From positions 1-42,225 of IMG/VR virus record IMGVR_UViG_3300012936_000042: a stretch of 42,225 bases of DNA; one strand, 5' to 3'. The notes below the pieces were generated by a model. It was not told the DNA's origin, did not search any database, and worked only from the letters and a program-made list of their open reading frames with translations. Positions 1 through 42,225 of the stretch are shown here, one piece after another. The position numbers and the translations under genes are program-made. The stretch's first letter is position 1, and the number at the start of each line of letters is the position of its first letter. Source of the DNA: a virus.

Positions 1-301
1 CACTAACGTAATCTTTACCCATTGCTTCAATCTTCCAGCAATAGTTACAACCAGCAGGTTGCTCGCCACGCATCATAGCGGCACGTTCTTTTTTCTTTTG
101 TGCTGTGTTGTGTATAGCACTTGGATTTTCTAGTAAGGGTGCAGTATCAATCTTATGAGGAGCAGGATGATAACAACTATGTGTTTCACCTGTTTGAAAA
201 TATATATTGGCATGATACCATTTAGCGAAGCAAAACGTAGGTGAAATCTCTTTAGTAATCTCATCTATGCGTTTAATCTCTTCGCTTTCGCTCCGCTCCA
301 T
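1..301 (-). CDS. Radical SAM (twitch-type) protein, N-terminal 100 residues; runs off the left edge
   Basis: The first 100 codons of a minus-strand gene are present; the rest lies outside the window. The start ATG (299-301) overlaps the TAA of the upstream glycosyltransferase as TAATG, so translation is probably coupled. Visible residues are C24 (FCFAKW), C43 in HSCYHP, the segment NPSAIHNT at 59-66, and C85/C88 in CNYCWKIE. This cysteine and histidine pattern matches, from memory, a family of short radical SAM proteins with a twitch domain found in marine T4-like phages, which would use an Fe-S cluster and S-adenosylmethionine. The classical CX3CX2C motif is not seen in this part, so the assignment rests on overall resemblance. 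It is the last visible gene of the operon that starts at 3781. Substrate unknown. Confidence 0.6.
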   Translation of the reverse strand, partial: MERSESEEIKRIDEITKEISPTFCFAKWYHANIYFQTGETHSCYHPAPHKIDTAPLLENPSAIHNTAQKKKERAAMMRGEQPAGCNYCWKIEAMGKDYVS

Positions 302-1224
302 TAGAGCTCTCTATCTAAAAACTGATTACTATTATCTCTTGTTGGATTTTGATAAACTGTTTTAAAAAATATACTTTGATTAGCATTTAATGGTTGTACA
401 GCAATAGGTAAAGTTAGTTCTTCCATAAGTTTTTCGCCTAGAAATGAAGTTTCAAGATCCATGCCATCTTCATCCAAATCTTTACTATCCCAATACTCAT
501 TTAAGTAATCAAAATCTCTAACATTTATAAAGTCCCAATCTGTACACATTGTTTTGTACAAACCTTCTCTCGCACCGTAGATTGCCCAACGTCCATGTTC
601 TATATCTGCACCTACCATTAGCCAAATATACAAACGGTGTAGGTTCTTCCAATGATTTCTATGGAACTGTTCTATATCAACTCTTTGTCCTTGATCTAGT
701 GCCATTTTGACACCTTCTCTAAAACCAGCTCTCCACGCTTGGTGTGTAGAAGCATTGTTGTGTATCATGCTATACGTTCCATTCATTTGAATATACTGTG
801 TATCCCAACAAAAATCTACTTGTGCATGTGGATTATCTTCTGGTGCATTTTCATGTGTACGCATGTTTAACACATGTTCTTTTGGCCAACATTTAATGCC
901 ACCATTTCCGTATGTTAATCCATTAATAATATTTTCAGCTGTCCAACTTATAACTTTATTAGACAAATCAATATGTTCGTCAAAATCGATACTTTGTTGT
1001 AAGAACTGATCTTTGATTATATTGTCACCATCAACTGTAATAAATCTATCAGTAGTTGATAAATTTGCGGCGGCCTTATGAGCACTGTCACTGCCTTTTA
1101 CTCCGTGTATACGTTCAGCCCAAGGAACTTTTTTACACAAGTCTGCATAGTTTTTATCAGCATTGGGTTCGTCATAACTAAGATAAATTATATCACAGTC
1201 TACAACTCTAAATGTATTAGCCAT
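301..1224 (-). CDS. GT-A-like glycosyltransferase (DGD motif)
   Basis: A 307-residue protein, probably cytoplasmic, with no signal peptide or membrane segment. The motif TVDGDN at residues 64-69 (DGD at 65-67) looks like the metal and nucleotide-sugar binding DxD motif of GT-A glycosyltransferases. It follows a first beta strand (DIIYLSYDEPNADKN) and a charged stretch typical of this fold. The sequence resembles, from memory, uncharacterised proteins of marine T4-like phages. It overlaps the downstream radical SAM gene by one base and the upstream 181-residue gene by 8 bases, so it belongs to the same operon. It is not a close copy of the two other glycosyltransferases here, which carry DTD. 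Sugar donor and acceptor cannot be deduced; phage fibres or host surface sugars are both possible. Confidence 0.65.
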   Translation of the reverse strand: MANTFRVVDCDIIYLSYDEPNADKNYADLCKKVPWAERIHGVKGSDSAHKAAANLSTTDRFITVDGDNIIKDQFLQQSIDFDEHIDLSNKVISWTAENIINGLTYGNGGIKCWPKEHVLNMRTHENAPEDNPHAQVDFCWDTQYIQMNGTYSMIHNNASTHQAWRAGFREGVKMALDQGQRVDIEQFHRNHWKNLHRLYIWLMVGADIEHGRWAIYGAREGLYKTMCTDWDFINVRDFDYLNEYWDSKDLDEDGMDLETSFLGEKLMEELTLPIAVQPLNANQSIFFKTVYQNPTRDNSNQFLDREL

Positions 1225-1762
1225 CTATTTCCTCATGATAGTATGTGTCAAATCTACGTACAGTATACACAGAAACTGGTGTATCGTCAAACTCAAACTT
1301 TTCTGCAAATGGTATTTCATTACCATCTGTAAACCTAATTAGTCTATATAAAATGTTTGGATCGTATTTTTTTGTAATACTAAAATAATAGTTTGAAATA
1401 TCTATAGTAATATTATTTGTTGCAAGTTGCTCTTGAAACTTTTCATCTACAGTCAATCTCCAAACATTTTGTTTTTTATCTCTAGTTATAATAAGTTGTT
1501 GTTCATCAGGCTTTTCAGTCGGCAGTTCGTATATAAACGACCACATCAACTTATCTTCATCAACTTGCTTCTGACTTTTAAGAGTGTGTTTCTTTTCAAT
1601 AAAATCGTATTCAACTTTGTGTTCTAAAATACTTTTTTTACCTTCAATAAAATCTCTTACTTCCTCAAAATCAACTTCTAAATGTTTAAATCGATCATCA
1701 GGTTGTTTAGATATTTTATATATAGAACCATTGTCCTCAAAACATACGTATCTCTTATCCAT
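1217..1762 (-). CDS. Hypothetical protein, 181 residues, between glycosyltransferase genes
   Basis: I do not recognise this protein. It is acidic to neutral, rich in aromatic residues and short beta-like segments (RYVCFEDNGSIYKI, NYYFSITKKYD, SVYTVRRFDTYY), with a charged central helix-like region (DEDKLMW). No signal peptide, membrane segment or catalytic motif is seen. Its ATG (1760-1762) directly follows the TAA of the upstream glycosyltransferase gene. An AGGA lies 7 bases before the ATG inside that gene's last codons, which supports this start. It overlaps the next gene by 8 bases. Being locked between glycosyltransferase genes it may work with them, but that is inference from position only. 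Confidence 0.75.
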   Translation of the reverse strand: MDKRYVCFEDNGSIYKISKQPDDRFKHLEVDFEEVRDFIEGKKSILEHKVEYDFIEKKHTLKSQKQVDEDKLMWSFIYELPTEKPDEQQLIITRDKKQNVWRLTVDEKFQEQLATNNITIDISNYYFSITKKYDPNILYRLIRFTDGNEIPFAEKFEFDDTPVSVYTVRRFDTYYHEEIDG

Positions 1763-2608
1763 TTATATTCCTAAATATTTTTCATACTTATTGATTATGT
1801 GTTTATTTACAAAATCTTTTTCCGTATAATGAAATATACCTGTTTGTGTATAATTTCCTATTTTTAAGTTAAGTTCATCATCAAGGTAAACACCTATCCT
1901 GTCTTGCCATCTATACTGAAAATTTTCTGTCCAGTTTTGTATTTTAGGCTTCATATGTATAAAGCTAGGATTTTTAACTTTTTTGTTAGTTATAAGATGT
2001 TCAATGTCCATTATATTTGTAGCAATAGCCGCTGATATATCCATACTTGGATGCATTGCCCATTTTTTTCCTGATGCCGCACTTTTATAAAACTGCATCC
2101 AGTTATTTGTTATCATTTCTAACCATGTGTAAAATTCATGTGCAAGATCTGTTTTCTTGAAATAATGACATCCGCTGTATAGATTAGGTAGATTATGTCT
2201 TATAAAGTTTTTTCTATAAAATGTATCATGTACTTCTTCACCTCTATAAGTAAAAACTTTACTTGTATAAAACAAATCATAGTTTCGTAAAAAATCAAAC
2301 CACTTACTAATGTCATCAAGTATAAGCATATCAGTATCAATTACCATAGTTTCATCATATGGAATAGCATGATATATTTTCCAACGATTACTTATTTTCC
2401 AGTTTTCTTCTTCTGCATGATCTCCCCAAGGTATCTCTACAATGTGATCAAAAAGATTTTTATATTTTGTAGGAACTGGATCATTAGTTATTAAACATAT
2501 ACTTACATTTTTATTTGTTGCATGAATACTCATGGCGGCTAAACAGGCTTGCCTTACATAATCAAACTCGCTGTTTTGAGCTAACATTGTAAAGTTATTG
2601 GTTGTCAA
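1763..2608 (-). CDS. Glycosyltransferase, GT8-like (DTD motif)
   Basis: A 281-residue soluble protein. The segment ETMVIDTDMLILDDI (DTD at 91-93) is the DxD motif of GT-A enzymes, where the two aspartates hold the metal and the sugar nucleotide. The N-terminus (FTMLAQNSEFDYVRQACLAAMSI, residues 6-28) looks like the first strand and helix of GT8-type proteins. It is a paralogue of the gene just upstream: both share a YV.QA helix, FDHI, a PY.ET(L/M)V(I/M)DTD block and a (K/R)KT(N/D) segment after the metal site. It overlaps the upstream gene by 14 bases. The donor sugar and acceptor are unknown. Confidence 0.65.
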   Translation of the reverse strand: MTTNNFTMLAQNSEFDYVRQACLAAMSIHATNKNVSICLITNDPVPTKYKNLFDHIVEIPWGDHAEEENWKISNRWKIYHAIPYDETMVIDTDMLILDDISKWFDFLRNYDLFYTSKVFTYRGEEVHDTFYRKNFIRHNLPNLYSGCHYFKKTDLAHEFYTWLEMITNNWMQFYKSAASGKKWAMHPSMDISAAIATNIMDIEHLITNKKVKNPSFIHMKPKIQNWTENFQYRWQDRIGVYLDDELNLKIGNYTQTGIFHYTEKDFVNKHIINKYEKYLGI

Positions 2609-3437
2609 TGACTCTCTCCAAACTAAACTTATTCATAACATGGCAGTTACTACCTTTTAAGTTTACACCAGTGTATTCGCCTAATCGTTTTTCTTTTTGT
2701 ACTAAAAGTTTTATTTCATCGTTTACTATATCTAAAACAACATCTTTATCTATAGCATAAAACTTTTTGCCAGGCAATAGTCCTGCAAAGTTACCACGTT
2801 GATAACCATTCATAATATGCACCGCAATACTAAATGCAAAGTCATTTCTAAACGTAGTTGTTTTAAACTGATATATATTTCTATAGTGCATATAGTTTTG
2901 TTCTATATGTTTTATTAAATCAAAAAATATTTTTGTTACGTTTGTTTTTCTAAAAAAGAAAACAGTTGCCCAATAAAAATCTATACTTGTATCACTAATA
3001 CGTTCAAACTCTGGTGTATTTCTCCAAATGCCAACATGATTAGCATCTTTATATAACATTACATCTTTTTGCTGTTCAAAACAATTATTTAATATATCAT
3101 TACAAATGACAAAATCAGTGTCCATAACAAGTGTTTCAGTATATGGAGTAACATCGTATGCATAGGATCTATTTTTATTATAAAAAGGCATAATTTTATC
3201 TGATAAATCTCCATCAGCATAACGCTTTCTTGTAGCATTATGAAACATAAGATTTGAATATTCTATATGATCAAAATCGTTTGCCCATTCAGGATATTGT
3301 TTTTCAATATCTGTGCTTGTAACAATACTCGTAGGTAATCCCATGAACTTACGAATACGTGTTGCAAGAAAGTGTGCTTGCTTTACATAGTTAATCGAAG
3401 TATTGTTAGTTGCAAAAAGTAATACACCTCTTGTCAT
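2595..3437 (-). CDS. Glycosyltransferase-like protein, paralogue of the next gene
   Basis: A 280-residue soluble protein with the GT-A signature ETLVMDTDFVICND (DTD at 106-108). Its plan matches the neighbouring gene: N-terminal FATNNTSINYVKQAHFLA, FDHIEY near residue 57, PYTETLVMDTD, and FFRKTN in the C-terminal half. The two probably arose by tandem duplication followed by strong divergence. The start ATG overlaps the upstream stop as ATGA (4 bases). Two paralogues side by side suggest successive steps in building one glycan, or two different acceptors. I cannot tell which, and no substrate motif is recognisable. Confidence 0.6.
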   Translation of the reverse strand: MTRGVLLFATNNTSINYVKQAHFLATRIRKFMGLPTSIVTSTDIEKQYPEWANDFDHIEYSNLMFHNATRKRYADGDLSDKIMPFYNKNRSYAYDVTPYTETLVMDTDFVICNDILNNCFEQQKDVMLYKDANHVGIWRNTPEFERISDTSIDFYWATVFFFRKTNVTKIFFDLIKHIEQNYMHYRNIYQFKTTTFRNDFAFSIAVHIMNGYQRGNFAGLLPGKKFYAIDKDVVLDIVNDEIKLLVQKEKRLGEYTGVNLKGSNCHVMNKFSLERVIDNQ

Positions 3438-3781
3438 AAATTCATTATGCTTTCAACTGAACGATTCTTTTTAAGTTTACTATATTCTGCATGATATTTA
3501 TTTACAGCACCAAAATACGTATCAGTAATACCTGTAAAAAAATCTTCTATACTTTCAATAGAAATAGGAATATCGTTATCATCTACTAGTATATGTTCTT
3601 CTTGTCCTGAGGATTTTAAAACAAAACAAAAACTAATAAGTTCGCTTGTAACAGCGAATTGCCCGCCATTAAAATAATACACAAGATCTTCTGCGTATTG
3701 CTCTTTTATTAATCGTTTTTGATTGTTTAGTGTAACCATATAGTTACTAAAATCCAATGCTTTTTCTAAGCGTTCGTCCAT
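3434..3781 (-). CDS. Conserved hypothetical protein, 115 residues, first gene of the modification operon
   Basis: The first gene behind the sigma70-type promoter at 3806-3834. The start is well supported by AGGAGATATCT immediately before the ATG. The protein has an N-terminal helical part (LEKALDFSNYMVTLNNQKRLIKEQYAEDLVYYFNGG), a beta-like middle (FAVTSELISFCFVLKSS) and a helical, lysine-rich C-terminus (YFGAVNKYHAEYSKLKKNRSVES). It resembles, from memory, a small protein of unknown function found in many T4-like marine phages. No enzyme motif is seen. It overlaps the following glycosyltransferase gene by 4 bases. It may be an accessory or regulatory partner of the operon, but nothing in the sequence proves this. 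Confidence 0.75.
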   Translation of the reverse strand: MDERLEKALDFSNYMVTLNNQKRLIKEQYAEDLVYYFNGGQFAVTSELISFCFVLKSSGQEEHILVDDNDIPISIESIEDFFTGITDTYFGAVNKYHAEYSKLKKNRSVESIMNL

Positions 3782-3805
3782 AGATATCTCCTAGTGGTTT
3801 ACACT

Positions 3806-3834
3806 AGTATATAGCGTTTGAAGGTTAATGTCAA
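3806..3834 (-). promoter_or_regulatory. Sigma70-type promoter of the glycosyltransferase/radical SAM operon
   Basis: Read on the minus strand, TTGACA (3829-3834) is a perfect -35 box. It is followed after exactly 17 bases by TATACT (3806-3811), a five-of-six match to the -10 box. Both lie in the gap between the stop of the tail protein gene (3836) and the ribosome binding site of the 115-residue gene. Spacing and position are ideal, and no T4-late box is present here. The operon is therefore predicted to be read early by unmodified host polymerase. Confidence 0.75.
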
Positions 3835-3835
3835 G

Positions 3836-4966
3836 TTAAAAATCGGAGTCTTTTGTGCCATTTGGCACAGGTAATGCAATAGCATTATATGTAACGCCGT
3901 CATATACAAAAGTACTAGCTGGTGTGTATGTAAATACTGTGCTTGTAATAGTTGCAGTAACTTGTTCATCTACAAGAGTACCTGCAGGACCTCCTGGTTC
4001 TGCTTGCCCGCCTGTACCTAAATCTCCGTCATTAAGTTCAATCTTAAACAATAGTTGTGATGCAGTGTTAAAGGCACTATTTGTACCTGCATATATTCTG
4101 CAAAAGTTATCATCGTAGATCTGTGCTACCGGAACATTACCCGAAGTACCGCCTGCTCTGCCACCACCTTGTTTTTCAAAAATCTTTGTACCAGCAGATC
4201 CGCTTGTAATAGATGCATTACTATATCCTGTGCCACTACCACCTACAGATTCACATCGCCAAGTTGTGCCAGCAACTCTACCAAAACGCACAGTGGCCAT
4301 ATCTGTAAAAACCTGTGCCCAATCCCAATCCTTTGTATAAGGTGTACCTGTAGTGCCTCCTGATGCAGATAAGCTAAATCTAAACTCACCGCCGGCAGTA
4401 AGGTAATATAAAAAGTTTTGGTGATTACCAAAGTCAACAGTGACTTCGTGTGTAATAATAGACGATCCGCCTGTACCCCAAGCTGTGCTTCTTGTGCTTG
4501 CTGTACTTACACTACCACTAGTTTCTAAAGGCGTAGGGCCATCAAAACTACTAGCAGGAAAATCAGTAGAAGCATGATTGAATCCAAGTACCGCAGTTGA
4601 GATAGTATTTAAATCTGTAAGTTCTTGTTGTGTAACTTGGTCACGTAAACTAATATTACTTGGATGTGATCTAACACCTTCAAAATCTGTTGGACTAGAT
4701 GCGGCATTTAATGATCCATTTTGATGTACGTATCCTGCTTGCAAATCTAACCACAAATCAAAGTGTTGTTGATCAGTTACTGTATCGCTAACGCCAGGTG
4801 TTGATCCGCCTACTACTTTACCGCTAGAAAAGCTTCTGCCATAACCACTAGTTGCAGTAAGGGGAGTAGATAAAGAACCATATTCTGAATATACTGATTG
4901 ATCGCCTACTCTTTCAGCAATCGACTCTCTCACAGTGTTGTAGGTTGCGGCATCTATTTGCGGCAT
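3836..4966 (-). CDS. Virion/tail structural protein, paralogue of the next upstream gene
   Basis: A 376-residue protein rich in Gly, Ser and Thr, typical of phage fibre or tail-surface proteins. The N-terminus is helical (YNTVRESIAERVG). The middle contains a block (NFLYYLTAGGEFRFSLSASG, then KDWDWAQVFTDMATVRFGR at about residues 185-235) that also occurs in the 304-residue gene upstream (RRGFFNAGGQIRFDASL, KNQDWETMLSNSGQIQFGR). The two are therefore diverged copies of one tail module. Start choice is supported by GAGGAG 6-11 bases before the ATG. It is the last gene of the structural block before the sigma70 promoter. The exact location in the virion is unknown; a distal fibre or fibre-associated protein is most likely. 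Confidence 0.65.
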   Translation of the reverse strand: MPQIDAATYNTVRESIAERVGDQSVYSEYGSLSTPLTATSGYGRSFSSGKVVGGSTPGVSDTVTDQQHFDLWLDLQAGYVHQNGSLNAASSPTDFEGVRSHPSNISLRDQVTQQELTDLNTISTAVLGFNHASTDFPASSFDGPTPLETSGSVSTASTRSTAWGTGGSSIITHEVTVDFGNHQNFLYYLTAGGEFRFSLSASGGTTGTPYTKDWDWAQVFTDMATVRFGRVAGTTWRCESVGGSGTGYSNASITSGSAGTKIFEKQGGGRAGGTSGNVPVAQIYDDNFCRIYAGTNSAFNTASQLLFKIELNDGDLGTGGQAEPGGPAGTLVDEQVTATITSTVFTYTPASTFVYDGVTYNAIALPVPNGTKDSDF

Positions 4967-4977
4967 ATGTACTCCTC

Positions 4978-5013
4978 TTTTTATAAACTAACACATATTT
5001 GATATTGTGTCAA
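4978..5013 (-). promoter_or_regulatory. Possible weak promoter before the 376-residue tail protein
   Basis: The gap between two tail genes contains, on the minus strand, TTGACA (5008-5013) and TATAAAAA (4978-4985, seven of eight to the T4 late box TATAAATA). Spacing does not fit one sigma70 promoter: at 17 bases the -10 would be TAGTTT. The late-like box lies directly against the ribosome binding site, so a start 6-7 bases downstream would remove it. This is either a poor promoter or chance in an AT-rich gap. Confidence 0.2.
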
Positions 5014-5928
5014 TCATAAATCACTTGTTTTTGCGTATGATGGTGCAGGAGTATTTACATACGAACCCGATGCTCTAATATGCGATACAGAACTTGTTAA
5101 AACACCTGCAACATATTCGTCTGCTCCTCCATCTCCTACATCAACATCATCAAAAACTATATTAAAATCAATAGTTGAGTTATCAACTTCTTTAGCTTCA
5201 ATATACCATTGATTGTCTGAGTAAGTACCGCCAGGTGCTCCTGTCTTCAAATATATATTTTGATATGTAGTAGTTAAGTCTTCATTGCCGATTGCATATG
5301 CAGTACCTGAAGGTAGTGTATTTGTTGTTACCGTTCTGCCAAACTGTATTTGTCCCGAGTTTGACAGCATTGTTTCCCAATCCTGGTTTTTAGCTAAATT
5401 TGTATCAGAAGGCACAGAACTAATATTTAATGATGCATCAAATCTTATTTGTCCGCCTGCATTAAAAAATCCTCTCCGTGCATTAGGAGATGTAAATGTA
5501 AGTCTTACAGTATGATTAATACTTTGTGGTAAAGATGTACCACCCCATGGTTGAGCCGCACCGTTACGAATGCTGTTTACTCCGCCTGATTCAATATCTG
5601 CTTGTGCTGATGATAGTAGAAAACGATCGTCTTCTAACTCTTGTATTAAAATTTCGTATGCATTATGTAATGAGTCTGTAATCTCGTTTGAAGTTGTTAC
5701 TGTAGAAATAGTCGGTGGTGTTGTATTGTTTATATGTACATAAACTTTTGTAAAATCTGTGTGGAGATTATTCATATCTACAACTTGCACAGTATCACTT
5801 ACTGCAATAGCACTACTGCTAACAGTTTGATTATAACCCTTGTCTCCGGAACCTATTCCTAACAATGCATTTATTTTACCTTGAAGTTCATTGTATCTAA
5901 ATGCTGATATAATGTCACCAACTGTCAT
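5014..5928 (-). CDS. Virion/tail structural protein, 304 residues
   Basis: A Thr/Ser/Asn-rich protein of the fibre region. N-terminal residues (VGDIISAFRYNELQGKINALLGIG) form a helical segment. The rest is beta-like, with the shared block RRGFFNAGGQIRFDASL and DWETMLSNSGQIQFGRT in the middle. The 376-residue gene downstream carries a related block, so the pair are paralogues. AAAGGAAAC before ATG supports the start. The gene follows the 513-residue fibre gene with a 10-base gap and is probably co-transcribed with it. I recall similar proteins in marine T4-like phages, annotated only as virion structural proteins. No enzymatic motif. Confidence 0.65.
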   Translation of the reverse strand: MTVGDIISAFRYNELQGKINALLGIGSGDKGYNQTVSSSAIAVSDTVQVVDMNNLHTDFTKVYVHINNTTPPTISTVTTSNEITDSLHNAYEILIQELEDDRFLLSSAQADIESGGVNSIRNGAAQPWGGTSLPQSINHTVRLTFTSPNARRGFFNAGGQIRFDASLNISSVPSDTNLAKNQDWETMLSNSGQIQFGRTVTTNTLPSGTAYAIGNEDLTTTYQNIYLKTGAPGGTYSDNQWYIEAKEVDNSTIDFNIVFDDVDVGDGGADEYVAGVLTSSVSHIRASGSYVNTPAPSYAKTSDL

Positions 5929-5938
5929 AACGTTTCCT

Positions 5939-7480
5939 TTATACTTTTAACACGCACTCAACAAGTTTTTCTCCTGGATCGTCATTTGTTTCCAATGCAA
6001 TACCTACCAACGCTCTTGTAGCTGTTGGACTTGCGACTCCGTTATCCCATGCATATACCGGTATGCCTTTTTTAATAACTCCTGTACATCTTACTGGTAC
6101 TCTACCTTTAAGTGCAATCGCTTGGCCGTCTGATTCGCTGTTCATTAAATATGCTGGTTCTGCTGAAATAACACCAATACACAAATCACTTGATTTACAT
6201 GGTTTAGTTTCTGCACTTACATCAGATCCTTCTGAAAACTTAGCTGTTGATACTGTCATACAAGTTCCTGTTGGATGTTCTTCTTCTGTTGTATACTTTT
6301 CTGCAAGGTCAGCATAACGAGCTTGTGTTGCAGTACCATTGAATATAGTTGCTGTTAAATTTCCTGAGCTATCTCTAGCGGCTACTGTGTTAGCACCTGC
6401 TGATGTTGATGCACTTCTTCCTGTGCCTCCTACGTCTAGTGTAGTTGCTTTATCCGCTGTACCTTTAAAATTTACAGCATGTACTTCTGCAAATCTTTCA
6501 GTTACACTACCTATTGAATATAAGTTATCTGATTCTGGAAAAATACCTCTACCAGTTGAACTATTGTTTCTTACAGATGCTATACTTACTGCTGAGCCAC
6601 CACCATCTGGTGTAACAGCAAATATAATAGGTAAGCCTGCACTTGAAGTTGTTGATAGTTTAGGTGCCGCATTTCCAACGTTTGTCATAGTAAACGTACC
6701 TGAAGAAAGTGCATTACCCATTGCAAAACCTGTTGCAGGAAAGTGTATGTTAGTACCTGTTTGTAAAAATTGGTCGGCATCTACTCCGCCTAGTTTTAAA
6801 GAGTCATTAGCTGTACCCCAAAAAATAGGTTCGCCTGTTGCGCCTGTTACAGGACTTCCTAAACTGTTTTGTGTTTGTCCTGTAGCACTGTTAACTAATG
6901 TAATACCTCTTTTAATAAGACTAAAACCTGTTAAAGCAGGTACGCCTGCTGGCTGTGTGCCTTTTAATGTAAACTCTTCGTTAGAAATAATATACAACGC
7001 AACATCGTTAATGAGAGCAACAATAACTGTTTTTTCTGCGTCGGAACTATCTGTAACATTAATACTAAGCATTTGTGTTGTACCACTACCAGCACTTTGT
7101 GGACCAACTAATACAAACTCACCGCCTGCTGTTTTTCCATAAAGCTGATTACTAGCACTTGACCACCATAAGTCGCCTGTGTCTAATCCTGCTGGTTCGC
7201 TTGCTGATACTTCTGTACCACCAGCTGTTTTCCATGCACTACCTGTATAAAACTTTAGTTTAGTTGTACTTGAATCATACCAAACTTGTCCTGACAGTGC
7301 CTTAGATGGTGCTGAAGTTCCTTGAAAGTTTTCAAGCAAATGCAAGTAATTTTCATTCTGTGCTTCGCCGTAACCACTATAGTTTCGGCCTATGAGTTTT
7401 AACTCAGTTGTTTGATCAACGGTACCGTCTTCTACGACTACCAGTTGTGTTCCGTTATATCTGTTTACAATATACGCCAT
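5939..7480 (-). CDS. Tail fibre protein with shared GQVWYD N-terminal module and C-terminal ADLAEKY domain
   Basis: A 513-residue protein in three parts. Residues 1 to about 130 are the module shared with the next two upstream genes: MAYIVNR, an ELKLIGRNYSGYGE stretch, NENYLHLLENF, GQVWYDSSTTKLKFYTGS, then GDLWW and FVLVGPQ. A Gly/Ser/Thr-rich middle includes repeated beta segments such as NSSTGRGIFPESDNLYSIGS. The C-terminus from about residue 382 has ATQARYADLAEKY followed by a compact domain ending in VECVLKV, which I recall from the ends of other marine phage fibres. The start is firm: GAGGAG lies 6 bases before the ATG, downstream of a T4-late-like box at 7501-7509. The shared N-terminus probably docks the fibre to the baseplate, while the C-terminus is exposed. 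Confidence 0.75.
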   Translation of the reverse strand: MAYIVNRYNGTQLVVVEDGTVDQTTELKLIGRNYSGYGEAQNENYLHLLENFQGTSAPSKALSGQVWYDSSTTKLKFYTGSAWKTAGGTEVSASEPAGLDTGDLWWSSASNQLYGKTAGGEFVLVGPQSAGSGTTQMLSINVTDSSDAEKTVIVALINDVALYIISNEEFTLKGTQPAGVPALTGFSLIKRGITLVNSATGQTQNSLGSPVTGATGEPIFWGTANDSLKLGGVDADQFLQTGTNIHFPATGFAMGNALSSGTFTMTNVGNAAPKLSTTSSAGLPIIFAVTPDGGGSAVSIASVRNNSSTGRGIFPESDNLYSIGSVTERFAEVHAVNFKGTADKATTLDVGGTGRSASTSAGANTVAARDSSGNLTATIFNGTATQARYADLAEKYTTEEEHPTGTCMTVSTAKFSEGSDVSAETKPCKSSDLCIGVISAEPAYLMNSESDGQAIALKGRVPVRCTGVIKKGIPVYAWDNGVASPTATRALVGIALETNDDPGEKLVECVLKV

Positions 7481-7500
7481 TGTTGCTCCTCGTGCTTATG

Positions 7501-7509
7501 TTATTTATC
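7501..7509 (-). promoter_or_regulatory. T4-late-like promoter box before the 513-residue fibre gene
   Basis: On the minus strand the sequence GATAAATAA matches the T4 late consensus TATAAATA in seven of eight positions. It sits in the gap between two fibre genes, about 20 bases before the ATG. A start 6-7 bases downstream would leave the GAGGAG ribosome binding site intact. The sigma factor that would read it (gp55) is encoded in this window. Confidence 0.55.
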
Positions 7510-7510
7510 G

Positions 7511-9463
7511 TTATACCGCTGATGCTGTAATTACTCCAGTTTGTGGATCCCATATACCAGAACCAATCACATTCATACTTATAGTAAGTCTAGTCACTGT
7601 AAGGTTAACTGTGGCAGTTGGATTTGAGATAGTAAAATCTCCAATAACATTTACGTTTTGTGTACCAGCACTATCTACCGCTACTAATGTTTTAGCAACG
7701 CCTGTGTTTACATCAATCGGACTTGTTGTTGCAGTATAATATACAGCATGTATTTTTGCAACTTTGCCTTTTACTGTTCCTGATGGTGTAAATATTTCAG
7801 TCAAAATAGCCGCTACATTTGTTAATAATGTTGTGTCGCCGCCGCCTGCCCAAGTACCAACAGCATATGTGCTTCCAAGTCCTGTAACATCTAATCCAGT
7901 TGTAAGTTGGGCCGCATTTATTTCTTGATCGGCATAGCCTTTAGTTGCGACAAGATTGTCAGCATCTTCTGTCAAAGCAGGAGTGTTTATAACATCTCTT
8001 GGACTAACAGGCTTGTCTACATTTGTAATTTTTACGTTGTTTATTAAGTTAATAGAACCAACTGATGCTAGTTCTAAGTTAGCAGTAGTAGTAATCCTAT
8101 CTTCTGTAAGTGTCATTGTATCAGTCTGTGAAACTTGACCAACAACTAATGTATTAAGTTGTCCAATGTTTTGAATATTACTGTTAATAACTGTACTACC
8201 TAATGTGTCTAATGAAAGCACATTATTTGTGTTAATAAAGAAACTGTCATTGCTTTTATCTAGATTAATACCATGTGAACTTGTCCAGTTATCAGTAGCT
8301 GTTCTCCATGTCCAACGCTTGTCATCACCTTGTGTTCTAACTACAATACCTGCATCGTCAACATCTGCGTCTGTAGGCAAAGTACTGTCTTCAAAAATAG
8401 CAAGTTCTATTTGCTTATCTTCAACACGTAAAGTTGCTACATCTAAACTTGTCATATTTCCTGATACAAGTAAATCACCTGTAACCACAAGATTGTTTGG
8501 TCTTGCTGTAGTTCCAATTATCACGCCTTCAGTATATGTGCTACCTGCTATAGCCGCCGCACTTGGTGCATCATTGAATATACCTAAACGTCTTGCATCG
8601 CCATCGAAATGTAAACCATTGTATTCGCCAGTGCCATCTCTTAGTTGTATTCGCATGTCAGCGTTTGGTCTGTTGTTTTGTATTACAGTTGTTTCGCCAC
8701 TTACTTGTACTGTCAAATCACTATCTGTACCAACAATCAAACCACCATCATTTGCAATAGTAATCCTACCTGTAGTTACATCATCTGTATCAGCACTTAT
8801 AAAACTATTTGCATCAAATACATTTCCACTATCATCAATAATTTTACCAGCACTTGTTGCCTTACCAAACCATTGAAATCCGTCAAATGTTGTGCTTAAA
8901 TTATAACCTATTCCTAAGTTTGTAAAACCAGAAATAGCAGGATAAGGTGTAAATGCTTCTTTACTTACGATTGCATACAAACTACCATTCAAATATTTTT
9001 TCGTGATTACTTTATTTTGACCAGTAGTTGAATTTACAGTTTCAATAACATCACCAGATCTAAGTTGATTTTTTGTATATGGAGGACCAACTAAAAGAGT
9101 GTCTGTGCCATTCCAAAAGAACATTTGATCTTTAGATCCATCAATCCATATATCACCTTGTATTAATTCTGTAGGTTGTGAACTTGCATATATTGTGCTA
9201 TCAGTACTTCTAAAAGTAGTTCCGTCATATATTTTTAATCTACCTGTAGCTGTATCATACCAAAGCTGACCTCTTATAGGCCTTGTTGGTGCAGTTGAGT
9301 TACTAAAGTTCTCAAGCATTTTAATAAAGTTTTCATTTATACTTTCGCCAAATCCTTGATAGTTTTTGCCTATTAAAGAAATGTCTGCGGTTGTAATATC
9401 AAGCCTGCCGTCTACAAGTTCTACTAATATTGATCCGTCTGTTTTATTAAGTTTATAGGCCAT
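7511..9463 (-). CDS. Tail fibre protein with shared GQLWYD N-terminal module
   Basis: A 650-residue protein. The first 130 residues are the shared fibre module (MAYKLNKTDGS, DISLIGKNYQGFGE, NENFIKMLENF, GQLWYDTATGRLKIYDG, GDIWIDG, LLVGPPY). The middle (about 285-400) has the beta-rich pattern of marine phage fibres, including HFDGDARRLGIFNDAPS and a segment with VRTQGDDKRWTWRT. The C-terminal 110 residues (from about STYAVGTWAGGGD) differ from the other two fibres and form a separate beta-rich domain. The gene starts within the TAATG stop-start overlap with the upstream collar-containing gene, with GGAG about 9 bases before the ATG. Probably a trimeric fibre or adhesin component; receptor unknown. 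Confidence 0.75.
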   Translation of the reverse strand: MAYKLNKTDGSILVELVDGRLDITTADISLIGKNYQGFGESINENFIKMLENFSNSTAPTRPIRGQLWYDTATGRLKIYDGTTFRSTDSTIYASSQPTELIQGDIWIDGSKDQMFFWNGTDTLLVGPPYTKNQLRSGDVIETVNSTTGQNKVITKKYLNGSLYAIVSKEAFTPYPAISGFTNLGIGYNLSTTFDGFQWFGKATSAGKIIDDSGNVFDANSFISADTDDVTTGRITIANDGGLIVGTDSDLTVQVSGETTVIQNNRPNADMRIQLRDGTGEYNGLHFDGDARRLGIFNDAPSAAAIAGSTYTEGVIIGTTARPNNLVVTGDLLVSGNMTSLDVATLRVEDKQIELAIFEDSTLPTDADVDDAGIVVRTQGDDKRWTWRTATDNWTSSHGINLDKSNDSFFINTNNVLSLDTLGSTVINSNIQNIGQLNTLVVGQVSQTDTMTLTEDRITTTANLELASVGSINLINNVKITNVDKPVSPRDVINTPALTEDADNLVATKGYADQEINAAQLTTGLDVTGLGSTYAVGTWAGGGDTTLLTNVAAILTEIFTPSGTVKGKVAKIHAVYYTATTSPIDVNTGVAKTLVAVDSAGTQNVNVIGDFTISNPTATVNLTVTRLTISMNVIGSGIWDPQTGVITASAV

Positions 9464-11475
9464 TAAGTTACTCCGTGATATATAATAAAGTTCAATGCAA
9501 CAAATGGATTTACAATATCTAAGGCATCATTTGCTAAGTTGACTAAGCCTCCTGAGGTCCTAAGTCTTGAACCTGTACCTGATGCATCACCATCACCTGA
9601 TATAGTTTCTGGAGCTGTTGTAGTTGCAGTTGTTGTGGCGTAAAACTGTTCGCCAGTACTACTTTTTAAATCATGTTCGTGTTCAGGCAAATGTCTTTCT
9701 TCTAATGTTGTATTTTCAGAACCGCTTACTCCACCCATTGTAGCAAGCGAAGCATTTGATATTCTATTTGATCCACCGGGTAGACCTATACCTGCTGGCA
9801 TACGTCCACGCATGTCTGGTATTTTAAATAATGTATTTGGATCACTAGACGTGCCATGATAATATGTAGTTGGATCTGCTGGATCGTATCCTAGTGCAGT
9901 AGCCAGTGTGCCGTACACAGATACTGCTTTTTCTGATCCGTCTAATATAAACCAACCTGTTGGAGCAGTTATGCCGCCAAACATAATAATCGTTCCAACT
10001 GGCATTGTATCAATACTACCAATAATATCATTAGGTGTTGCAGATTTCAAAGTGCCACTTTGATTAATCAGTAATGTATCGGTTGTTCTGTTAACAGTTG
10101 TGGCCGCTGTTCTATTTGAAATTATCTCAGGTTGTGCAACCATGTTAAAAGTTTTTGTGCTACCACCTGTCTGTCCATCAAAAGTTTGTGCTACTGATGT
10201 CATTTCTCCAGTAATACTAAATGTTGTCACACTGTTTAACTTTGCTGTGCTTCCAGCTGTGCCACTAACATTACCAGTTACATCACCTGTTAAGTTTCCT
10301 GTAATCCTATTTGCATGTAGTGTATCGTATGGTAATACACTAGACCCTATATTTCTAACACCGCCAGTGTCTGGCAAAATATTTGTACTTGTTATATTTC
10401 CATCTAATACAAAACTACCGCCAATGTTTAAGTTTTTAGTTATTCCTACACCACCTGCTACAATCAAAGAACCTGTAGTTGCATTGTTACTTTCTGTAGT
10501 GCCATTTACAGTTATATTGCTATCTGTTTTAATATTGCCTACAACGTCTAAACTTTCAGTTGGAGATAAGTTGTTGATACCTACATTTGTGTTACTCTTA
10601 ATTCTAATAGGAACAGTAAAAGTACCAGCATTGTTTATTCTTAGATCAATAGGTGCACCTGGAACATTATTTTCAATAATGCCATTAGCGCCTTCAACAA
10701 TCATACTCATTGTTTTATTGATTCCTACTTCAATGCCTTCGTTACTTTTGATTTGCATTTTTTCGCCAACTTGATTGACTATGTTGTTACGCATAAATGC
10801 TGAACTAGGAATAGTACCACCACTTATAAGTAAGTTTTCAGCTGTTGTTGCTGTGCCATTAAATTTAGCAGTTGTAAGTGATGTGTTAAAATTTACACCT
10901 ACTTTTATAGGTGTACTGCTATTATAACCTGCAAAGGTTGTTTTAGGCGCAAACTCCACTCTACTAATAATAGTAACTGGTATATTATCTACATAACCTA
11001 TTATAACTGTTCTACTTACATCACCTGTATCTATTATTTCTTCTACTAGTGTTCCGCTTTTGTTTCCATCACTAAATTCAGGTCCTACTAAAAGCCAACC
11101 ACTTCCAGTATATAGATAAAGTTGACTTGTGCTTGTGTTTACCCACAAATCTCCTTTAACGCTATTTGTACTTGCTGGTTCACTTGTACCTTTTTTTAGT
11201 CCGCCTGCGGCCACCCAGTTTGTTCCATCGTATATTTTAAGTTGATCTACACTATCTGTAGTGTCATACCATAACTGTCCTTCGACAGGATTTGATGGAG
11301 GATTAACGTTAGCAAAGTTTTCTAATAGATGTAAAAAGTTTTGATTAATACTTGTGCCATAATCTGATAGTAATCTACCAGGTAACTTAACACTTGTTTC
11401 TGTGTTGATACTATTATCTTCAACATTAATAGTACCCTTGTTAGCTTGATCTGTAAACGGAATATTGTATGCCAT
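9463..11475 (-). CDS. Tail fibre protein with C-terminal phage tail collar domain
   Basis: A 670-residue protein. The first ~135 residues are the shared module (MAYNIPFTD, SVKLPGRLLSDYGT, NQNFLHLLENF, GQLWYDTTD, GDLWVNTS, WLLVGPEF). The middle consists of beta-repeat segments like those of T4 long fibres. From about residue 490, MPVGTIIMFGGITAPTGW followed by FILDGSEKAVSVYGTLATAL is the hallmark of the phage tail collar domain, as in the T4 short tail fibre gp12. HLPEHEHDL near residue 600 is the His-rich region that often follows it. The start lies in a TAATG overlap with the upstream 200-residue gene, with GGAGG about 9 bases before. It is a good candidate for the receptor-binding or baseplate-anchoring short fibre. 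Confidence 0.8.
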   Translation of the reverse strand: MAYNIPFTDQANKGTINVEDNSINTETSVKLPGRLLSDYGTSINQNFLHLLENFANVNPPSNPVEGQLWYDTTDSVDQLKIYDGTNWVAAGGLKKGTSEPASTNSVKGDLWVNTSTSQLYLYTGSGWLLVGPEFSDGNKSGTLVEEIIDTGDVSRTVIIGYVDNIPVTIISRVEFAPKTTFAGYNSSTPIKVGVNFNTSLTTAKFNGTATTAENLLISGGTIPSSAFMRNNIVNQVGEKMQIKSNEGIEVGINKTMSMIVEGANGIIENNVPGAPIDLRINNAGTFTVPIRIKSNTNVGINNLSPTESLDVVGNIKTDSNITVNGTTESNNATTGSLIVAGGVGITKNLNIGGSFVLDGNITSTNILPDTGGVRNIGSSVLPYDTLHANRITGNLTGDVTGNVSGTAGSTAKLNSVTTFSITGEMTSVAQTFDGQTGGSTKTFNMVAQPEIISNRTAATTVNRTTDTLLINQSGTLKSATPNDIIGSIDTMPVGTIIMFGGITAPTGWFILDGSEKAVSVYGTLATALGYDPADPTTYYHGTSSDPNTLFKIPDMRGRMPAGIGLPGGSNRISNASLATMGGVSGSENTTLEERHLPEHEHDLKSSTGEQFYATTTATTTAPETISGDGDASGTGSRLRTSGGLVNLANDALDIVNPFVALNFIIYHGVT

Positions 11476-12077
11476 TAGCTGTTTCCTCCGCTAAGGCTTT
11501 GTACTCTAACTGTATAGTCTATTTGTATTAAACGGTTTAGTGATTTTTGAACAGGATGGAATATAACATGTGTAAGTAATCTACCAGTACCAGTAGACGC
11601 ATAACCAACTAATCCTAGCTCGTCAAATACAAACTGTTGTTCAGTATCTGCCGCAGTATCAAAAGCATCTTGTCCTTCTGGTTCTCCGTAATCTAATAAA
11701 CAACTTACAACTATGTCAGTATAGTTTACACCTGTGACATGCCTTGTTTCTATTTTATTTCGTTGTGGGTCAACGTTGTTAACGCTTCTGTCATCAACAA
11801 CCTTTGTATATGTTTGATTGTACAAACTTGCATTTGTACCAGTGCTATTTGGGGTTAGGTATGTGATAATACCTGTAGGATCAACACTAGTTCCGCCATT
11901 ACCGAAAGCCATTTCATATATATAACCTTGACCAGAGTTGCCTAAACTTTCTGCAAGACTTATGCTCATGTTTTCGTAATGAATAGCGTTGCGTTTATTC
12001 ACAAATACATGTCCAGACTCTGGATTATGTATTTTTATGTGTCCTTCTATGTGTACTCCACTTTGTTCATTTATCAT
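11475..12077 (-). CDS. Virion structural protein, 200 residues, between giant protein and fibres
   Basis: A conserved-looking protein in the tail block. Segments include MINEQSGVHIEGHIKIHNPE, NAIHYENMSISLAESLGN, YEMAFGNGGTSVD, DIVVSCLLDYGEPEGQDAFD and the C-terminal THVIFHPVQKSLNRLIQIDY. From memory similar proteins occur in T4-like marine phages next to fibre genes, with no known function. Beta-rich, no signal peptide, no catalytic motif. The first of the fibre-region genes behind the late-like box at 12100-12108, and translationally coupled to the collar fibre downstream (TAATG). It may be a baseplate adaptor for the three fibres, in the manner of T4 gp9, gp10 or gp11, but no sequence match to those was recognised. 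Confidence 0.7.
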   Translation of the reverse strand: MINEQSGVHIEGHIKIHNPESGHVFVNKRNAIHYENMSISLAESLGNSGQGYIYEMAFGNGGTSVDPTGIITYLTPNSTGTNASLYNQTYTKVVDDRSVNNVDPQRNKIETRHVTGVNYTDIVVSCLLDYGEPEGQDAFDTAADTEQQFVFDELGLVGYASTGTGRLLTHVIFHPVQKSLNRLIQIDYTVRVQSLSGGNS

Positions 12078-12099
12078 GTTTACATTCCGTTTCTATACT

Positions 12100-12108
12100 G
12101 TATTTATC
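12100..12108 (-). promoter_or_regulatory. T4-late-like promoter box before the fibre genes
   Basis: The minus-strand sequence GATAAATAC matches TATAAATA in seven of eight positions. It overlaps the TAA stop codon of the giant gene. It ends about 22 bases before the ATG of the 200-residue protein, with GGAA as the nearest ribosome binding element. Position and sequence fit a late promoter that lets fibre genes be made independently of the 13.7 kb gene upstream. Confidence 0.55.
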
Positions 12109-15100
12109 GGGGTAGCGATATTGTTTTGTCTGTTATAAACCTAGCTATTTCATTATTACTATTAGCAAGTGCTTTGCCTGTATCATTCCAAATTTTGCCT
12201 GTTTTACGTATAACTTTTACCAATGTTCCGTCTGCAGGTGGGTCAATATAATCAGCTAAATTGATTACTGTCCTTGTACTAGAACCCCAAACAATATTTT
12301 CTATTGTATATTCAGGTGCTAGTGTTACATCTGCTTCTGGTGAATCCATATCGACTGTTTTGTCAAATGTTACTACATTGTCTTTACGCAATCGTATCCC
12401 GCCAACAAATACATCTATTTCGTTTACACTAGTAGGAACAAAATCTAAAACAAATTGTTTTGTACTTGTATCACCTACAAATGTAGTTGTTGCTATTTCG
12501 TCTTTATAAGGAATAGTTTCTTCTATTCCTTGACCTTGCACTACTGTTCCAGTGGCATATTGTGCCGCTATACCAGTACCTAAAGTGCCTCTTCGTAACT
12601 GCCTTAGAAGATTTCCGTCTACTGTAAAATATTCTATGCGTTCTTTATCTATGAATACTACACCAGGTATACCTAAAGCTCTATTAGGAGTTTGAATACC
12701 TGTTGCATTCTTTAACTGTATTGAAGTATCATAATAGTTTAAAGGTTGTTGTAATTCATATTCATTATCTCTGTTAAGACGTTTATAATGATGTCTGTTT
12801 AACATATCCTTAAATATTCTGTAACCAAACTTAGGAGCAACAGGAGTTCCTGCAAACTGTAATACTTCAACTTTATCATTACTTGTTACTTTTTGTTTAA
12901 GCTGTACGCCATCGCCCGAAGTTGATAGGGTATAATCATTTTGTGATGTTAATAAATCACCATTTTTAAATACCCAAACATAGTTTGCACTAATAGCAGG
13001 TTTTTGTAACTTTATGAATCCTCTACTTAACAAGTTTTTATCTATGTATGCTTGTGTGCCAGCCGGAGCATCAGTTGTATTCCATACAATATCAAAAGCG
13101 TTTCTTTCAAACTCGTTGATATCATGATTGCTAAATGTGTAAATGTTTACTGTTTCCCAATCAGCTGGTGCATCTGTTAATGTTAGTTGCGTTGTTTCAG
13201 AAAGTGTTACGCTGGTAATCTTTGCTATAGTGCTATCATTATCAAAGTTAGCAATAATTTCAGGAGAATCATCAATACTTGCTAGTTGGAATAATTCTCT
13301 AACATAGCCACGTAACTCTATTGTAAGTGTTCCGCTTGATCTTGTAAAACTTTCAACTGTAGCAATAACTACTGTGCTATCATCAGATAATCTAAATTGT
13401 ATATCTTGTCCTTGAACAGGATCATTTACACCATCGCCATTGCCTATAATAACTGTGGTATTTAAAAAGAAATATTCTGCATCACGTATAACAAATATTT
13501 CAAATAAATCTCCTTCAGCGCCTACATTGTTGTTAAGCAGTAATACTCTACCATTTATTGTATCATATAGATAATCTTTTGTATCCATAATTTGATTATT
13601 CAAATAACATACAAAATCAGTATTTCTTAATAATCTGTAATCTTCAAACTGCCATCTATCAATATCATATGCTCTTGCTACTGTCAAAGTGTATGATTTT
13701 CTATATCCTGCATTTAAGAATCTTCCATCGCCTCTTTTTATTAAAATGTTTTGTGCAATAGGTTTTTTGATTGTAGGAAATGCAACGCTATTAATAAATT
13801 TATGTGACTTATTTGTTCCATCACATACAAAAGTATTATCAATAACCATTCGGCTAAACTTACTTACTTCACCATCGTATATTGTATAGTTTACTATATC
13901 GCCAGCGGCTCCTATAGATGGTAGTTCTAATCTAACAAATCCATTATAATCTCTGATACCAAACTCTTGTTGTGATTCTTTGTATGTGCCATTTATAGTT
14001 AAAAATGCACTAAGACCATCTTTCCATGCAATATTCAAATCATAATATGTATTGATACCATCTGCAATAAACTGATCACTATCTACAATGTTTACACCAT
14101 TAACACCTATTGTGGTAATAGACAAGTTTTTGCCTGCCGCTATAGCTGTACTATCTTCTAAACTTATTGTTTTTTCAGACCAGTTGACATTAACGTTTGC
14201 AAGATCTATAACATTGTTATCAAGTTGTATTATTAGTGTTGTGTTATCTTGAGGATAATCTTCAAAATCATATTCAATAGTTGTGCCATCAGTTATATAA
14301 TTTCTAACTGCAATAACACCTGTACCATCTGTATTTCTGTTATAAACTTGTATATCTAATGTATCTAAAACTTGTCCAGGTACTTGCTCTTCCGGTCCTT
14401 TGCTTGTTTTTTCTGTAACAAATCCATCACCGTCAACAACAATATCACTAGCACTTATACCAGATGCAGTTGTATATTCAAAGTTACCGCCTTGCAAGCT
14501 AACATCTAATGCTGTGCTTTGTGCAGAATAGCTACCGTCACTTGTAGATTTTCTTATTATTACTACATCGCCGTCTTTTGTAGTTATAACATTACTGTCT
14601 AAAAATACAGTATTAGTTATATCATCACCTTGTAAAGATACCATTTTTGCATTTGGATTAGTTACAACACTACTACCATCATATGCAGGATCATCTATTC
14701 TAACATTATTTAGATAAACGTTGTAAGTAATACCTGATTCTAATACATTTGCTAATGTTATAATTTGTGTGCTTCCATCTAATATGATAATTTCATCATC
14801 ATAGTTTGTATCAAATGTATCAAAGTTTTGTCCAAATGCTTCTGCATCAAATCCTTCGTTTTCACCAAAGCCAATGCTATCCATTTGCACGCCACCGTAA
14901 TCTACACCATCCATAAGTTGTGCAAGTTCTTTACCTGGCATATTAGTACTTGGTTTATAGAAAAAGTTTATTCTGTCAGAAGCATGTAATAGTGATGCAT
15001 CTTTTTTATACTCTATAACAACACTTGCAAAATTTGCTGGTGCATTGTTTAGTGTAATTTTACCTCTTGTTCTATCATAAGATTTTGTATTATCTAAAAC

Positions 15101-18100
15101 ATTTGTTATAGTATAATCGCTTGATAACTGAACTTCTCCTGCAACAGTAACAGTTACATCAGCACTTCTTGTGCTACTTGGCCATTTCAAACTAAATTCA
15201 GTTGCACCGCCATTACCTGTAAATGTTTCTGTTTCATCTAATGTTGTAAAATAATATGCACCTTGTATTCTATCAAACTTCATTAAAATATGCGAACTTC
15301 TAACAAGGCTGTTTCCTATTTGTGCGTATACAATAGCATCTGTTCCATCTATATCTCTATTTGAAACATCTATAGTAACAGTTGGTGTTGTAAAATATTT
15401 TGCGCCAACAGTATCAACTTCAATATAAGTTATGCTACCGCCGCCAATGTATGCTTTACCAGTTAATGTTGGGCCTCCGCCTCCACTGACTGTAACAACC
15501 GCAGTGTAGTTAAATCCAGAGCCGCCATCGTATATTACAAAATCAGTTATTTCAAAACCGTTGTTCTCTAACCAATGCTTTTGTGGATAAGTTGATGTTG
15601 TGTCATTTATACCTGTTATTTGATTGTTAAAAAACTTTATAGTTTCGCTTATAATCTTACCTTCGTTAGCATCATATCTAGGAGGTAAATCAAAATCAGT
15701 AACACTTGTTTGCGTTGGTTCTAGTTTACCATATGAACTTATGTATTCTCTTACCTTTGTGCTATAAGGTTTTACTTCGTTCACATAGTCTTGATAGTTA
15801 GGTAAGTTATCATTTTGGTATGTAATTTTTTGTTCTAACTCGCCAACGTTATGTTTAGCAACTACAAAACTTGATTTGAAAATCCAATCCAAGTCAACTT
15901 GTTCGCTCATTGCATAACGAATACTTGCAAAGAATAGTTTGTTCCATTCACCTTCTAGTTGGTCAACAAATATATTTTCAATAATAGTTTTTAATATAAT
16001 TTTTATTTCTTCTGTTGGTTCTCTATCATATAATGCCGCATCGTAAATAGAAGCATCAAATCCTACAGTTTTATTTTGATATAATATACTATCAAATGCA
16101 AGAGTTCCGTTTTGACGTCCTATAACTTTGTAGTTGACTGTATAATCTACTTCTGGTTGATTATCAATCTTTTCAAGTAACAGCCAACCGCCAGAACCAA
16201 TAGTTTCTATTTTTACAGTGTTTCCTATTCTATCTTGCAAAGCAGATAATGCATAACTGCCAGGCACTACAAAATCAATACGTGTAAGTGCGTCATATCC
16301 TATAGCGTACCAATCTTTATAACTCCAATATAAATTTACATCGTAATCTTGTACATAAGCTCTAAACCATTCTTGAGTACTTTCTAACCAGTTGTACACT
16401 GCCCAAAATCCGCCTATATCAGAATCGTTTGCAACTAATACACTAAATGGACGGACTATAAGAACAGTATCATCTAAATAGTTTTCACCACCGTTGATTA
16501 TTTCTACACTTGTTACTTGTCCTAAGTTGTTTACAAAAGTTTTAAGTTCAGCACCTGTACCGTTGCCTTCAATAGTGACAGTAGGTCCTTGTCTAATATC
16601 ACCGCTTGTATAGTTGCTATCAATATAACCTCTACCTTTTTCTGTTATAGATACGGCTGTAATAACACCATCAACAATAGTTGGAGTTAGCTTTGCTTGC
16701 TTTACTTTTGCTGTACCTACAAATCTTAATAAATTTTCGCTTTCAATCCTTGTATCGTATCTTCTGCTAAACTTACTTGGTTCAGGATCAACTTGTAGTA
16801 ATGGACTGATATCAAAATCATCTACAATAGTGTATTGACACAAAACACCATTTACTCTTTCAATAACTTGTTTTAATGCTTCTTCTCTGTTTACAAACAT
16901 TGCTTGATTAGGTGTGTTTAAAATACCATATCTATATGCTAAACTTACATCAATATCAGGTAATGGTATATTACGAGAATCATATCCAGCAAGGCTGTCT
17001 ATCCATTTACTTTGTATATCAGCATTTGGTTTGCTTGTTGGTAAACCTTCAACTAAAAGTTCGTACTCGTGATGTATGTTTCTATCTATTGCATTATCTT
17101 GCACATAATAATCAATATGTAAAATAGTATCTGTATCTTTTACAAGATTTTTTATATTATGCAATGCTAGTTTTTTATCATCTAACATTGCAACAAATCT
17201 ATAACCCTGTCCTGCAGGATCTGCAATCAAGTTTGCAACATCTAAACTTGTCAACTTTCTACCGTATGTATCTGGTAATGTTGTTTTACTTTTTACCCAG
17301 TAATAATATACAGGAATAAAAGTGCTAGATACAGCATCATATTTTTTAGACACAACATATCTGTCATCACTATATAAAGATAAGCCACTTATACCATCAG
17401 CTAATCCTTCTGTAGTATCAGCAATATTATCCCATTCACTAGGTGTTAAAGAGCTCTCTACCCATTCATATACATCAACACTAAAACCAGGAATAATTTG
17501 ATTCCAAGTGTTTGATTTAAACTGAATATTTCCTTGATAAGGATTATACCATTTTACTGCTGATAAATCCCACCATAGTTTTCCTACGTTCTGGCTACCC
17601 CAAAGATCTTTGCTTCCTGTTCCTGTAGTGCCTACGTTATATACAGCAGGATCGTAATATAACTTATAATGTAGTTCTTGTTCAGCAGGTCCTGGTATTC
17701 TTCCTTTAATAGGATCAATGTAATCTAAATATGTAATAAGATCTTTTGTTGTATTATCGTATAACCACACGCCTTTAATTTTATCTGTGTTAATATTATT
17801 TTCACCTTGACTGTTTATAGTCCATGCGTTTGCATTTATATCTGCTCTATAATCTACAACAAAACCGTTATTTGTATCAGTTTCTTGTGCAGGTGCTACT
17901 ACATAAAGATGATTTCTTTTTAACACTGAATAAGGATTTCTTGATCCTTTTACATCTTGCACTGTATAAAGTTTTTCAGCATACACAAGTTTTGTTGCTA
18001 ATGTTTCATACACATATACTTGTGCATTATCTATTACTGAATCTATTATATCAGTTGCTTTGTTATCTAACGAAGTTGTATCTCCGTCAAAAGTTGTAAA

Positions 18101-21100
18101 TGCTCTTGTATCTCCGTTTATACTAGACACTGCAAGTTTTTCTGCATCAAAATCTACACGAACTCCAAAGCCAGCATTTCTTTCTCCGTCTGGTGATAAT
18201 AGTGTTTGCTCTAAAGCAAAGGTTCCTGCTGTTGATTTATAAACATATACAGCACCGTTTGCTATTCCGTTAATATCTGATCCACGTGCGCCTATAGCTA
18301 TCTTAGAGCCATCGCTGTTTAGTGATATGCTTGTGCCAAATACTTCGCCATCAACAGGCGAATCAATATTTTGATCAAACACAAATCTATTTTGTACTTT
18401 TCTATATATTGCTATACGTCTTTCATTGAAAGAAACACCTAATGCAGATGCATCCGGATCAAAACCTGGATCGTCAGGAAGATTAAACAAACCAGTTATA
18501 GCAAGAACTTCTCCGTTACTGCTTATATCAAAGTTGCTACCAATATTTGATATTAAATCAAATCCAAAGTTACTGCTATCTTCATCTAACAAATCGCTTG
18601 CATCATCTAATAATGGAGGAACAAAGCCTGCATAGTCAACATATGTACTTAAAACATTCCACTGACTTGAATCAAACGAAGCACCTGCAAACACAGTTGT
18701 ATTTGCTTGATACAGTACTCCTTGATAAAATACTATTTCGTTTTCAATATATTTTGCTATCTCTTGGAACTCACCTTTATACGAAGTATCTTTACTGTAT
18801 TCGTAAGAAGCAACATCGTTTTGTCCTTTGTTATTTAGAAGGTATATTCTTCCATTATAACCAGTGCCTCTTACAAAAAGATTATAGTTGAAATCGCTCG
18901 GAGATACTGATTTTATTGCAATACCAAACTGTTCACCTGCCTTAGGAGCAGAACTCATTATTACATCTTGTAATAAGAAACTCTGATCTATAAGTCTTTT
19001 ATAAACATAGATTACACCTTGGTTTGCATATCCTAAACTACTTCCAGATGGATCAGCTTTTAAGACGTCTGCTATTTCCCAATCTTCGCTATCTAAATTT
19101 ATTGTACTGCTTTCTACAGTGACATCATTTGATGCAGTCCACAGAGTACTTTTTGAACTTACTACATCTCCTGCAATATATGCCTGTGATGGATCTAAGG
19201 CGCCTTTGAAACGTGTTTTAACGTTACTCGCGGCTGGAGCACCAACATACAAATATTGTCCATCATCTGTAATAGAAACAGATGTACCAAATTCCCCTCC
19301 ACTATGATGAGTAGCTAATGGTTCTAATGTTTGTTTTAATGTATAATCTAATGCTTCGCTACTTCTTGTGTAAACATAAACTCTACCATCATCTTTATCA
19401 GGTGTACCTACAACCATTGTTGTGTTGTTAGCACTTACATCAAATGATTTACCAAAATCATAACTTACAGTTTCTGGATTTATAACTTTTTGTTTAAATG
19501 AACGTATAACATTGCTATCGTAAACTCCAAACTTAGAGCCTATGTCATCTACCCACATTCTGTCTTTTAGATCTAAATCATATTGTTTTGTTATTGTGTT
19601 TATATCTTCTGGTGTTGAAACTCTTCTAGATGACAATATTGAAACTATACCTAATGTACTATCTTCTAAATCAATAAAATCAGTACCTATTTCATTATCT
19701 GTAACAATCTCAATACTAGGTTTTAACACTGTAGAATCGCTTGCAATGATTTCATTTTGATTAACGTTTGTAGCTACCCAGAATCCATTTACTTCTACAT
19801 CTATATTATTGAAACCAATAAAATCGCCTTCTGCTAAAGTAATAGGTCTATCAAAGTTTGCCTTAAATCCTAATGCAGTTTTTTCAATACTAATAATACG
19901 CATAGGTGCGACTATGTGTTTATAAACATTCCATGATTGTCCGTCTGCTGTTACCCATATATAACTACCAATATCAACACTTGCAATATCTAAGACTAAC
20001 ATATCATTTACATTTTTAGCCATAAAATCAACTTGGTCAAGTTTGACATAGCCAGCAGTTTTTGAATATTCTTTAGATAATGATTCAGTTGGTAATGATG
20101 AATGTGCGTATCCATCTGGTTCTAAATATACATCTTTTTTAGGAAACTGATAAACTAAATCTGTTCTAGTGTCGTCAACAGTGTTTACAAACTCTACAAG
20201 TTGAGGTTCAATTCTAAACTTGCTTTCATCTAAAATATATTCTACTTCATCAAAACTTGTTGTAGCACCATAACGTCCTACACGCACTGCCCATTCTTCA
20301 TACAGTTCTAAACTATCTTTATCATTTGCACCAAGTTTATCAAATAGTTTTGTTATAGAATTTGAAGTTCCTTTGTCTTGTATAAATCCTTGATAAAACT
20401 TATACTGACTTATATCGTCATTAATAATGTTAGCAAGATATTGCCTTTTTTGATAACCAATTAAATGCTGAGCTAATCTTTGCTGTTCTGTATCAAAGTT
20501 GTCAGTGTCTAAATCGTAGAAATCAGCAAACTGATTTGCTTTATAATCCCAGTTTGGCACAAGTTTACTATCTGGACGTTCAGTTAGTCTACTCCAGTTA
20601 CCATCTTTAAATGTTTCAGTGCCACTATGTGTAAAACGTGCCGCATAATAAAACTCTTTATATTTTACAAGTTCTGCTGTTTTGTAATCTTTATAACTTT
20701 CCCAATCAGTTACTTTTGCATTATCATAGGTAAATCCTGGTATATTTAAACTACCATTCCAGTCATCTGTTCTATACCCTACAACTTTTAATCTTTCTTG
20801 TCTATATCCTGTTTCAGGTGCGTATATTGTGTCATTAAAAACAGTTGTATTGTCTATGAGTACAACATGCTCTCTTTGTACTAAAGGCAAGTTTACAAAA
20901 TATATTCCATCTTCTGATTGAAGTGTAAAAACATTACCGTTATCTCTATATATGTTACTCACAGCTTTTTTAAGAATATTGCTGTTTTTATCTAACACTG
21001 CAAAGTCATATAAATTTTCATATATGTTGTCAACTGTAAAAAACTTTTGTTCAAACATTATTTTATTTGCACCAGGGCTTAAAGTAAGTGTGCTAGAACT

Positions 21101-24100
21101 TGCCCAGTTTTGTGTTGTCCAAAATAGAAACTCTTTTGATGCTAAGTTCCAATTTTCTAAAGACTCAGTATCTTTGTTGTAAAATTCAAAACTAAAACCA
21201 TACTGTCTCAAACATTCTTGATATCCTAGCATAAAGTCTACTATCGCTTGACTATCAGGTAATATTGTTCCGTAAGTGAGTCTTGTTTTTGCTGTTTGGA
21301 AGTTCTTTCTAAAAAAAGCTCCAGCTCCGCCTGTTTCGGGTAATGCAGGTAAAGGAGTAAACTTTGTTTCGTCAAAGTCTGTAGATGTTCTATGTGTTGT
21401 ATTGACTCTATAATATTTGTTTTGAAACTGTACTATTTTTCCAGCAATAAGTTGTTTGTCTTCTGTCCAGTTAATAAAACTTTCGCTTATTCCACCGACG
21501 TTTATAAAAGGATCGTTTGTAAGTTCAACAGCGGCAAAATACTCAAAGTAAGGTGCTTGTTGATTATATCCACTTACCTTAAAACCATTACTTACTTTTT
21601 CTACAATCACACCGCTATAACTTATTACTTGTTGAGGTGAAGATTTACGTAATATAATATTGTAATTTTCATCAGGTACAAAAACATTTCCTTCATTCAA
21701 AGGTGTTTTACTATCTAGTACAAGTTTTAGTTTTGACTTATCGGCAAAACCAGCAAGTTTAAATCCTAACTTGTTAGTCAATGCTTTTAGATTTTCTGTA
21801 TATTCTGTATATTGTGTTTCTATATTATTTGATATGTAACCTGCAATATAATTAATAAATCCAGACGCAATATTTTGATCAATTCTTGGAAATACTAGGT
21901 TAGCTGTGTTAATACGTTTGTTAGTAGCAGAATAAACAAGATTACCTGCTAAATCTCTTTGTATTCTAGCTCTATCAAAACCAACACCCATTGTGTAAGC
22001 TGGCTTTTGTAAAACAGCCGCAATCATTAATGAGAAAGGATAACCACTACTTCGTCTCCATGCAGATTCTGTTGGTGCTTCATCTCCAAAGACAAAGTTA
22101 TATTTGCTTTGTATTGCATAGCTAAAGTTTGCAACATATCCACTATCTAAAGGCGACAATAAATTTCCAGATGCATCTACAGGAAGATGCAATAGTAAAT
22201 TATGCCTTACATACTTTTTCTTTTTTAATACAGCTTTGTTTGGTTCTCTAACAATACCATCTTGTAAATCTGTCCAAAGAACTAAATTATCTCTTGTATA
22301 TGGTGCTGGACCATAAACAGTTTCCCACCAACTTGGCTTAATACCAAACCCTAACATTTCCCAAGGATGTGTATGTGGTCTATCAGTGTCATATGCTTGT
22401 TTATAGATACCTCTCCAAAAGCCAGGTAAATCATCATTTCTTAGATTTTTGCTTCCTTTGTAGTTGTATGTAAAACTATCGTTTTGATCGATAAATTTAT
22501 TAGTTGTGTAATCGTCTGCTTTTGCAACTTTTGTCCAATCAATAAAATCTTTAATAAGAATATTATCTATTGTATTTTTTGATATTCTTGTGTTTCTATC
22601 TATACCGCCAACAATATCATGGATATCAAAAATATCTGTGTCATACGCTGTTTTTAAATTGTTAAATATTCTTTTTTCAAATTCTAATATTAAATCATCT
22701 CTATAATCATCAAAGGCAAGCATAATACTTCCATCATGTCCCCTTAGAATATTTTGCGATTCTCTATAACTGTTATCGGTTTGTTTTTCTGGCATATAAC
22801 TTGGATACATTCCAATCTTAGTTGGAGTTGGAGGTATAAAACTACCTTCTGTATTTTCATACTCATGTATAACAAGTTTGTCACCAACTGTAAGAGTGGC
22901 TTTGATATCTACAAAACCTGTTCCAGTAAATGTATATTCTGTGTTATGCATCAACTGCTCATCATTAAGATATACATATAACGCTTTATTGCTTATAGTT
23001 GTTTTGTCAAAAATAGCTGATAAGGCGTAAACAGTGATCCTATTATCTAATATTTCATATTCTATTTTTTTACTACCACCAGTACCTGCCATATCTGTGC
23101 TATAAAATGGTGTTTTACTTGTTTTCATAAAGTTCATTGTATTCAAAATATTATCTACATGATCTTTAACTGTTCCATCAAACGAAGATTCAGTTGCATT
23201 TTGTATAAACTGTCTTTTGAACTTTGTGTATTCGTTTGAAGCGTATCTAATCGCTCCAACTATGTTTGCATTTTTATCTGTTAAATGATATAAAGGAATA
23301 TTTACAGGTCCGCTATGCTGGACAAACTTTCTACCAAATCCTTTTACATCTCCTAAATCTCTTAAGTTGCTTATTCCAGGTTGTACACCATCAAATGCAC
23401 TAACTTCTGCTACTAGTCCTTCAACATGATCGTTCACTTCTCCAAGTGTAAACTCTGTAATATTGTTATTAAGAGGATTTCTTTCTAAGTTATGTGGTAT
23501 TTCATAATATCCGTTTGCATTTTTATCTGCAGAACTTAATGTACGTATTACTATAATATCATTTTCTGTAATATCGCTGTTTAGGACAACAACTTTTTGA
23601 TTATTAACATTTTCAAATCTATATTCTTTAAAAGTTAAAAGTTGACTATTCTTATAAACGTGTACTTCTAAATCTGTTAACGCACTACTATTGTCGTACA
23701 CATCAATTGCAAACGAGTTTTGTTTTTCGTTGCCTTGATATTTTCGTACAACATTTTGAGTACTAAACTCAGTAGCTTTTTGCCAAGCATTACAATAAGA
23801 AGTTGTACCGTTATATGTTTTCTGTAAAAAATAAACATCACTTTTGTGTGTCAAAAATGTGTTATTTACTTTGTATTGATATGATCCTGAAAGCAAGTTA
23901 AAATCAAAAACAATATCACCAATGTTAACAAAGTTTTTATATGTAATAGGAAAACCTAATTCAGTATCATTTGTGCCTTCGCCTTCTCTATATGAAAATA
24001 TTTTATTTCCAGCAAAGTCATTAGCAGGATATACTGTTTCATCACCAATGCTATTTCCATCTTTGTCAAATAAATCAAACTTTGGACAAACATTTATAGC

Positions 24101-25825
24101 AGTTTTGTCTTGTGCTTTTTTCCATTCTGTTCCGTTGTAATAATACATACAGCCAGCATTTTTTACACCATTTTTTACTAACACTGTTTCATTCAAAACA
24201 GGTGTTGCATCTTCAGTTTCTGTTAAACTTATTTGTATAGTGTTTGTATGGTTAATAAATTTTACTGTGTATATTTTGCCATTTACCATACTATCAGGAT
24301 CTGCTGTAAATAGAATACGCATACCTTCAACTACATCTATGCCGTCAATATTGTAACCAACTGTACCTTCTATAGTACTAAAAACATCAGTTGTAAAAGT
24401 ATCGACTAAATCAACATTTTGTTTAGCAGTTGTACCATGATTGTATAATCTAATATTTGGTTCAAATTCAATAATAGGACGTTTAGCTCTTGCAGTTTGA
24501 TCTAAGTTTACTGGTTGATTGTTTATTTCTGCTGATTTTTCAATAACTGATTTATGTGTCCATCTGTTATATCTAGCCCATGGATTACGACTTTCATCTC
24601 TTCTGTTAATACAAATATAATCTTTTGTTCCAGCAAAACTACGTGCGTTACTAAAAGGCACTCTATCAAATGCATTTGAATCAAATGGTATTTGTGTATC
24701 TTGTGTAAAAATAGCAGGCACTTCTAAATTTTCTACAGGTACAAGTTGTATAGACTCTCCAACTCCTTCAACATAATACAATCCGGTAGCATAAGATGCC
24801 GGAGTTACGTTACCAATAAAATATACTTTCATTCCGTTTGAAAAATCCCAACCGTTTGAACTTGTATATGTTTTTTTGCCTATTATTTCTTCTTGTACAT
24901 CAATAGCACTATTTTCTTCAACATCAAATATTCTAAAAATACCACTTACATTAATATCGTTTTGGCTTACATAATATAGTATATCCGGAGCATCCATTGG
25001 TACTGTAAATGTTAATGTTCCTTTTTCAATAAATCCTGGTTTTATATAATCGTTAATATCAACAGTTGTATCATTTTGTACTGCATGAGATATTGTAACA
25101 CCTTCATTATATTGTTTGTCTAAGAAGGAGCTGTCTTCTGTGAACACAACATCTGTGCCTCTGTCAGTTGCAAAACACACAGGGTGTCCTAATGTATCTA
25201 CTTCAAAGATATATGTTTGTCCTCTAAAAAGTTTTACACTTTTATTTCTAGTAAGCCCATCTGGAGACATCAAATAACTCACAATGTTATTATCATTAAC
25301 AGTGTTTAAAGTATATGTGCTTTTTACTTGTAAACTTTGTCCTGCTACTGGTATTTCTTGTGGACCGTTTGGTAACCAATAGTATTCTCTAAAGTTTGTA
25401 AACTTATCATAATCAATATGTGGGTTCCATGCATAAAATTCTTGTGCAAACAGTTTATCGTGATTTGTAACATTGCCGCCAAATGCAGTTATTTGTCCTA
25501 ATATATCTAAATAATCTGCATCAAATACTGTGTTATTCAAATTATCATTAATAACAGCAAAAGGCTCTAGTTGATAATCTTGTCTTAGTTTACTGACATC
25601 TTCAACATAGCTATCTTTTATAGTAGTTGCTTTTGCAACTCTACTTCCTACATAACCATTTACTTTTTCAACAACTCCAGGATTTGTAAGTTGATCTAAA
25701 GTGCTTCCCAAAAACTTTTTATTTGGATCGGTTCTAAAATAACGAGGGAGTAATGATGCTGTAGTTTTTTTGTCACTGCTTTTGCCTGGAACAGGATATT
25801 CATTCTGATTATCGTTGTATGCCAT
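12104..25825 (-). CDS. Giant multidomain virion/baseplate protein, 4573 residues, in the gp7 position
   Basis: One open frame of 13.7 kb, about a third of the window. Residues ~195-302 look cupredoxin-like: KSVKLFRGQTYIFEVDTLGH, then LTFTVPMDAPDILYYVSQND and VSGIFRI. Residues ~2135-2570 hold FG-GAP or beta-propeller-like repeats (MVVGTPDKDDGRVYVYTR, GEFGTSVSITDDGQYLYVG, EVFGTSISLNSDGSKIAIGA, NAGFGVRVDFDAEKLAVSS). Residues ~3050-3130 and ~3420-3485 carry 'GxGY...PTVTI' beta repeats (ITAVSITEKGRGY, FVIYDGGSGFNY). From ~3535 to the end, modules of the type 'F-x-G-D/N-G-x-T...F' recur (FTGNGGATEFSLKW, FIADGINTYYDL, FVGDTSTKQFVLDF), closing with FITDKTISLPR. No signal peptide or catalytic site is recognised. 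T4 has gp7 (about 1030 residues) directly after gp6, and this gene starts within the gp6 stop (TAATG). A baseplate wedge or peripheral role is therefore likely but not proven by similarity. Confidence 0.8.
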   Translation of the reverse strand: MAYNDNQNEYPVPGKSSDKKTTASLLPRYFRTDPNKKFLGSTLDQLTNPGVVEKVNGYVGSRVAKATTIKDSYVEDVSKLRQDYQLEPFAVINDNLNNTVFDADYLDILGQITAFGGNVTNHDKLFAQEFYAWNPHIDYDKFTNFREYYWLPNGPQEIPVAGQSLQVKSTYTLNTVNDNNIVSYLMSPDGLTRNKSVKLFRGQTYIFEVDTLGHPVCFATDRGTDVVFTEDSSFLDKQYNEGVTISHAVQNDTTVDINDYIKPGFIEKGTLTFTVPMDAPDILYYVSQNDINVSGIFRIFDVEENSAIDVQEEIIGKKTYTSSNGWDFSNGMKVYFIGNVTPASYATGLYYVEGVGESIQLVPVENLEVPAIFTQDTQIPFDSNAFDRVPFSNARSFAGTKDYICINRRDESRNPWARYNRWTHKSVIEKSAEINNQPVNLDQTARAKRPIIEFEPNIRLYNHGTTAKQNVDLVDTFTTDVFSTIEGTVGYNIDGIDVVEGMRILFTADPDSMVNGKIYTVKFINHTNTIQISLTETEDATPVLNETVLVKNGVKNAGCMYYYNGTEWKKAQDKTAINVCPKFDLFDKDGNSIGDETVYPANDFAGNKIFSYREGEGTNDTELGFPITYKNFVNIGDIVFDFNLLSGSYQYKVNNTFLTHKSDVYFLQKTYNGTTSYCNAWQKATEFSTQNVVRKYQGNEKQNSFAIDVYDNSSALTDLEVHVYKNSQLLTFKEYRFENVNNQKVVVLNSDITENDIIVIRTLSSADKNANGYYEIPHNLERNPLNNNITEFTLGEVNDHVEGLVAEVSAFDGVQPGISNLRDLGDVKGFGRKFVQHSGPVNIPLYHLTDKNANIVGAIRYASNEYTKFKRQFIQNATESSFDGTVKDHVDNILNTMNFMKTSKTPFYSTDMAGTGGSKKIEYEILDNRITVYALSAIFDKTTISNKALYVYLNDEQLMHNTEYTFTGTGFVDIKATLTVGDKLVIHEYENTEGSFIPPTPTKIGMYPSYMPEKQTDNSYRESQNILRGHDGSIMLAFDDYRDDLILEFEKRIFNNLKTAYDTDIFDIHDIVGGIDRNTRISKNTIDNILIKDFIDWTKVAKADDYTTNKFIDQNDSFTYNYKGSKNLRNDDLPGFWRGIYKQAYDTDRPHTHPWEMLGFGIKPSWWETVYGPAPYTRDNLVLWTDLQDGIVREPNKAVLKKKKYVRHNLLLHLPVDASGNLLSPLDSGYVANFSYAIQSKYNFVFGDEAPTESAWRRSSGYPFSLMIAAVLQKPAYTMGVGFDRARIQRDLAGNLVYSATNKRINTANLVFPRIDQNIASGFINYIAGYISNNIETQYTEYTENLKALTNKLGFKLAGFADKSKLKLVLDSKTPLNEGNVFVPDENYNIILRKSSPQQVISYSGVIVEKVSNGFKVSGYNQQAPYFEYFAAVELTNDPFINVGGISESFINWTEDKQLIAGKIVQFQNKYYRVNTTHRTSTDFDETKFTPLPALPETGGAGAFFRKNFQTAKTRLTYGTILPDSQAIVDFMLGYQECLRQYGFSFEFYNKDTESLENWNLASKEFLFWTTQNWASSSTLTLSPGANKIMFEQKFFTVDNIYENLYDFAVLDKNSNILKKAVSNIYRDNGNVFTLQSEDGIYFVNLPLVQREHVVLIDNTTVFNDTIYAPETGYRQERLKVVGYRTDDWNGSLNIPGFTYDNAKVTDWESYKDYKTAELVKYKEFYYAARFTHSGTETFKDGNWSRLTERPDSKLVPNWDYKANQFADFYDLDTDNFDTEQQRLAQHLIGYQKRQYLANIINDDISQYKFYQGFIQDKGTSNSITKLFDKLGANDKDSLELYEEWAVRVGRYGATTSFDEVEYILDESKFRIEPQLVEFVNTVDDTRTDLVYQFPKKDVYLEPDGYAHSSLPTESLSKEYSKTAGYVKLDQVDFMAKNVNDMLVLDIASVDIGSYIWVTADGQSWNVYKHIVAPMRIISIEKTALGFKANFDRPITLAEGDFIGFNNIDVEVNGFWVATNVNQNEIIASDSTVLKPSIEIVTDNEIGTDFIDLEDSTLGIVSILSSRRVSTPEDINTITKQYDLDLKDRMWVDDIGSKFGVYDSNVIRSFKQKVINPETVSYDFGKSFDVSANNTTMVVGTPDKDDGRVYVYTRSSEALDYTLKQTLEPLATHHSGGEFGTSVSITDDGQYLYVGAPAASNVKTRFKGALDPSQAYIAGDVVSSKSTLWTASNDVTVESSTINLDSEDWEIADVLKADPSGSSLGYANQGVIYVYKRLIDQSFLLQDVIMSSAPKAGEQFGIAIKSVSPSDFNYNLFVRGTGYNGRIYLLNNKGQNDVASYEYSKDTSYKGEFQEIAKYIENEIVFYQGVLYQANTTVFAGASFDSSQWNVLSTYVDYAGFVPPLLDDASDLLDEDSSNFGFDLISNIGSNFDISSNGEVLAITGLFNLPDDPGFDPDASALGVSFNERRIAIYRKVQNRFVFDQNIDSPVDGEVFGTSISLNSDGSKIAIGARGSDINGIANGAVYVYKSTAGTFALEQTLLSPDGERNAGFGVRVDFDAEKLAVSSINGDTRAFTTFDGDTTSLDNKATDIIDSVIDNAQVYVYETLATKLVYAEKLYTVQDVKGSRNPYSVLKRNHLYVVAPAQETDTNNGFVVDYRADINANAWTINSQGENNINTDKIKGVWLYDNTTKDLITYLDYIDPIKGRIPGPAEQELHYKLYYDPAVYNVGTTGTGSKDLWGSQNVGKLWWDLSAVKWYNPYQGNIQFKSNTWNQIIPGFSVDVYEWVESSLTPSEWDNIADTTEGLADGISGLSLYSDDRYVVSKKYDAVSSTFIPVYYYWVKSKTTLPDTYGRKLTSLDVANLIADPAGQGYRFVAMLDDKKLALHNIKNLVKDTDTILHIDYYVQDNAIDRNIHHEYELLVEGLPTSKPNADIQSKWIDSLAGYDSRNIPLPDIDVSLAYRYGILNTPNQAMFVNREEALKQVIERVNGVLCQYTIVDDFDISPLLQVDPEPSKFSRRYDTRIESENLLRFVGTAKVKQAKLTPTIVDGVITAVSITEKGRGYIDSNYTSGDIRQGPTVTIEGNGTGAELKTFVNNLGQVTSVEIINGGENYLDDTVLIVRPFSVLVANDSDIGGFWAVYNWLESTQEWFRAYVQDYDVNLYWSYKDWYAIGYDALTRIDFVVPGSYALSALQDRIGNTVKIETIGSGGWLLLEKIDNQPEVDYTVNYKVIGRQNGTLAFDSILYQNKTVGFDASIYDAALYDREPTEEIKIILKTIIENIFVDQLEGEWNKLFFASIRYAMSEQVDLDWIFKSSFVVAKHNVGELEQKITYQNDNLPNYQDYVNEVKPYSTKVREYISSYGKLEPTQTSVTDFDLPPRYDANEGKIISETIKFFNNQITGINDTTSTYPQKHWLENNGFEITDFVIYDGGSGFNYTAVVTVSGGGGPTLTGKAYIGGGSITYIEVDTVGAKYFTTPTVTIDVSNRDIDGTDAIVYAQIGNSLVRSSHILMKFDRIQGAYYFTTLDETETFTGNGGATEFSLKWPSSTRSADVTVTVAGEVQLSSDYTITNVLDNTKSYDRTRGKITLNNAPANFASVVIEYKKDASLLHASDRINFFYKPSTNMPGKELAQLMDGVDYGGVQMDSIGFGENEGFDAEAFGQNFDTFDTNYDDEIIILDGSTQIITLANVLESGITYNVYLNNVRIDDPAYDGSSVVTNPNAKMVSLQGDDITNTVFLDSNVITTKDGDVVIIRKSTSDGSYSAQSTALDVSLQGGNFEYTTASGISASDIVVDGDGFVTEKTSKGPEEQVPGQVLDTLDIQVYNRNTDGTGVIAVRNYITDGTTIEYDFEDYPQDNTTLIIQLDNNVIDLANVNVNWSEKTISLEDSTAIAAGKNLSITTIGVNGVNIVDSDQFIADGINTYYDLNIAWKDGLSAFLTINGTYKESQQEFGIRDYNGFVRLELPSIGAAGDIVNYTIYDGEVSKFSRMVIDNTFVCDGTNKSHKFINSVAFPTIKKPIAQNILIKRGDGRFLNAGYRKSYTLTVARAYDIDRWQFEDYRLLRNTDFVCYLNNQIMDTKDYLYDTINGRVLLLNNNVGAEGDLFEIFVIRDAEYFFLNTTVIIGNGDGVNDPVQGQDIQFRLSDDSTVVIATVESFTRSSGTLTIELRGYVRELFQLASIDDSPEIIANFDNDSTIAKITSVTLSETTQLTLTDAPADWETVNIYTFSNHDINEFERNAFDIVWNTTDAPAGTQAYIDKNLLSRGFIKLQKPAISANYVWVFKNGDLLTSQNDYTLSTSGDGVQLKQKVTSNDKVEVLQFAGTPVAPKFGYRIFKDMLNRHHYKRLNRDNEYELQQPLNYYDTSIQLKNATGIQTPNRALGIPGVVFIDKERIEYFTVDGNLLRQLRRGTLGTGIAAQYATGTVVQGQGIEETIPYKDEIATTTFVGDTSTKQFVLDFVPTSVNEIDVFVGGIRLRKDNVVTFDKTVDMDSPEADVTLAPEYTIENIVWGSSTRTVINLADYIDPPADGTLVKVIRKTGKIWNDTGKALANSNNEIARFITDKTISLPR

Positions 25826-28800
25826 TAGTAGCTATTTCCTTCTATGACAGTTGTATTTGATGTTGTTGTGCTTTGTATTCCAGTGTTAGGAACATCATCA
25901 CTTGTTATTACTTTTCCTGATGCTTTTAATCTTGAAGCTGTAATACTATCTATTACTTCAACTTCACCAACCTGTGCTGAACTAACAAATATTTCGTCAT
26001 TTTCGCTTTTGATTTCATATAAGCTACCAAAACTTTGTGTTTCAGTTTTTGGAACTAACACAATACTGCTAATGTCAGGTGCAACTTGTTTCATAATATA
26101 AGCCGCTAGTTCGCTGAAATAAAATGTTTCGCCAAAATCCCAGTTTTCAAGTGCAAAAAATTCATTAATACTATCAATAACTCTTGACTTTATATCATTA
26201 TCATTTACAACTCTAGAAGCATTTTTAACGATTTTAATCGTAGCTTGTAAATCATTATCAGCATACGCACCAAACAATGGCTTATACTTAACAGGATGAT
26301 ATATAACTTCATCACTAATAGATTTTATTGCTTTGATAGATTGTCCGTAATCTAAAAATAGTGCATCACTGCTAGGTGGCAATGGTTGTACTGTAATATC
26401 ACCCTTGAGCCATTTTCTATATTCAATGTCATAGGTTTTTGTAAGAAGATATAGATCAATAATATTACTGCTACTAGGATCTATTCGTCTATTTTCAGCC
26501 GCGGCGTGTCTATAATCAAATCTAATCTTATCACGCCCTTTATATGCTTTATAATTTGTATTCAAAACTAATGCAGTTTTTGTGCTATTCAAAGATTTAA
26601 ACTTATTAGTGCTACTAATGTAAAATACGCAATCGCTATCATAGGCGCTATATGCTCCTATTGCGGCTTCTGTATTCTTTACTTCTATTTTTTCAGCATC
26701 TGCTTCAACATATTCATATGTTACTGTGTTGCTTCTAGTAAACTTTTTTGCAAAAATATATTTGGTATCTGGTAAGTAATCCGGATCAACAATCTGTGTG
26801 AACAAATCAGGATCATCTATAACACCATCGTTATCTACATCAGTAAAACTTATTTCAAGTTTTTTACTATCTACATATCCTTCTGATGTTCTATATTCAG
26901 AAACAACTTGCCATTGCCAATCTTTCTGAAATGGTGTTAATGTATCAGGCTTATTATTGTTGCTTAAAACGCCTATTGTGTCTGTAACAATCTTTCCTGT
27001 TTTACTATCGTATATTCTATCATTTCCATCAAAGTAAAAACGTATTTGTTTATCACTTTCAAATACATATCTTACTGCACGATAAGTGACTGTATATGTT
27101 TCGCCATCAGTTTCAAATAAGAAAATCCAACTTGCGTCTTGATTTGTTCCTGTTACATCGCCTGTTTTTGCAGTATCAAAATTATTAACTTTATCTAAGT
27201 TACTATTAAGTATTACTTTCCAGTCTGTTGTTTCAACATCGTATCGTAAACCAAATGTTCTGTACGCAAAAACTTGATCAACCATTTGTGATAAAGTATC
27301 ATTGACAATGTTATTATTCAAAACAGGAATAATTTCACACAAATAAGCTGTGCTTGGAATATTGTCATTAAAAACTATTGGACCTAACGTGCTTCCAACT
27401 TCTGCTGTAGTACCGTCTTCGTATATACTAATAACTTTAGTCCAAATATACTCTTTGTCACCTAGTGCTGATGGTGTTCCAGTTTTTATTGTGTTATCTT
27501 TATCAAAATATTTTCCTGTTGGTGCTTTAAATTTTACTAAACTGCCTGCTGTCATAAAACGCAATGCTGTAGCTGTAAACGTTCCAACAGCAATAGCAAT
27601 ATCAAACTGGTCTTGTAATATACCTGTGCTTTGATTTGTATCATTTGTTGTGGCTACCCATTCATAATTTAAATCCGCAACACTTGTATTTCTATCAAAG
27701 TTTTTGTAGTAAAAGTTTTTGGTTTGTATTCCTTTAATAACTTCTAAAACTTGTGAATTTATTACTGCTTCAATATCAGTCTTACTTGAAAAAGAAAAAC
27801 TAAACTTACCTAGTAAATCTTCTGTAAAAACACTACCGTCATCTCCAAACATAAGTGTATTGCTGTACTTTCCAGTGCTATCACGTAAATCATAATACCT
27901 ACTAATACCACTACTTGTTCTATTGACGCTTTTTGTTTTTATAATTTGTTGATTTACACCAAGTGGACCAATGTTATAATCTTCACCTGTTATAAGTCTG
28001 TTTTGTGTATAATATGTACTAGGTGCATTTGTTTGAATGCTTTCGTTTGATTCTGCACTATCTGCATTAGATACTATACTTGTAAGTTCCAATATAAGAT
28101 TTAGTGTTTCTAATGTATTATTTTTACTAATATATGGTATAGATATGCTTATGCCTTGCATGTCTGCTGGCTTGATGCTGTATTGTTCATTGGCACTTAC
28201 TCTATAATAAACTTTAAAGTCTCCTTTTGGAAGAGTGCCAAAAGTACCGTCACTAAAAATCAAACTTATTCTATCATTTACTCTGCTTAACACACTATAA
28301 ATGTCTGTTATACCTTTAGAAACGTTATTGTAAACAATATTATTGCCTTCTGTGCTGTTAACCGAAGTCCACAATGCTTCTTCGTTACCATTGCTATCTA
28401 GTTTATACAACCAAACATCTGTATTGTTAATATTATCACTATCAATGTTTACAGTTGTATTTGGAACAGGATTAGCAACACTAAATGTGTTGTTCTCTAA
28501 TGTACCTTGTCTAAAATGAAAGAAAAATCCACTATTTGAACTACCTGCACCTTGTCCATTGTCTCTATATAAAAACGCTAATCTATTTCCTGGATAAGGT
28601 TCTTCTTCAAATATTGTATTGTTTTCAATATTAATACCTGTACTCACTATTTCAAATTTACGTGATGCATCGTCTATAGACTTAGTAAAAGAATAGATAG
28701 GAACATCTTGATTATTACCATTAAATCTATACTGTTCAGTGGTGATACCATCTACAGTTGCTTTCTTTACAGGTCTACCAAATATGTTGTTAGCAGGTAA

Positions 28801-29289
28801 AGCCGCATTTAATATTTTTATAAACTGTTCATACCAATCTGTATTAGTTGCATCATTCCAAATAATAGTTTGATTGCTTAGATTGTTATTATTTGCATCT
28901 ACAACATCTTCTGTAGTGCTTATACTTTCTATTTTTAATAATCCGTTACCTGCAATATTTCTATTAGCGTTGTAACTTATTAATCTAGCTAAACGGAGTA
29001 TGCTTTCTCTACGTTCTGCTGTTTCAATATAGTTTTCTCTAGCATTTAAGTCTGTACGGAAGGCAAGATTTTGACCTAAAAATGCAATAAGATCTATTAG
29101 TGCAAGGTATTCACTTGACTCAATATAATCATTAAAGTCTTCTGGATAGTTCTCCCTAATGTATGTAATCATTGTTCTACGTAAATTATCAAAATCATAA
29201 CTTTGAAAATCAGCGTATCTAAAACTTTGATAGATTGTCTTCCAGTCTTCTGCTAAAAGTAATCTATTTTGCCTATCCGTTGTTGACAT
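25825..29289 (-). CDS. gp6: Baseplate wedge protein gp6
   Basis: A 1154-residue protein, longer than T4 gp6 (660 residues). The first 130 residues are characteristic of the gp6 (gpJ-like) family: LLLAEDWKTIYQSFRYADFQ, DFDNLRRTMITYIRENYPED, SSEYLALIDLIAFLGQNLAF, and RENYIETAERRESILRLARL. In T4, gp6 dimers form the inner ring that ties the six wedges together around the hub. Later parts are beta-rich. The C-terminal domain (DIKSRVIDSINEFFALENWD, FYFSELAAYIMKQVAPDI) resembles the J-like region that closes the ring. It follows gp25 after 52 bases and is coupled to the giant gene. GAGG 8-11 bases before the ATG supports the start. Confidence 0.92.
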   Translation of the reverse strand: MSTTDRQNRLLLAEDWKTIYQSFRYADFQSYDFDNLRRTMITYIRENYPEDFNDYIESSEYLALIDLIAFLGQNLAFRTDLNARENYIETAERRESILRLARLISYNANRNIAGNGLLKIESISTTEDVVDANNNNLSNQTIIWNDATNTDWYEQFIKILNAALPANNIFGRPVKKATVDGITTEQYRFNGNNQDVPIYSFTKSIDDASRKFEIVSTGINIENNTIFEEEPYPGNRLAFLYRDNGQGAGSSNSGFFFHFRQGTLENNTFSVANPVPNTTVNIDSDNINNTDVWLYKLDSNGNEEALWTSVNSTEGNNIVYNNVSKGITDIYSVLSRVNDRISLIFSDGTFGTLPKGDFKVYYRVSANEQYSIKPADMQGISISIPYISKNNTLETLNLILELTSIVSNADSAESNESIQTNAPSTYYTQNRLITGEDYNIGPLGVNQQIIKTKSVNRTSSGISRYYDLRDSTGKYSNTLMFGDDGSVFTEDLLGKFSFSFSSKTDIEAVINSQVLEVIKGIQTKNFYYKNFDRNTSVADLNYEWVATTNDTNQSTGILQDQFDIAIAVGTFTATALRFMTAGSLVKFKAPTGKYFDKDNTIKTGTPSALGDKEYIWTKVISIYEDGTTAEVGSTLGPIVFNDNIPSTAYLCEIIPVLNNNIVNDTLSQMVDQVFAYRTFGLRYDVETTDWKVILNSNLDKVNNFDTAKTGDVTGTNQDASWIFLFETDGETYTVTYRAVRYVFESDKQIRFYFDGNDRIYDSKTGKIVTDTIGVLSNNNKPDTLTPFQKDWQWQVVSEYRTSEGYVDSKKLEISFTDVDNDGVIDDPDLFTQIVDPDYLPDTKYIFAKKFTRSNTVTYEYVEADAEKIEVKNTEAAIGAYSAYDSDCVFYISSTNKFKSLNSTKTALVLNTNYKAYKGRDKIRFDYRHAAAENRRIDPSSSNIIDLYLLTKTYDIEYRKWLKGDITVQPLPPSSDALFLDYGQSIKAIKSISDEVIYHPVKYKPLFGAYADNDLQATIKIVKNASRVVNDNDIKSRVIDSINEFFALENWDFGETFYFSELAAYIMKQVAPDISSIVLVPKTETQSFGSLYEIKSENDEIFVSSAQVGEVEVIDSITASRLKASGKVITSDDVPNTGIQSTTTSNTTVIEGNSY

Positions 29290-29312
29290 TTGCCATTCCT
29301 CACTTTATAGTA

Positions 29313-29320
29313 TATTTACC
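29313..29320 (-). promoter_or_regulatory. Possible late promoter box before gp6
   Basis: GGTAAATA on the minus strand matches TATAAATA in six of eight positions (TAAATA core). It lies about 24 bases before the gp6 ATG, clear of the GAGG ribosome binding site. The match is modest and the region is AT-rich, so chance is possible. Confidence 0.3.
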
Positions 29321-29329
29321 TGAATAAAA

Positions 29330-29343
29330 AAAGTGCGTACTTT
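29330..29343 (-). terminator. Weak hairpin plus T-run after gp25
   Basis: Read on the minus strand, AAAGTACGCACTTT can form a 5-base-pair stem with a 4-base loop and runs into a T-tract (TTTTTTTA). It overlaps the gp25 stop codon and precedes the possible late box of gp6. The stem is short and AT-rich, so at best it is a leaky terminator or an mRNA-processing hairpin. Confidence 0.3.
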
Positions 29344-29779
29344 AAATTAGACCATTTGCTTGGTCAAACTTTATACGCATAGATTCGCTTATACTATATG
29401 GAAGATATGTTAGAGTAACATCTATTTGAATGCCACTTTCATATGTGTCTACAGTTACGCTATCTACATTAACTCTTGGGTCAAAGTTTACAATTTCTGT
29501 GACATCTTCAATAATAAGTTGCTTCAAATCATCTGTAAATGGTTCAAATATAATATCCCAGATTATTGTGCCAAACTCTGGATTTTCTAGTTTCTCACCT
29601 TGTCGTATGTGAAAGTGATTTATAATATCTTGCTTTATTATTTGTAGGTCATACAAATTAAAACCTTTAGGATTAGCTACTGTGCTAACACCACGATATT
29701 GTTTACTTGTCACAGGCGGTGAAGTCACTCCATTTGACACTGAAATATTTTTATAAAGTTGTTTTTCATTTACAGCCAT
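29342..29779 (-). CDS. gp25: Baseplate wedge protein gp25
   Basis: A 145-residue protein of the gp25 family (T4 gp25 is 132 residues). It has the family core DLQIIKQDIINHFHIRQGEK, NPEFGTIIWDIIFEP and QLIIEDVTEIVNFDPRV at about residues 44-105. The FEP at the end of the core corresponds to the EPR-type motif of gp25 homologues, used in sheath initiation in contractile tails. The N-terminal 40 residues (VTSPPVTSKQYRGVSTV) are a linker. In the assembled baseplate gp25 joins gp6 and gp53 to form the wedge core and primes sheath assembly. The gene sits between the glycine-rich protein and gp6. GGAG stands 12 bases before the ATG, which is rather far. Confidence 0.92.
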   Translation of the reverse strand: MAVNEKQLYKNISVSNGVTSPPVTSKQYRGVSTVANPKGFNLYDLQIIKQDIINHFHIRQGEKLENPEFGTIIWDIIFEPFTDDLKQLIIEDVTEIVNFDPRVNVDSVTVDTYESGIQIDVTLTYLPYSISESMRIKFDQANGLI

Positions 29780-29794
29780 AACGTATTTATGCTC

Positions 29795-30982
29795 CTATTG
29801 TGGCACGTATCTAATCTGATTATTTGTTATAGTATAAACTTGACCGTTAACTACTGTTCTTGTGTTTTCAATAACACCTTTTTGTTGTAGATTAAATCCA
29901 AACTGATTGTTTTTCTTTTTAACAAGTTTTTTATCAAACTCTCTGGCACATAATGCACATTGAGCTGAAACATCACCAAATATTTGATTGCCAGTAGTTT
30001 TGTAAGTTTTTCTATCAAGGTCTCGTGCAATATTTGATATAGTTCTTAGCTGTCCAGCAGGGTTATCTCCAAATGTAACTTCTTTAGCTATTGCTACACT
30101 ATCAACTTTTGGTATTTTTGTTCCTTTTGTTGCTTTGTTGACAAGATTAGCACCTGCATTTGCGGCCGCATTACCTAATATAAGTTTCAATGGATCAGGT
30201 AAACCGTTTAGTCCACTTTCCATATTCTTTGTAAAACTGCTTATACCTTTGCCTAACTGTTCAAATACTGGTCCTACACCCGGTATGCCACCTAATGCTG
30301 TTCCTAATCCTTGAGCAAGTTCTCCTCCTAGTTTTCCAAAGGCACTACTTACACCTCCAAGTGCTTGTCCTATAGCACCGTCTATCTGAGCAAGTGCTTG
30401 TCCCATTGCACCTGTTAGACCAGTAGTTGTTAAAAGTTGTTGCATCACACCTGGTAAGTTACCAAATAAGCCTGTCAATCCTTGTCCGAGTATGCTACTA
30501 AGCCCACCTTGTAAGCCTTGTAAAAAACTATCTTTGATATAATCAACTGTATCGCCGGGTTGGTCTTTTATTTCAGTTCTTTTTTCACTATATTTGTCTT
30601 TTGTAGAGTTTATTGTGCCTGAATACGTATCTATAAGTTCAGCATTTGAGTTGCCTGCTAGTTGTTGAGCTCTAAATTGTTCTGAATATCCACCTGCAAG
30701 TGTTCCTTGACTAATCCAACCTGTGCCTCCTACAAATGCACCCGGATTAGGTACGCCTTGTAGCGAACCAGCGGCTTTTGCTAATCCCGCTGATATAATA
30801 TTTTGTGCCGCACCTTGTACAGCACCTTGTAATCCGCCTTCTATACCACCTTGTATGGCTCCTACCACTGCTACTGTTGGTATTGGAAAGTTTGGATTTA
30901 TTTGATTTATGCCTTGAGTAGCACGTGATATACTTTCCCTTATCACAGGTGCCGACAAAGCTCCTCCTTTTACTGCAAACAT
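29795..30982 (-). CDS. Glycine/alanine-rich hypothetical structural protein
   Basis: A 395-residue protein I do not recognise. Residues ~30-85 and ~165-285 are dominated by Gly, Ala and Leu in an amphipathic pattern (GAIQGGIEGGLQGAVQGAAQ, GLQGGLSSILGQGLTGLFG, LGGIPGVGPVFEQLGKGI), without the long uninterrupted hydrophobic run of a normal membrane helix. The C-terminal ~100 residues are charged and contain CALC near residue 344 and a basic stretch (KKLVKKKNNQFG). The start is firm, with GAGGAGG 7-13 bases before ATG. Lying between the gp5-like spike and gp25, it is probably a virion or tail-assembly protein. Other options are a membrane-active protein carried in the baseplate or a spike-associated plug. 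Confidence 0.65.
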   Translation of the reverse strand: MFAVKGGALSAPVIRESISRATQGINQINPNFPIPTVAVVGAIQGGIEGGLQGAVQGAAQNIISAGLAKAAGSLQGVPNPGAFVGGTGWISQGTLAGGYSEQFRAQQLAGNSNAELIDTYSGTINSTKDKYSEKRTEIKDQPGDTVDYIKDSFLQGLQGGLSSILGQGLTGLFGNLPGVMQQLLTTTGLTGAMGQALAQIDGAIGQALGGVSSAFGKLGGELAQGLGTALGGIPGVGPVFEQLGKGISSFTKNMESGLNGLPDPLKLILGNAAANAGANLVNKATKGTKIPKVDSVAIAKEVTFGDNPAGQLRTISNIARDLDRKTYKTTGNQIFGDVSAQCALCAREFDKKLVKKKNNQFGFNLQQKGVIENTRTVVNGQVYTITNNQIRYVPQ

Positions 30983-30983
30983 T

Positions 30984-32609
30984 TTATTCCTCCTCAGGCG
31001 TAAGACCGTTCATTGCAGTTCTGTCCGTTTGTATAGGACGTTCCTCCATATGTACGTCTTGGCTTTCTTCTAGTGTTGCCTCTGTTTTATCAGGTGCAGT
31101 TTCTTCTGGGTTCCAACTTTCATGTCCTTGCCATGGTTCGTGCTGTGGAACTCTAAATGGAAACGCTGATTTTACTGGTAAAGTTGCTTCGGTAGCTAGA
31201 TCTGCTTCAGCCGCGTCACTTGTATTCATATCAATCCTATCAGCAGTTTCTTTATGATAGGAACTTTTTATGTTACTTGAGCCAGTTGCTTGTATTTTCA
31301 TATCTTCACCAGCAAACAAACTCATACTACCGTCAGTTGCAGTTGTTAATATACTATTACTGACTAATGTTTCTTGATTGTTTAACACTGTAGTCTTTAA
31401 ATCGTTAGTAACTGTTGTTTCTAAGTTATTTTTTGCTTTTATATACCCGTCTTGTCCAACAAGCAAATGATAATCTAATGCACAACTTAAATTTATATTG
31501 TTGTTTACAATCATATTAACATTTCTTCCTGCTTCAAAGTTTATATCCCTATCTGCAACAAAATTAAAATCAGTTTCTGTGTGAAAACTTATACTATCTT
31601 TTGCATATACGTCAAGTTTACCATTACTTGACATTTCAATCCAAGCAGTTCCTCTACTGTTATTGATGTATATTAAATCTTCACTTGTGTTCATCATTAT
31701 CTGAGCACCAGTCCTAGTGCGTAGACGTATCATTTCATTAGCAGGTCTAAGAACATCACCACCTTGTTCACTTGCTTCTTTGTTTATGTATTTGTATGGA
31801 GTGTCTTCAGGTGATCCTTCTCTTAATAACTTATCGTCACCGTCATCGATTACAAAACTACTGCTTCCTAATCTGCTTACATGCACAGTTGCTTTGCTTT
31901 CTTTTATTCCTATTTTGCCTTGCGGAGATCCTCCACGTTTATCTATTGGTCCTGGAGAACTAATACCAAACACTGCACTAGGAAATTCACGTTGAGCACT
32001 ACTAGTTGTTGTTCCTCGTATGTCATCCTCAACTAAACCTTGCTCTTTTAGTTGTTCAATGAAGTCTTCATTTACAGGTCTTTTATATTTTACAGCGTTG
32101 TTAGTTTGCAACTTAGTAGTTTTTTTGTTGTATTCGCCAACTGGAAGTTTTTTACCTTTAAGTTCTTTAGGAATATTACCACTTGTTTGTTCTGTACCAG
32201 GTTGTCCGCCAGGTAACATAAATGTCATTCCTCTTTCTGGTACACAACCAAACCAATACCCAAATTCTCTACTGCCTTCTACAAATGTGCATAGAACAAG
32301 AGTACCAGGATCGGGTGGAATAGCCCAAAATCCATAACTTTTTTGTGTATTGCTATACGTATCATTTTTTCCAAGGTGTTGTGCGCCTGTTACGCCATAA
32401 AAAGGACTTGCATAATAAACTATTGCCGTTTGTCCTAGTGTTTCGCCAGCTGTTCCTGCTTCACTTACTTTTAAAAGCTCAACTTCTAGCCCACCTAAGT
32501 ATAATGGATCAGCATGTTTTAAAACTCTTGCAAGATATGGTCCTGATTTAGATTGTAGTTGTCCGTCATCTACACTTCTTGTTTGTTCTGCTTTAATAGG
32601 TGTGCTCAT
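30984..32609 (-). CDS. gp5: gp5-like central spike protein (OB-fold plus beta-helix), no lysozyme domain
   Basis: A 541-residue protein. Residues ~22-135 form the gp5/VgrG OB-fold: GPYLARVLKHADPLYLGGLE, YYASPFYGVTG, TQKSYGFWAIPPDPGTLVL, FGYWFGCVPERGMTFMLPGG. Residues ~290-450 form the intertwined beta-helix spike, with repeated short strands (IRLRTRTGAQIMMNT, DLIYINNSRGTAWIEMSSNG, DSISFHTETDFNFVADRDIN, EAGRNVNMIVNNNINLS). The C-terminus has VPQHEPWQGHESWNP, which I recall from marine phage homologues. In T4 a lysozyme domain sits between OB and helix. Here the ~150 intervening residues (PKELKGKKLPVGEYNKK onward) show no lysozyme motif. The protein should form the trimeric membrane-piercing needle at the baseplate centre. 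Confidence 0.85.
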   Translation of the reverse strand: MSTPIKAEQTRSVDDGQLQSKSGPYLARVLKHADPLYLGGLEVELLKVSEAGTAGETLGQTAIVYYASPFYGVTGAQHLGKNDTYSNTQKSYGFWAIPPDPGTLVLCTFVEGSREFGYWFGCVPERGMTFMLPGGQPGTEQTSGNIPKELKGKKLPVGEYNKKTTKLQTNNAVKYKRPVNEDFIEQLKEQGLVEDDIRGTTTSSAQREFPSAVFGISSPGPIDKRGGSPQGKIGIKESKATVHVSRLGSSSFVIDDGDDKLLREGSPEDTPYKYINKEASEQGGDVLRPANEMIRLRTRTGAQIMMNTSEDLIYINNSRGTAWIEMSSNGKLDVYAKDSISFHTETDFNFVADRDINFEAGRNVNMIVNNNINLSCALDYHLLVGQDGYIKAKNNLETTVTNDLKTTVLNNQETLVSNSILTTATDGSMSLFAGEDMKIQATGSSNIKSSYHKETADRIDMNTSDAAEADLATEATLPVKSAFPFRVPQHEPWQGHESWNPEETAPDKTEATLEESQDVHMEERPIQTDRTAMNGLTPEEE

Positions 32610-34939
32610 TATAACTGAAATCCTGTGTTTAATGCCTGTGTAGACCCAACGTCTTTAACTTTGTTTGCTTGATTACCTGTACCTTTGTTATTTGTATCTT
32701 CTGGTTGTCCTCTACGCCTAAGTAAAGTAAGTTCTTGTGTAAATACACCTCCTGAAATATTATTTTCAATAGAAATAACTTTATATAAACCACTAAACTG
32801 GCTTACAGGCACTGTATCTTCAGGATATATCATTCCTCCTGTTTCAGGATTGTAATCTATTGGTGTTCTAAAGTTCAAAATAACATCACATTCGCTACGT
32901 TGATATTCAATCTGCCCTGTACTAGTTTCATTAAGGTCGCTTGCAGTATCAGTCCAGTTGCCCATACCAGAATCTACAATAAAATAAGGATCGCCAAATA
33001 TTTGAAGTTTAACTTCTACTAAATCTACACTACCACTTCCTAAAATGTTATCATGAAACTTCTTTGCCCATCTAACTTTGCTGTTGTCTATACCTGCACC
33101 GCCACCACCTTGTAGAGTAGAACTGTTGCCAAATACTTGTGTAGGCGAACCTGTGTCACTGTTAGATCCACTGTAAGAAGTGTTCATTCCAAGTTGTTCA
33201 GGTTTTTGTTGTACCATATTTTGTTGTGTACCGCCTGTTTTTGCATCAATACTAGATTGACCCATGTCAGGTTGTATAAACTGGAAGAAACTTGCTCTAA
33301 AATTTATATCAAACTTTACAATATCTACATTTTCTCCACTATAGATATAGTTGTATTCTTTTTTAGCGTTAGACCTTAAACCATTGTAAGATAATCCAGC
33401 ATCTCCTGGACGTTGAAAATGGCTACTGTGTACCATATACTCAACAACTTTATAATGCATAACTTTTGCATCGCTACCATATACATTTTCTTGTAAAGGA
33501 TTAGGTTTTAAAAATGTTTCAGCATCTATTCTAAACCAAGGAACCATTCCGTTTGCATCAGGCGCACGTTCTTTTAAGTTTTTACCCCAATCACTTGAAA
33601 GAACAACATCTTCAATAATTTTTATACAACTTGTGCCTGCACTATAAGAAAAAACACGCTCATCATTGCTTATAACATTTTTAGAACGTGTCATAACTTT
33701 GTTTTTCTTATCATACACCTGTCCAGTTTGAGGCATAGGCACTGTTCCTGATTCAGAAAAATCTTTAACACACTTTGCATTACCTATTTGATTAACATTT
33801 CCACTATCTAAAGCTATTTTGCTCAAGTTATCTCCAATAGGACTTTTAGTTAGTACTTGTCCTGTAATCATACTAAGGAATGCTTCAAATCCTTGTGGTG
33901 CTTGAGCACCTAAAAATCCACTAATGCTTTCAAATAAACCTTGTACGTTACCAGATTTAAAGTTTGAAAGTAATCCGCCTAAACTTTTGTCTAATCCCCC
34001 AGCTAATCCTCCTAATGTACTAGAAAAACTGTCTGACAGGCTTTGTCCATTGGCTAATCCACCTATGACTCCGCCTACTACTCCTGCGGCCACTGCTCCA
34101 AATATACCACTACCGCCTGATGACCTAGTTGATCTACTTTTTGTAGTTGCACCTCTATCAGTAGTATTAGGTTGTACAGCAGGATTAACGCTACTTGCAA
34201 TGTTAGTTGGAAATGTTATAACAATTTCGTTATTATCCGGTAACTGTCCTGCATTTTTTAGCTCTCCAAAGTGTCCATTTATGATTGTACATAAACTTTG
34301 TTCACCTGTTGTTAGCAGTTTTGATATTGTAGTTCCTTTTAATGCTACATCGGTAGGAATAGAAGTAGCATCATCTAGGAATGCTTGTTCATTCCACGGA
34401 ATACCTTCAACATTGTATGTTGTGCCTCCTTGATTCACATCAAATGTAACATTTGATAACTTAATAGGAATATCTCTTCTAAGATTTATACCTTCTTCGG
34501 TTATAATAACGTCACCGTCATCGTCATATCCTACAAACTCCATTGAAAGCATAAACGGAGCATTAGCATAGTTTGAATATCCGCTATATGTTGCCGCGAT
34601 TTGCAAAGTTTGTAAAAATAAACCCATACTATAAGGTTCTGCAACAGTAAATGTTACAAATGTAGCATTTGTACTGCGTGATTTTGTATTAGGCACACAC
34701 AATGATTCAATGTTCACGTTATCAATAAAATATTCTAACTTTCCGCCAATGATATCTTCGTATTCGGTTGTAACTTTGTTTTCGCCTGCGCCTCCGCCGC
34801 TTCTGAATATAACATTTAACGGACCATTAGCTCTGTATGTTTCATTTGGCACAGCGATTTCATCTCTTGTTAAACAAGACATAGTAAATATTGTGTTAAA
34901 ACTTGCAAACTGATGTAAGCTATTTCTTTTTATTGCCAT
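32609..34939 (-). CDS. Baseplate hub-like structural protein with glycine-rich insert
   Basis: A 776-residue protein of the baseplate block. The N-terminal ~260 residues are beta-rich (FASFNTIFTMSCLTRDE, GGKLEYFIDNVNIESL, FVTFTVAEPYSMGLFLQTLQ). Residues ~275-345 are a Gly/Ala/Ser-rich amphipathic insert (GIFGAVAAGVVGGVIGGLAN, GGLAGGLDKSLGGLLSNF). The C-terminal 130 residues include VEVKLQIFGDPYFIVDSGMG and FSGLYKVISIENNISGGVFT followed by a QELTLLRRR ending, a pattern typical of hub proteins (gp27/gpD type), where such a domain docks onto the spike. Its place directly before the gp5-like spike fits that role. I assign 'hub-like' from pattern and position, not from a clear match to T4 gp27. 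Confidence 0.6.
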   Translation of the reverse strand: MAIKRNSLHQFASFNTIFTMSCLTRDEIAVPNETYRANGPLNVIFRSGGGAGENKVTTEYEDIIGGKLEYFIDNVNIESLCVPNTKSRSTNATFVTFTVAEPYSMGLFLQTLQIAATYSGYSNYANAPFMLSMEFVGYDDDGDVIITEEGINLRRDIPIKLSNVTFDVNQGGTTYNVEGIPWNEQAFLDDATSIPTDVALKGTTISKLLTTGEQSLCTIINGHFGELKNAGQLPDNNEIVITFPTNIASSVNPAVQPNTTDRGATTKSRSTRSSGGSGIFGAVAAGVVGGVIGGLANGQSLSDSFSSTLGGLAGGLDKSLGGLLSNFKSGNVQGLFESISGFLGAQAPQGFEAFLSMITGQVLTKSPIGDNLSKIALDSGNVNQIGNAKCVKDFSESGTVPMPQTGQVYDKKNKVMTRSKNVISNDERVFSYSAGTSCIKIIEDVVLSSDWGKNLKERAPDANGMVPWFRIDAETFLKPNPLQENVYGSDAKVMHYKVVEYMVHSSHFQRPGDAGLSYNGLRSNAKKEYNYIYSGENVDIVKFDINFRASFFQFIQPDMGQSSIDAKTGGTQQNMVQQKPEQLGMNTSYSGSNSDTGSPTQVFGNSSTLQGGGGAGIDNSKVRWAKKFHDNILGSGSVDLVEVKLQIFGDPYFIVDSGMGNWTDTASDLNETSTGQIEYQRSECDVILNFRTPIDYNPETGGMIYPEDTVPVSQFSGLYKVISIENNISGGVFTQELTLLRRRGQPEDTNNKGTGNQANKVKDVGSTQALNTGFQL

Positions 34940-35242
34940 TTATAAACCTAACGCTGGTTTCAATGATGATTTCTTGGGTAAGTATATTTGTGTTCCTGCA
35001 ATAAAATCAAATACAGGATCTTTTATAACTTCCATGTTACGTTGTGCAAATACCCACCAGAGTTTTGATGTATCATAAAGATCAAAAGCAAGTAAATCAG
35101 GTCTAAAAGAATATTGTGGTTCTATTGTGTATAGAATATCGTCATCTTCTTCAGGAACAGGACGTATATCTAAAATATCTAACTCTCCTGTAACTGTATA
35201 CTTTGTATTTGAATAAGGACTTGTTTTTCCATATTGAGCCAT
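34940..35242 (-). CDS. gp53: Baseplate wedge protein gp53-like
   Basis: A 100-residue protein. Residues ~45-95 (SFRPDLLAFDLYDTSKLWWV, FAQRNMEVIKDPVFDFIAGT, QIYLPKK) have the order of conserved features of the gp53/LysM-like wedge family: RPDLLA, a Tyr before a short turn, LWW, a RN pair, DP, and a G-T-x-I-x-(I/L)-P end. In T4 gp53 completes the wedge with gp6 and gp25 and binds the tail sheath side. T4 gp53 is about twice as long, so this is a compact version. The start overlaps the upstream stop as TAATG, with AAAGGA before it, and the stop is directly followed by the hub-like gene. Confidence 0.75.
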   Translation of the reverse strand: MAQYGKTSPYSNTKYTVTGELDILDIRPVPEEDDDILYTIEPQYSFRPDLLAFDLYDTSKLWWVFAQRNMEVIKDPVFDFIAGTQIYLPKKSSLKPALGL

Positions 35243-36030
35243 TAAATAAATCCTTTCTCAGCTTCGTTGCCAAGTATAAAGTTATCCATATTAAACTCTG
35301 ATACCTTACTTCTACTGTATATAGGTTTGAGTTGCAATGTAAGTAAACTTTGTGTAGGTACCATTTGATATGTTGATGAATATTCTCCAAACTGTCCTGT
35401 GTTTATCTTTAAATAGTCTACTCCATTAGGTAAATCGAAACTAAAGTTAGTTACAACACATGGTACATTAGGCAAAACATAATCGCCATAGCCTGATAAC
35501 TTAATAACAGGTGGCGGAGAACCTTTTTCTGCACTTTCTCCATAAAACATTTTAGTTAAACTTCTAAAAAAATGTACACAAGCTACCCAATATGCTCCAT
35601 CTGCTTCACTTTGCACAGGAAATGCACCACTTACACTTATATCATCATGTTGACTGTTGGTATATTGCGGAAAGGGATAATTACTATGTGTAGGGGTGAG
35701 ACTATCATAGAAAGCTGAAGTCACTAGATTAATATTAGGAGTAACAGGAAATACTGCAAACCAATCAGTTCTTTGTAATGGATACAATATCGGACTGTAT
35801 CTAAACGTTGAAAGTGTAGGAACTTTAATTTTTACACGCCAATCAGGAGTACCGTCATTAGTAGGAGCAAATCTCGCAGTCGTTGCAGATCGTGCAACAG
35901 GTTCTGCACCAATAGGTAGATTGTTAGCTCTTATTTCTCGTCCAACTCTTGATCTATTTGAAAAGAAAGGTTGGGTTATGTTATTTGTTCCAACTGTATT
36001 TGGAACTGATTGCATTGGATTATTTGTCAT
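35242..36030 (-). CDS. gp48-like baseplate/tail-tube junction protein
   Basis: A 262-residue beta-rich protein, first gene of the minus-strand baseplate operon. Recognisable stretches are DWRVKIKVPTLSTFRYSPIL, SAFYDSLTPTHSNYPFPQYT, YWVACVHFFRSLTKMFYGES, LSGYGDYVLPNVPCVVTNFS and a C-terminal LTLQLKPIYSRSKVSEFNMD. From memory these resemble marine T4-like proteins annotated as gp48, the tail tube cap that sits on the hub and starts the tube. gp54, with a related fold and role, is the main alternative. The start is well defined by AGGAG 7-11 bases before the ATG. It is transcribed divergently from gp55. Confidence 0.5.
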   Translation of the reverse strand: MTNNPMQSVPNTVGTNNITQPFFSNRSRVGREIRANNLPIGAEPVARSATTARFAPTNDGTPDWRVKIKVPTLSTFRYSPILYPLQRTDWFAVFPVTPNINLVTSAFYDSLTPTHSNYPFPQYTNSQHDDISVSGAFPVQSEADGAYWVACVHFFRSLTKMFYGESAEKGSPPPVIKLSGYGDYVLPNVPCVVTNFSFDLPNGVDYLKINTGQFGEYSSTYQMVPTQSLLTLQLKPIYSRSKVSEFNMDNFILGNEAEKGFI

Positions 36031-36046
36031 AGTAAACTCCTACATA

Positions 36047-36054
36047 CTATTTAG
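36047..36054 (-). promoter_or_regulatory. Possible late promoter box of the baseplate operon
   Basis: On the minus strand ACTAAATAG contains the TAAATA core of the T4 late box, about 18 bases before the ATG of the gp48-like gene and clear of its AGGAG. It abuts the -35 box of the divergent gp55 promoter, so the two promoters overlap back to back. The match to TATAAATA is only six of eight. Confidence 0.4.
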
Positions 36055-36083
36055 TTGACAAAATAAAGCACATAGTTTATTAT
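36055..36083 (+). promoter_or_regulatory. Sigma70-type promoter of gp55
   Basis: TTGACA (36055-36060, perfect) is followed after 17 bases by TATTAT (36078-36083, five of six). The predicted start would be about 36090, just before the AAAGGA ribosome binding site of gp55. It is one of three similarly spaced host-type promoters in the window and would allow early expression of the late sigma factor. Confidence 0.75.
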
Positions 36084-36104
36084 AGTGTAAAGGATATAGA
36101 AAAA

Positions 36105-36932
36105 ATGGCCAGAAAAATAAATTATCTCAATAACAAAGACATGTTATTAGAGATCCACAAATCAAAAAATACATTTTGTAGTTACGTAGCACCAGAATTT
36201 GCAGATTATGACATTATTCTACCTAGTGTAGACAAAATAAATGTTAGAACAGTAGCAGAAGCAAAGCGTAACAAAGCGAAAAAACAAGGACAACGTGCAT
36301 ACGAAGCCGCTAAAGCCGACGGTAGGAAGGTTAAAATGGCAGAGTTTGAAGTTGATTATAGAAAAATAGAGAAAACTGACTTAGTATTCCGTATAATGAC
36401 ATTTGATCATGTACCAGACGAACCAGGACGTAAAAAGAATCCTAAAACTGTTGCAGATGAAAAAACAAAACTTAACTTTCCTCCCTTTCAACACTATAAG
36501 TTTGATGAAAACGACAATGTTATTTGTGTAGGCAAAAGTCATTGGGAAGGTGGAATGGAAAACGGTTACTTTAACAAAGGACACGGACAAGCAACAAATA
36601 AACTTGCAAGTATGTGGATGAAACTTTGTGATAGGTATGCTACACGTGGTAATGTTCGTGGATATACATACAATGATGAAATGCGAGGACAAGCAATACT
36701 ACAGTTAGCACAAATAGGTTTACAGTTCGACGAATCAAAGTCACAAAACCCATTTGCATACTACACAGCGGCAGTAACAAACAGCTTTGTACGTGTTATT
36801 AACATAGAGAAACGTAATCAAAACATAAGAGATGATATCTTAGAGATGAATAACATGGATCCTTCGCATACAAGACAACATGCAGGCGAATGGGAAGCCG
36901 CTCAACGTAGAGAAGGCCTAAAAACAGGTTGA
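36105..36932 (+). CDS. gp55: Late-transcription sigma factor gp55, with large internal insertion
   Basis: A 275-residue protein; T4 gp55 has 185. The N-terminus NYLNNKDMLLEIHKSK (6-20) matches the T4 start (YVNNKELLQAI). Residues ~164-245 form the sigma-like core that binds core polymerase and the late box: NKLASMWMKLCDRYATRGNV, RGYTYNDEMRGQAILQLAQI, GLQFDESKSQNPFAYYTAAV, then SFVRVINIEKRNQNIRDD. Residues ~22-160 are an insertion absent from T4 (DYDIILPSVDKINVRTVAEA, a Lys/Ala-rich helix, FEVDYRKI, GRKKNPKT, NFPPFQHYKF). The C-terminus (EWEAAQRREGLKTG) lacks the hydrophobic sliding-clamp-binding tail of T4 gp55. It should switch polymerase to the TATAAATA-type promoters of the tail genes. Confidence 0.88.
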   Translation: MARKINYLNNKDMLLEIHKSKNTFCSYVAPEFADYDIILPSVDKINVRTVAEAKRNKAKKQGQRAYEAAKADGRKVKMAEFEVDYRKIEKTDLVFRIMTFDHVPDEPGRKKNPKTVADEKTKLNFPPFQHYKFDENDNVICVGKSHWEGGMENGYFNKGHGQATNKLASMWMKLCDRYATRGNVRGYTYNDEMRGQAILQLAQIGLQFDESKSQNPFAYYTAAVTNSFVRVINIEKRNQNIRDDILEMNNMDPSHTRQHAGEWEAAQRREGLKTG

Positions 36933-36957
36933 TTTTTAAGTAAAATTGCTTTATACT
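36929..36957 (+). promoter_or_regulatory. Sigma70-type promoter of gp47-gp46
   Basis: TTGATT (36929-36934, four of six, overlapping the gp55 stop codon) is followed after 17 bases by TATACT (36952-36957, five of six). Predicted transcription start is around 36964, just before the GTGGAG ribosome binding site of gp47. It would allow the nuclease genes to be made independently of gp55. Confidence 0.6.
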
Positions 36958-36966
36958 AGCAACGAA

Positions 36967-36982
36967 GTGGAGATTCTTATTG
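36967..36982 (+). promoter_or_regulatory. Ribosome binding site that fixes the TTG start of gp47
   Basis: GTGGAG (36967-36972) stands 7 bases before TTG (36980-36982). The first in-frame ATG is codon 15, which would remove the metal-binding D10 and H12 of the phosphoesterase. The TTG is therefore the likely true start, a rare start codon in this window. Confidence 0.75.
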
Positions 36983-37993
36983 TTTAAAAAAGCGGCGGTG
37001 TTTACCGATATCCATTTGGGTATGAAGGGTAACTCACGAGTACATAATCAAGACTGTGAAAACTATATCGACTGGTATATTGACACAGCAAAAGCCAATG
37101 GTTGCGAAACTGGACTGTTCTGCGGGGACTGGCACCATAATAGGAACAGTTTAAACCTTACAACCATGAATACAACCATTAAGTTGTTAGAGAAACTAGG
37201 TCAATCGTTTGAAAAGTTCTATATGTTTGCAGGTAATCACGACTTGTACTACAAAGACAAGCGTGATGTAAGCTCAACTGAGTTTGCAAGACACATTCCA
37301 GGTATAACTGTAGTTGATCAAATGCAAGTAGATGACGATGTAGCACTAGTTCCGTGGTTAGTGGGCGATGAATGGCGACAGATGGAGAAGTTAAAAGCAA
37401 AGTACTTGTTTGGACACTTCGAACTACCTAGCTTCTATATGAATGCTATGGTACAGATGCCTGATCACGGTGAACTTAAAGCGGAACACTTCAAGAACCA
37501 AGAGTATGTGTTTAGTGGACACTTTCATAAACGTCAGAAGCAAGGCAAGGTACACTATATTGGTAATGCTTTCCCACATAACTATGCTGATGCGTGGGAT
37601 GATGACCGTGGTATGATGATACTAGACCGTGAGAACAATGCAGAACCAGAGTATATCAACTGGCCAGACTGTCCTAAGTATAGAACAGTGAAGTTATCAA
37701 AGCTGATTGATGAGAAAGACACATTGATCAAGCCAAGTATGTACCTAAGAGTTACACTAGACATTGATATTAGCTATGAAGAAGCAAGTTATATCAAAGA
37801 AACATTTATGGATCAGTATGAATGTAGAGAGATCACGCTCATACCGCAAAAGTCTATAGAAGAGATTAACACAGACTTAGACATTGAACAGTTTGAAAGT
37901 GTTGATCAGATAGTTAGCAAAGAAATACAAGCTATTGACAGTGAACAGTTTAACAAGAAACTACTTTTGGACATATATACAGAGCTCGCATGA
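36980..37993 (+). CDS. gp47: Recombination endonuclease subunit gp47 (Mre11-like)
   Basis: A 337-residue calcineurin-type phosphoesterase, equal in length to T4 gp47 (339). Metal-binding motifs are all visible: D10 and H12 in FTDIHLG, D50 and H53 in CGDWHHNR, N86 and H87 in AGNHD, H146 in FGHFE and H181/H183 in SGHFHKRQ. With gp46 it forms the Mre11-Rad50-type complex that processes DNA ends for recombination-dependent replication and degrades host DNA. The C-terminal part (SVDQIVSKEIQAIDSEQFNK) would bind gp46. Translation starts at TTG. The stop overlaps the gp46 start as ATGA, so the pair is coupled. Confidence 0.93.
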   Translation: MFKKAAVFTDIHLGMKGNSRVHNQDCENYIDWYIDTAKANGCETGLFCGDWHHNRNSLNLTTMNTTIKLLEKLGQSFEKFYMFAGNHDLYYKDKRDVSSTEFARHIPGITVVDQMQVDDDVALVPWLVGDEWRQMEKLKAKYLFGHFELPSFYMNAMVQMPDHGELKAEHFKNQEYVFSGHFHKRQKQGKVHYIGNAFPHNYADAWDDDRGMMILDRENNAEPEYINWPDCPKYRTVKLSKLIDEKDTLIKPSMYLRVTLDIDISYEEASYIKETFMDQYECREITLIPQKSIEEINTDLDIEQFESVDQIVSKEIQAIDSEQFNKKLLLDIYTELA

Positions 37994-39768
37994 TAAAAAT
38001 ACAAGATTTAACAGTTAAAAACTTTATGAGTGTGGGTAACGTTACCCAAGCAGTTGACTTCAACAAGGAGCAACTCACTCTAGTGCTTGGTGAAAACTTA
38101 GACCAAGGAGGTGACGACACCGGATCTCGAAACGGTACTGGTAAAACTACGATAATAAATGCATTATCATATGCCATGTACGGCCAAGCACTAACAAATA
38201 TCAAGAGAAACAACTTGATTAACAAAACTAACAGTAAAGGTATGTTAGTTACACTAAACTTTGAGAAAGACGGCAATCAATATCGTATTGAACGTGGTAG
38301 ATCACCTAATGTATTAAAGTTTTACATTAATAATCACGAACAACAAGACGATATGCATGATGAATCACAAGGTGACAGTAGAAAAACACAAGAAGATATT
38401 AATCATCTATTGGATATGACTCACGATATGTTCAAACACGTAGTTGCATTGAACACATACACAGAACCATTCCTAAGTATGCGGGCAAATGATCAACGTG
38501 CTATCATTGAACAGCTACTCGGTATAACTATCCTTACTGAAAAAGCAGAAATACTCAAAGAAAAGGTTAAAACTACAAAAGAACTTATTACTGAAGAAAC
38601 ATTAAAGATAAATGCTATCGAAACAAGCAATAAAAAGATCGAACAAAGCATAGAAACACTTGCTGGTAGACAAAGAGCTTGGAAAGCTAAACAAAAACAA
38701 GATATTGAGCGTCTTGACAGCGGTATTGAAGAGTTAGAAAAGTTAAACATTAATGCAGAACTTGATTCACATGAAAAATTAACTAACTGGACAGAAACAA
38801 ACAACCGTTTGACTAGTTTAAACAAAGAAAAAGCAACACTTGAAGCGGCATTAATGCGAGCAACTAAAAGTGTTGACAAAGCGGCACAAGATGTAAAGGA
38901 TCTTGACGATGCTATTTGTTATACTTGCGGACAAGCGTTACATGCAGATAAAAAAGAAGAAATATCAGTTCGAAAAAACAAAGAACTTACCGATGCAATG
39001 GGTTATCAAACAGAAGTTGCTGGAAAATTAGAAAAAACAATGTCATTGCTAAATGATATTGGTGATATCAACGGTCGTCCTACTACTTTTTATGAAACTG
39101 CAAAAGAAGCATACGAACATAGAAACAATGTAGATAATCTTAAGAATAGTTTGATAAGTAAAACACAAGAAGAAGATCCTTATCAAGCTCAGATTGATGA
39201 TTTAACTGATACTGCATTACAAGAAATAAATTGGCAACCAGTTAATGACCTAACTAGTTTGAAAGACCATCAAGAGTTTTTATTAAAACTTTTGACAAAC
39301 AAAGACTCGTTCATACGTAAAAAGATCATTGATCAAAACTTAGCGTATCTGAACAATAGGCTCACATATTATTTAGACAAACTAGGCTTACCACATCAAG
39401 TAGAGTTTCAAAACGATTTGTCAGTTGAGATTACTCAGCTGGGACAAGATCTCGACTTTGATAACTTATCAAGAGGCGAACGTAACAGGCTAATACTAGG
39501 CATGAGTTGGGCATTTAGAGATGTTTGGGAATCATTATACCAAGGCGTCAACTTATTGTTCATTGACGAACTTATTGATAGCGGAATGGACACTGCTGGC
39601 GTTGAAAGTGCGTTAGCTGTATTGAAAAAGATGGGTAGAGAACGTAGTAAAAATGTTTTTCTTATATCTCACAAGGACGAACTAGTTGGTAGAGTGAATC
39701 ATGTTATGAAAGTCGTAAAAGAAAATGGCTTTACATCATATGAAAACGATATCGATATTATAGAATGA
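37990..39768 (+). CDS. gp46: Recombination endonuclease subunit gp46 (Rad50-like ATPase)
   Basis: A 592-residue SMC/Rad50-type ATPase (T4 gp46 is 560). Walker A is GSRNGTGKTT at 45-54, followed by INALSYAMYGQ. Long coiled coils flank a zinc-hook CYTC at about 310-313, where two Rad50 arms join through one zinc ion. The ABC signature is LSRGERNRLILGMSW near 492, and Walker B is LLFIDELIDSGMD near 522-534. A histidine switch (FLISHKDEL) lies near 558. With gp47 it forms the DNA-end processing nuclease. It overlaps gp47 by 4 bases and the next small gene by 4 bases. Confidence 0.94.
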   Translation: MIKIQDLTVKNFMSVGNVTQAVDFNKEQLTLVLGENLDQGGDDTGSRNGTGKTTIINALSYAMYGQALTNIKRNNLINKTNSKGMLVTLNFEKDGNQYRIERGRSPNVLKFYINNHEQQDDMHDESQGDSRKTQEDINHLLDMTHDMFKHVVALNTYTEPFLSMRANDQRAIIEQLLGITILTEKAEILKEKVKTTKELITEETLKINAIETSNKKIEQSIETLAGRQRAWKAKQKQDIERLDSGIEELEKLNINAELDSHEKLTNWTETNNRLTSLNKEKATLEAALMRATKSVDKAAQDVKDLDDAICYTCGQALHADKKEEISVRKNKELTDAMGYQTEVAGKLEKTMSLLNDIGDINGRPTTFYETAKEAYEHRNNVDNLKNSLISKTQEEDPYQAQIDDLTDTALQEINWQPVNDLTSLKDHQEFLLKLLTNKDSFIRKKIIDQNLAYLNNRLTYYLDKLGLPHQVEFQNDLSVEITQLGQDLDFDNLSRGERNRLILGMSWAFRDVWESLYQGVNLLFIDELIDSGMDTAGVESALAVLKKMGRERSKNVFLISHKDELVGRVNHVMKVVKENGFTSYENDIDIIE

Positions 39769-40013
39769 ACAACGACACACATGATAAATTAATGCAGAAG
39801 GTTCTTGATTACCTTGCGGCAAGTGAAGACTTTGAACGTTTGCCAAGCGAAAGAAGTAAAAGAAGAGTAAGAAGAGAACTTAGACAACTAATGAGCTTGT
39901 GTAAAACAAGACAAGAAGAAGTAAAAGAACGCTATGCTGTTGAGTTAGCTGAGATCCGTGCAAGCGGTAAATGGGCAGACAACAAACGCAAAGCAAAAAG
40001 GAATGAAGAATGA
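39765..40013 (+). CDS. Small basic hypothetical protein, 82 residues
   Basis: A strongly charged, predicted all-helical protein: KLMQKVLDYLAASEDFERLP, then RSKRRVRRELRQLMSLCKTR and a Lys/Arg-rich tail (NKRKAKRNEE). No known domain recognised. The start overlaps gp46 and the stop overlaps the halogenase-like gene, each by 4 bases (ATGA), so it is surely expressed with them. High basic charge suggests contact with nucleic acid or with the gp46/gp47 complex, but this is inference. It could equally be an accessory protein of the halogenase-like gene. Confidence 0.75.
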   Translation: MNNDTHDKLMQKVLDYLAASEDFERLPSERSKRRVRRELRQLMSLCKTRQEEVKERYAVELAEIRASGKWADNKRKAKRNEE

Positions 40014-41662
40014 AAATTACAGTTGTAGGTGGCGGGTTAGCAGGTGCTTTAACAAGTTGTTTTTTAAAAAAGGAACTACCAGACTCTAAAGTTGAAATGA
40101 TTCATAGTCCTAAAGTAGGAACCATAGGTGTTGGAGAAAGTATTACTCCTCACTTGCCAGGTATGTTAGGCGGACTAGGTGTTGATGAAAAACGTTTTAT
40201 GAGAGAAACAAATGCTGTTTTCAAATACGGAAACAACATTGAAGACTTTACAGATACTGCCGAAGGTAGCAAAGATGTACTACGTATGTTCCATTGGAGC
40301 AACTGGCATGACAAAGAAACAACTTGGAGTAATGTCACTAGCGTAGGCCCAGACGATTTAAGAACAAGCGATGTTTGGTTAGACGTCTATCGCAGTGGGG
40401 CGGCGCCAGACTTGGATGTTTATCATCACAACGCAGAAGGCTATCAGTATCTAAAAGATAAAAAAATGCCGTTTGATGACAATGGAAATTATTTAATTCC
40501 TGCTACTGCAACATATGCTTATCACATTGACGCAGAAAAGTGTGCGCCTTGGATTATTGAAAATGTTTGTAAACCTTATGGCATTAAAGAAACTATTGCA
40601 CACATTGAAACAGTTAATACTGGCGAAGAAGGTATAAAAAATGTTGTACTCGAAGATGGAACAGTAGTAACCAGCGACATTTGGTTAGACTGTACAGGAC
40701 TTAGCAGATTTTTAATTAGCCATTTAACAACGGAATTTGTTCAAACAAAAGCAAATAGAATGAACAGTGCCTGGGTGTGTCCAATACGTTACGAAGACAA
40801 AGATGCCGAATTTGTAAACTATACTAGAAGCATTAGGCAAGACATGGGCTGGCAATTTAAAATTTGCTTGGACGCCCGCATTGGTACTGGATTGATTTTC
40901 AGTGACAAATACTTTAGTGACGATGAGGCTCTTGAGTGGTTGAAAAACGAAATTGGTGATAGAAATATTCGCCCTCCAAGATTGCTAAAATGGAAACCGG
41001 GAAGATTAAAAACTCCTAATGTAGGAAATTGTTTTGCTGTAGGAATGTCTGCCTCATTTACAGATCCGCTTGAAGCAAATGCTGTTGTTAGTATTATTGC
41101 CAGCATCAAACGTATTGCTTGGATGTATCAACGCAACTTGGATAAAGATTATTACAACCGAAAAATGAATAATTACTTCCAAGACATTGCCGATTATACA
41201 GCCGTACATTACACTCTTTCCAACAGAGGCGATAATCATTTCTGGAGAGACATGAGACGCATCGGCGAAGAACTCAATCACAAAGATTTGGTCAAACAAA
41301 AATATTATGATATAGCAAACTGTATGGACAGTGTTATAGGCTATGTTACTGCGTTTCCAGATGTAAACTGGATAGATATTGCCAACAACTGGATGGACAA
41401 AGAAGATTTAGCTGATTGGCCTAAAAAGTCTACACCAGAACAACAAGCAGAATATATTAGAAGAGTACGCAATGAAAAATTATTACACGAAATTCAAGCA
41501 AGTAACAACAAAAAAACCATTGACGAATTTCTCAAAATGTATAATAATGTAGAAGAATATGACAAAGGCTTAAAAAATTGGCCAACTGAATACTTTAGTA
41601 GAATGTTCGGCGAAGCATACATGAATAGGCACAAAGAAAACTCAAAAAAGGTACAGGCTTAA
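40010..41662 (+). CDS. Flavin-dependent tryptophan-halogenase-like protein
   Basis: A 550-residue protein with an N-terminal FAD-binding motif (VVGGGLAGALTSCFLKKEL, 5-23), IGVGESITPHLPGM at 39-52, a DCTGLSRFLI segment and a C-terminal flavin site (FAVGMSASFTDPLEANAV). These match the tryptophan-halogenase family, which oxidises chloride or bromide with FADH2 and O2 to halogenate an aromatic ring. Two hallmarks are altered. The WxWxIP motif reads WQFKIC, and by hand alignment the catalytic Lys of PrnA/RebH (K79) falls on Asn in FKYGNNIEDF. It may therefore act on another substrate or as a monooxygenase. The start overlaps the previous gene (ATGA), with AAAGGA 8 bases upstream. Similar genes are known in marine T4-like phages; their role is unclear. 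Confidence 0.8.
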   Translation: MKITVVGGGLAGALTSCFLKKELPDSKVEMIHSPKVGTIGVGESITPHLPGMLGGLGVDEKRFMRETNAVFKYGNNIEDFTDTAEGSKDVLRMFHWSNWHDKETTWSNVTSVGPDDLRTSDVWLDVYRSGAAPDLDVYHHNAEGYQYLKDKKMPFDDNGNYLIPATATYAYHIDAEKCAPWIIENVCKPYGIKETIAHIETVNTGEEGIKNVVLEDGTVVTSDIWLDCTGLSRFLISHLTTEFVQTKANRMNSAWVCPIRYEDKDAEFVNYTRSIRQDMGWQFKICLDARIGTGLIFSDKYFSDDEALEWLKNEIGDRNIRPPRLLKWKPGRLKTPNVGNCFAVGMSASFTDPLEANAVVSIIASIKRIAWMYQRNLDKDYYNRKMNNYFQDIADYTAVHYTLSNRGDNHFWRDMRRIGEELNHKDLVKQKYYDIANCMDSVIGYVTAFPDVNWIDIANNWMDKEDLADWPKKSTPEQQAEYIRRVRNEKLLHEIQASNNKKTIDEFLKMYNNVEEYDKGLKNWPTEYFSRMFGEAYMNRHKENSKKVQA

Positions 41663-41667
41663 AGCCT
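41655..41667 (+). other. Hairpin at the halogenase stop codon
   Basis: AGGCTT-A-AAGCCT is a perfect 6-base inverted repeat around a single base; the TAA stop (41660-41662) lies in its centre. The loop is too tight for all pairs to form, so a 5-pair stem is more realistic. No T-run follows, so it is not a standard terminator. Confidence 0.5.
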
Positions 41668-41671
41668 ACTA

Positions 41672-41688
41672 GCATAAACACTTTATGC
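41672..41688 (+). promoter_or_regulatory. Hairpin enclosing the start codon of the GIY-YIG gene
   Basis: GCATAAA-CAC-TTTATGC is a perfect 7-base inverted repeat with a 3-base loop. The ATG start codon (41685-41687) lies inside the 3' arm, and no clear Shine-Dalgarno sequence precedes it. In read-through mRNA the start would be paired. T4 uses similar hairpins to silence genes such as soc and 49 on early transcripts, so this may be a translational switch. Confidence 0.5.
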
Positions 41689-42110
41689 ATTGGACGTACA
41701 AAGGTAAAAAAATAAACGAAGTACCAGATGAATACGAAGGCTTTGTATATCTAATAACAAACAAAAAGACAAAACAAAAATACGTAGGCAAAAAGTTAGC
41801 AAAATTTAAAACAACCAAGCCACCATTAAAAGGCAAAAAAAACAAACGCAGAGGTCATAAAGAAAGTGACTGGCGTGAATACTGGGGAAGTTCAGATAGA
41901 CTGAACGAAGATGTAAAAAACTTAGGCGAAAAAAACTTTACTCGTGAAATACTTTACTTCTGCAAAAGCAGAGCTGAAATGAGTTACATTGAAGCACGAG
42001 AACAGTTTGATAGGCGAGTCTTAGAGACAGACGAATACTACAACGGAATCATCAATGTTAGAGTTGGTGGATCAAATAAACTACGTCAGGCACTACTAGA
42101 ACACAAATAG
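41685..42110 (+). CDS. GIY-YIG-type nuclease-like protein
   Basis: A 141-residue basic protein. GFVYLITNKKTKQKYVGKK at residues 19-37 gives the two short strands of the GIY-YIG fold (here VYL and YVG). ESDWREYWGSS at 60-70 and REILYFCKSRAEMSYIEARE at about 108-127 follow, with the last Glu region in the place of the catalytic glutamate. Lys/Arg clusters (KGKKNKRRGHKESD) suggest DNA binding. Such stand-alone proteins are frequent in T4-like phages, often annotated as Seg-like homing endonucleases. The canonical catalytic Arg is not obvious to me. It starts 22 bases after the halogenase stop within a hairpin. Confidence 0.7.
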   Translation: MHWTYKGKKINEVPDEYEGFVYLITNKKTKQKYVGKKLAKFKTTKPPLKGKKNKRRGHKESDWREYWGSSDRLNEDVKNLGEKNFTREILYFCKSRAEMSYIEAREQFDRRVLETDEYYNGIINVRVGGSNKLRQALLEHK

Positions 42111-42225
42111 GCTATATAACGAGCTCTAAATCAAATCCAAGATCCAGCCGAGGTAATGCTCGTCGCCGGTGGTGTGGTATGCTCGCGTGAAGAAACATAC
42201 GATAGGTTTTAAAGGATTGTGGCTC
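42111..42225 (+). other. Unassigned right end of the window, higher G+C
   Basis: After the stop of the GIY-YIG gene I find no supported gene. Positions ~42145-42190 are clearly richer in G+C than the rest of the window, and TGCTCG occurs twice in similar surroundings (GGTAATGCTCG and GGTATGCTCG). A short frame beginning at ATGCTCGTCGCC encodes only 18 residues. The next gene or an RNA element may begin here, but the window ends. Confidence 0.3.

Follow-up and report, generated by a model that had tools for sequence, protein, structure and literature searches.

Complete absence of GCWGC from a marine giant-phage fragment whose relatives lack other short words

Gene content of the window

The window analysed here (42,225 bases, the entire IMG/VR record) holds part of the genome of a T4-like virus that is, as read from its sequence, a relative of the jumbo phages. 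It carries a conserved block made up of a giant protein, a gp6-like wedge, a hub lysozyme, gp55, gp47 and gp46, and the contigs of its relatives reach 275 kb (IMG/VR) and 335 kb (a MAG). Neither a near-DNA search nor a single tblastn search of phage records returned a match to the window. The features used below are the following:

1 to 42225, no strand: GCWGC-free sequence (0 GCAGC and 0 GCTGC)
12104 to 25825, minus strand: giant protein (4573 aa) belonging to the conserved block, its 13.7 kb containing no GCWGC
25825 to 29289, minus strand: baseplate wedge protein, the marker on which the phylogeny is built (PHROG 10646, E = 3.7e-296)
26498 to 26505, no strand: GCSGC example (GCCGC at 26498, GCGGC at 26501)
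36105 to 36932, plus strand: late sigma factor, gp55-like (PHROG 12791, E = 7.6e-76)
36980 to 37993, plus strand: SbcD-like nuclease subunit, gp47-like (PHROG 100, E = 1.4e-71)
37990 to 39768, plus strand: SbcC-like subunit, gp46-like (PHROG 77, E = 3.6e-100)
41685 to 42110, plus strand: SegE-like GIY-YIG endonuclease (Pfam PF19835, E = 2e-33), a candidate agent that was rejected (see below)

Wedge and late sigma homologues and the gp46/47 block are present as in the window in the jumbo phages RaK2, Munch, CBB, Atu_ph07, SCTP-2, PA5oct and Phosso, with about 33-46% identity in wedge and late sigma among the matches listed. A similarly large gene, annotated as structural, occupies the place of the 4573-aa gene in Phosso and Atu_ph07. 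Some of these seven phages carry DNA methyltransferases, and their hosts and missing words differ from those of the window.

Observed and expected numbers of GCWGC

The original prediction was that GCAGC and GCTGC are totally absent, and exact counts over all 42,225 bases gave zero for both. Expected numbers were 24.5 from base composition, 43.8 under a dinucleotide model and 44.0 under a maximal-order Markov model, and 500 protein-preserving codon shuffles (run on our own 25-ORF model, i.e. 98.2% of the window) gave 46.3 ± 3.5 sites with a range of 36-61, never close to zero. The chance expectation given originally was about 20, to be compared with the composition value. Of the 1,808 degenerate palindromes and 2,528 plain words scanned, each with an expectation of at least 5, GCWGC was the sole one absent at p < 1e-4; AATT (120 sites for 317 expected) had a lower Poisson p than GCWGC, yet its depletion is partial.

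The sister words GCGGC (23) and GCCGC (31) total 54 occurrences against 12.9 (composition) or 11 (dinucleotides), in agreement with the announced figures of more than 40 against about 10, and the Ala-Ala sites singled out beforehand do carry the words attributed to them (4701, 11650, 26498/26501, 30162/30165, 36768, 38881 and 40400). Ala codons of the window that precede another Ala (n = 45) are GCG (28) or GCC (17) with no others; before non-Ala residues they are GCA (458), GCT (254), GCC (41) and GCG (40). GCSGC stood at 4.0-5.5 times its dinucleotide expectation in 8/8 GCWGC-free or depleted contigs, at 3.6-4.3 times in three GCWGC-bearing relatives, which overlaps the free contigs, and at 0.9-2.7 times in the other GCWGC-bearing contigs. 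Once the latter two groups are counted, the excess is only partly specific, and it was not retained as compensation for GCWGC loss.

Homologous sites and escape routes

At homologous positions where relatives have GCWGC, 0/146 sites are kept in the window; seven one-letter control words are kept at 10-37% of such positions (63-90% lost) and GCSGC at 9% (91% lost). Escapes were examined at positions with identical amino acids, using the first aligned relative for each position. In frame 0 (conserved Ala-Ala), all 21 are A/T to G/C changes at the Ala wobble base; in frame 1, 13/16 are wobble-only C to T/A changes, the remaining 3 being Ser codon-box switches; in frame 2, 6/7 are wobble-only G to A/T changes. 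Together with the codon shuffles and with the recurrence in separate lineages described below, the loss of all 146 sites and these frame-dependent synonymous escapes demonstrate selection against the exact word GCWGC, specific for its W centre. The original interpretation, strong selection against GCWGC as a nuclease site, is supported: the selection is what these results show, and the nuclease is a matter of interpretation, considered below.

Recurrence of the GCWGC-free state among relatives

The phylogeny of the wedge protein was obtained by a quick tree search on 55 of 119 sequences (those at least 98.5% alike being dropped), with long outgroup branches flagged. Among the 53 taxa scored (2 were unscored), 6 are GCWGC-free and 47 are not, and the GCWGC-free state requires at least three changes on the tree (the window, G041 and a deep clade), counts which do not tell gain from loss. 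The absence proposed from the window alone therefore recurs in related phages of separate lineages. The deep clade has no GCWGC in 199 kb for 164-195 expected, a 335-kb contig has 35 for 410 expected, and an independent contig of the window's sister strain also has none. GCWGC is present in 78/80 loci, a few of which (L007, L056-L059) are below expectation, and relatives of like GC content mostly show the expected number.

The expected GCWGC gain between the window and its sister strain is 3.18, with none seen; this figure was set aside because 451 of the 539 differences lie within one swapped halogenase segment. Metagenome 3300020446 is the source of both the sister strain and the divergent G041. 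This sharing is a single coincidence, and metagenome 3300035145 holds relatives lacking GTAC, CATG and TTTAAA.

Other missing words and their turnover

Other relatives lack, wholly or nearly, CATG, GTAC, AATT, ACWGT, GTWAC, TTTAAA, GCGC or CCWGG instead, and in 30 of the 55 taxa left after dereplication one or more of 12 words stand at 9% of expectation or less (11 of these 12 words were chosen after their depletion had been seen). The missing words are palindromic and short, the central base being W or N in some, and most are Type II sites. Relatives at 60-86% wedge identity lack different words, and marine contigs with an absent word mostly lack just one. Leftover sites are clustered in one contig, where they may mark recent gene gains.

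Words are also missing in 9 of the 12 cultured stretches scanned: RaK2 has no GCGC in 345 kb (122 expected), SCTP-2 has no CCWGG in 440 kb (169 expected), and Munch and Kae01 miss several words simultaneously. Enterobacterial relatives are without GCGC, some of them also without CCWGG, GGWCC or CCWWGG, all four of which are sites of enterobacterial enzymes.

The clade of the window depletes AATT about four- to six-fold and the window less so: it has 0.38 of the AATT sites expected, compared with 0.17-0.28 for the contigs of seven near relatives, and its AATT density, with the swapped right end excluded, is 2.6 per kb against 1.25-2.1. Of its 116 alignable AATT sites, 94 are common to no relative, a turnover no faster than that of control words. 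In G020, AATT is reduced to 2 sites for 232 expected.

Interpretation of the missing words

The recurrence of purged words and their change along the tree are observed directly. The explanation that we hold to be probable is a lineage-specific, switching avoidance of the hosts' Type II restriction sites, the window having become GCWGC-free through a Type II-like enzyme or its equivalent. Unmodified GCWGC would be cut by a Type II-like endonuclease (or an equivalent site-specific nuclease) of the bacteria that the virus enters, and every site lost would raise survival on entry by a roughly equal factor, so that selection could reach zero sites, using whichever synonymous change the codon frame permits. 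A shift in host range would end selection on the old word and start the purge of a new one; the window comes from an AATT-depleting clade, is less depleted in AATT itself and has lost GCWGC instead. The kind of words missing in relatives, and the lack of enterobacterial enzyme sites in enterobacterial relatives, point to a nuclease as the agent. Its identity as a restriction enzyme, its origin in the hosts and the role of host shifts in changing the words are what we infer.

Neither a host nor a host-borne nuclease or methyltransferase specific for GCWGC was found, the lead examined being a Neomarinimicrobiota MAG in which the 335-kb phage contig was binned. The three C5-methyltransferase matches of this MAG lie on other contigs (8, 5 and 61 kb) and give no host link, a search for PF01555 in the MAG found none, and a search for GIY-YIG PF01541 in 8 records gave one match, on another MAG contig. 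One of the C5-methyltransferase matches adjoins an apparent small-terminase gene (judged by eye).

Alternatively, the phage itself could encode a GCWGC-specific nuclease, serving host-DNA degradation or phage exclusion and harmless to a genome without sites, with lineages differing in specificity. The purge is complete, and a marine contig usually lacks a single word, a pattern that an enzyme of the phage would also account for. The marine contigs searched showed no cognate methyltransferase (PF00145 in 0/40 records and 0/18 marine records; PF01555 and PF02086 in 1/40 records each, Atu_ph07 only). Across the three family searches cut-offs were exceeded in cultured relatives only, on which ground a DNA methyltransferase as cause or shield was also rejected. 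A nuclease gene could be missed because most genomes are incomplete. We nevertheless consider a phage-borne agent unlikely, since several words are missing at once in Munch and Kae01 and since the candidates examined do not track the missing word. The SegE GIY-YIG gene was ruled out, being 92-99% identical among phages lacking GCWGC, ACWGT, GTAC, CATG or TTTAAA and thus too conserved for the agent. A protein matching the PADLOC REase_II model, probably an HNH protein, was rejected as well: it is present in Phosso and PA5oct, where scans of 45 of 469 kb and 125 of 287 kb, respectively, show no comparably strong missing word, and absent from the GCWGC-free G041 and G069-G072. No restriction enzyme appeared among the matches listed for 173/203 ORFs of the 199-kb GCWGC-free contig G069, which gave one weak MTase_II match (1.5e-4). 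These scans covered 119/126 ORF clusters, the 173 G069 ORFs and 288/357 G080p ORFs (PADLOC only), and the batch family scans the best 25 of 55, 77, 35, 32 and 29 families. There is a slim chance that each of these jumbo phages carries one exchangeable, unrecognised site-specific nuclease against host or rival DNA and is shielded by zero sites instead of by a methyltransferase, a swap of nuclease forcing the purge of a new word from the whole genome.

It is likewise improbable that the avoided host system is of another kind than classical Type II (Type IIG/IIS, modification-dependent or other sequence-specific defence). The word alone does not reveal the class of enzyme that reads it, and GCWGC figures among Type IIM sites in the part of PMC6286503 consulted, but classical Type II enzymes are what one would expect from so strict a W centre and from missing words that are mostly symmetric.

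Mutational erosion without selection, by GCWGC methylation followed by deamination or by another mutation bias, has next to no probability. GCWGC methyltransferases (m5C, m4C) do exist according to the excerpts of PMC8936443 and PMC6329791, and deamination would produce the C to T and G to A changes that prevail among the escapes in frames 1 and 2, but the 21/21 synonymous A/T to G/C escapes at the centre in frame 0 run counter to decay, AATT, which contains no C, is lost likewise in G020, and no C5 methyltransferase was found in the marine contigs searched. An effect of composition, codon use or assembly, for which no supporting point was found, is just as remote given the 36-61 sites of the shuffles, the relatives of like GC content, the sister strain's independent contig and a continuous 199-kb contig in which GCWGC is expected about every 1 kb.

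Relation to known avoidance systems

Restriction-site avoidance in prokaryotic viruses is known (PMC6286503) and has been reviewed (PMC12707154); in the portions consulted, short palindromes are depleted in phages, which is read as escape from restriction-modification, and the survey includes GCWGC, for which 66.3% of genomes have a contrast below 1 (PMC6286503). What differs in the present group is that absence of the word extends over 42-199 kb, that relatives lack other words and that separate lineages are without the same one. The strategy itself is thus known, and it is its completeness in jumbo phages, together with the turnover of words, that is of interest; the literature, as far as it was accessible, yielded no description of jumbo phages from which a word is wholly missing. 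The RaK2 paper discusses methylation and restriction analysis, and the string GCGC does not occur in its available text. GCWGC is the recognition word of known enzymes, one of which occurs in a lake bacterium. They include M.AbaBS3I (freshwater Chloroflexi) and TseI (PMC6329791), as well as ApeKI, named in the original prediction.

Since this marine giant-phage fragment and its relatives have erased different words, their genomes may record the restriction enzymes that they have met. Erased words could be read as labels of the enzymes, perhaps of the hosts, that these very large phages face, which offers a testable way of linking uncultured jumbo phages to hosts. Restriction specificities ACWGT and GTWAC are predicted accordingly; the papers that a search for these two strings gave do not, by title and opening of the abstract, concern methylation or restriction. 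The counts also show that a purge down to zero sites is possible in phage DNA of 200-440 kb.

Absence of GCWGC from the window

An exact count over the 42,225 bases, which make up the whole IMG/VR record, gave 0 GCAGC and 0 GCTGC, against 24.5 GCWGC sites expected from base composition, 43.8 from a dinucleotide model and 44.0 from a maximal-order Markov model. Synonymous codon shuffling, performed on a 25-ORF model covering 98.2% of the window, left 46.3 ± 3.5 sites (500 shuffles, minimum 36). The complete absence claimed in the original prediction is therefore borne out by the Markov and protein-keeping comparisons proposed with it, its example positions are correct, and the observation is real and extreme. 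Ala codons preceding another Ala are GCG or GCC in 45/45 cases, whereas of the 793 Ala codons elsewhere 712 are GCA or GCT. The S-centred form GCSGC (GCGGC/GCCGC) occurs 54 times versus 11 expected from dinucleotides, and AATT shows a second, partial depletion (120 versus 317 expected).

Origin of the window

The window covers part of the genome of a T4-like phage that belongs to a jumbo-phage group. Two of its features are used below by position:
25825..29289 (-), baseplate wedge protein, the phylogenetic marker
39,922-41,921, halogenase segment
Besides the wedge protein, the window encodes a hub lysozyme and a late sigma factor, the SbcD/SbcC pair (gp47/gp46), tail fibre-like proteins and a protein of 4573 aa, together with a SegE-like nuclease and a tryptophan halogenase. 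The best cultured matches of the late sigma factor were jumbo phages of the PA5oct kind, followed by Phosso and Atu_ph07 (at most 46% identity), and the wedge protein matched 61 records, each below 60% identity, headed by Phosso, SCTP-2 and Atu_ph07. Around the wedge gene, the window, Phosso and Atu_ph07 share one gene order.

The halogenase segment and its counterpart in the sister strain G001 disagree at 451 of 1,991 aligned bases (about 23%), between aligned flanks at least 99% identical; it is probably a swapped cassette, and GCWGC is absent from both versions. AATT is denser at this end of the window (5.9 versus 2.6 per kb).

Selection against the exact word

Alignment with 18 contigs of relatives (proteins 72-79% identical on average) gave 146 unique window positions facing GCWGC in at least one of them. 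None of the 146 is kept by the window, against 10-37% for seven control words differing by one letter and 9% (11/116) for GCSGC. Escapes were examined at 44 positions with the same amino acids, using the first aligned relative, and their route depends on codon frame: at Ala-Ala pairs (frame 0) A/T became G/C in 21/21 cases, against the AT-rich bias, while wobble C became T or A in 13/16 cases in frame 1 and wobble G became A or T in 6/7 in frame 2. Deamination, a mutational loss without selection, would fit frames 1 and 2 taken alone but is contradicted by frame 0, and AATT, a word without C, is likewise lost in a relative (G020). Selection against exactly GCWGC, as originally proposed, is upheld by the kept fractions and the frame-dependent escapes. 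GCSGC reaches 4.0-5.5 times the dinucleotide expectation in 8/8 GCWGC-free or depleted contigs. Three relatives of the window that carry GCWGC nevertheless show 3.6-4.3 times (other GCWGC-bearing contigs 0.9-2.7 times), so that this excess traces the escape route in part and falls short of proof.

GCWGC loss in separate lineages

Among IMG/VR loci with a wedge homologue (at least 595 of 597 pattern matches confirmed), the best 80 were fetched, and two of these are GCWGC-free: L001, the sister strain (99.5% identical to the window over 16.4 kb), and L065, which is 97% identical to the contig G041. The nearest other relatives of the window carry GCWGC mostly at or near expectation. G041 (43.7 kb; 0 of 36-47 expected sites) is syntenic with the window, with a wedge only about 63% identical, and comes from the same metagenome as the sister strain (3300020446). 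In a deeper clade, GCWGC is at 0 of 164-195 in G069 (199.1 kb), 0 of 44 in G070, 0 of 37 in G071 and 0 of 39 in G072.

In a wedge phylogeny built from 55 of 119 sequences after dereplication (6 taxa GCWGC-free, 47 carrying the word, 2 unscored), the GCWGC-free state requires at least three changes. Since the window and G041 are each nested among GCWGC-keeping phages, they were purged independently of each other; the deep clade adds a third purge on the simplest count, such change counts being blind to gain versus loss. In the phage contig G080p (335 kb), GCWGC is the most depleted word (35 of 410), and its addition gave four changes (FastTree, six longest outgroups left out); as a long branch adjoining the deep clade, it may share that clade's origin. 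This large jumbo-phage contig (G080 contig 57, L486-L502) was binned in a Red Sea Neomarinimicrobiota MAG, and a 153-kb contig matches it at 99.9% identity over a compared stretch of 23 kb.

Other words lost by relatives

The setting is richer than the single window suggests, with relatives lacking other words and GCWGC loss being recurrent.

Depleted words in relatives' contigs and cultured phages (observed of expected sites)
ACWGT: 0 of 142 (98-kb whole contig)
CATG: 0 of 141 (56 kb), 0 of 135 (55 kb), 0 of 90, 0 of 61, 0 of 373 (137 kb) (whole contigs)
GTAC: 0 of 100-108, 1 of 81, 0 of 56-59, 0 of 207 (80 kb) (whole contigs)
GTWAC: 4 of 59, 2 of 47 (whole contigs)
AATT: 2 of 232 (G020, whole contig)
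TTTAAA: 0 of 18 (whole contig)
AGCT: down to 32 of 256 (G043, 113 kb, L312-L317)
CCWGG: 0 of 169 (SCTP-2, 440 kb); 3 of 301-322 (Atu_ph07, 445 of 490 kb)
GCGC: 0 of 122 (RaK2, 345 kb)

GCGC is also at 0 in stretches of 40 kb from K64-1, Munch, CBB, BF, XaC1 and Kae01 (L086, L322-L327, including RaK2). Further words are missing in K64-1, Munch, Kae01, CBB and BF, with CCWGG and GGWCC missing in Munch and Kae01, and GAYRTC missing in BF and nearly so in CBB. No such purged word was found in the stretches scanned of Phosso, Vibrio 2.275.O and PA5oct. Known enzymes recognise GCGC (HhaI), GTAC (RsaI), CATG (NlaIII), AATT (MluCI), AGCT (AluI), TTTAAA (DraI), CCWGG (EcoRII), GGWCC (AvaII) and CCWWGG (StyI).

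The AGCT sites left in G043 are clustered: 6/32 lie in the first 75 kb, with a cluster at 75-100 kb (12 within 95-100 kb), possibly recent gene gains whose purge is pending. S-centred forms are abundant in the ACWGT-free G019 (97.8 kb, L087-L091) and the GTWAC-poor G015/G016 (L123-L126); ACWGT and GTWAC are possible unreported restriction specificities. A 15-kb stretch (L382) has AGCT at 0 of 23 and no GCWGC, a possible double purge.

TTTAAA-free phages sit among GTAC-free ones on the trees, so that the purged word can differ between close neighbours. In 30/55 taxa, one or more of 12 words are down to 9% of expectation or less, a descriptive fraction, as 11 of the 12 were picked after depletion was seen. 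AATT is at 0.17-0.28 of expectation in seven contigs of the window's clade and 0.38 in the window. The probably swapped right-end segment, rich in AATT, accounts for part of this difference, and the remainder of the window still carries 2.6 sites per kb, versus 1.25-2.1 in relatives. The window has 116 alignable AATT sites, 94 of them found in no relative, a turnover no greater than that of control words. On the simple reading, selection on AATT would be weaker and the pressure against GCWGC more recent.

Candidate agents

Selection acts on particular words with exact specificity, recurs, and changes its words. Because the purged words look like Type II sites, we infer a nuclease as agent, most probably a Type II restriction enzyme carried by the hosts. 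Such an enzyme would cut GCWGC, and site purging would provide escape, an established phage route according to PMC12707154 and PMC6286503. PMC6329791 names TseI for GCWGC and describes M.AbaBS3I, a freshwater Chloroflexi methyltransferase specific for this word, so that enzymes of this specificity exist in aquatic bacteria. Purging under restriction by the hosts' Type II-like enzyme, or an equivalent site-specific nuclease, is judged quite probable. Of the original reading, selection stands as observed, while the restriction enzyme or nuclease is the best available account of its agent.

A GCWGC-specific enzyme encoded by the phage itself is improbable, and owes what probability it keeps to the incompleteness of the genomes. 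Of the methyltransferase families sought, PF00145 was found in 0/40 relatives' records and, in a second set, in 3/30, all cultured phages (RaK2, K64-1, CBB); PF01555 and PF02086 each occur in 1/40, namely Atu_ph07. Batch scans with Pfam and PADLOC (119 ORF clusters drawn from 24 contigs, the window among them; 173 ORFs of G069) and with PADLOC only (288 ORFs of G080p) listed no family that would convincingly represent a site-specific restriction enzyme. The families listed include weakly matched REase_II, Type IV, Type IIG and Type I models in G080p, and one weak MTase_II match (1.5e-4) in G069. The SegE nuclease of the window was rejected as agent because phages lacking different words carry it at 92-99% identity; also rejected was a REase_II-model protein present in 6/33 records (including Phosso and PA5oct) without tracking the words; judging by PtuB co-matches, the latter is probably an HNH nuclease.

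With restriction by hosts as the preferred reading, the window offers a strong new example of restriction-site avoidance, a strategy already known. Complete, switching word loss in jumbo phages was not described in the searched literature on site avoidance, jumbo phages, RaK2 and marine viral methylation, as far as its accessible text goes (mostly outside subscription papers; including PMC6286503, PMC6329791, PMC3622015, PMC7824862, PMC12707154 and PMC9516812). Among the matches listed for GCWGC and seawater, none was a DNA methylation or restriction paper by its title and the start of its abstract.

Beside its complete GCWGC loss, the 199-kb contig G069 (L457-L466) encodes GTP cyclohydrolase I, 6-pyruvoyl tetrahydropterin synthase and radical SAM proteins, which could form a 7-deazaguanine pathway.

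Follow-up and report, generated by a model that had tools for sequence, protein, structure and literature searches.

In bacteriophage T4 the gene that directly follows gp6, and is tightly coupled to it, encodes gp7, a protein of 1,032 amino acids. In the viral DNA analysed here (a stretch of 42,225 bases, hereafter the window) the same place is taken by a likewise tightly coupled gene whose product is more than four times longer and for which no full-length homology to T4 gp7 is detected. The locus thus raises the question of whether this giant protein is a baseplate component related to gp7 or a protein of another kind in the gp7 position.

The giant gene, its neighbours and its relatives

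The giant gene is a single intact frame of 4573 codons, running from ATG to stop with no internal stop codons, and the computed mass and pI of its product are 513 kDa and 4.7. Since aquatic relatives align to it along essentially its whole length at 63-70% identity (among the matches listed) and its junction with gp6 recurs, the frame is real and a chance frame is excluded, in agreement with the unbroken 13.7 kb frame described in the first-pass annotation. The junction sequence agctacTAATGgca contains TAATG, so that the gp6 stop and the giant start share one base, at position 25825; the coupling that had been read from the DNA and the position after gp6 are both borne out, the upstream gene being assigned to gp6 by two protein family profiles (Table 1). 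Among the IMG/VR matches listed, gp6 lies upstream of the giant in all aquatic relatives whose DNA extends there, and the junction is present in every relative locus reaching the upstream DNA, mostly with the identical 1-base overlap. On the minus strand, gp25, gp6 and the giant are preceded, in this order, by a virion protein of 262 aa, a gp53-type protein (phrog_7145), a second virion protein of 776 aa, a gp5-type hub/lysozyme and a protein of 395 aa, and are followed by a 200-aa protein and three fibre-type proteins. RaK2, 121Q, GAP32 and PA5oct have gene orders closely similar to that of the window.

Table 1. Genes of the giant locus and segments of the giant protein, in window positions (residue numbers are those of the giant)
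Feature	Positions	Strand	Basis
gp25-like baseplate wedge subunit	29342..29779	-	phrog_43, phrog_261
gp6-like baseplate wedge subunit of 1154 aa, overlapping giant by TAATG	25825..29289	-	phrog_10646 (E 4e-296), phrog_219
Giant gp7-position virion protein (putative), 4573 aa	12104..25825	-	phrog_10938, 1102 bits
Residues 1-164, N-terminal domain kept in all relatives, isolated jumbo phages among them	25334..25825	-	
Residues 165-310, insert with cupredoxin fold, copper ligands lost	24896..25333	-	AlphaFold2 + Foldseek
Residues 400-1700, conserved backbone, best phrog_10938 region	20726..24628	-	
Residues 1452-1482, weak CBM5/12-like module	21380..21472	-	Pfam E 3.5e-5, 24.2 bits (below the cut-off of 26.2 bits)
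Residues 1709-1747, possible CBM5/12-like module	20585..20701	-	Hits of relatives + slice model
Residues 1751-1880, conserved helical block, holds gp7-core-like 1790-1835	20186..20575	-	
Residues 2085-2700, FG-GAP repeats + weak CBM5/12-like module	17726..19573	-	
Residues 2650-3000, conserved backbone	16826..17878	-	
Residues 3030-3110, beta repeat common to cyanophage/pelagiphage gp7-position proteins	16496..16738	-	
Residues 3150-3360, conserved backbone, DW[VI]FK[TS] motif	15746..16378	-	
Residues 3425-3490, second copy of shared beta repeat	15356..15553	-	
Residues 3950-4275, fast-evolving, frequently absent or replaced	13001..13978	-	
Residues about 4350-4430, C-terminal module	12536..12778	-	
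200-aa partner gene after giant	11475..12077	-	phrog_11259 (unknown function)

The giant is a further member of a catalogued and widespread phage family, encoded by an aquatic relative of RaK2-like giant phages. Four stretches of it match phrog_10938, which PHROGs describes as "virion structural protein" and places in the category head and packaging; the best stretch covers residues 706-1703. A tblastn search with residues 1-1700 as query found matches in 87 phage records, all below 60% identity, including Asteriusvirus 121Q and its kin, RaK2, GAP32, Munch, PA5oct, Atu_ph07, Phosso and SCTP-2. In all ten phage records inspected (Atu_ph07, RaK2, PA5oct, SCTP-2, Phosso, Vibrio 2.275, 121Q, GAP32, XaC1 and Munch) a giant of 3,323-4,555 aa lies directly after gp6. 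The homologues include RaK2 ORF070, 121Q gp582, GAP32 gp230, PA5oct gp355, Atu_ph07 gp180, SCTP-2 gp140 and the Phosso protein, those of RaK2, 121Q and PA5oct being among the ones annotated as virion structural proteins. The RaK2-/PA5oct-like members are thus like the giant in position and in size class (3.3-4.6 thousand residues), and their backbone blocks are 22-37% identical to it. In Salicola phage SCTP-2 the gene in the gp6 position before the giant (locus L005, 6624-15914) encodes a protein of 3,096 aa, roughly three times as long as is usual in the group.

A single-sequence search for relatives of the giant returned only one near-identical fragment and alignment queries were therefore needed; two of these gave at least 594 and at least 554 confirmed matching stretches in IMG/VR. 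Among the matches listed, 153 loci with the giant gene were retained and at least 47 complete copies exceed 3,500 aa, spanning 3,680-6,436 aa. One fragment (L006) covers gp25, gp6 and residues 1-968 of the giant, all at 99-100% identity to the window. No matches were obtained when 21 kb of the window were compared with phages by megablast, or when the giant was compared with PDB sequences by phmmer.

Mass spectrometry of relatives supports the proposal that the giant is a single virion protein. The virion table of phAPEC6 lists gp245, a protein of 381.88 kDa with 17 unique peptides, beside the baseplate wedge protein gp244 (PMC7247149), and that of CBB lists CBB_236, with 21 peptides and 7.7% coverage, beside the baseplate wedge protein CBB_237 (PMC5259590); gp245 was assigned to the giant family by table position and size, and CBB_236 by table position. 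In the PA5oct record, the gene homologous to the giant is annotated with the note 'ESI-MS/MS'. Absence from virions had been set beforehand as the finding that would count against the first-pass proposal, and the opposite is seen in these relatives (PMC7247149, PMC5259590). The virion-proteome papers assign no function to gp245 or CBB_236 (PMC7247149, PMC5259590), and we found no published functional role for the gp6-adjacent giant family in the literature.

Backbone blocks and inserted modules

When the giant is compared with its counterparts in isolated jumbo phages, conserved backbone blocks (residues about 26-150, 400-1700, 1750-1880, 2700-2990 and 3150-3360) can be told apart from inserts. 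The backbone is broken up by lineage-specific modules, namely a cupredoxin fold, FG-GAP repeats, CBM5/12-like modules and other beta modules. The branch to which the giant belongs differs from the isolated jumbo phages in having the cupredoxin-fold insert and the FG-GAP region, at which places the latter have nothing or other sequence. The earlier description of surface-type modules in an otherwise structural protein therefore holds, with the weak CBM5/12-like modules, which had been overlooked, now added to it.

The cupredoxin-like N-terminal domain proposed from the sequence was recovered by structure prediction: the best 50 PDB hits of the AlphaFold2 model of residues 165-310 in Foldseek are all cupredoxins (E 2e-5 to 9e-5). 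Almost all aquatic relatives (among the matches listed) have the insert, and isolated jumbo phages lack it. The Cys, His and Met positions of the type-1 copper ligands (H...C..H..M) are lost in the giant and in its aquatic relatives, and no YYxCxxHxxM motif was found in the set of full-length relatives. A copper or redox function of the domain was rejected on this ground, and because of the loss of the ligand positions its role is likely structural rather than redox. Cupredoxin-like motifs also occur in the giant of cyanophage S-CAM1 and in the gene that follows the giant of P-TIM68. The YYxCxxHxxM motif is retained in the S-CAM1 gp6-adjacent protein (L215, residue 1463) and in the protein encoded at 15789-18233 of L214 (residue 795).

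The FG-GAP-like repeats that had been noticed in the middle of the protein are supported by a match to FG-GAP_2 (Pfam E 6e-17) in four stretches. The region that contains them is a hot spot of insertion. In Atu_ph07 and Phosso some 1,500 residues of other sequence take its place, and in the longest aquatic copies it is extended by between a few hundred and about 1,100 residues. A second weak CBM5/12-like match lies within it, at residues 2356-2380. At residues 1709-1747 the giant itself gives no Pfam hit, and 23 of 100 relatives have a hit somewhere within the slice 1505-1990. A model of this slice gave mostly short chitin-binding-domain matches (E >0.1) and no convincing wedge protein when compared with the PDB by Foldseek; in BFVD it matched uncharacterised relatives, some of them named "YHYH domain-containing protein", and an Atu_ph07 structural protein.

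The repeated beta modules reported near the end of the protein are found as two copies of one repeat and a further C-terminal module (Table 1). Further copies of the repeat are numerous in the gp7-position proteins of cyanophages and pelagiphages, with E down to 1e-20 against 0.001 for the best reversed control, and the C-terminal module is also found near the N-terminus of the gp7-position proteins of S-RIM44 and ACG-2014e.

Relation to T4 gp7 and to the marine gp7-position proteins

Giant proteins next to gp6 are also known from cyanophages, and include a 6,395-aa protein annotated gp7 in S-RIM8, a 4,307-aa protein annotated wedge initiator in P-TIM68 and a 3,032-aa protein annotated structural protein in S-CAM1. 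The giants of these T4-like cyanophages and of ACG-2014e are likewise modular and directly follow gp25-gp6; they have the beta repeat in common with the giant of the window, and some also have the C-terminal-type module. Because the giant belongs to a catalogued family with mass spectrometric support and gp6-adjacent giants are established in cyanophages, the novelty that the first-pass annotation had implied does not hold. Profile hits to a family already described were among the findings that the annotation itself had named as refuting it, and the match to phrog_10938 is such a hit.

The domain formed by T4 gp7 residues 641-800 clearly recurs close to the N-terminus of the marine gp7-position proteins (98.6%, E 1e-15). 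The marine profile that gives this match includes HTVC008M gp55 (L018, 33435-36485), which is annotated as head closure Hc2. In the cyanophage giants a gp7 core can be recognised close to the N-terminus, whereas the family of the giant has only a suggestive one, at residues 1790-1835. Profile comparison of the whole family detected no full-length similarity to T4 gp7 (phrog_964 / gp7 profile) and no match to HTVC008M gp54-gp62. Residues 1-165 were considered as a candidate gp7 core and rejected, since they gave no profile match to the marine/T4 gp7 domain. When 36 overlapping segments of the giant family were scanned against the gp7 core, only the two segments that cover 1790-1835 stood out, with profile probabilities of 34% and 38% (E 3-4e-4); the other forward segments gave at most 2% and reversed controls at most 4.5%. 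As a yardstick, the same program gives 16% for a sure pair, the gp6 of the window and T4 gp6, the latter entered as a single sequence. The gp7-core-like residues lie within a block kept in all relatives, in a register consistent with T4 and marine gp7. On single sequences, an HMM of the KGT half of the core gave a best forward E of 0.37, which is not significant and is bettered by one reversed control (E 0.07); its top forward matches cluster at 1808-1828. The other ORFs of the window have no significant gp7-core match. The helices of the gp7-core-like block have low AlphaFold2 confidence, which would be expected if they fold only with partners and also if the model is poor. Homology of residues 1790-1835 to the gp7 core is thus suggestive. 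To our knowledge, T4 gp7 has no cupredoxin or FG-GAP modules. The giant and T4 gp7 probably occupy the same wedge slot.

Evolutionary rate and the possible role of the giant

In the two closest relatives with downstream genes (among the matches listed), identity to the window is 69-70% for the giant, 80% for gp6, 94-95% for the 200-aa partner and about 50-57% for the three fibre-type proteins, the last values being approximate as they pool overlapping alignment pieces of paralogues. Of the proteins compared, the 200-aa protein evolves most slowly; several jumbo phages also encode a protein of about 198-201 aa at the giant or directly behind it. Judged by these identities, the giant evolves at a rate nearer to that of gp6 than to that of the fibre proteins. 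Within it, the sequence changes faster in parts of the cupredoxin insert, in the FG-GAP region (within 2000-2700) and at residues 3900-4000. Evolution faster than that of the wedge and like that of fibres, which would characterise an adhesin, is not seen in the giant, where fast stretches are local only. The gp6-like rate therefore favours a scaffold with exchangeable surface modules, with which weak binding would still be compatible, over a dedicated receptor-binding protein.

We consider that the giant is a baseplate wedge or baseplate periphery protein in the gp7 position of a RaK2/PA5oct-type member of the T4 superfamily, with a probability of roughly 0.6. This reading is based on the conserved gp25-gp6-giant order, the relatives found in virions, the match to phrog_10938, the cyanophage parallels, the gp7-core-like residues, the shared beta repeats and the rate of evolution. 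The lack of full-length gp7 similarity, the shortness of the gp7-core match and its non-significance on single sequences, the low confidence of the modelled helices, the 'head and packaging' category and the lack of a Foldseek wedge match count against it. An unrelated giant without a gp7-derived core may instead have taken the gp7 slot, which we regard as possible at clearly less than even odds: similarity to gp7 never rises above the suggestive level, over the full length or by domain, and the beta repeats, as mobile modules, prove sharing and not orthology. Such a replacement is harder to reconcile with the fact that the sole gp7-core-like segment falls in a universally conserved block and in the register of T4 and marine gp7, and the low score of the gp6 pair speaks against it as well.

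The FG-GAP and weak CBM5/12-like modules, their insertion and swapping at hot spots and the faster-evolving stretches within 2000-2700 and near 3950-4275 could also suggest a giant peripheral adhesin or receptor-binding protein that serves chiefly for host contact. We hold this to be improbable, since conservation of the whole protein is nearer to gp6 than to the fibres and immediately downstream there are distinct fibre genes with a tail-collar-type match. For the wedge-adhesin fusion that had been envisaged, the analysis gives no gp7 homology over the full length, one suggestive match to the gp7 core and a rate nearer to that of gp6 than to that of the fibres. A component of hair-like tail whiskers or head fibres is very unlikely. 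The PHROGs category would fit it, and the whiskers of CBB and the filaments of phAPEC6 have no assigned gene (PMC5259590, PMC7247149), but the authors of the CBB study expect whisker genes to be absent from GAP32 (PMC5259590), which encodes a giant, and the giant gene lies between gp6 and baseplate/fibre genes.

If the giant is a wedge or periphery protein, about six copies of it would bind gp6 through backbone domains, as do the six gp7 monomers of the T4 baseplate, which are bound to gp6 (PMC3004832). The contact may involve a diverged gp7 core within the helical block of residues 1751-1880. The giant would scaffold the rim of the baseplate and so provide the docking site for the fibre proteins encoded downstream. 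Its inserted modules would form the outer surface of the giant and may make weak contacts with the cell surface, and specific host recognition would be left to the fibres. A bolder and rather unlikely version is that the giant is a true gp7 with its core split and swollen by inserts, for which S-RIM8, where the core halves lie at residues 5-33 and 670-780, provides a precedent; one 513-kDa chain would then replace gp7 and parts of the gp8-gp11 rim, and six chains would make a 3-MDa skirt around the baseplate.

Giants next to gp6 are widespread in aquatic phages of the T4 superfamily and in jumbo phages. If their backbone is a wedge component and the rest exchangeable surface, this would explain how large baseplates are built and where new surface modules enter. 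The published view that pelagimyophages lack gp7 (PMC7029224) would be affected as well.

Three consecutive fibre-type proteins encoded at 5939-11475 have a common N-terminal domain with a GQLWYD/GQVWYD motif and look like paralogues with different tips. By eye, the product of 40010-41662 resembles a flavin-dependent tryptophan halogenase, an unusual cargo for a phage, and several proteins of the left end (301-3437) resemble glycosyltransferases.
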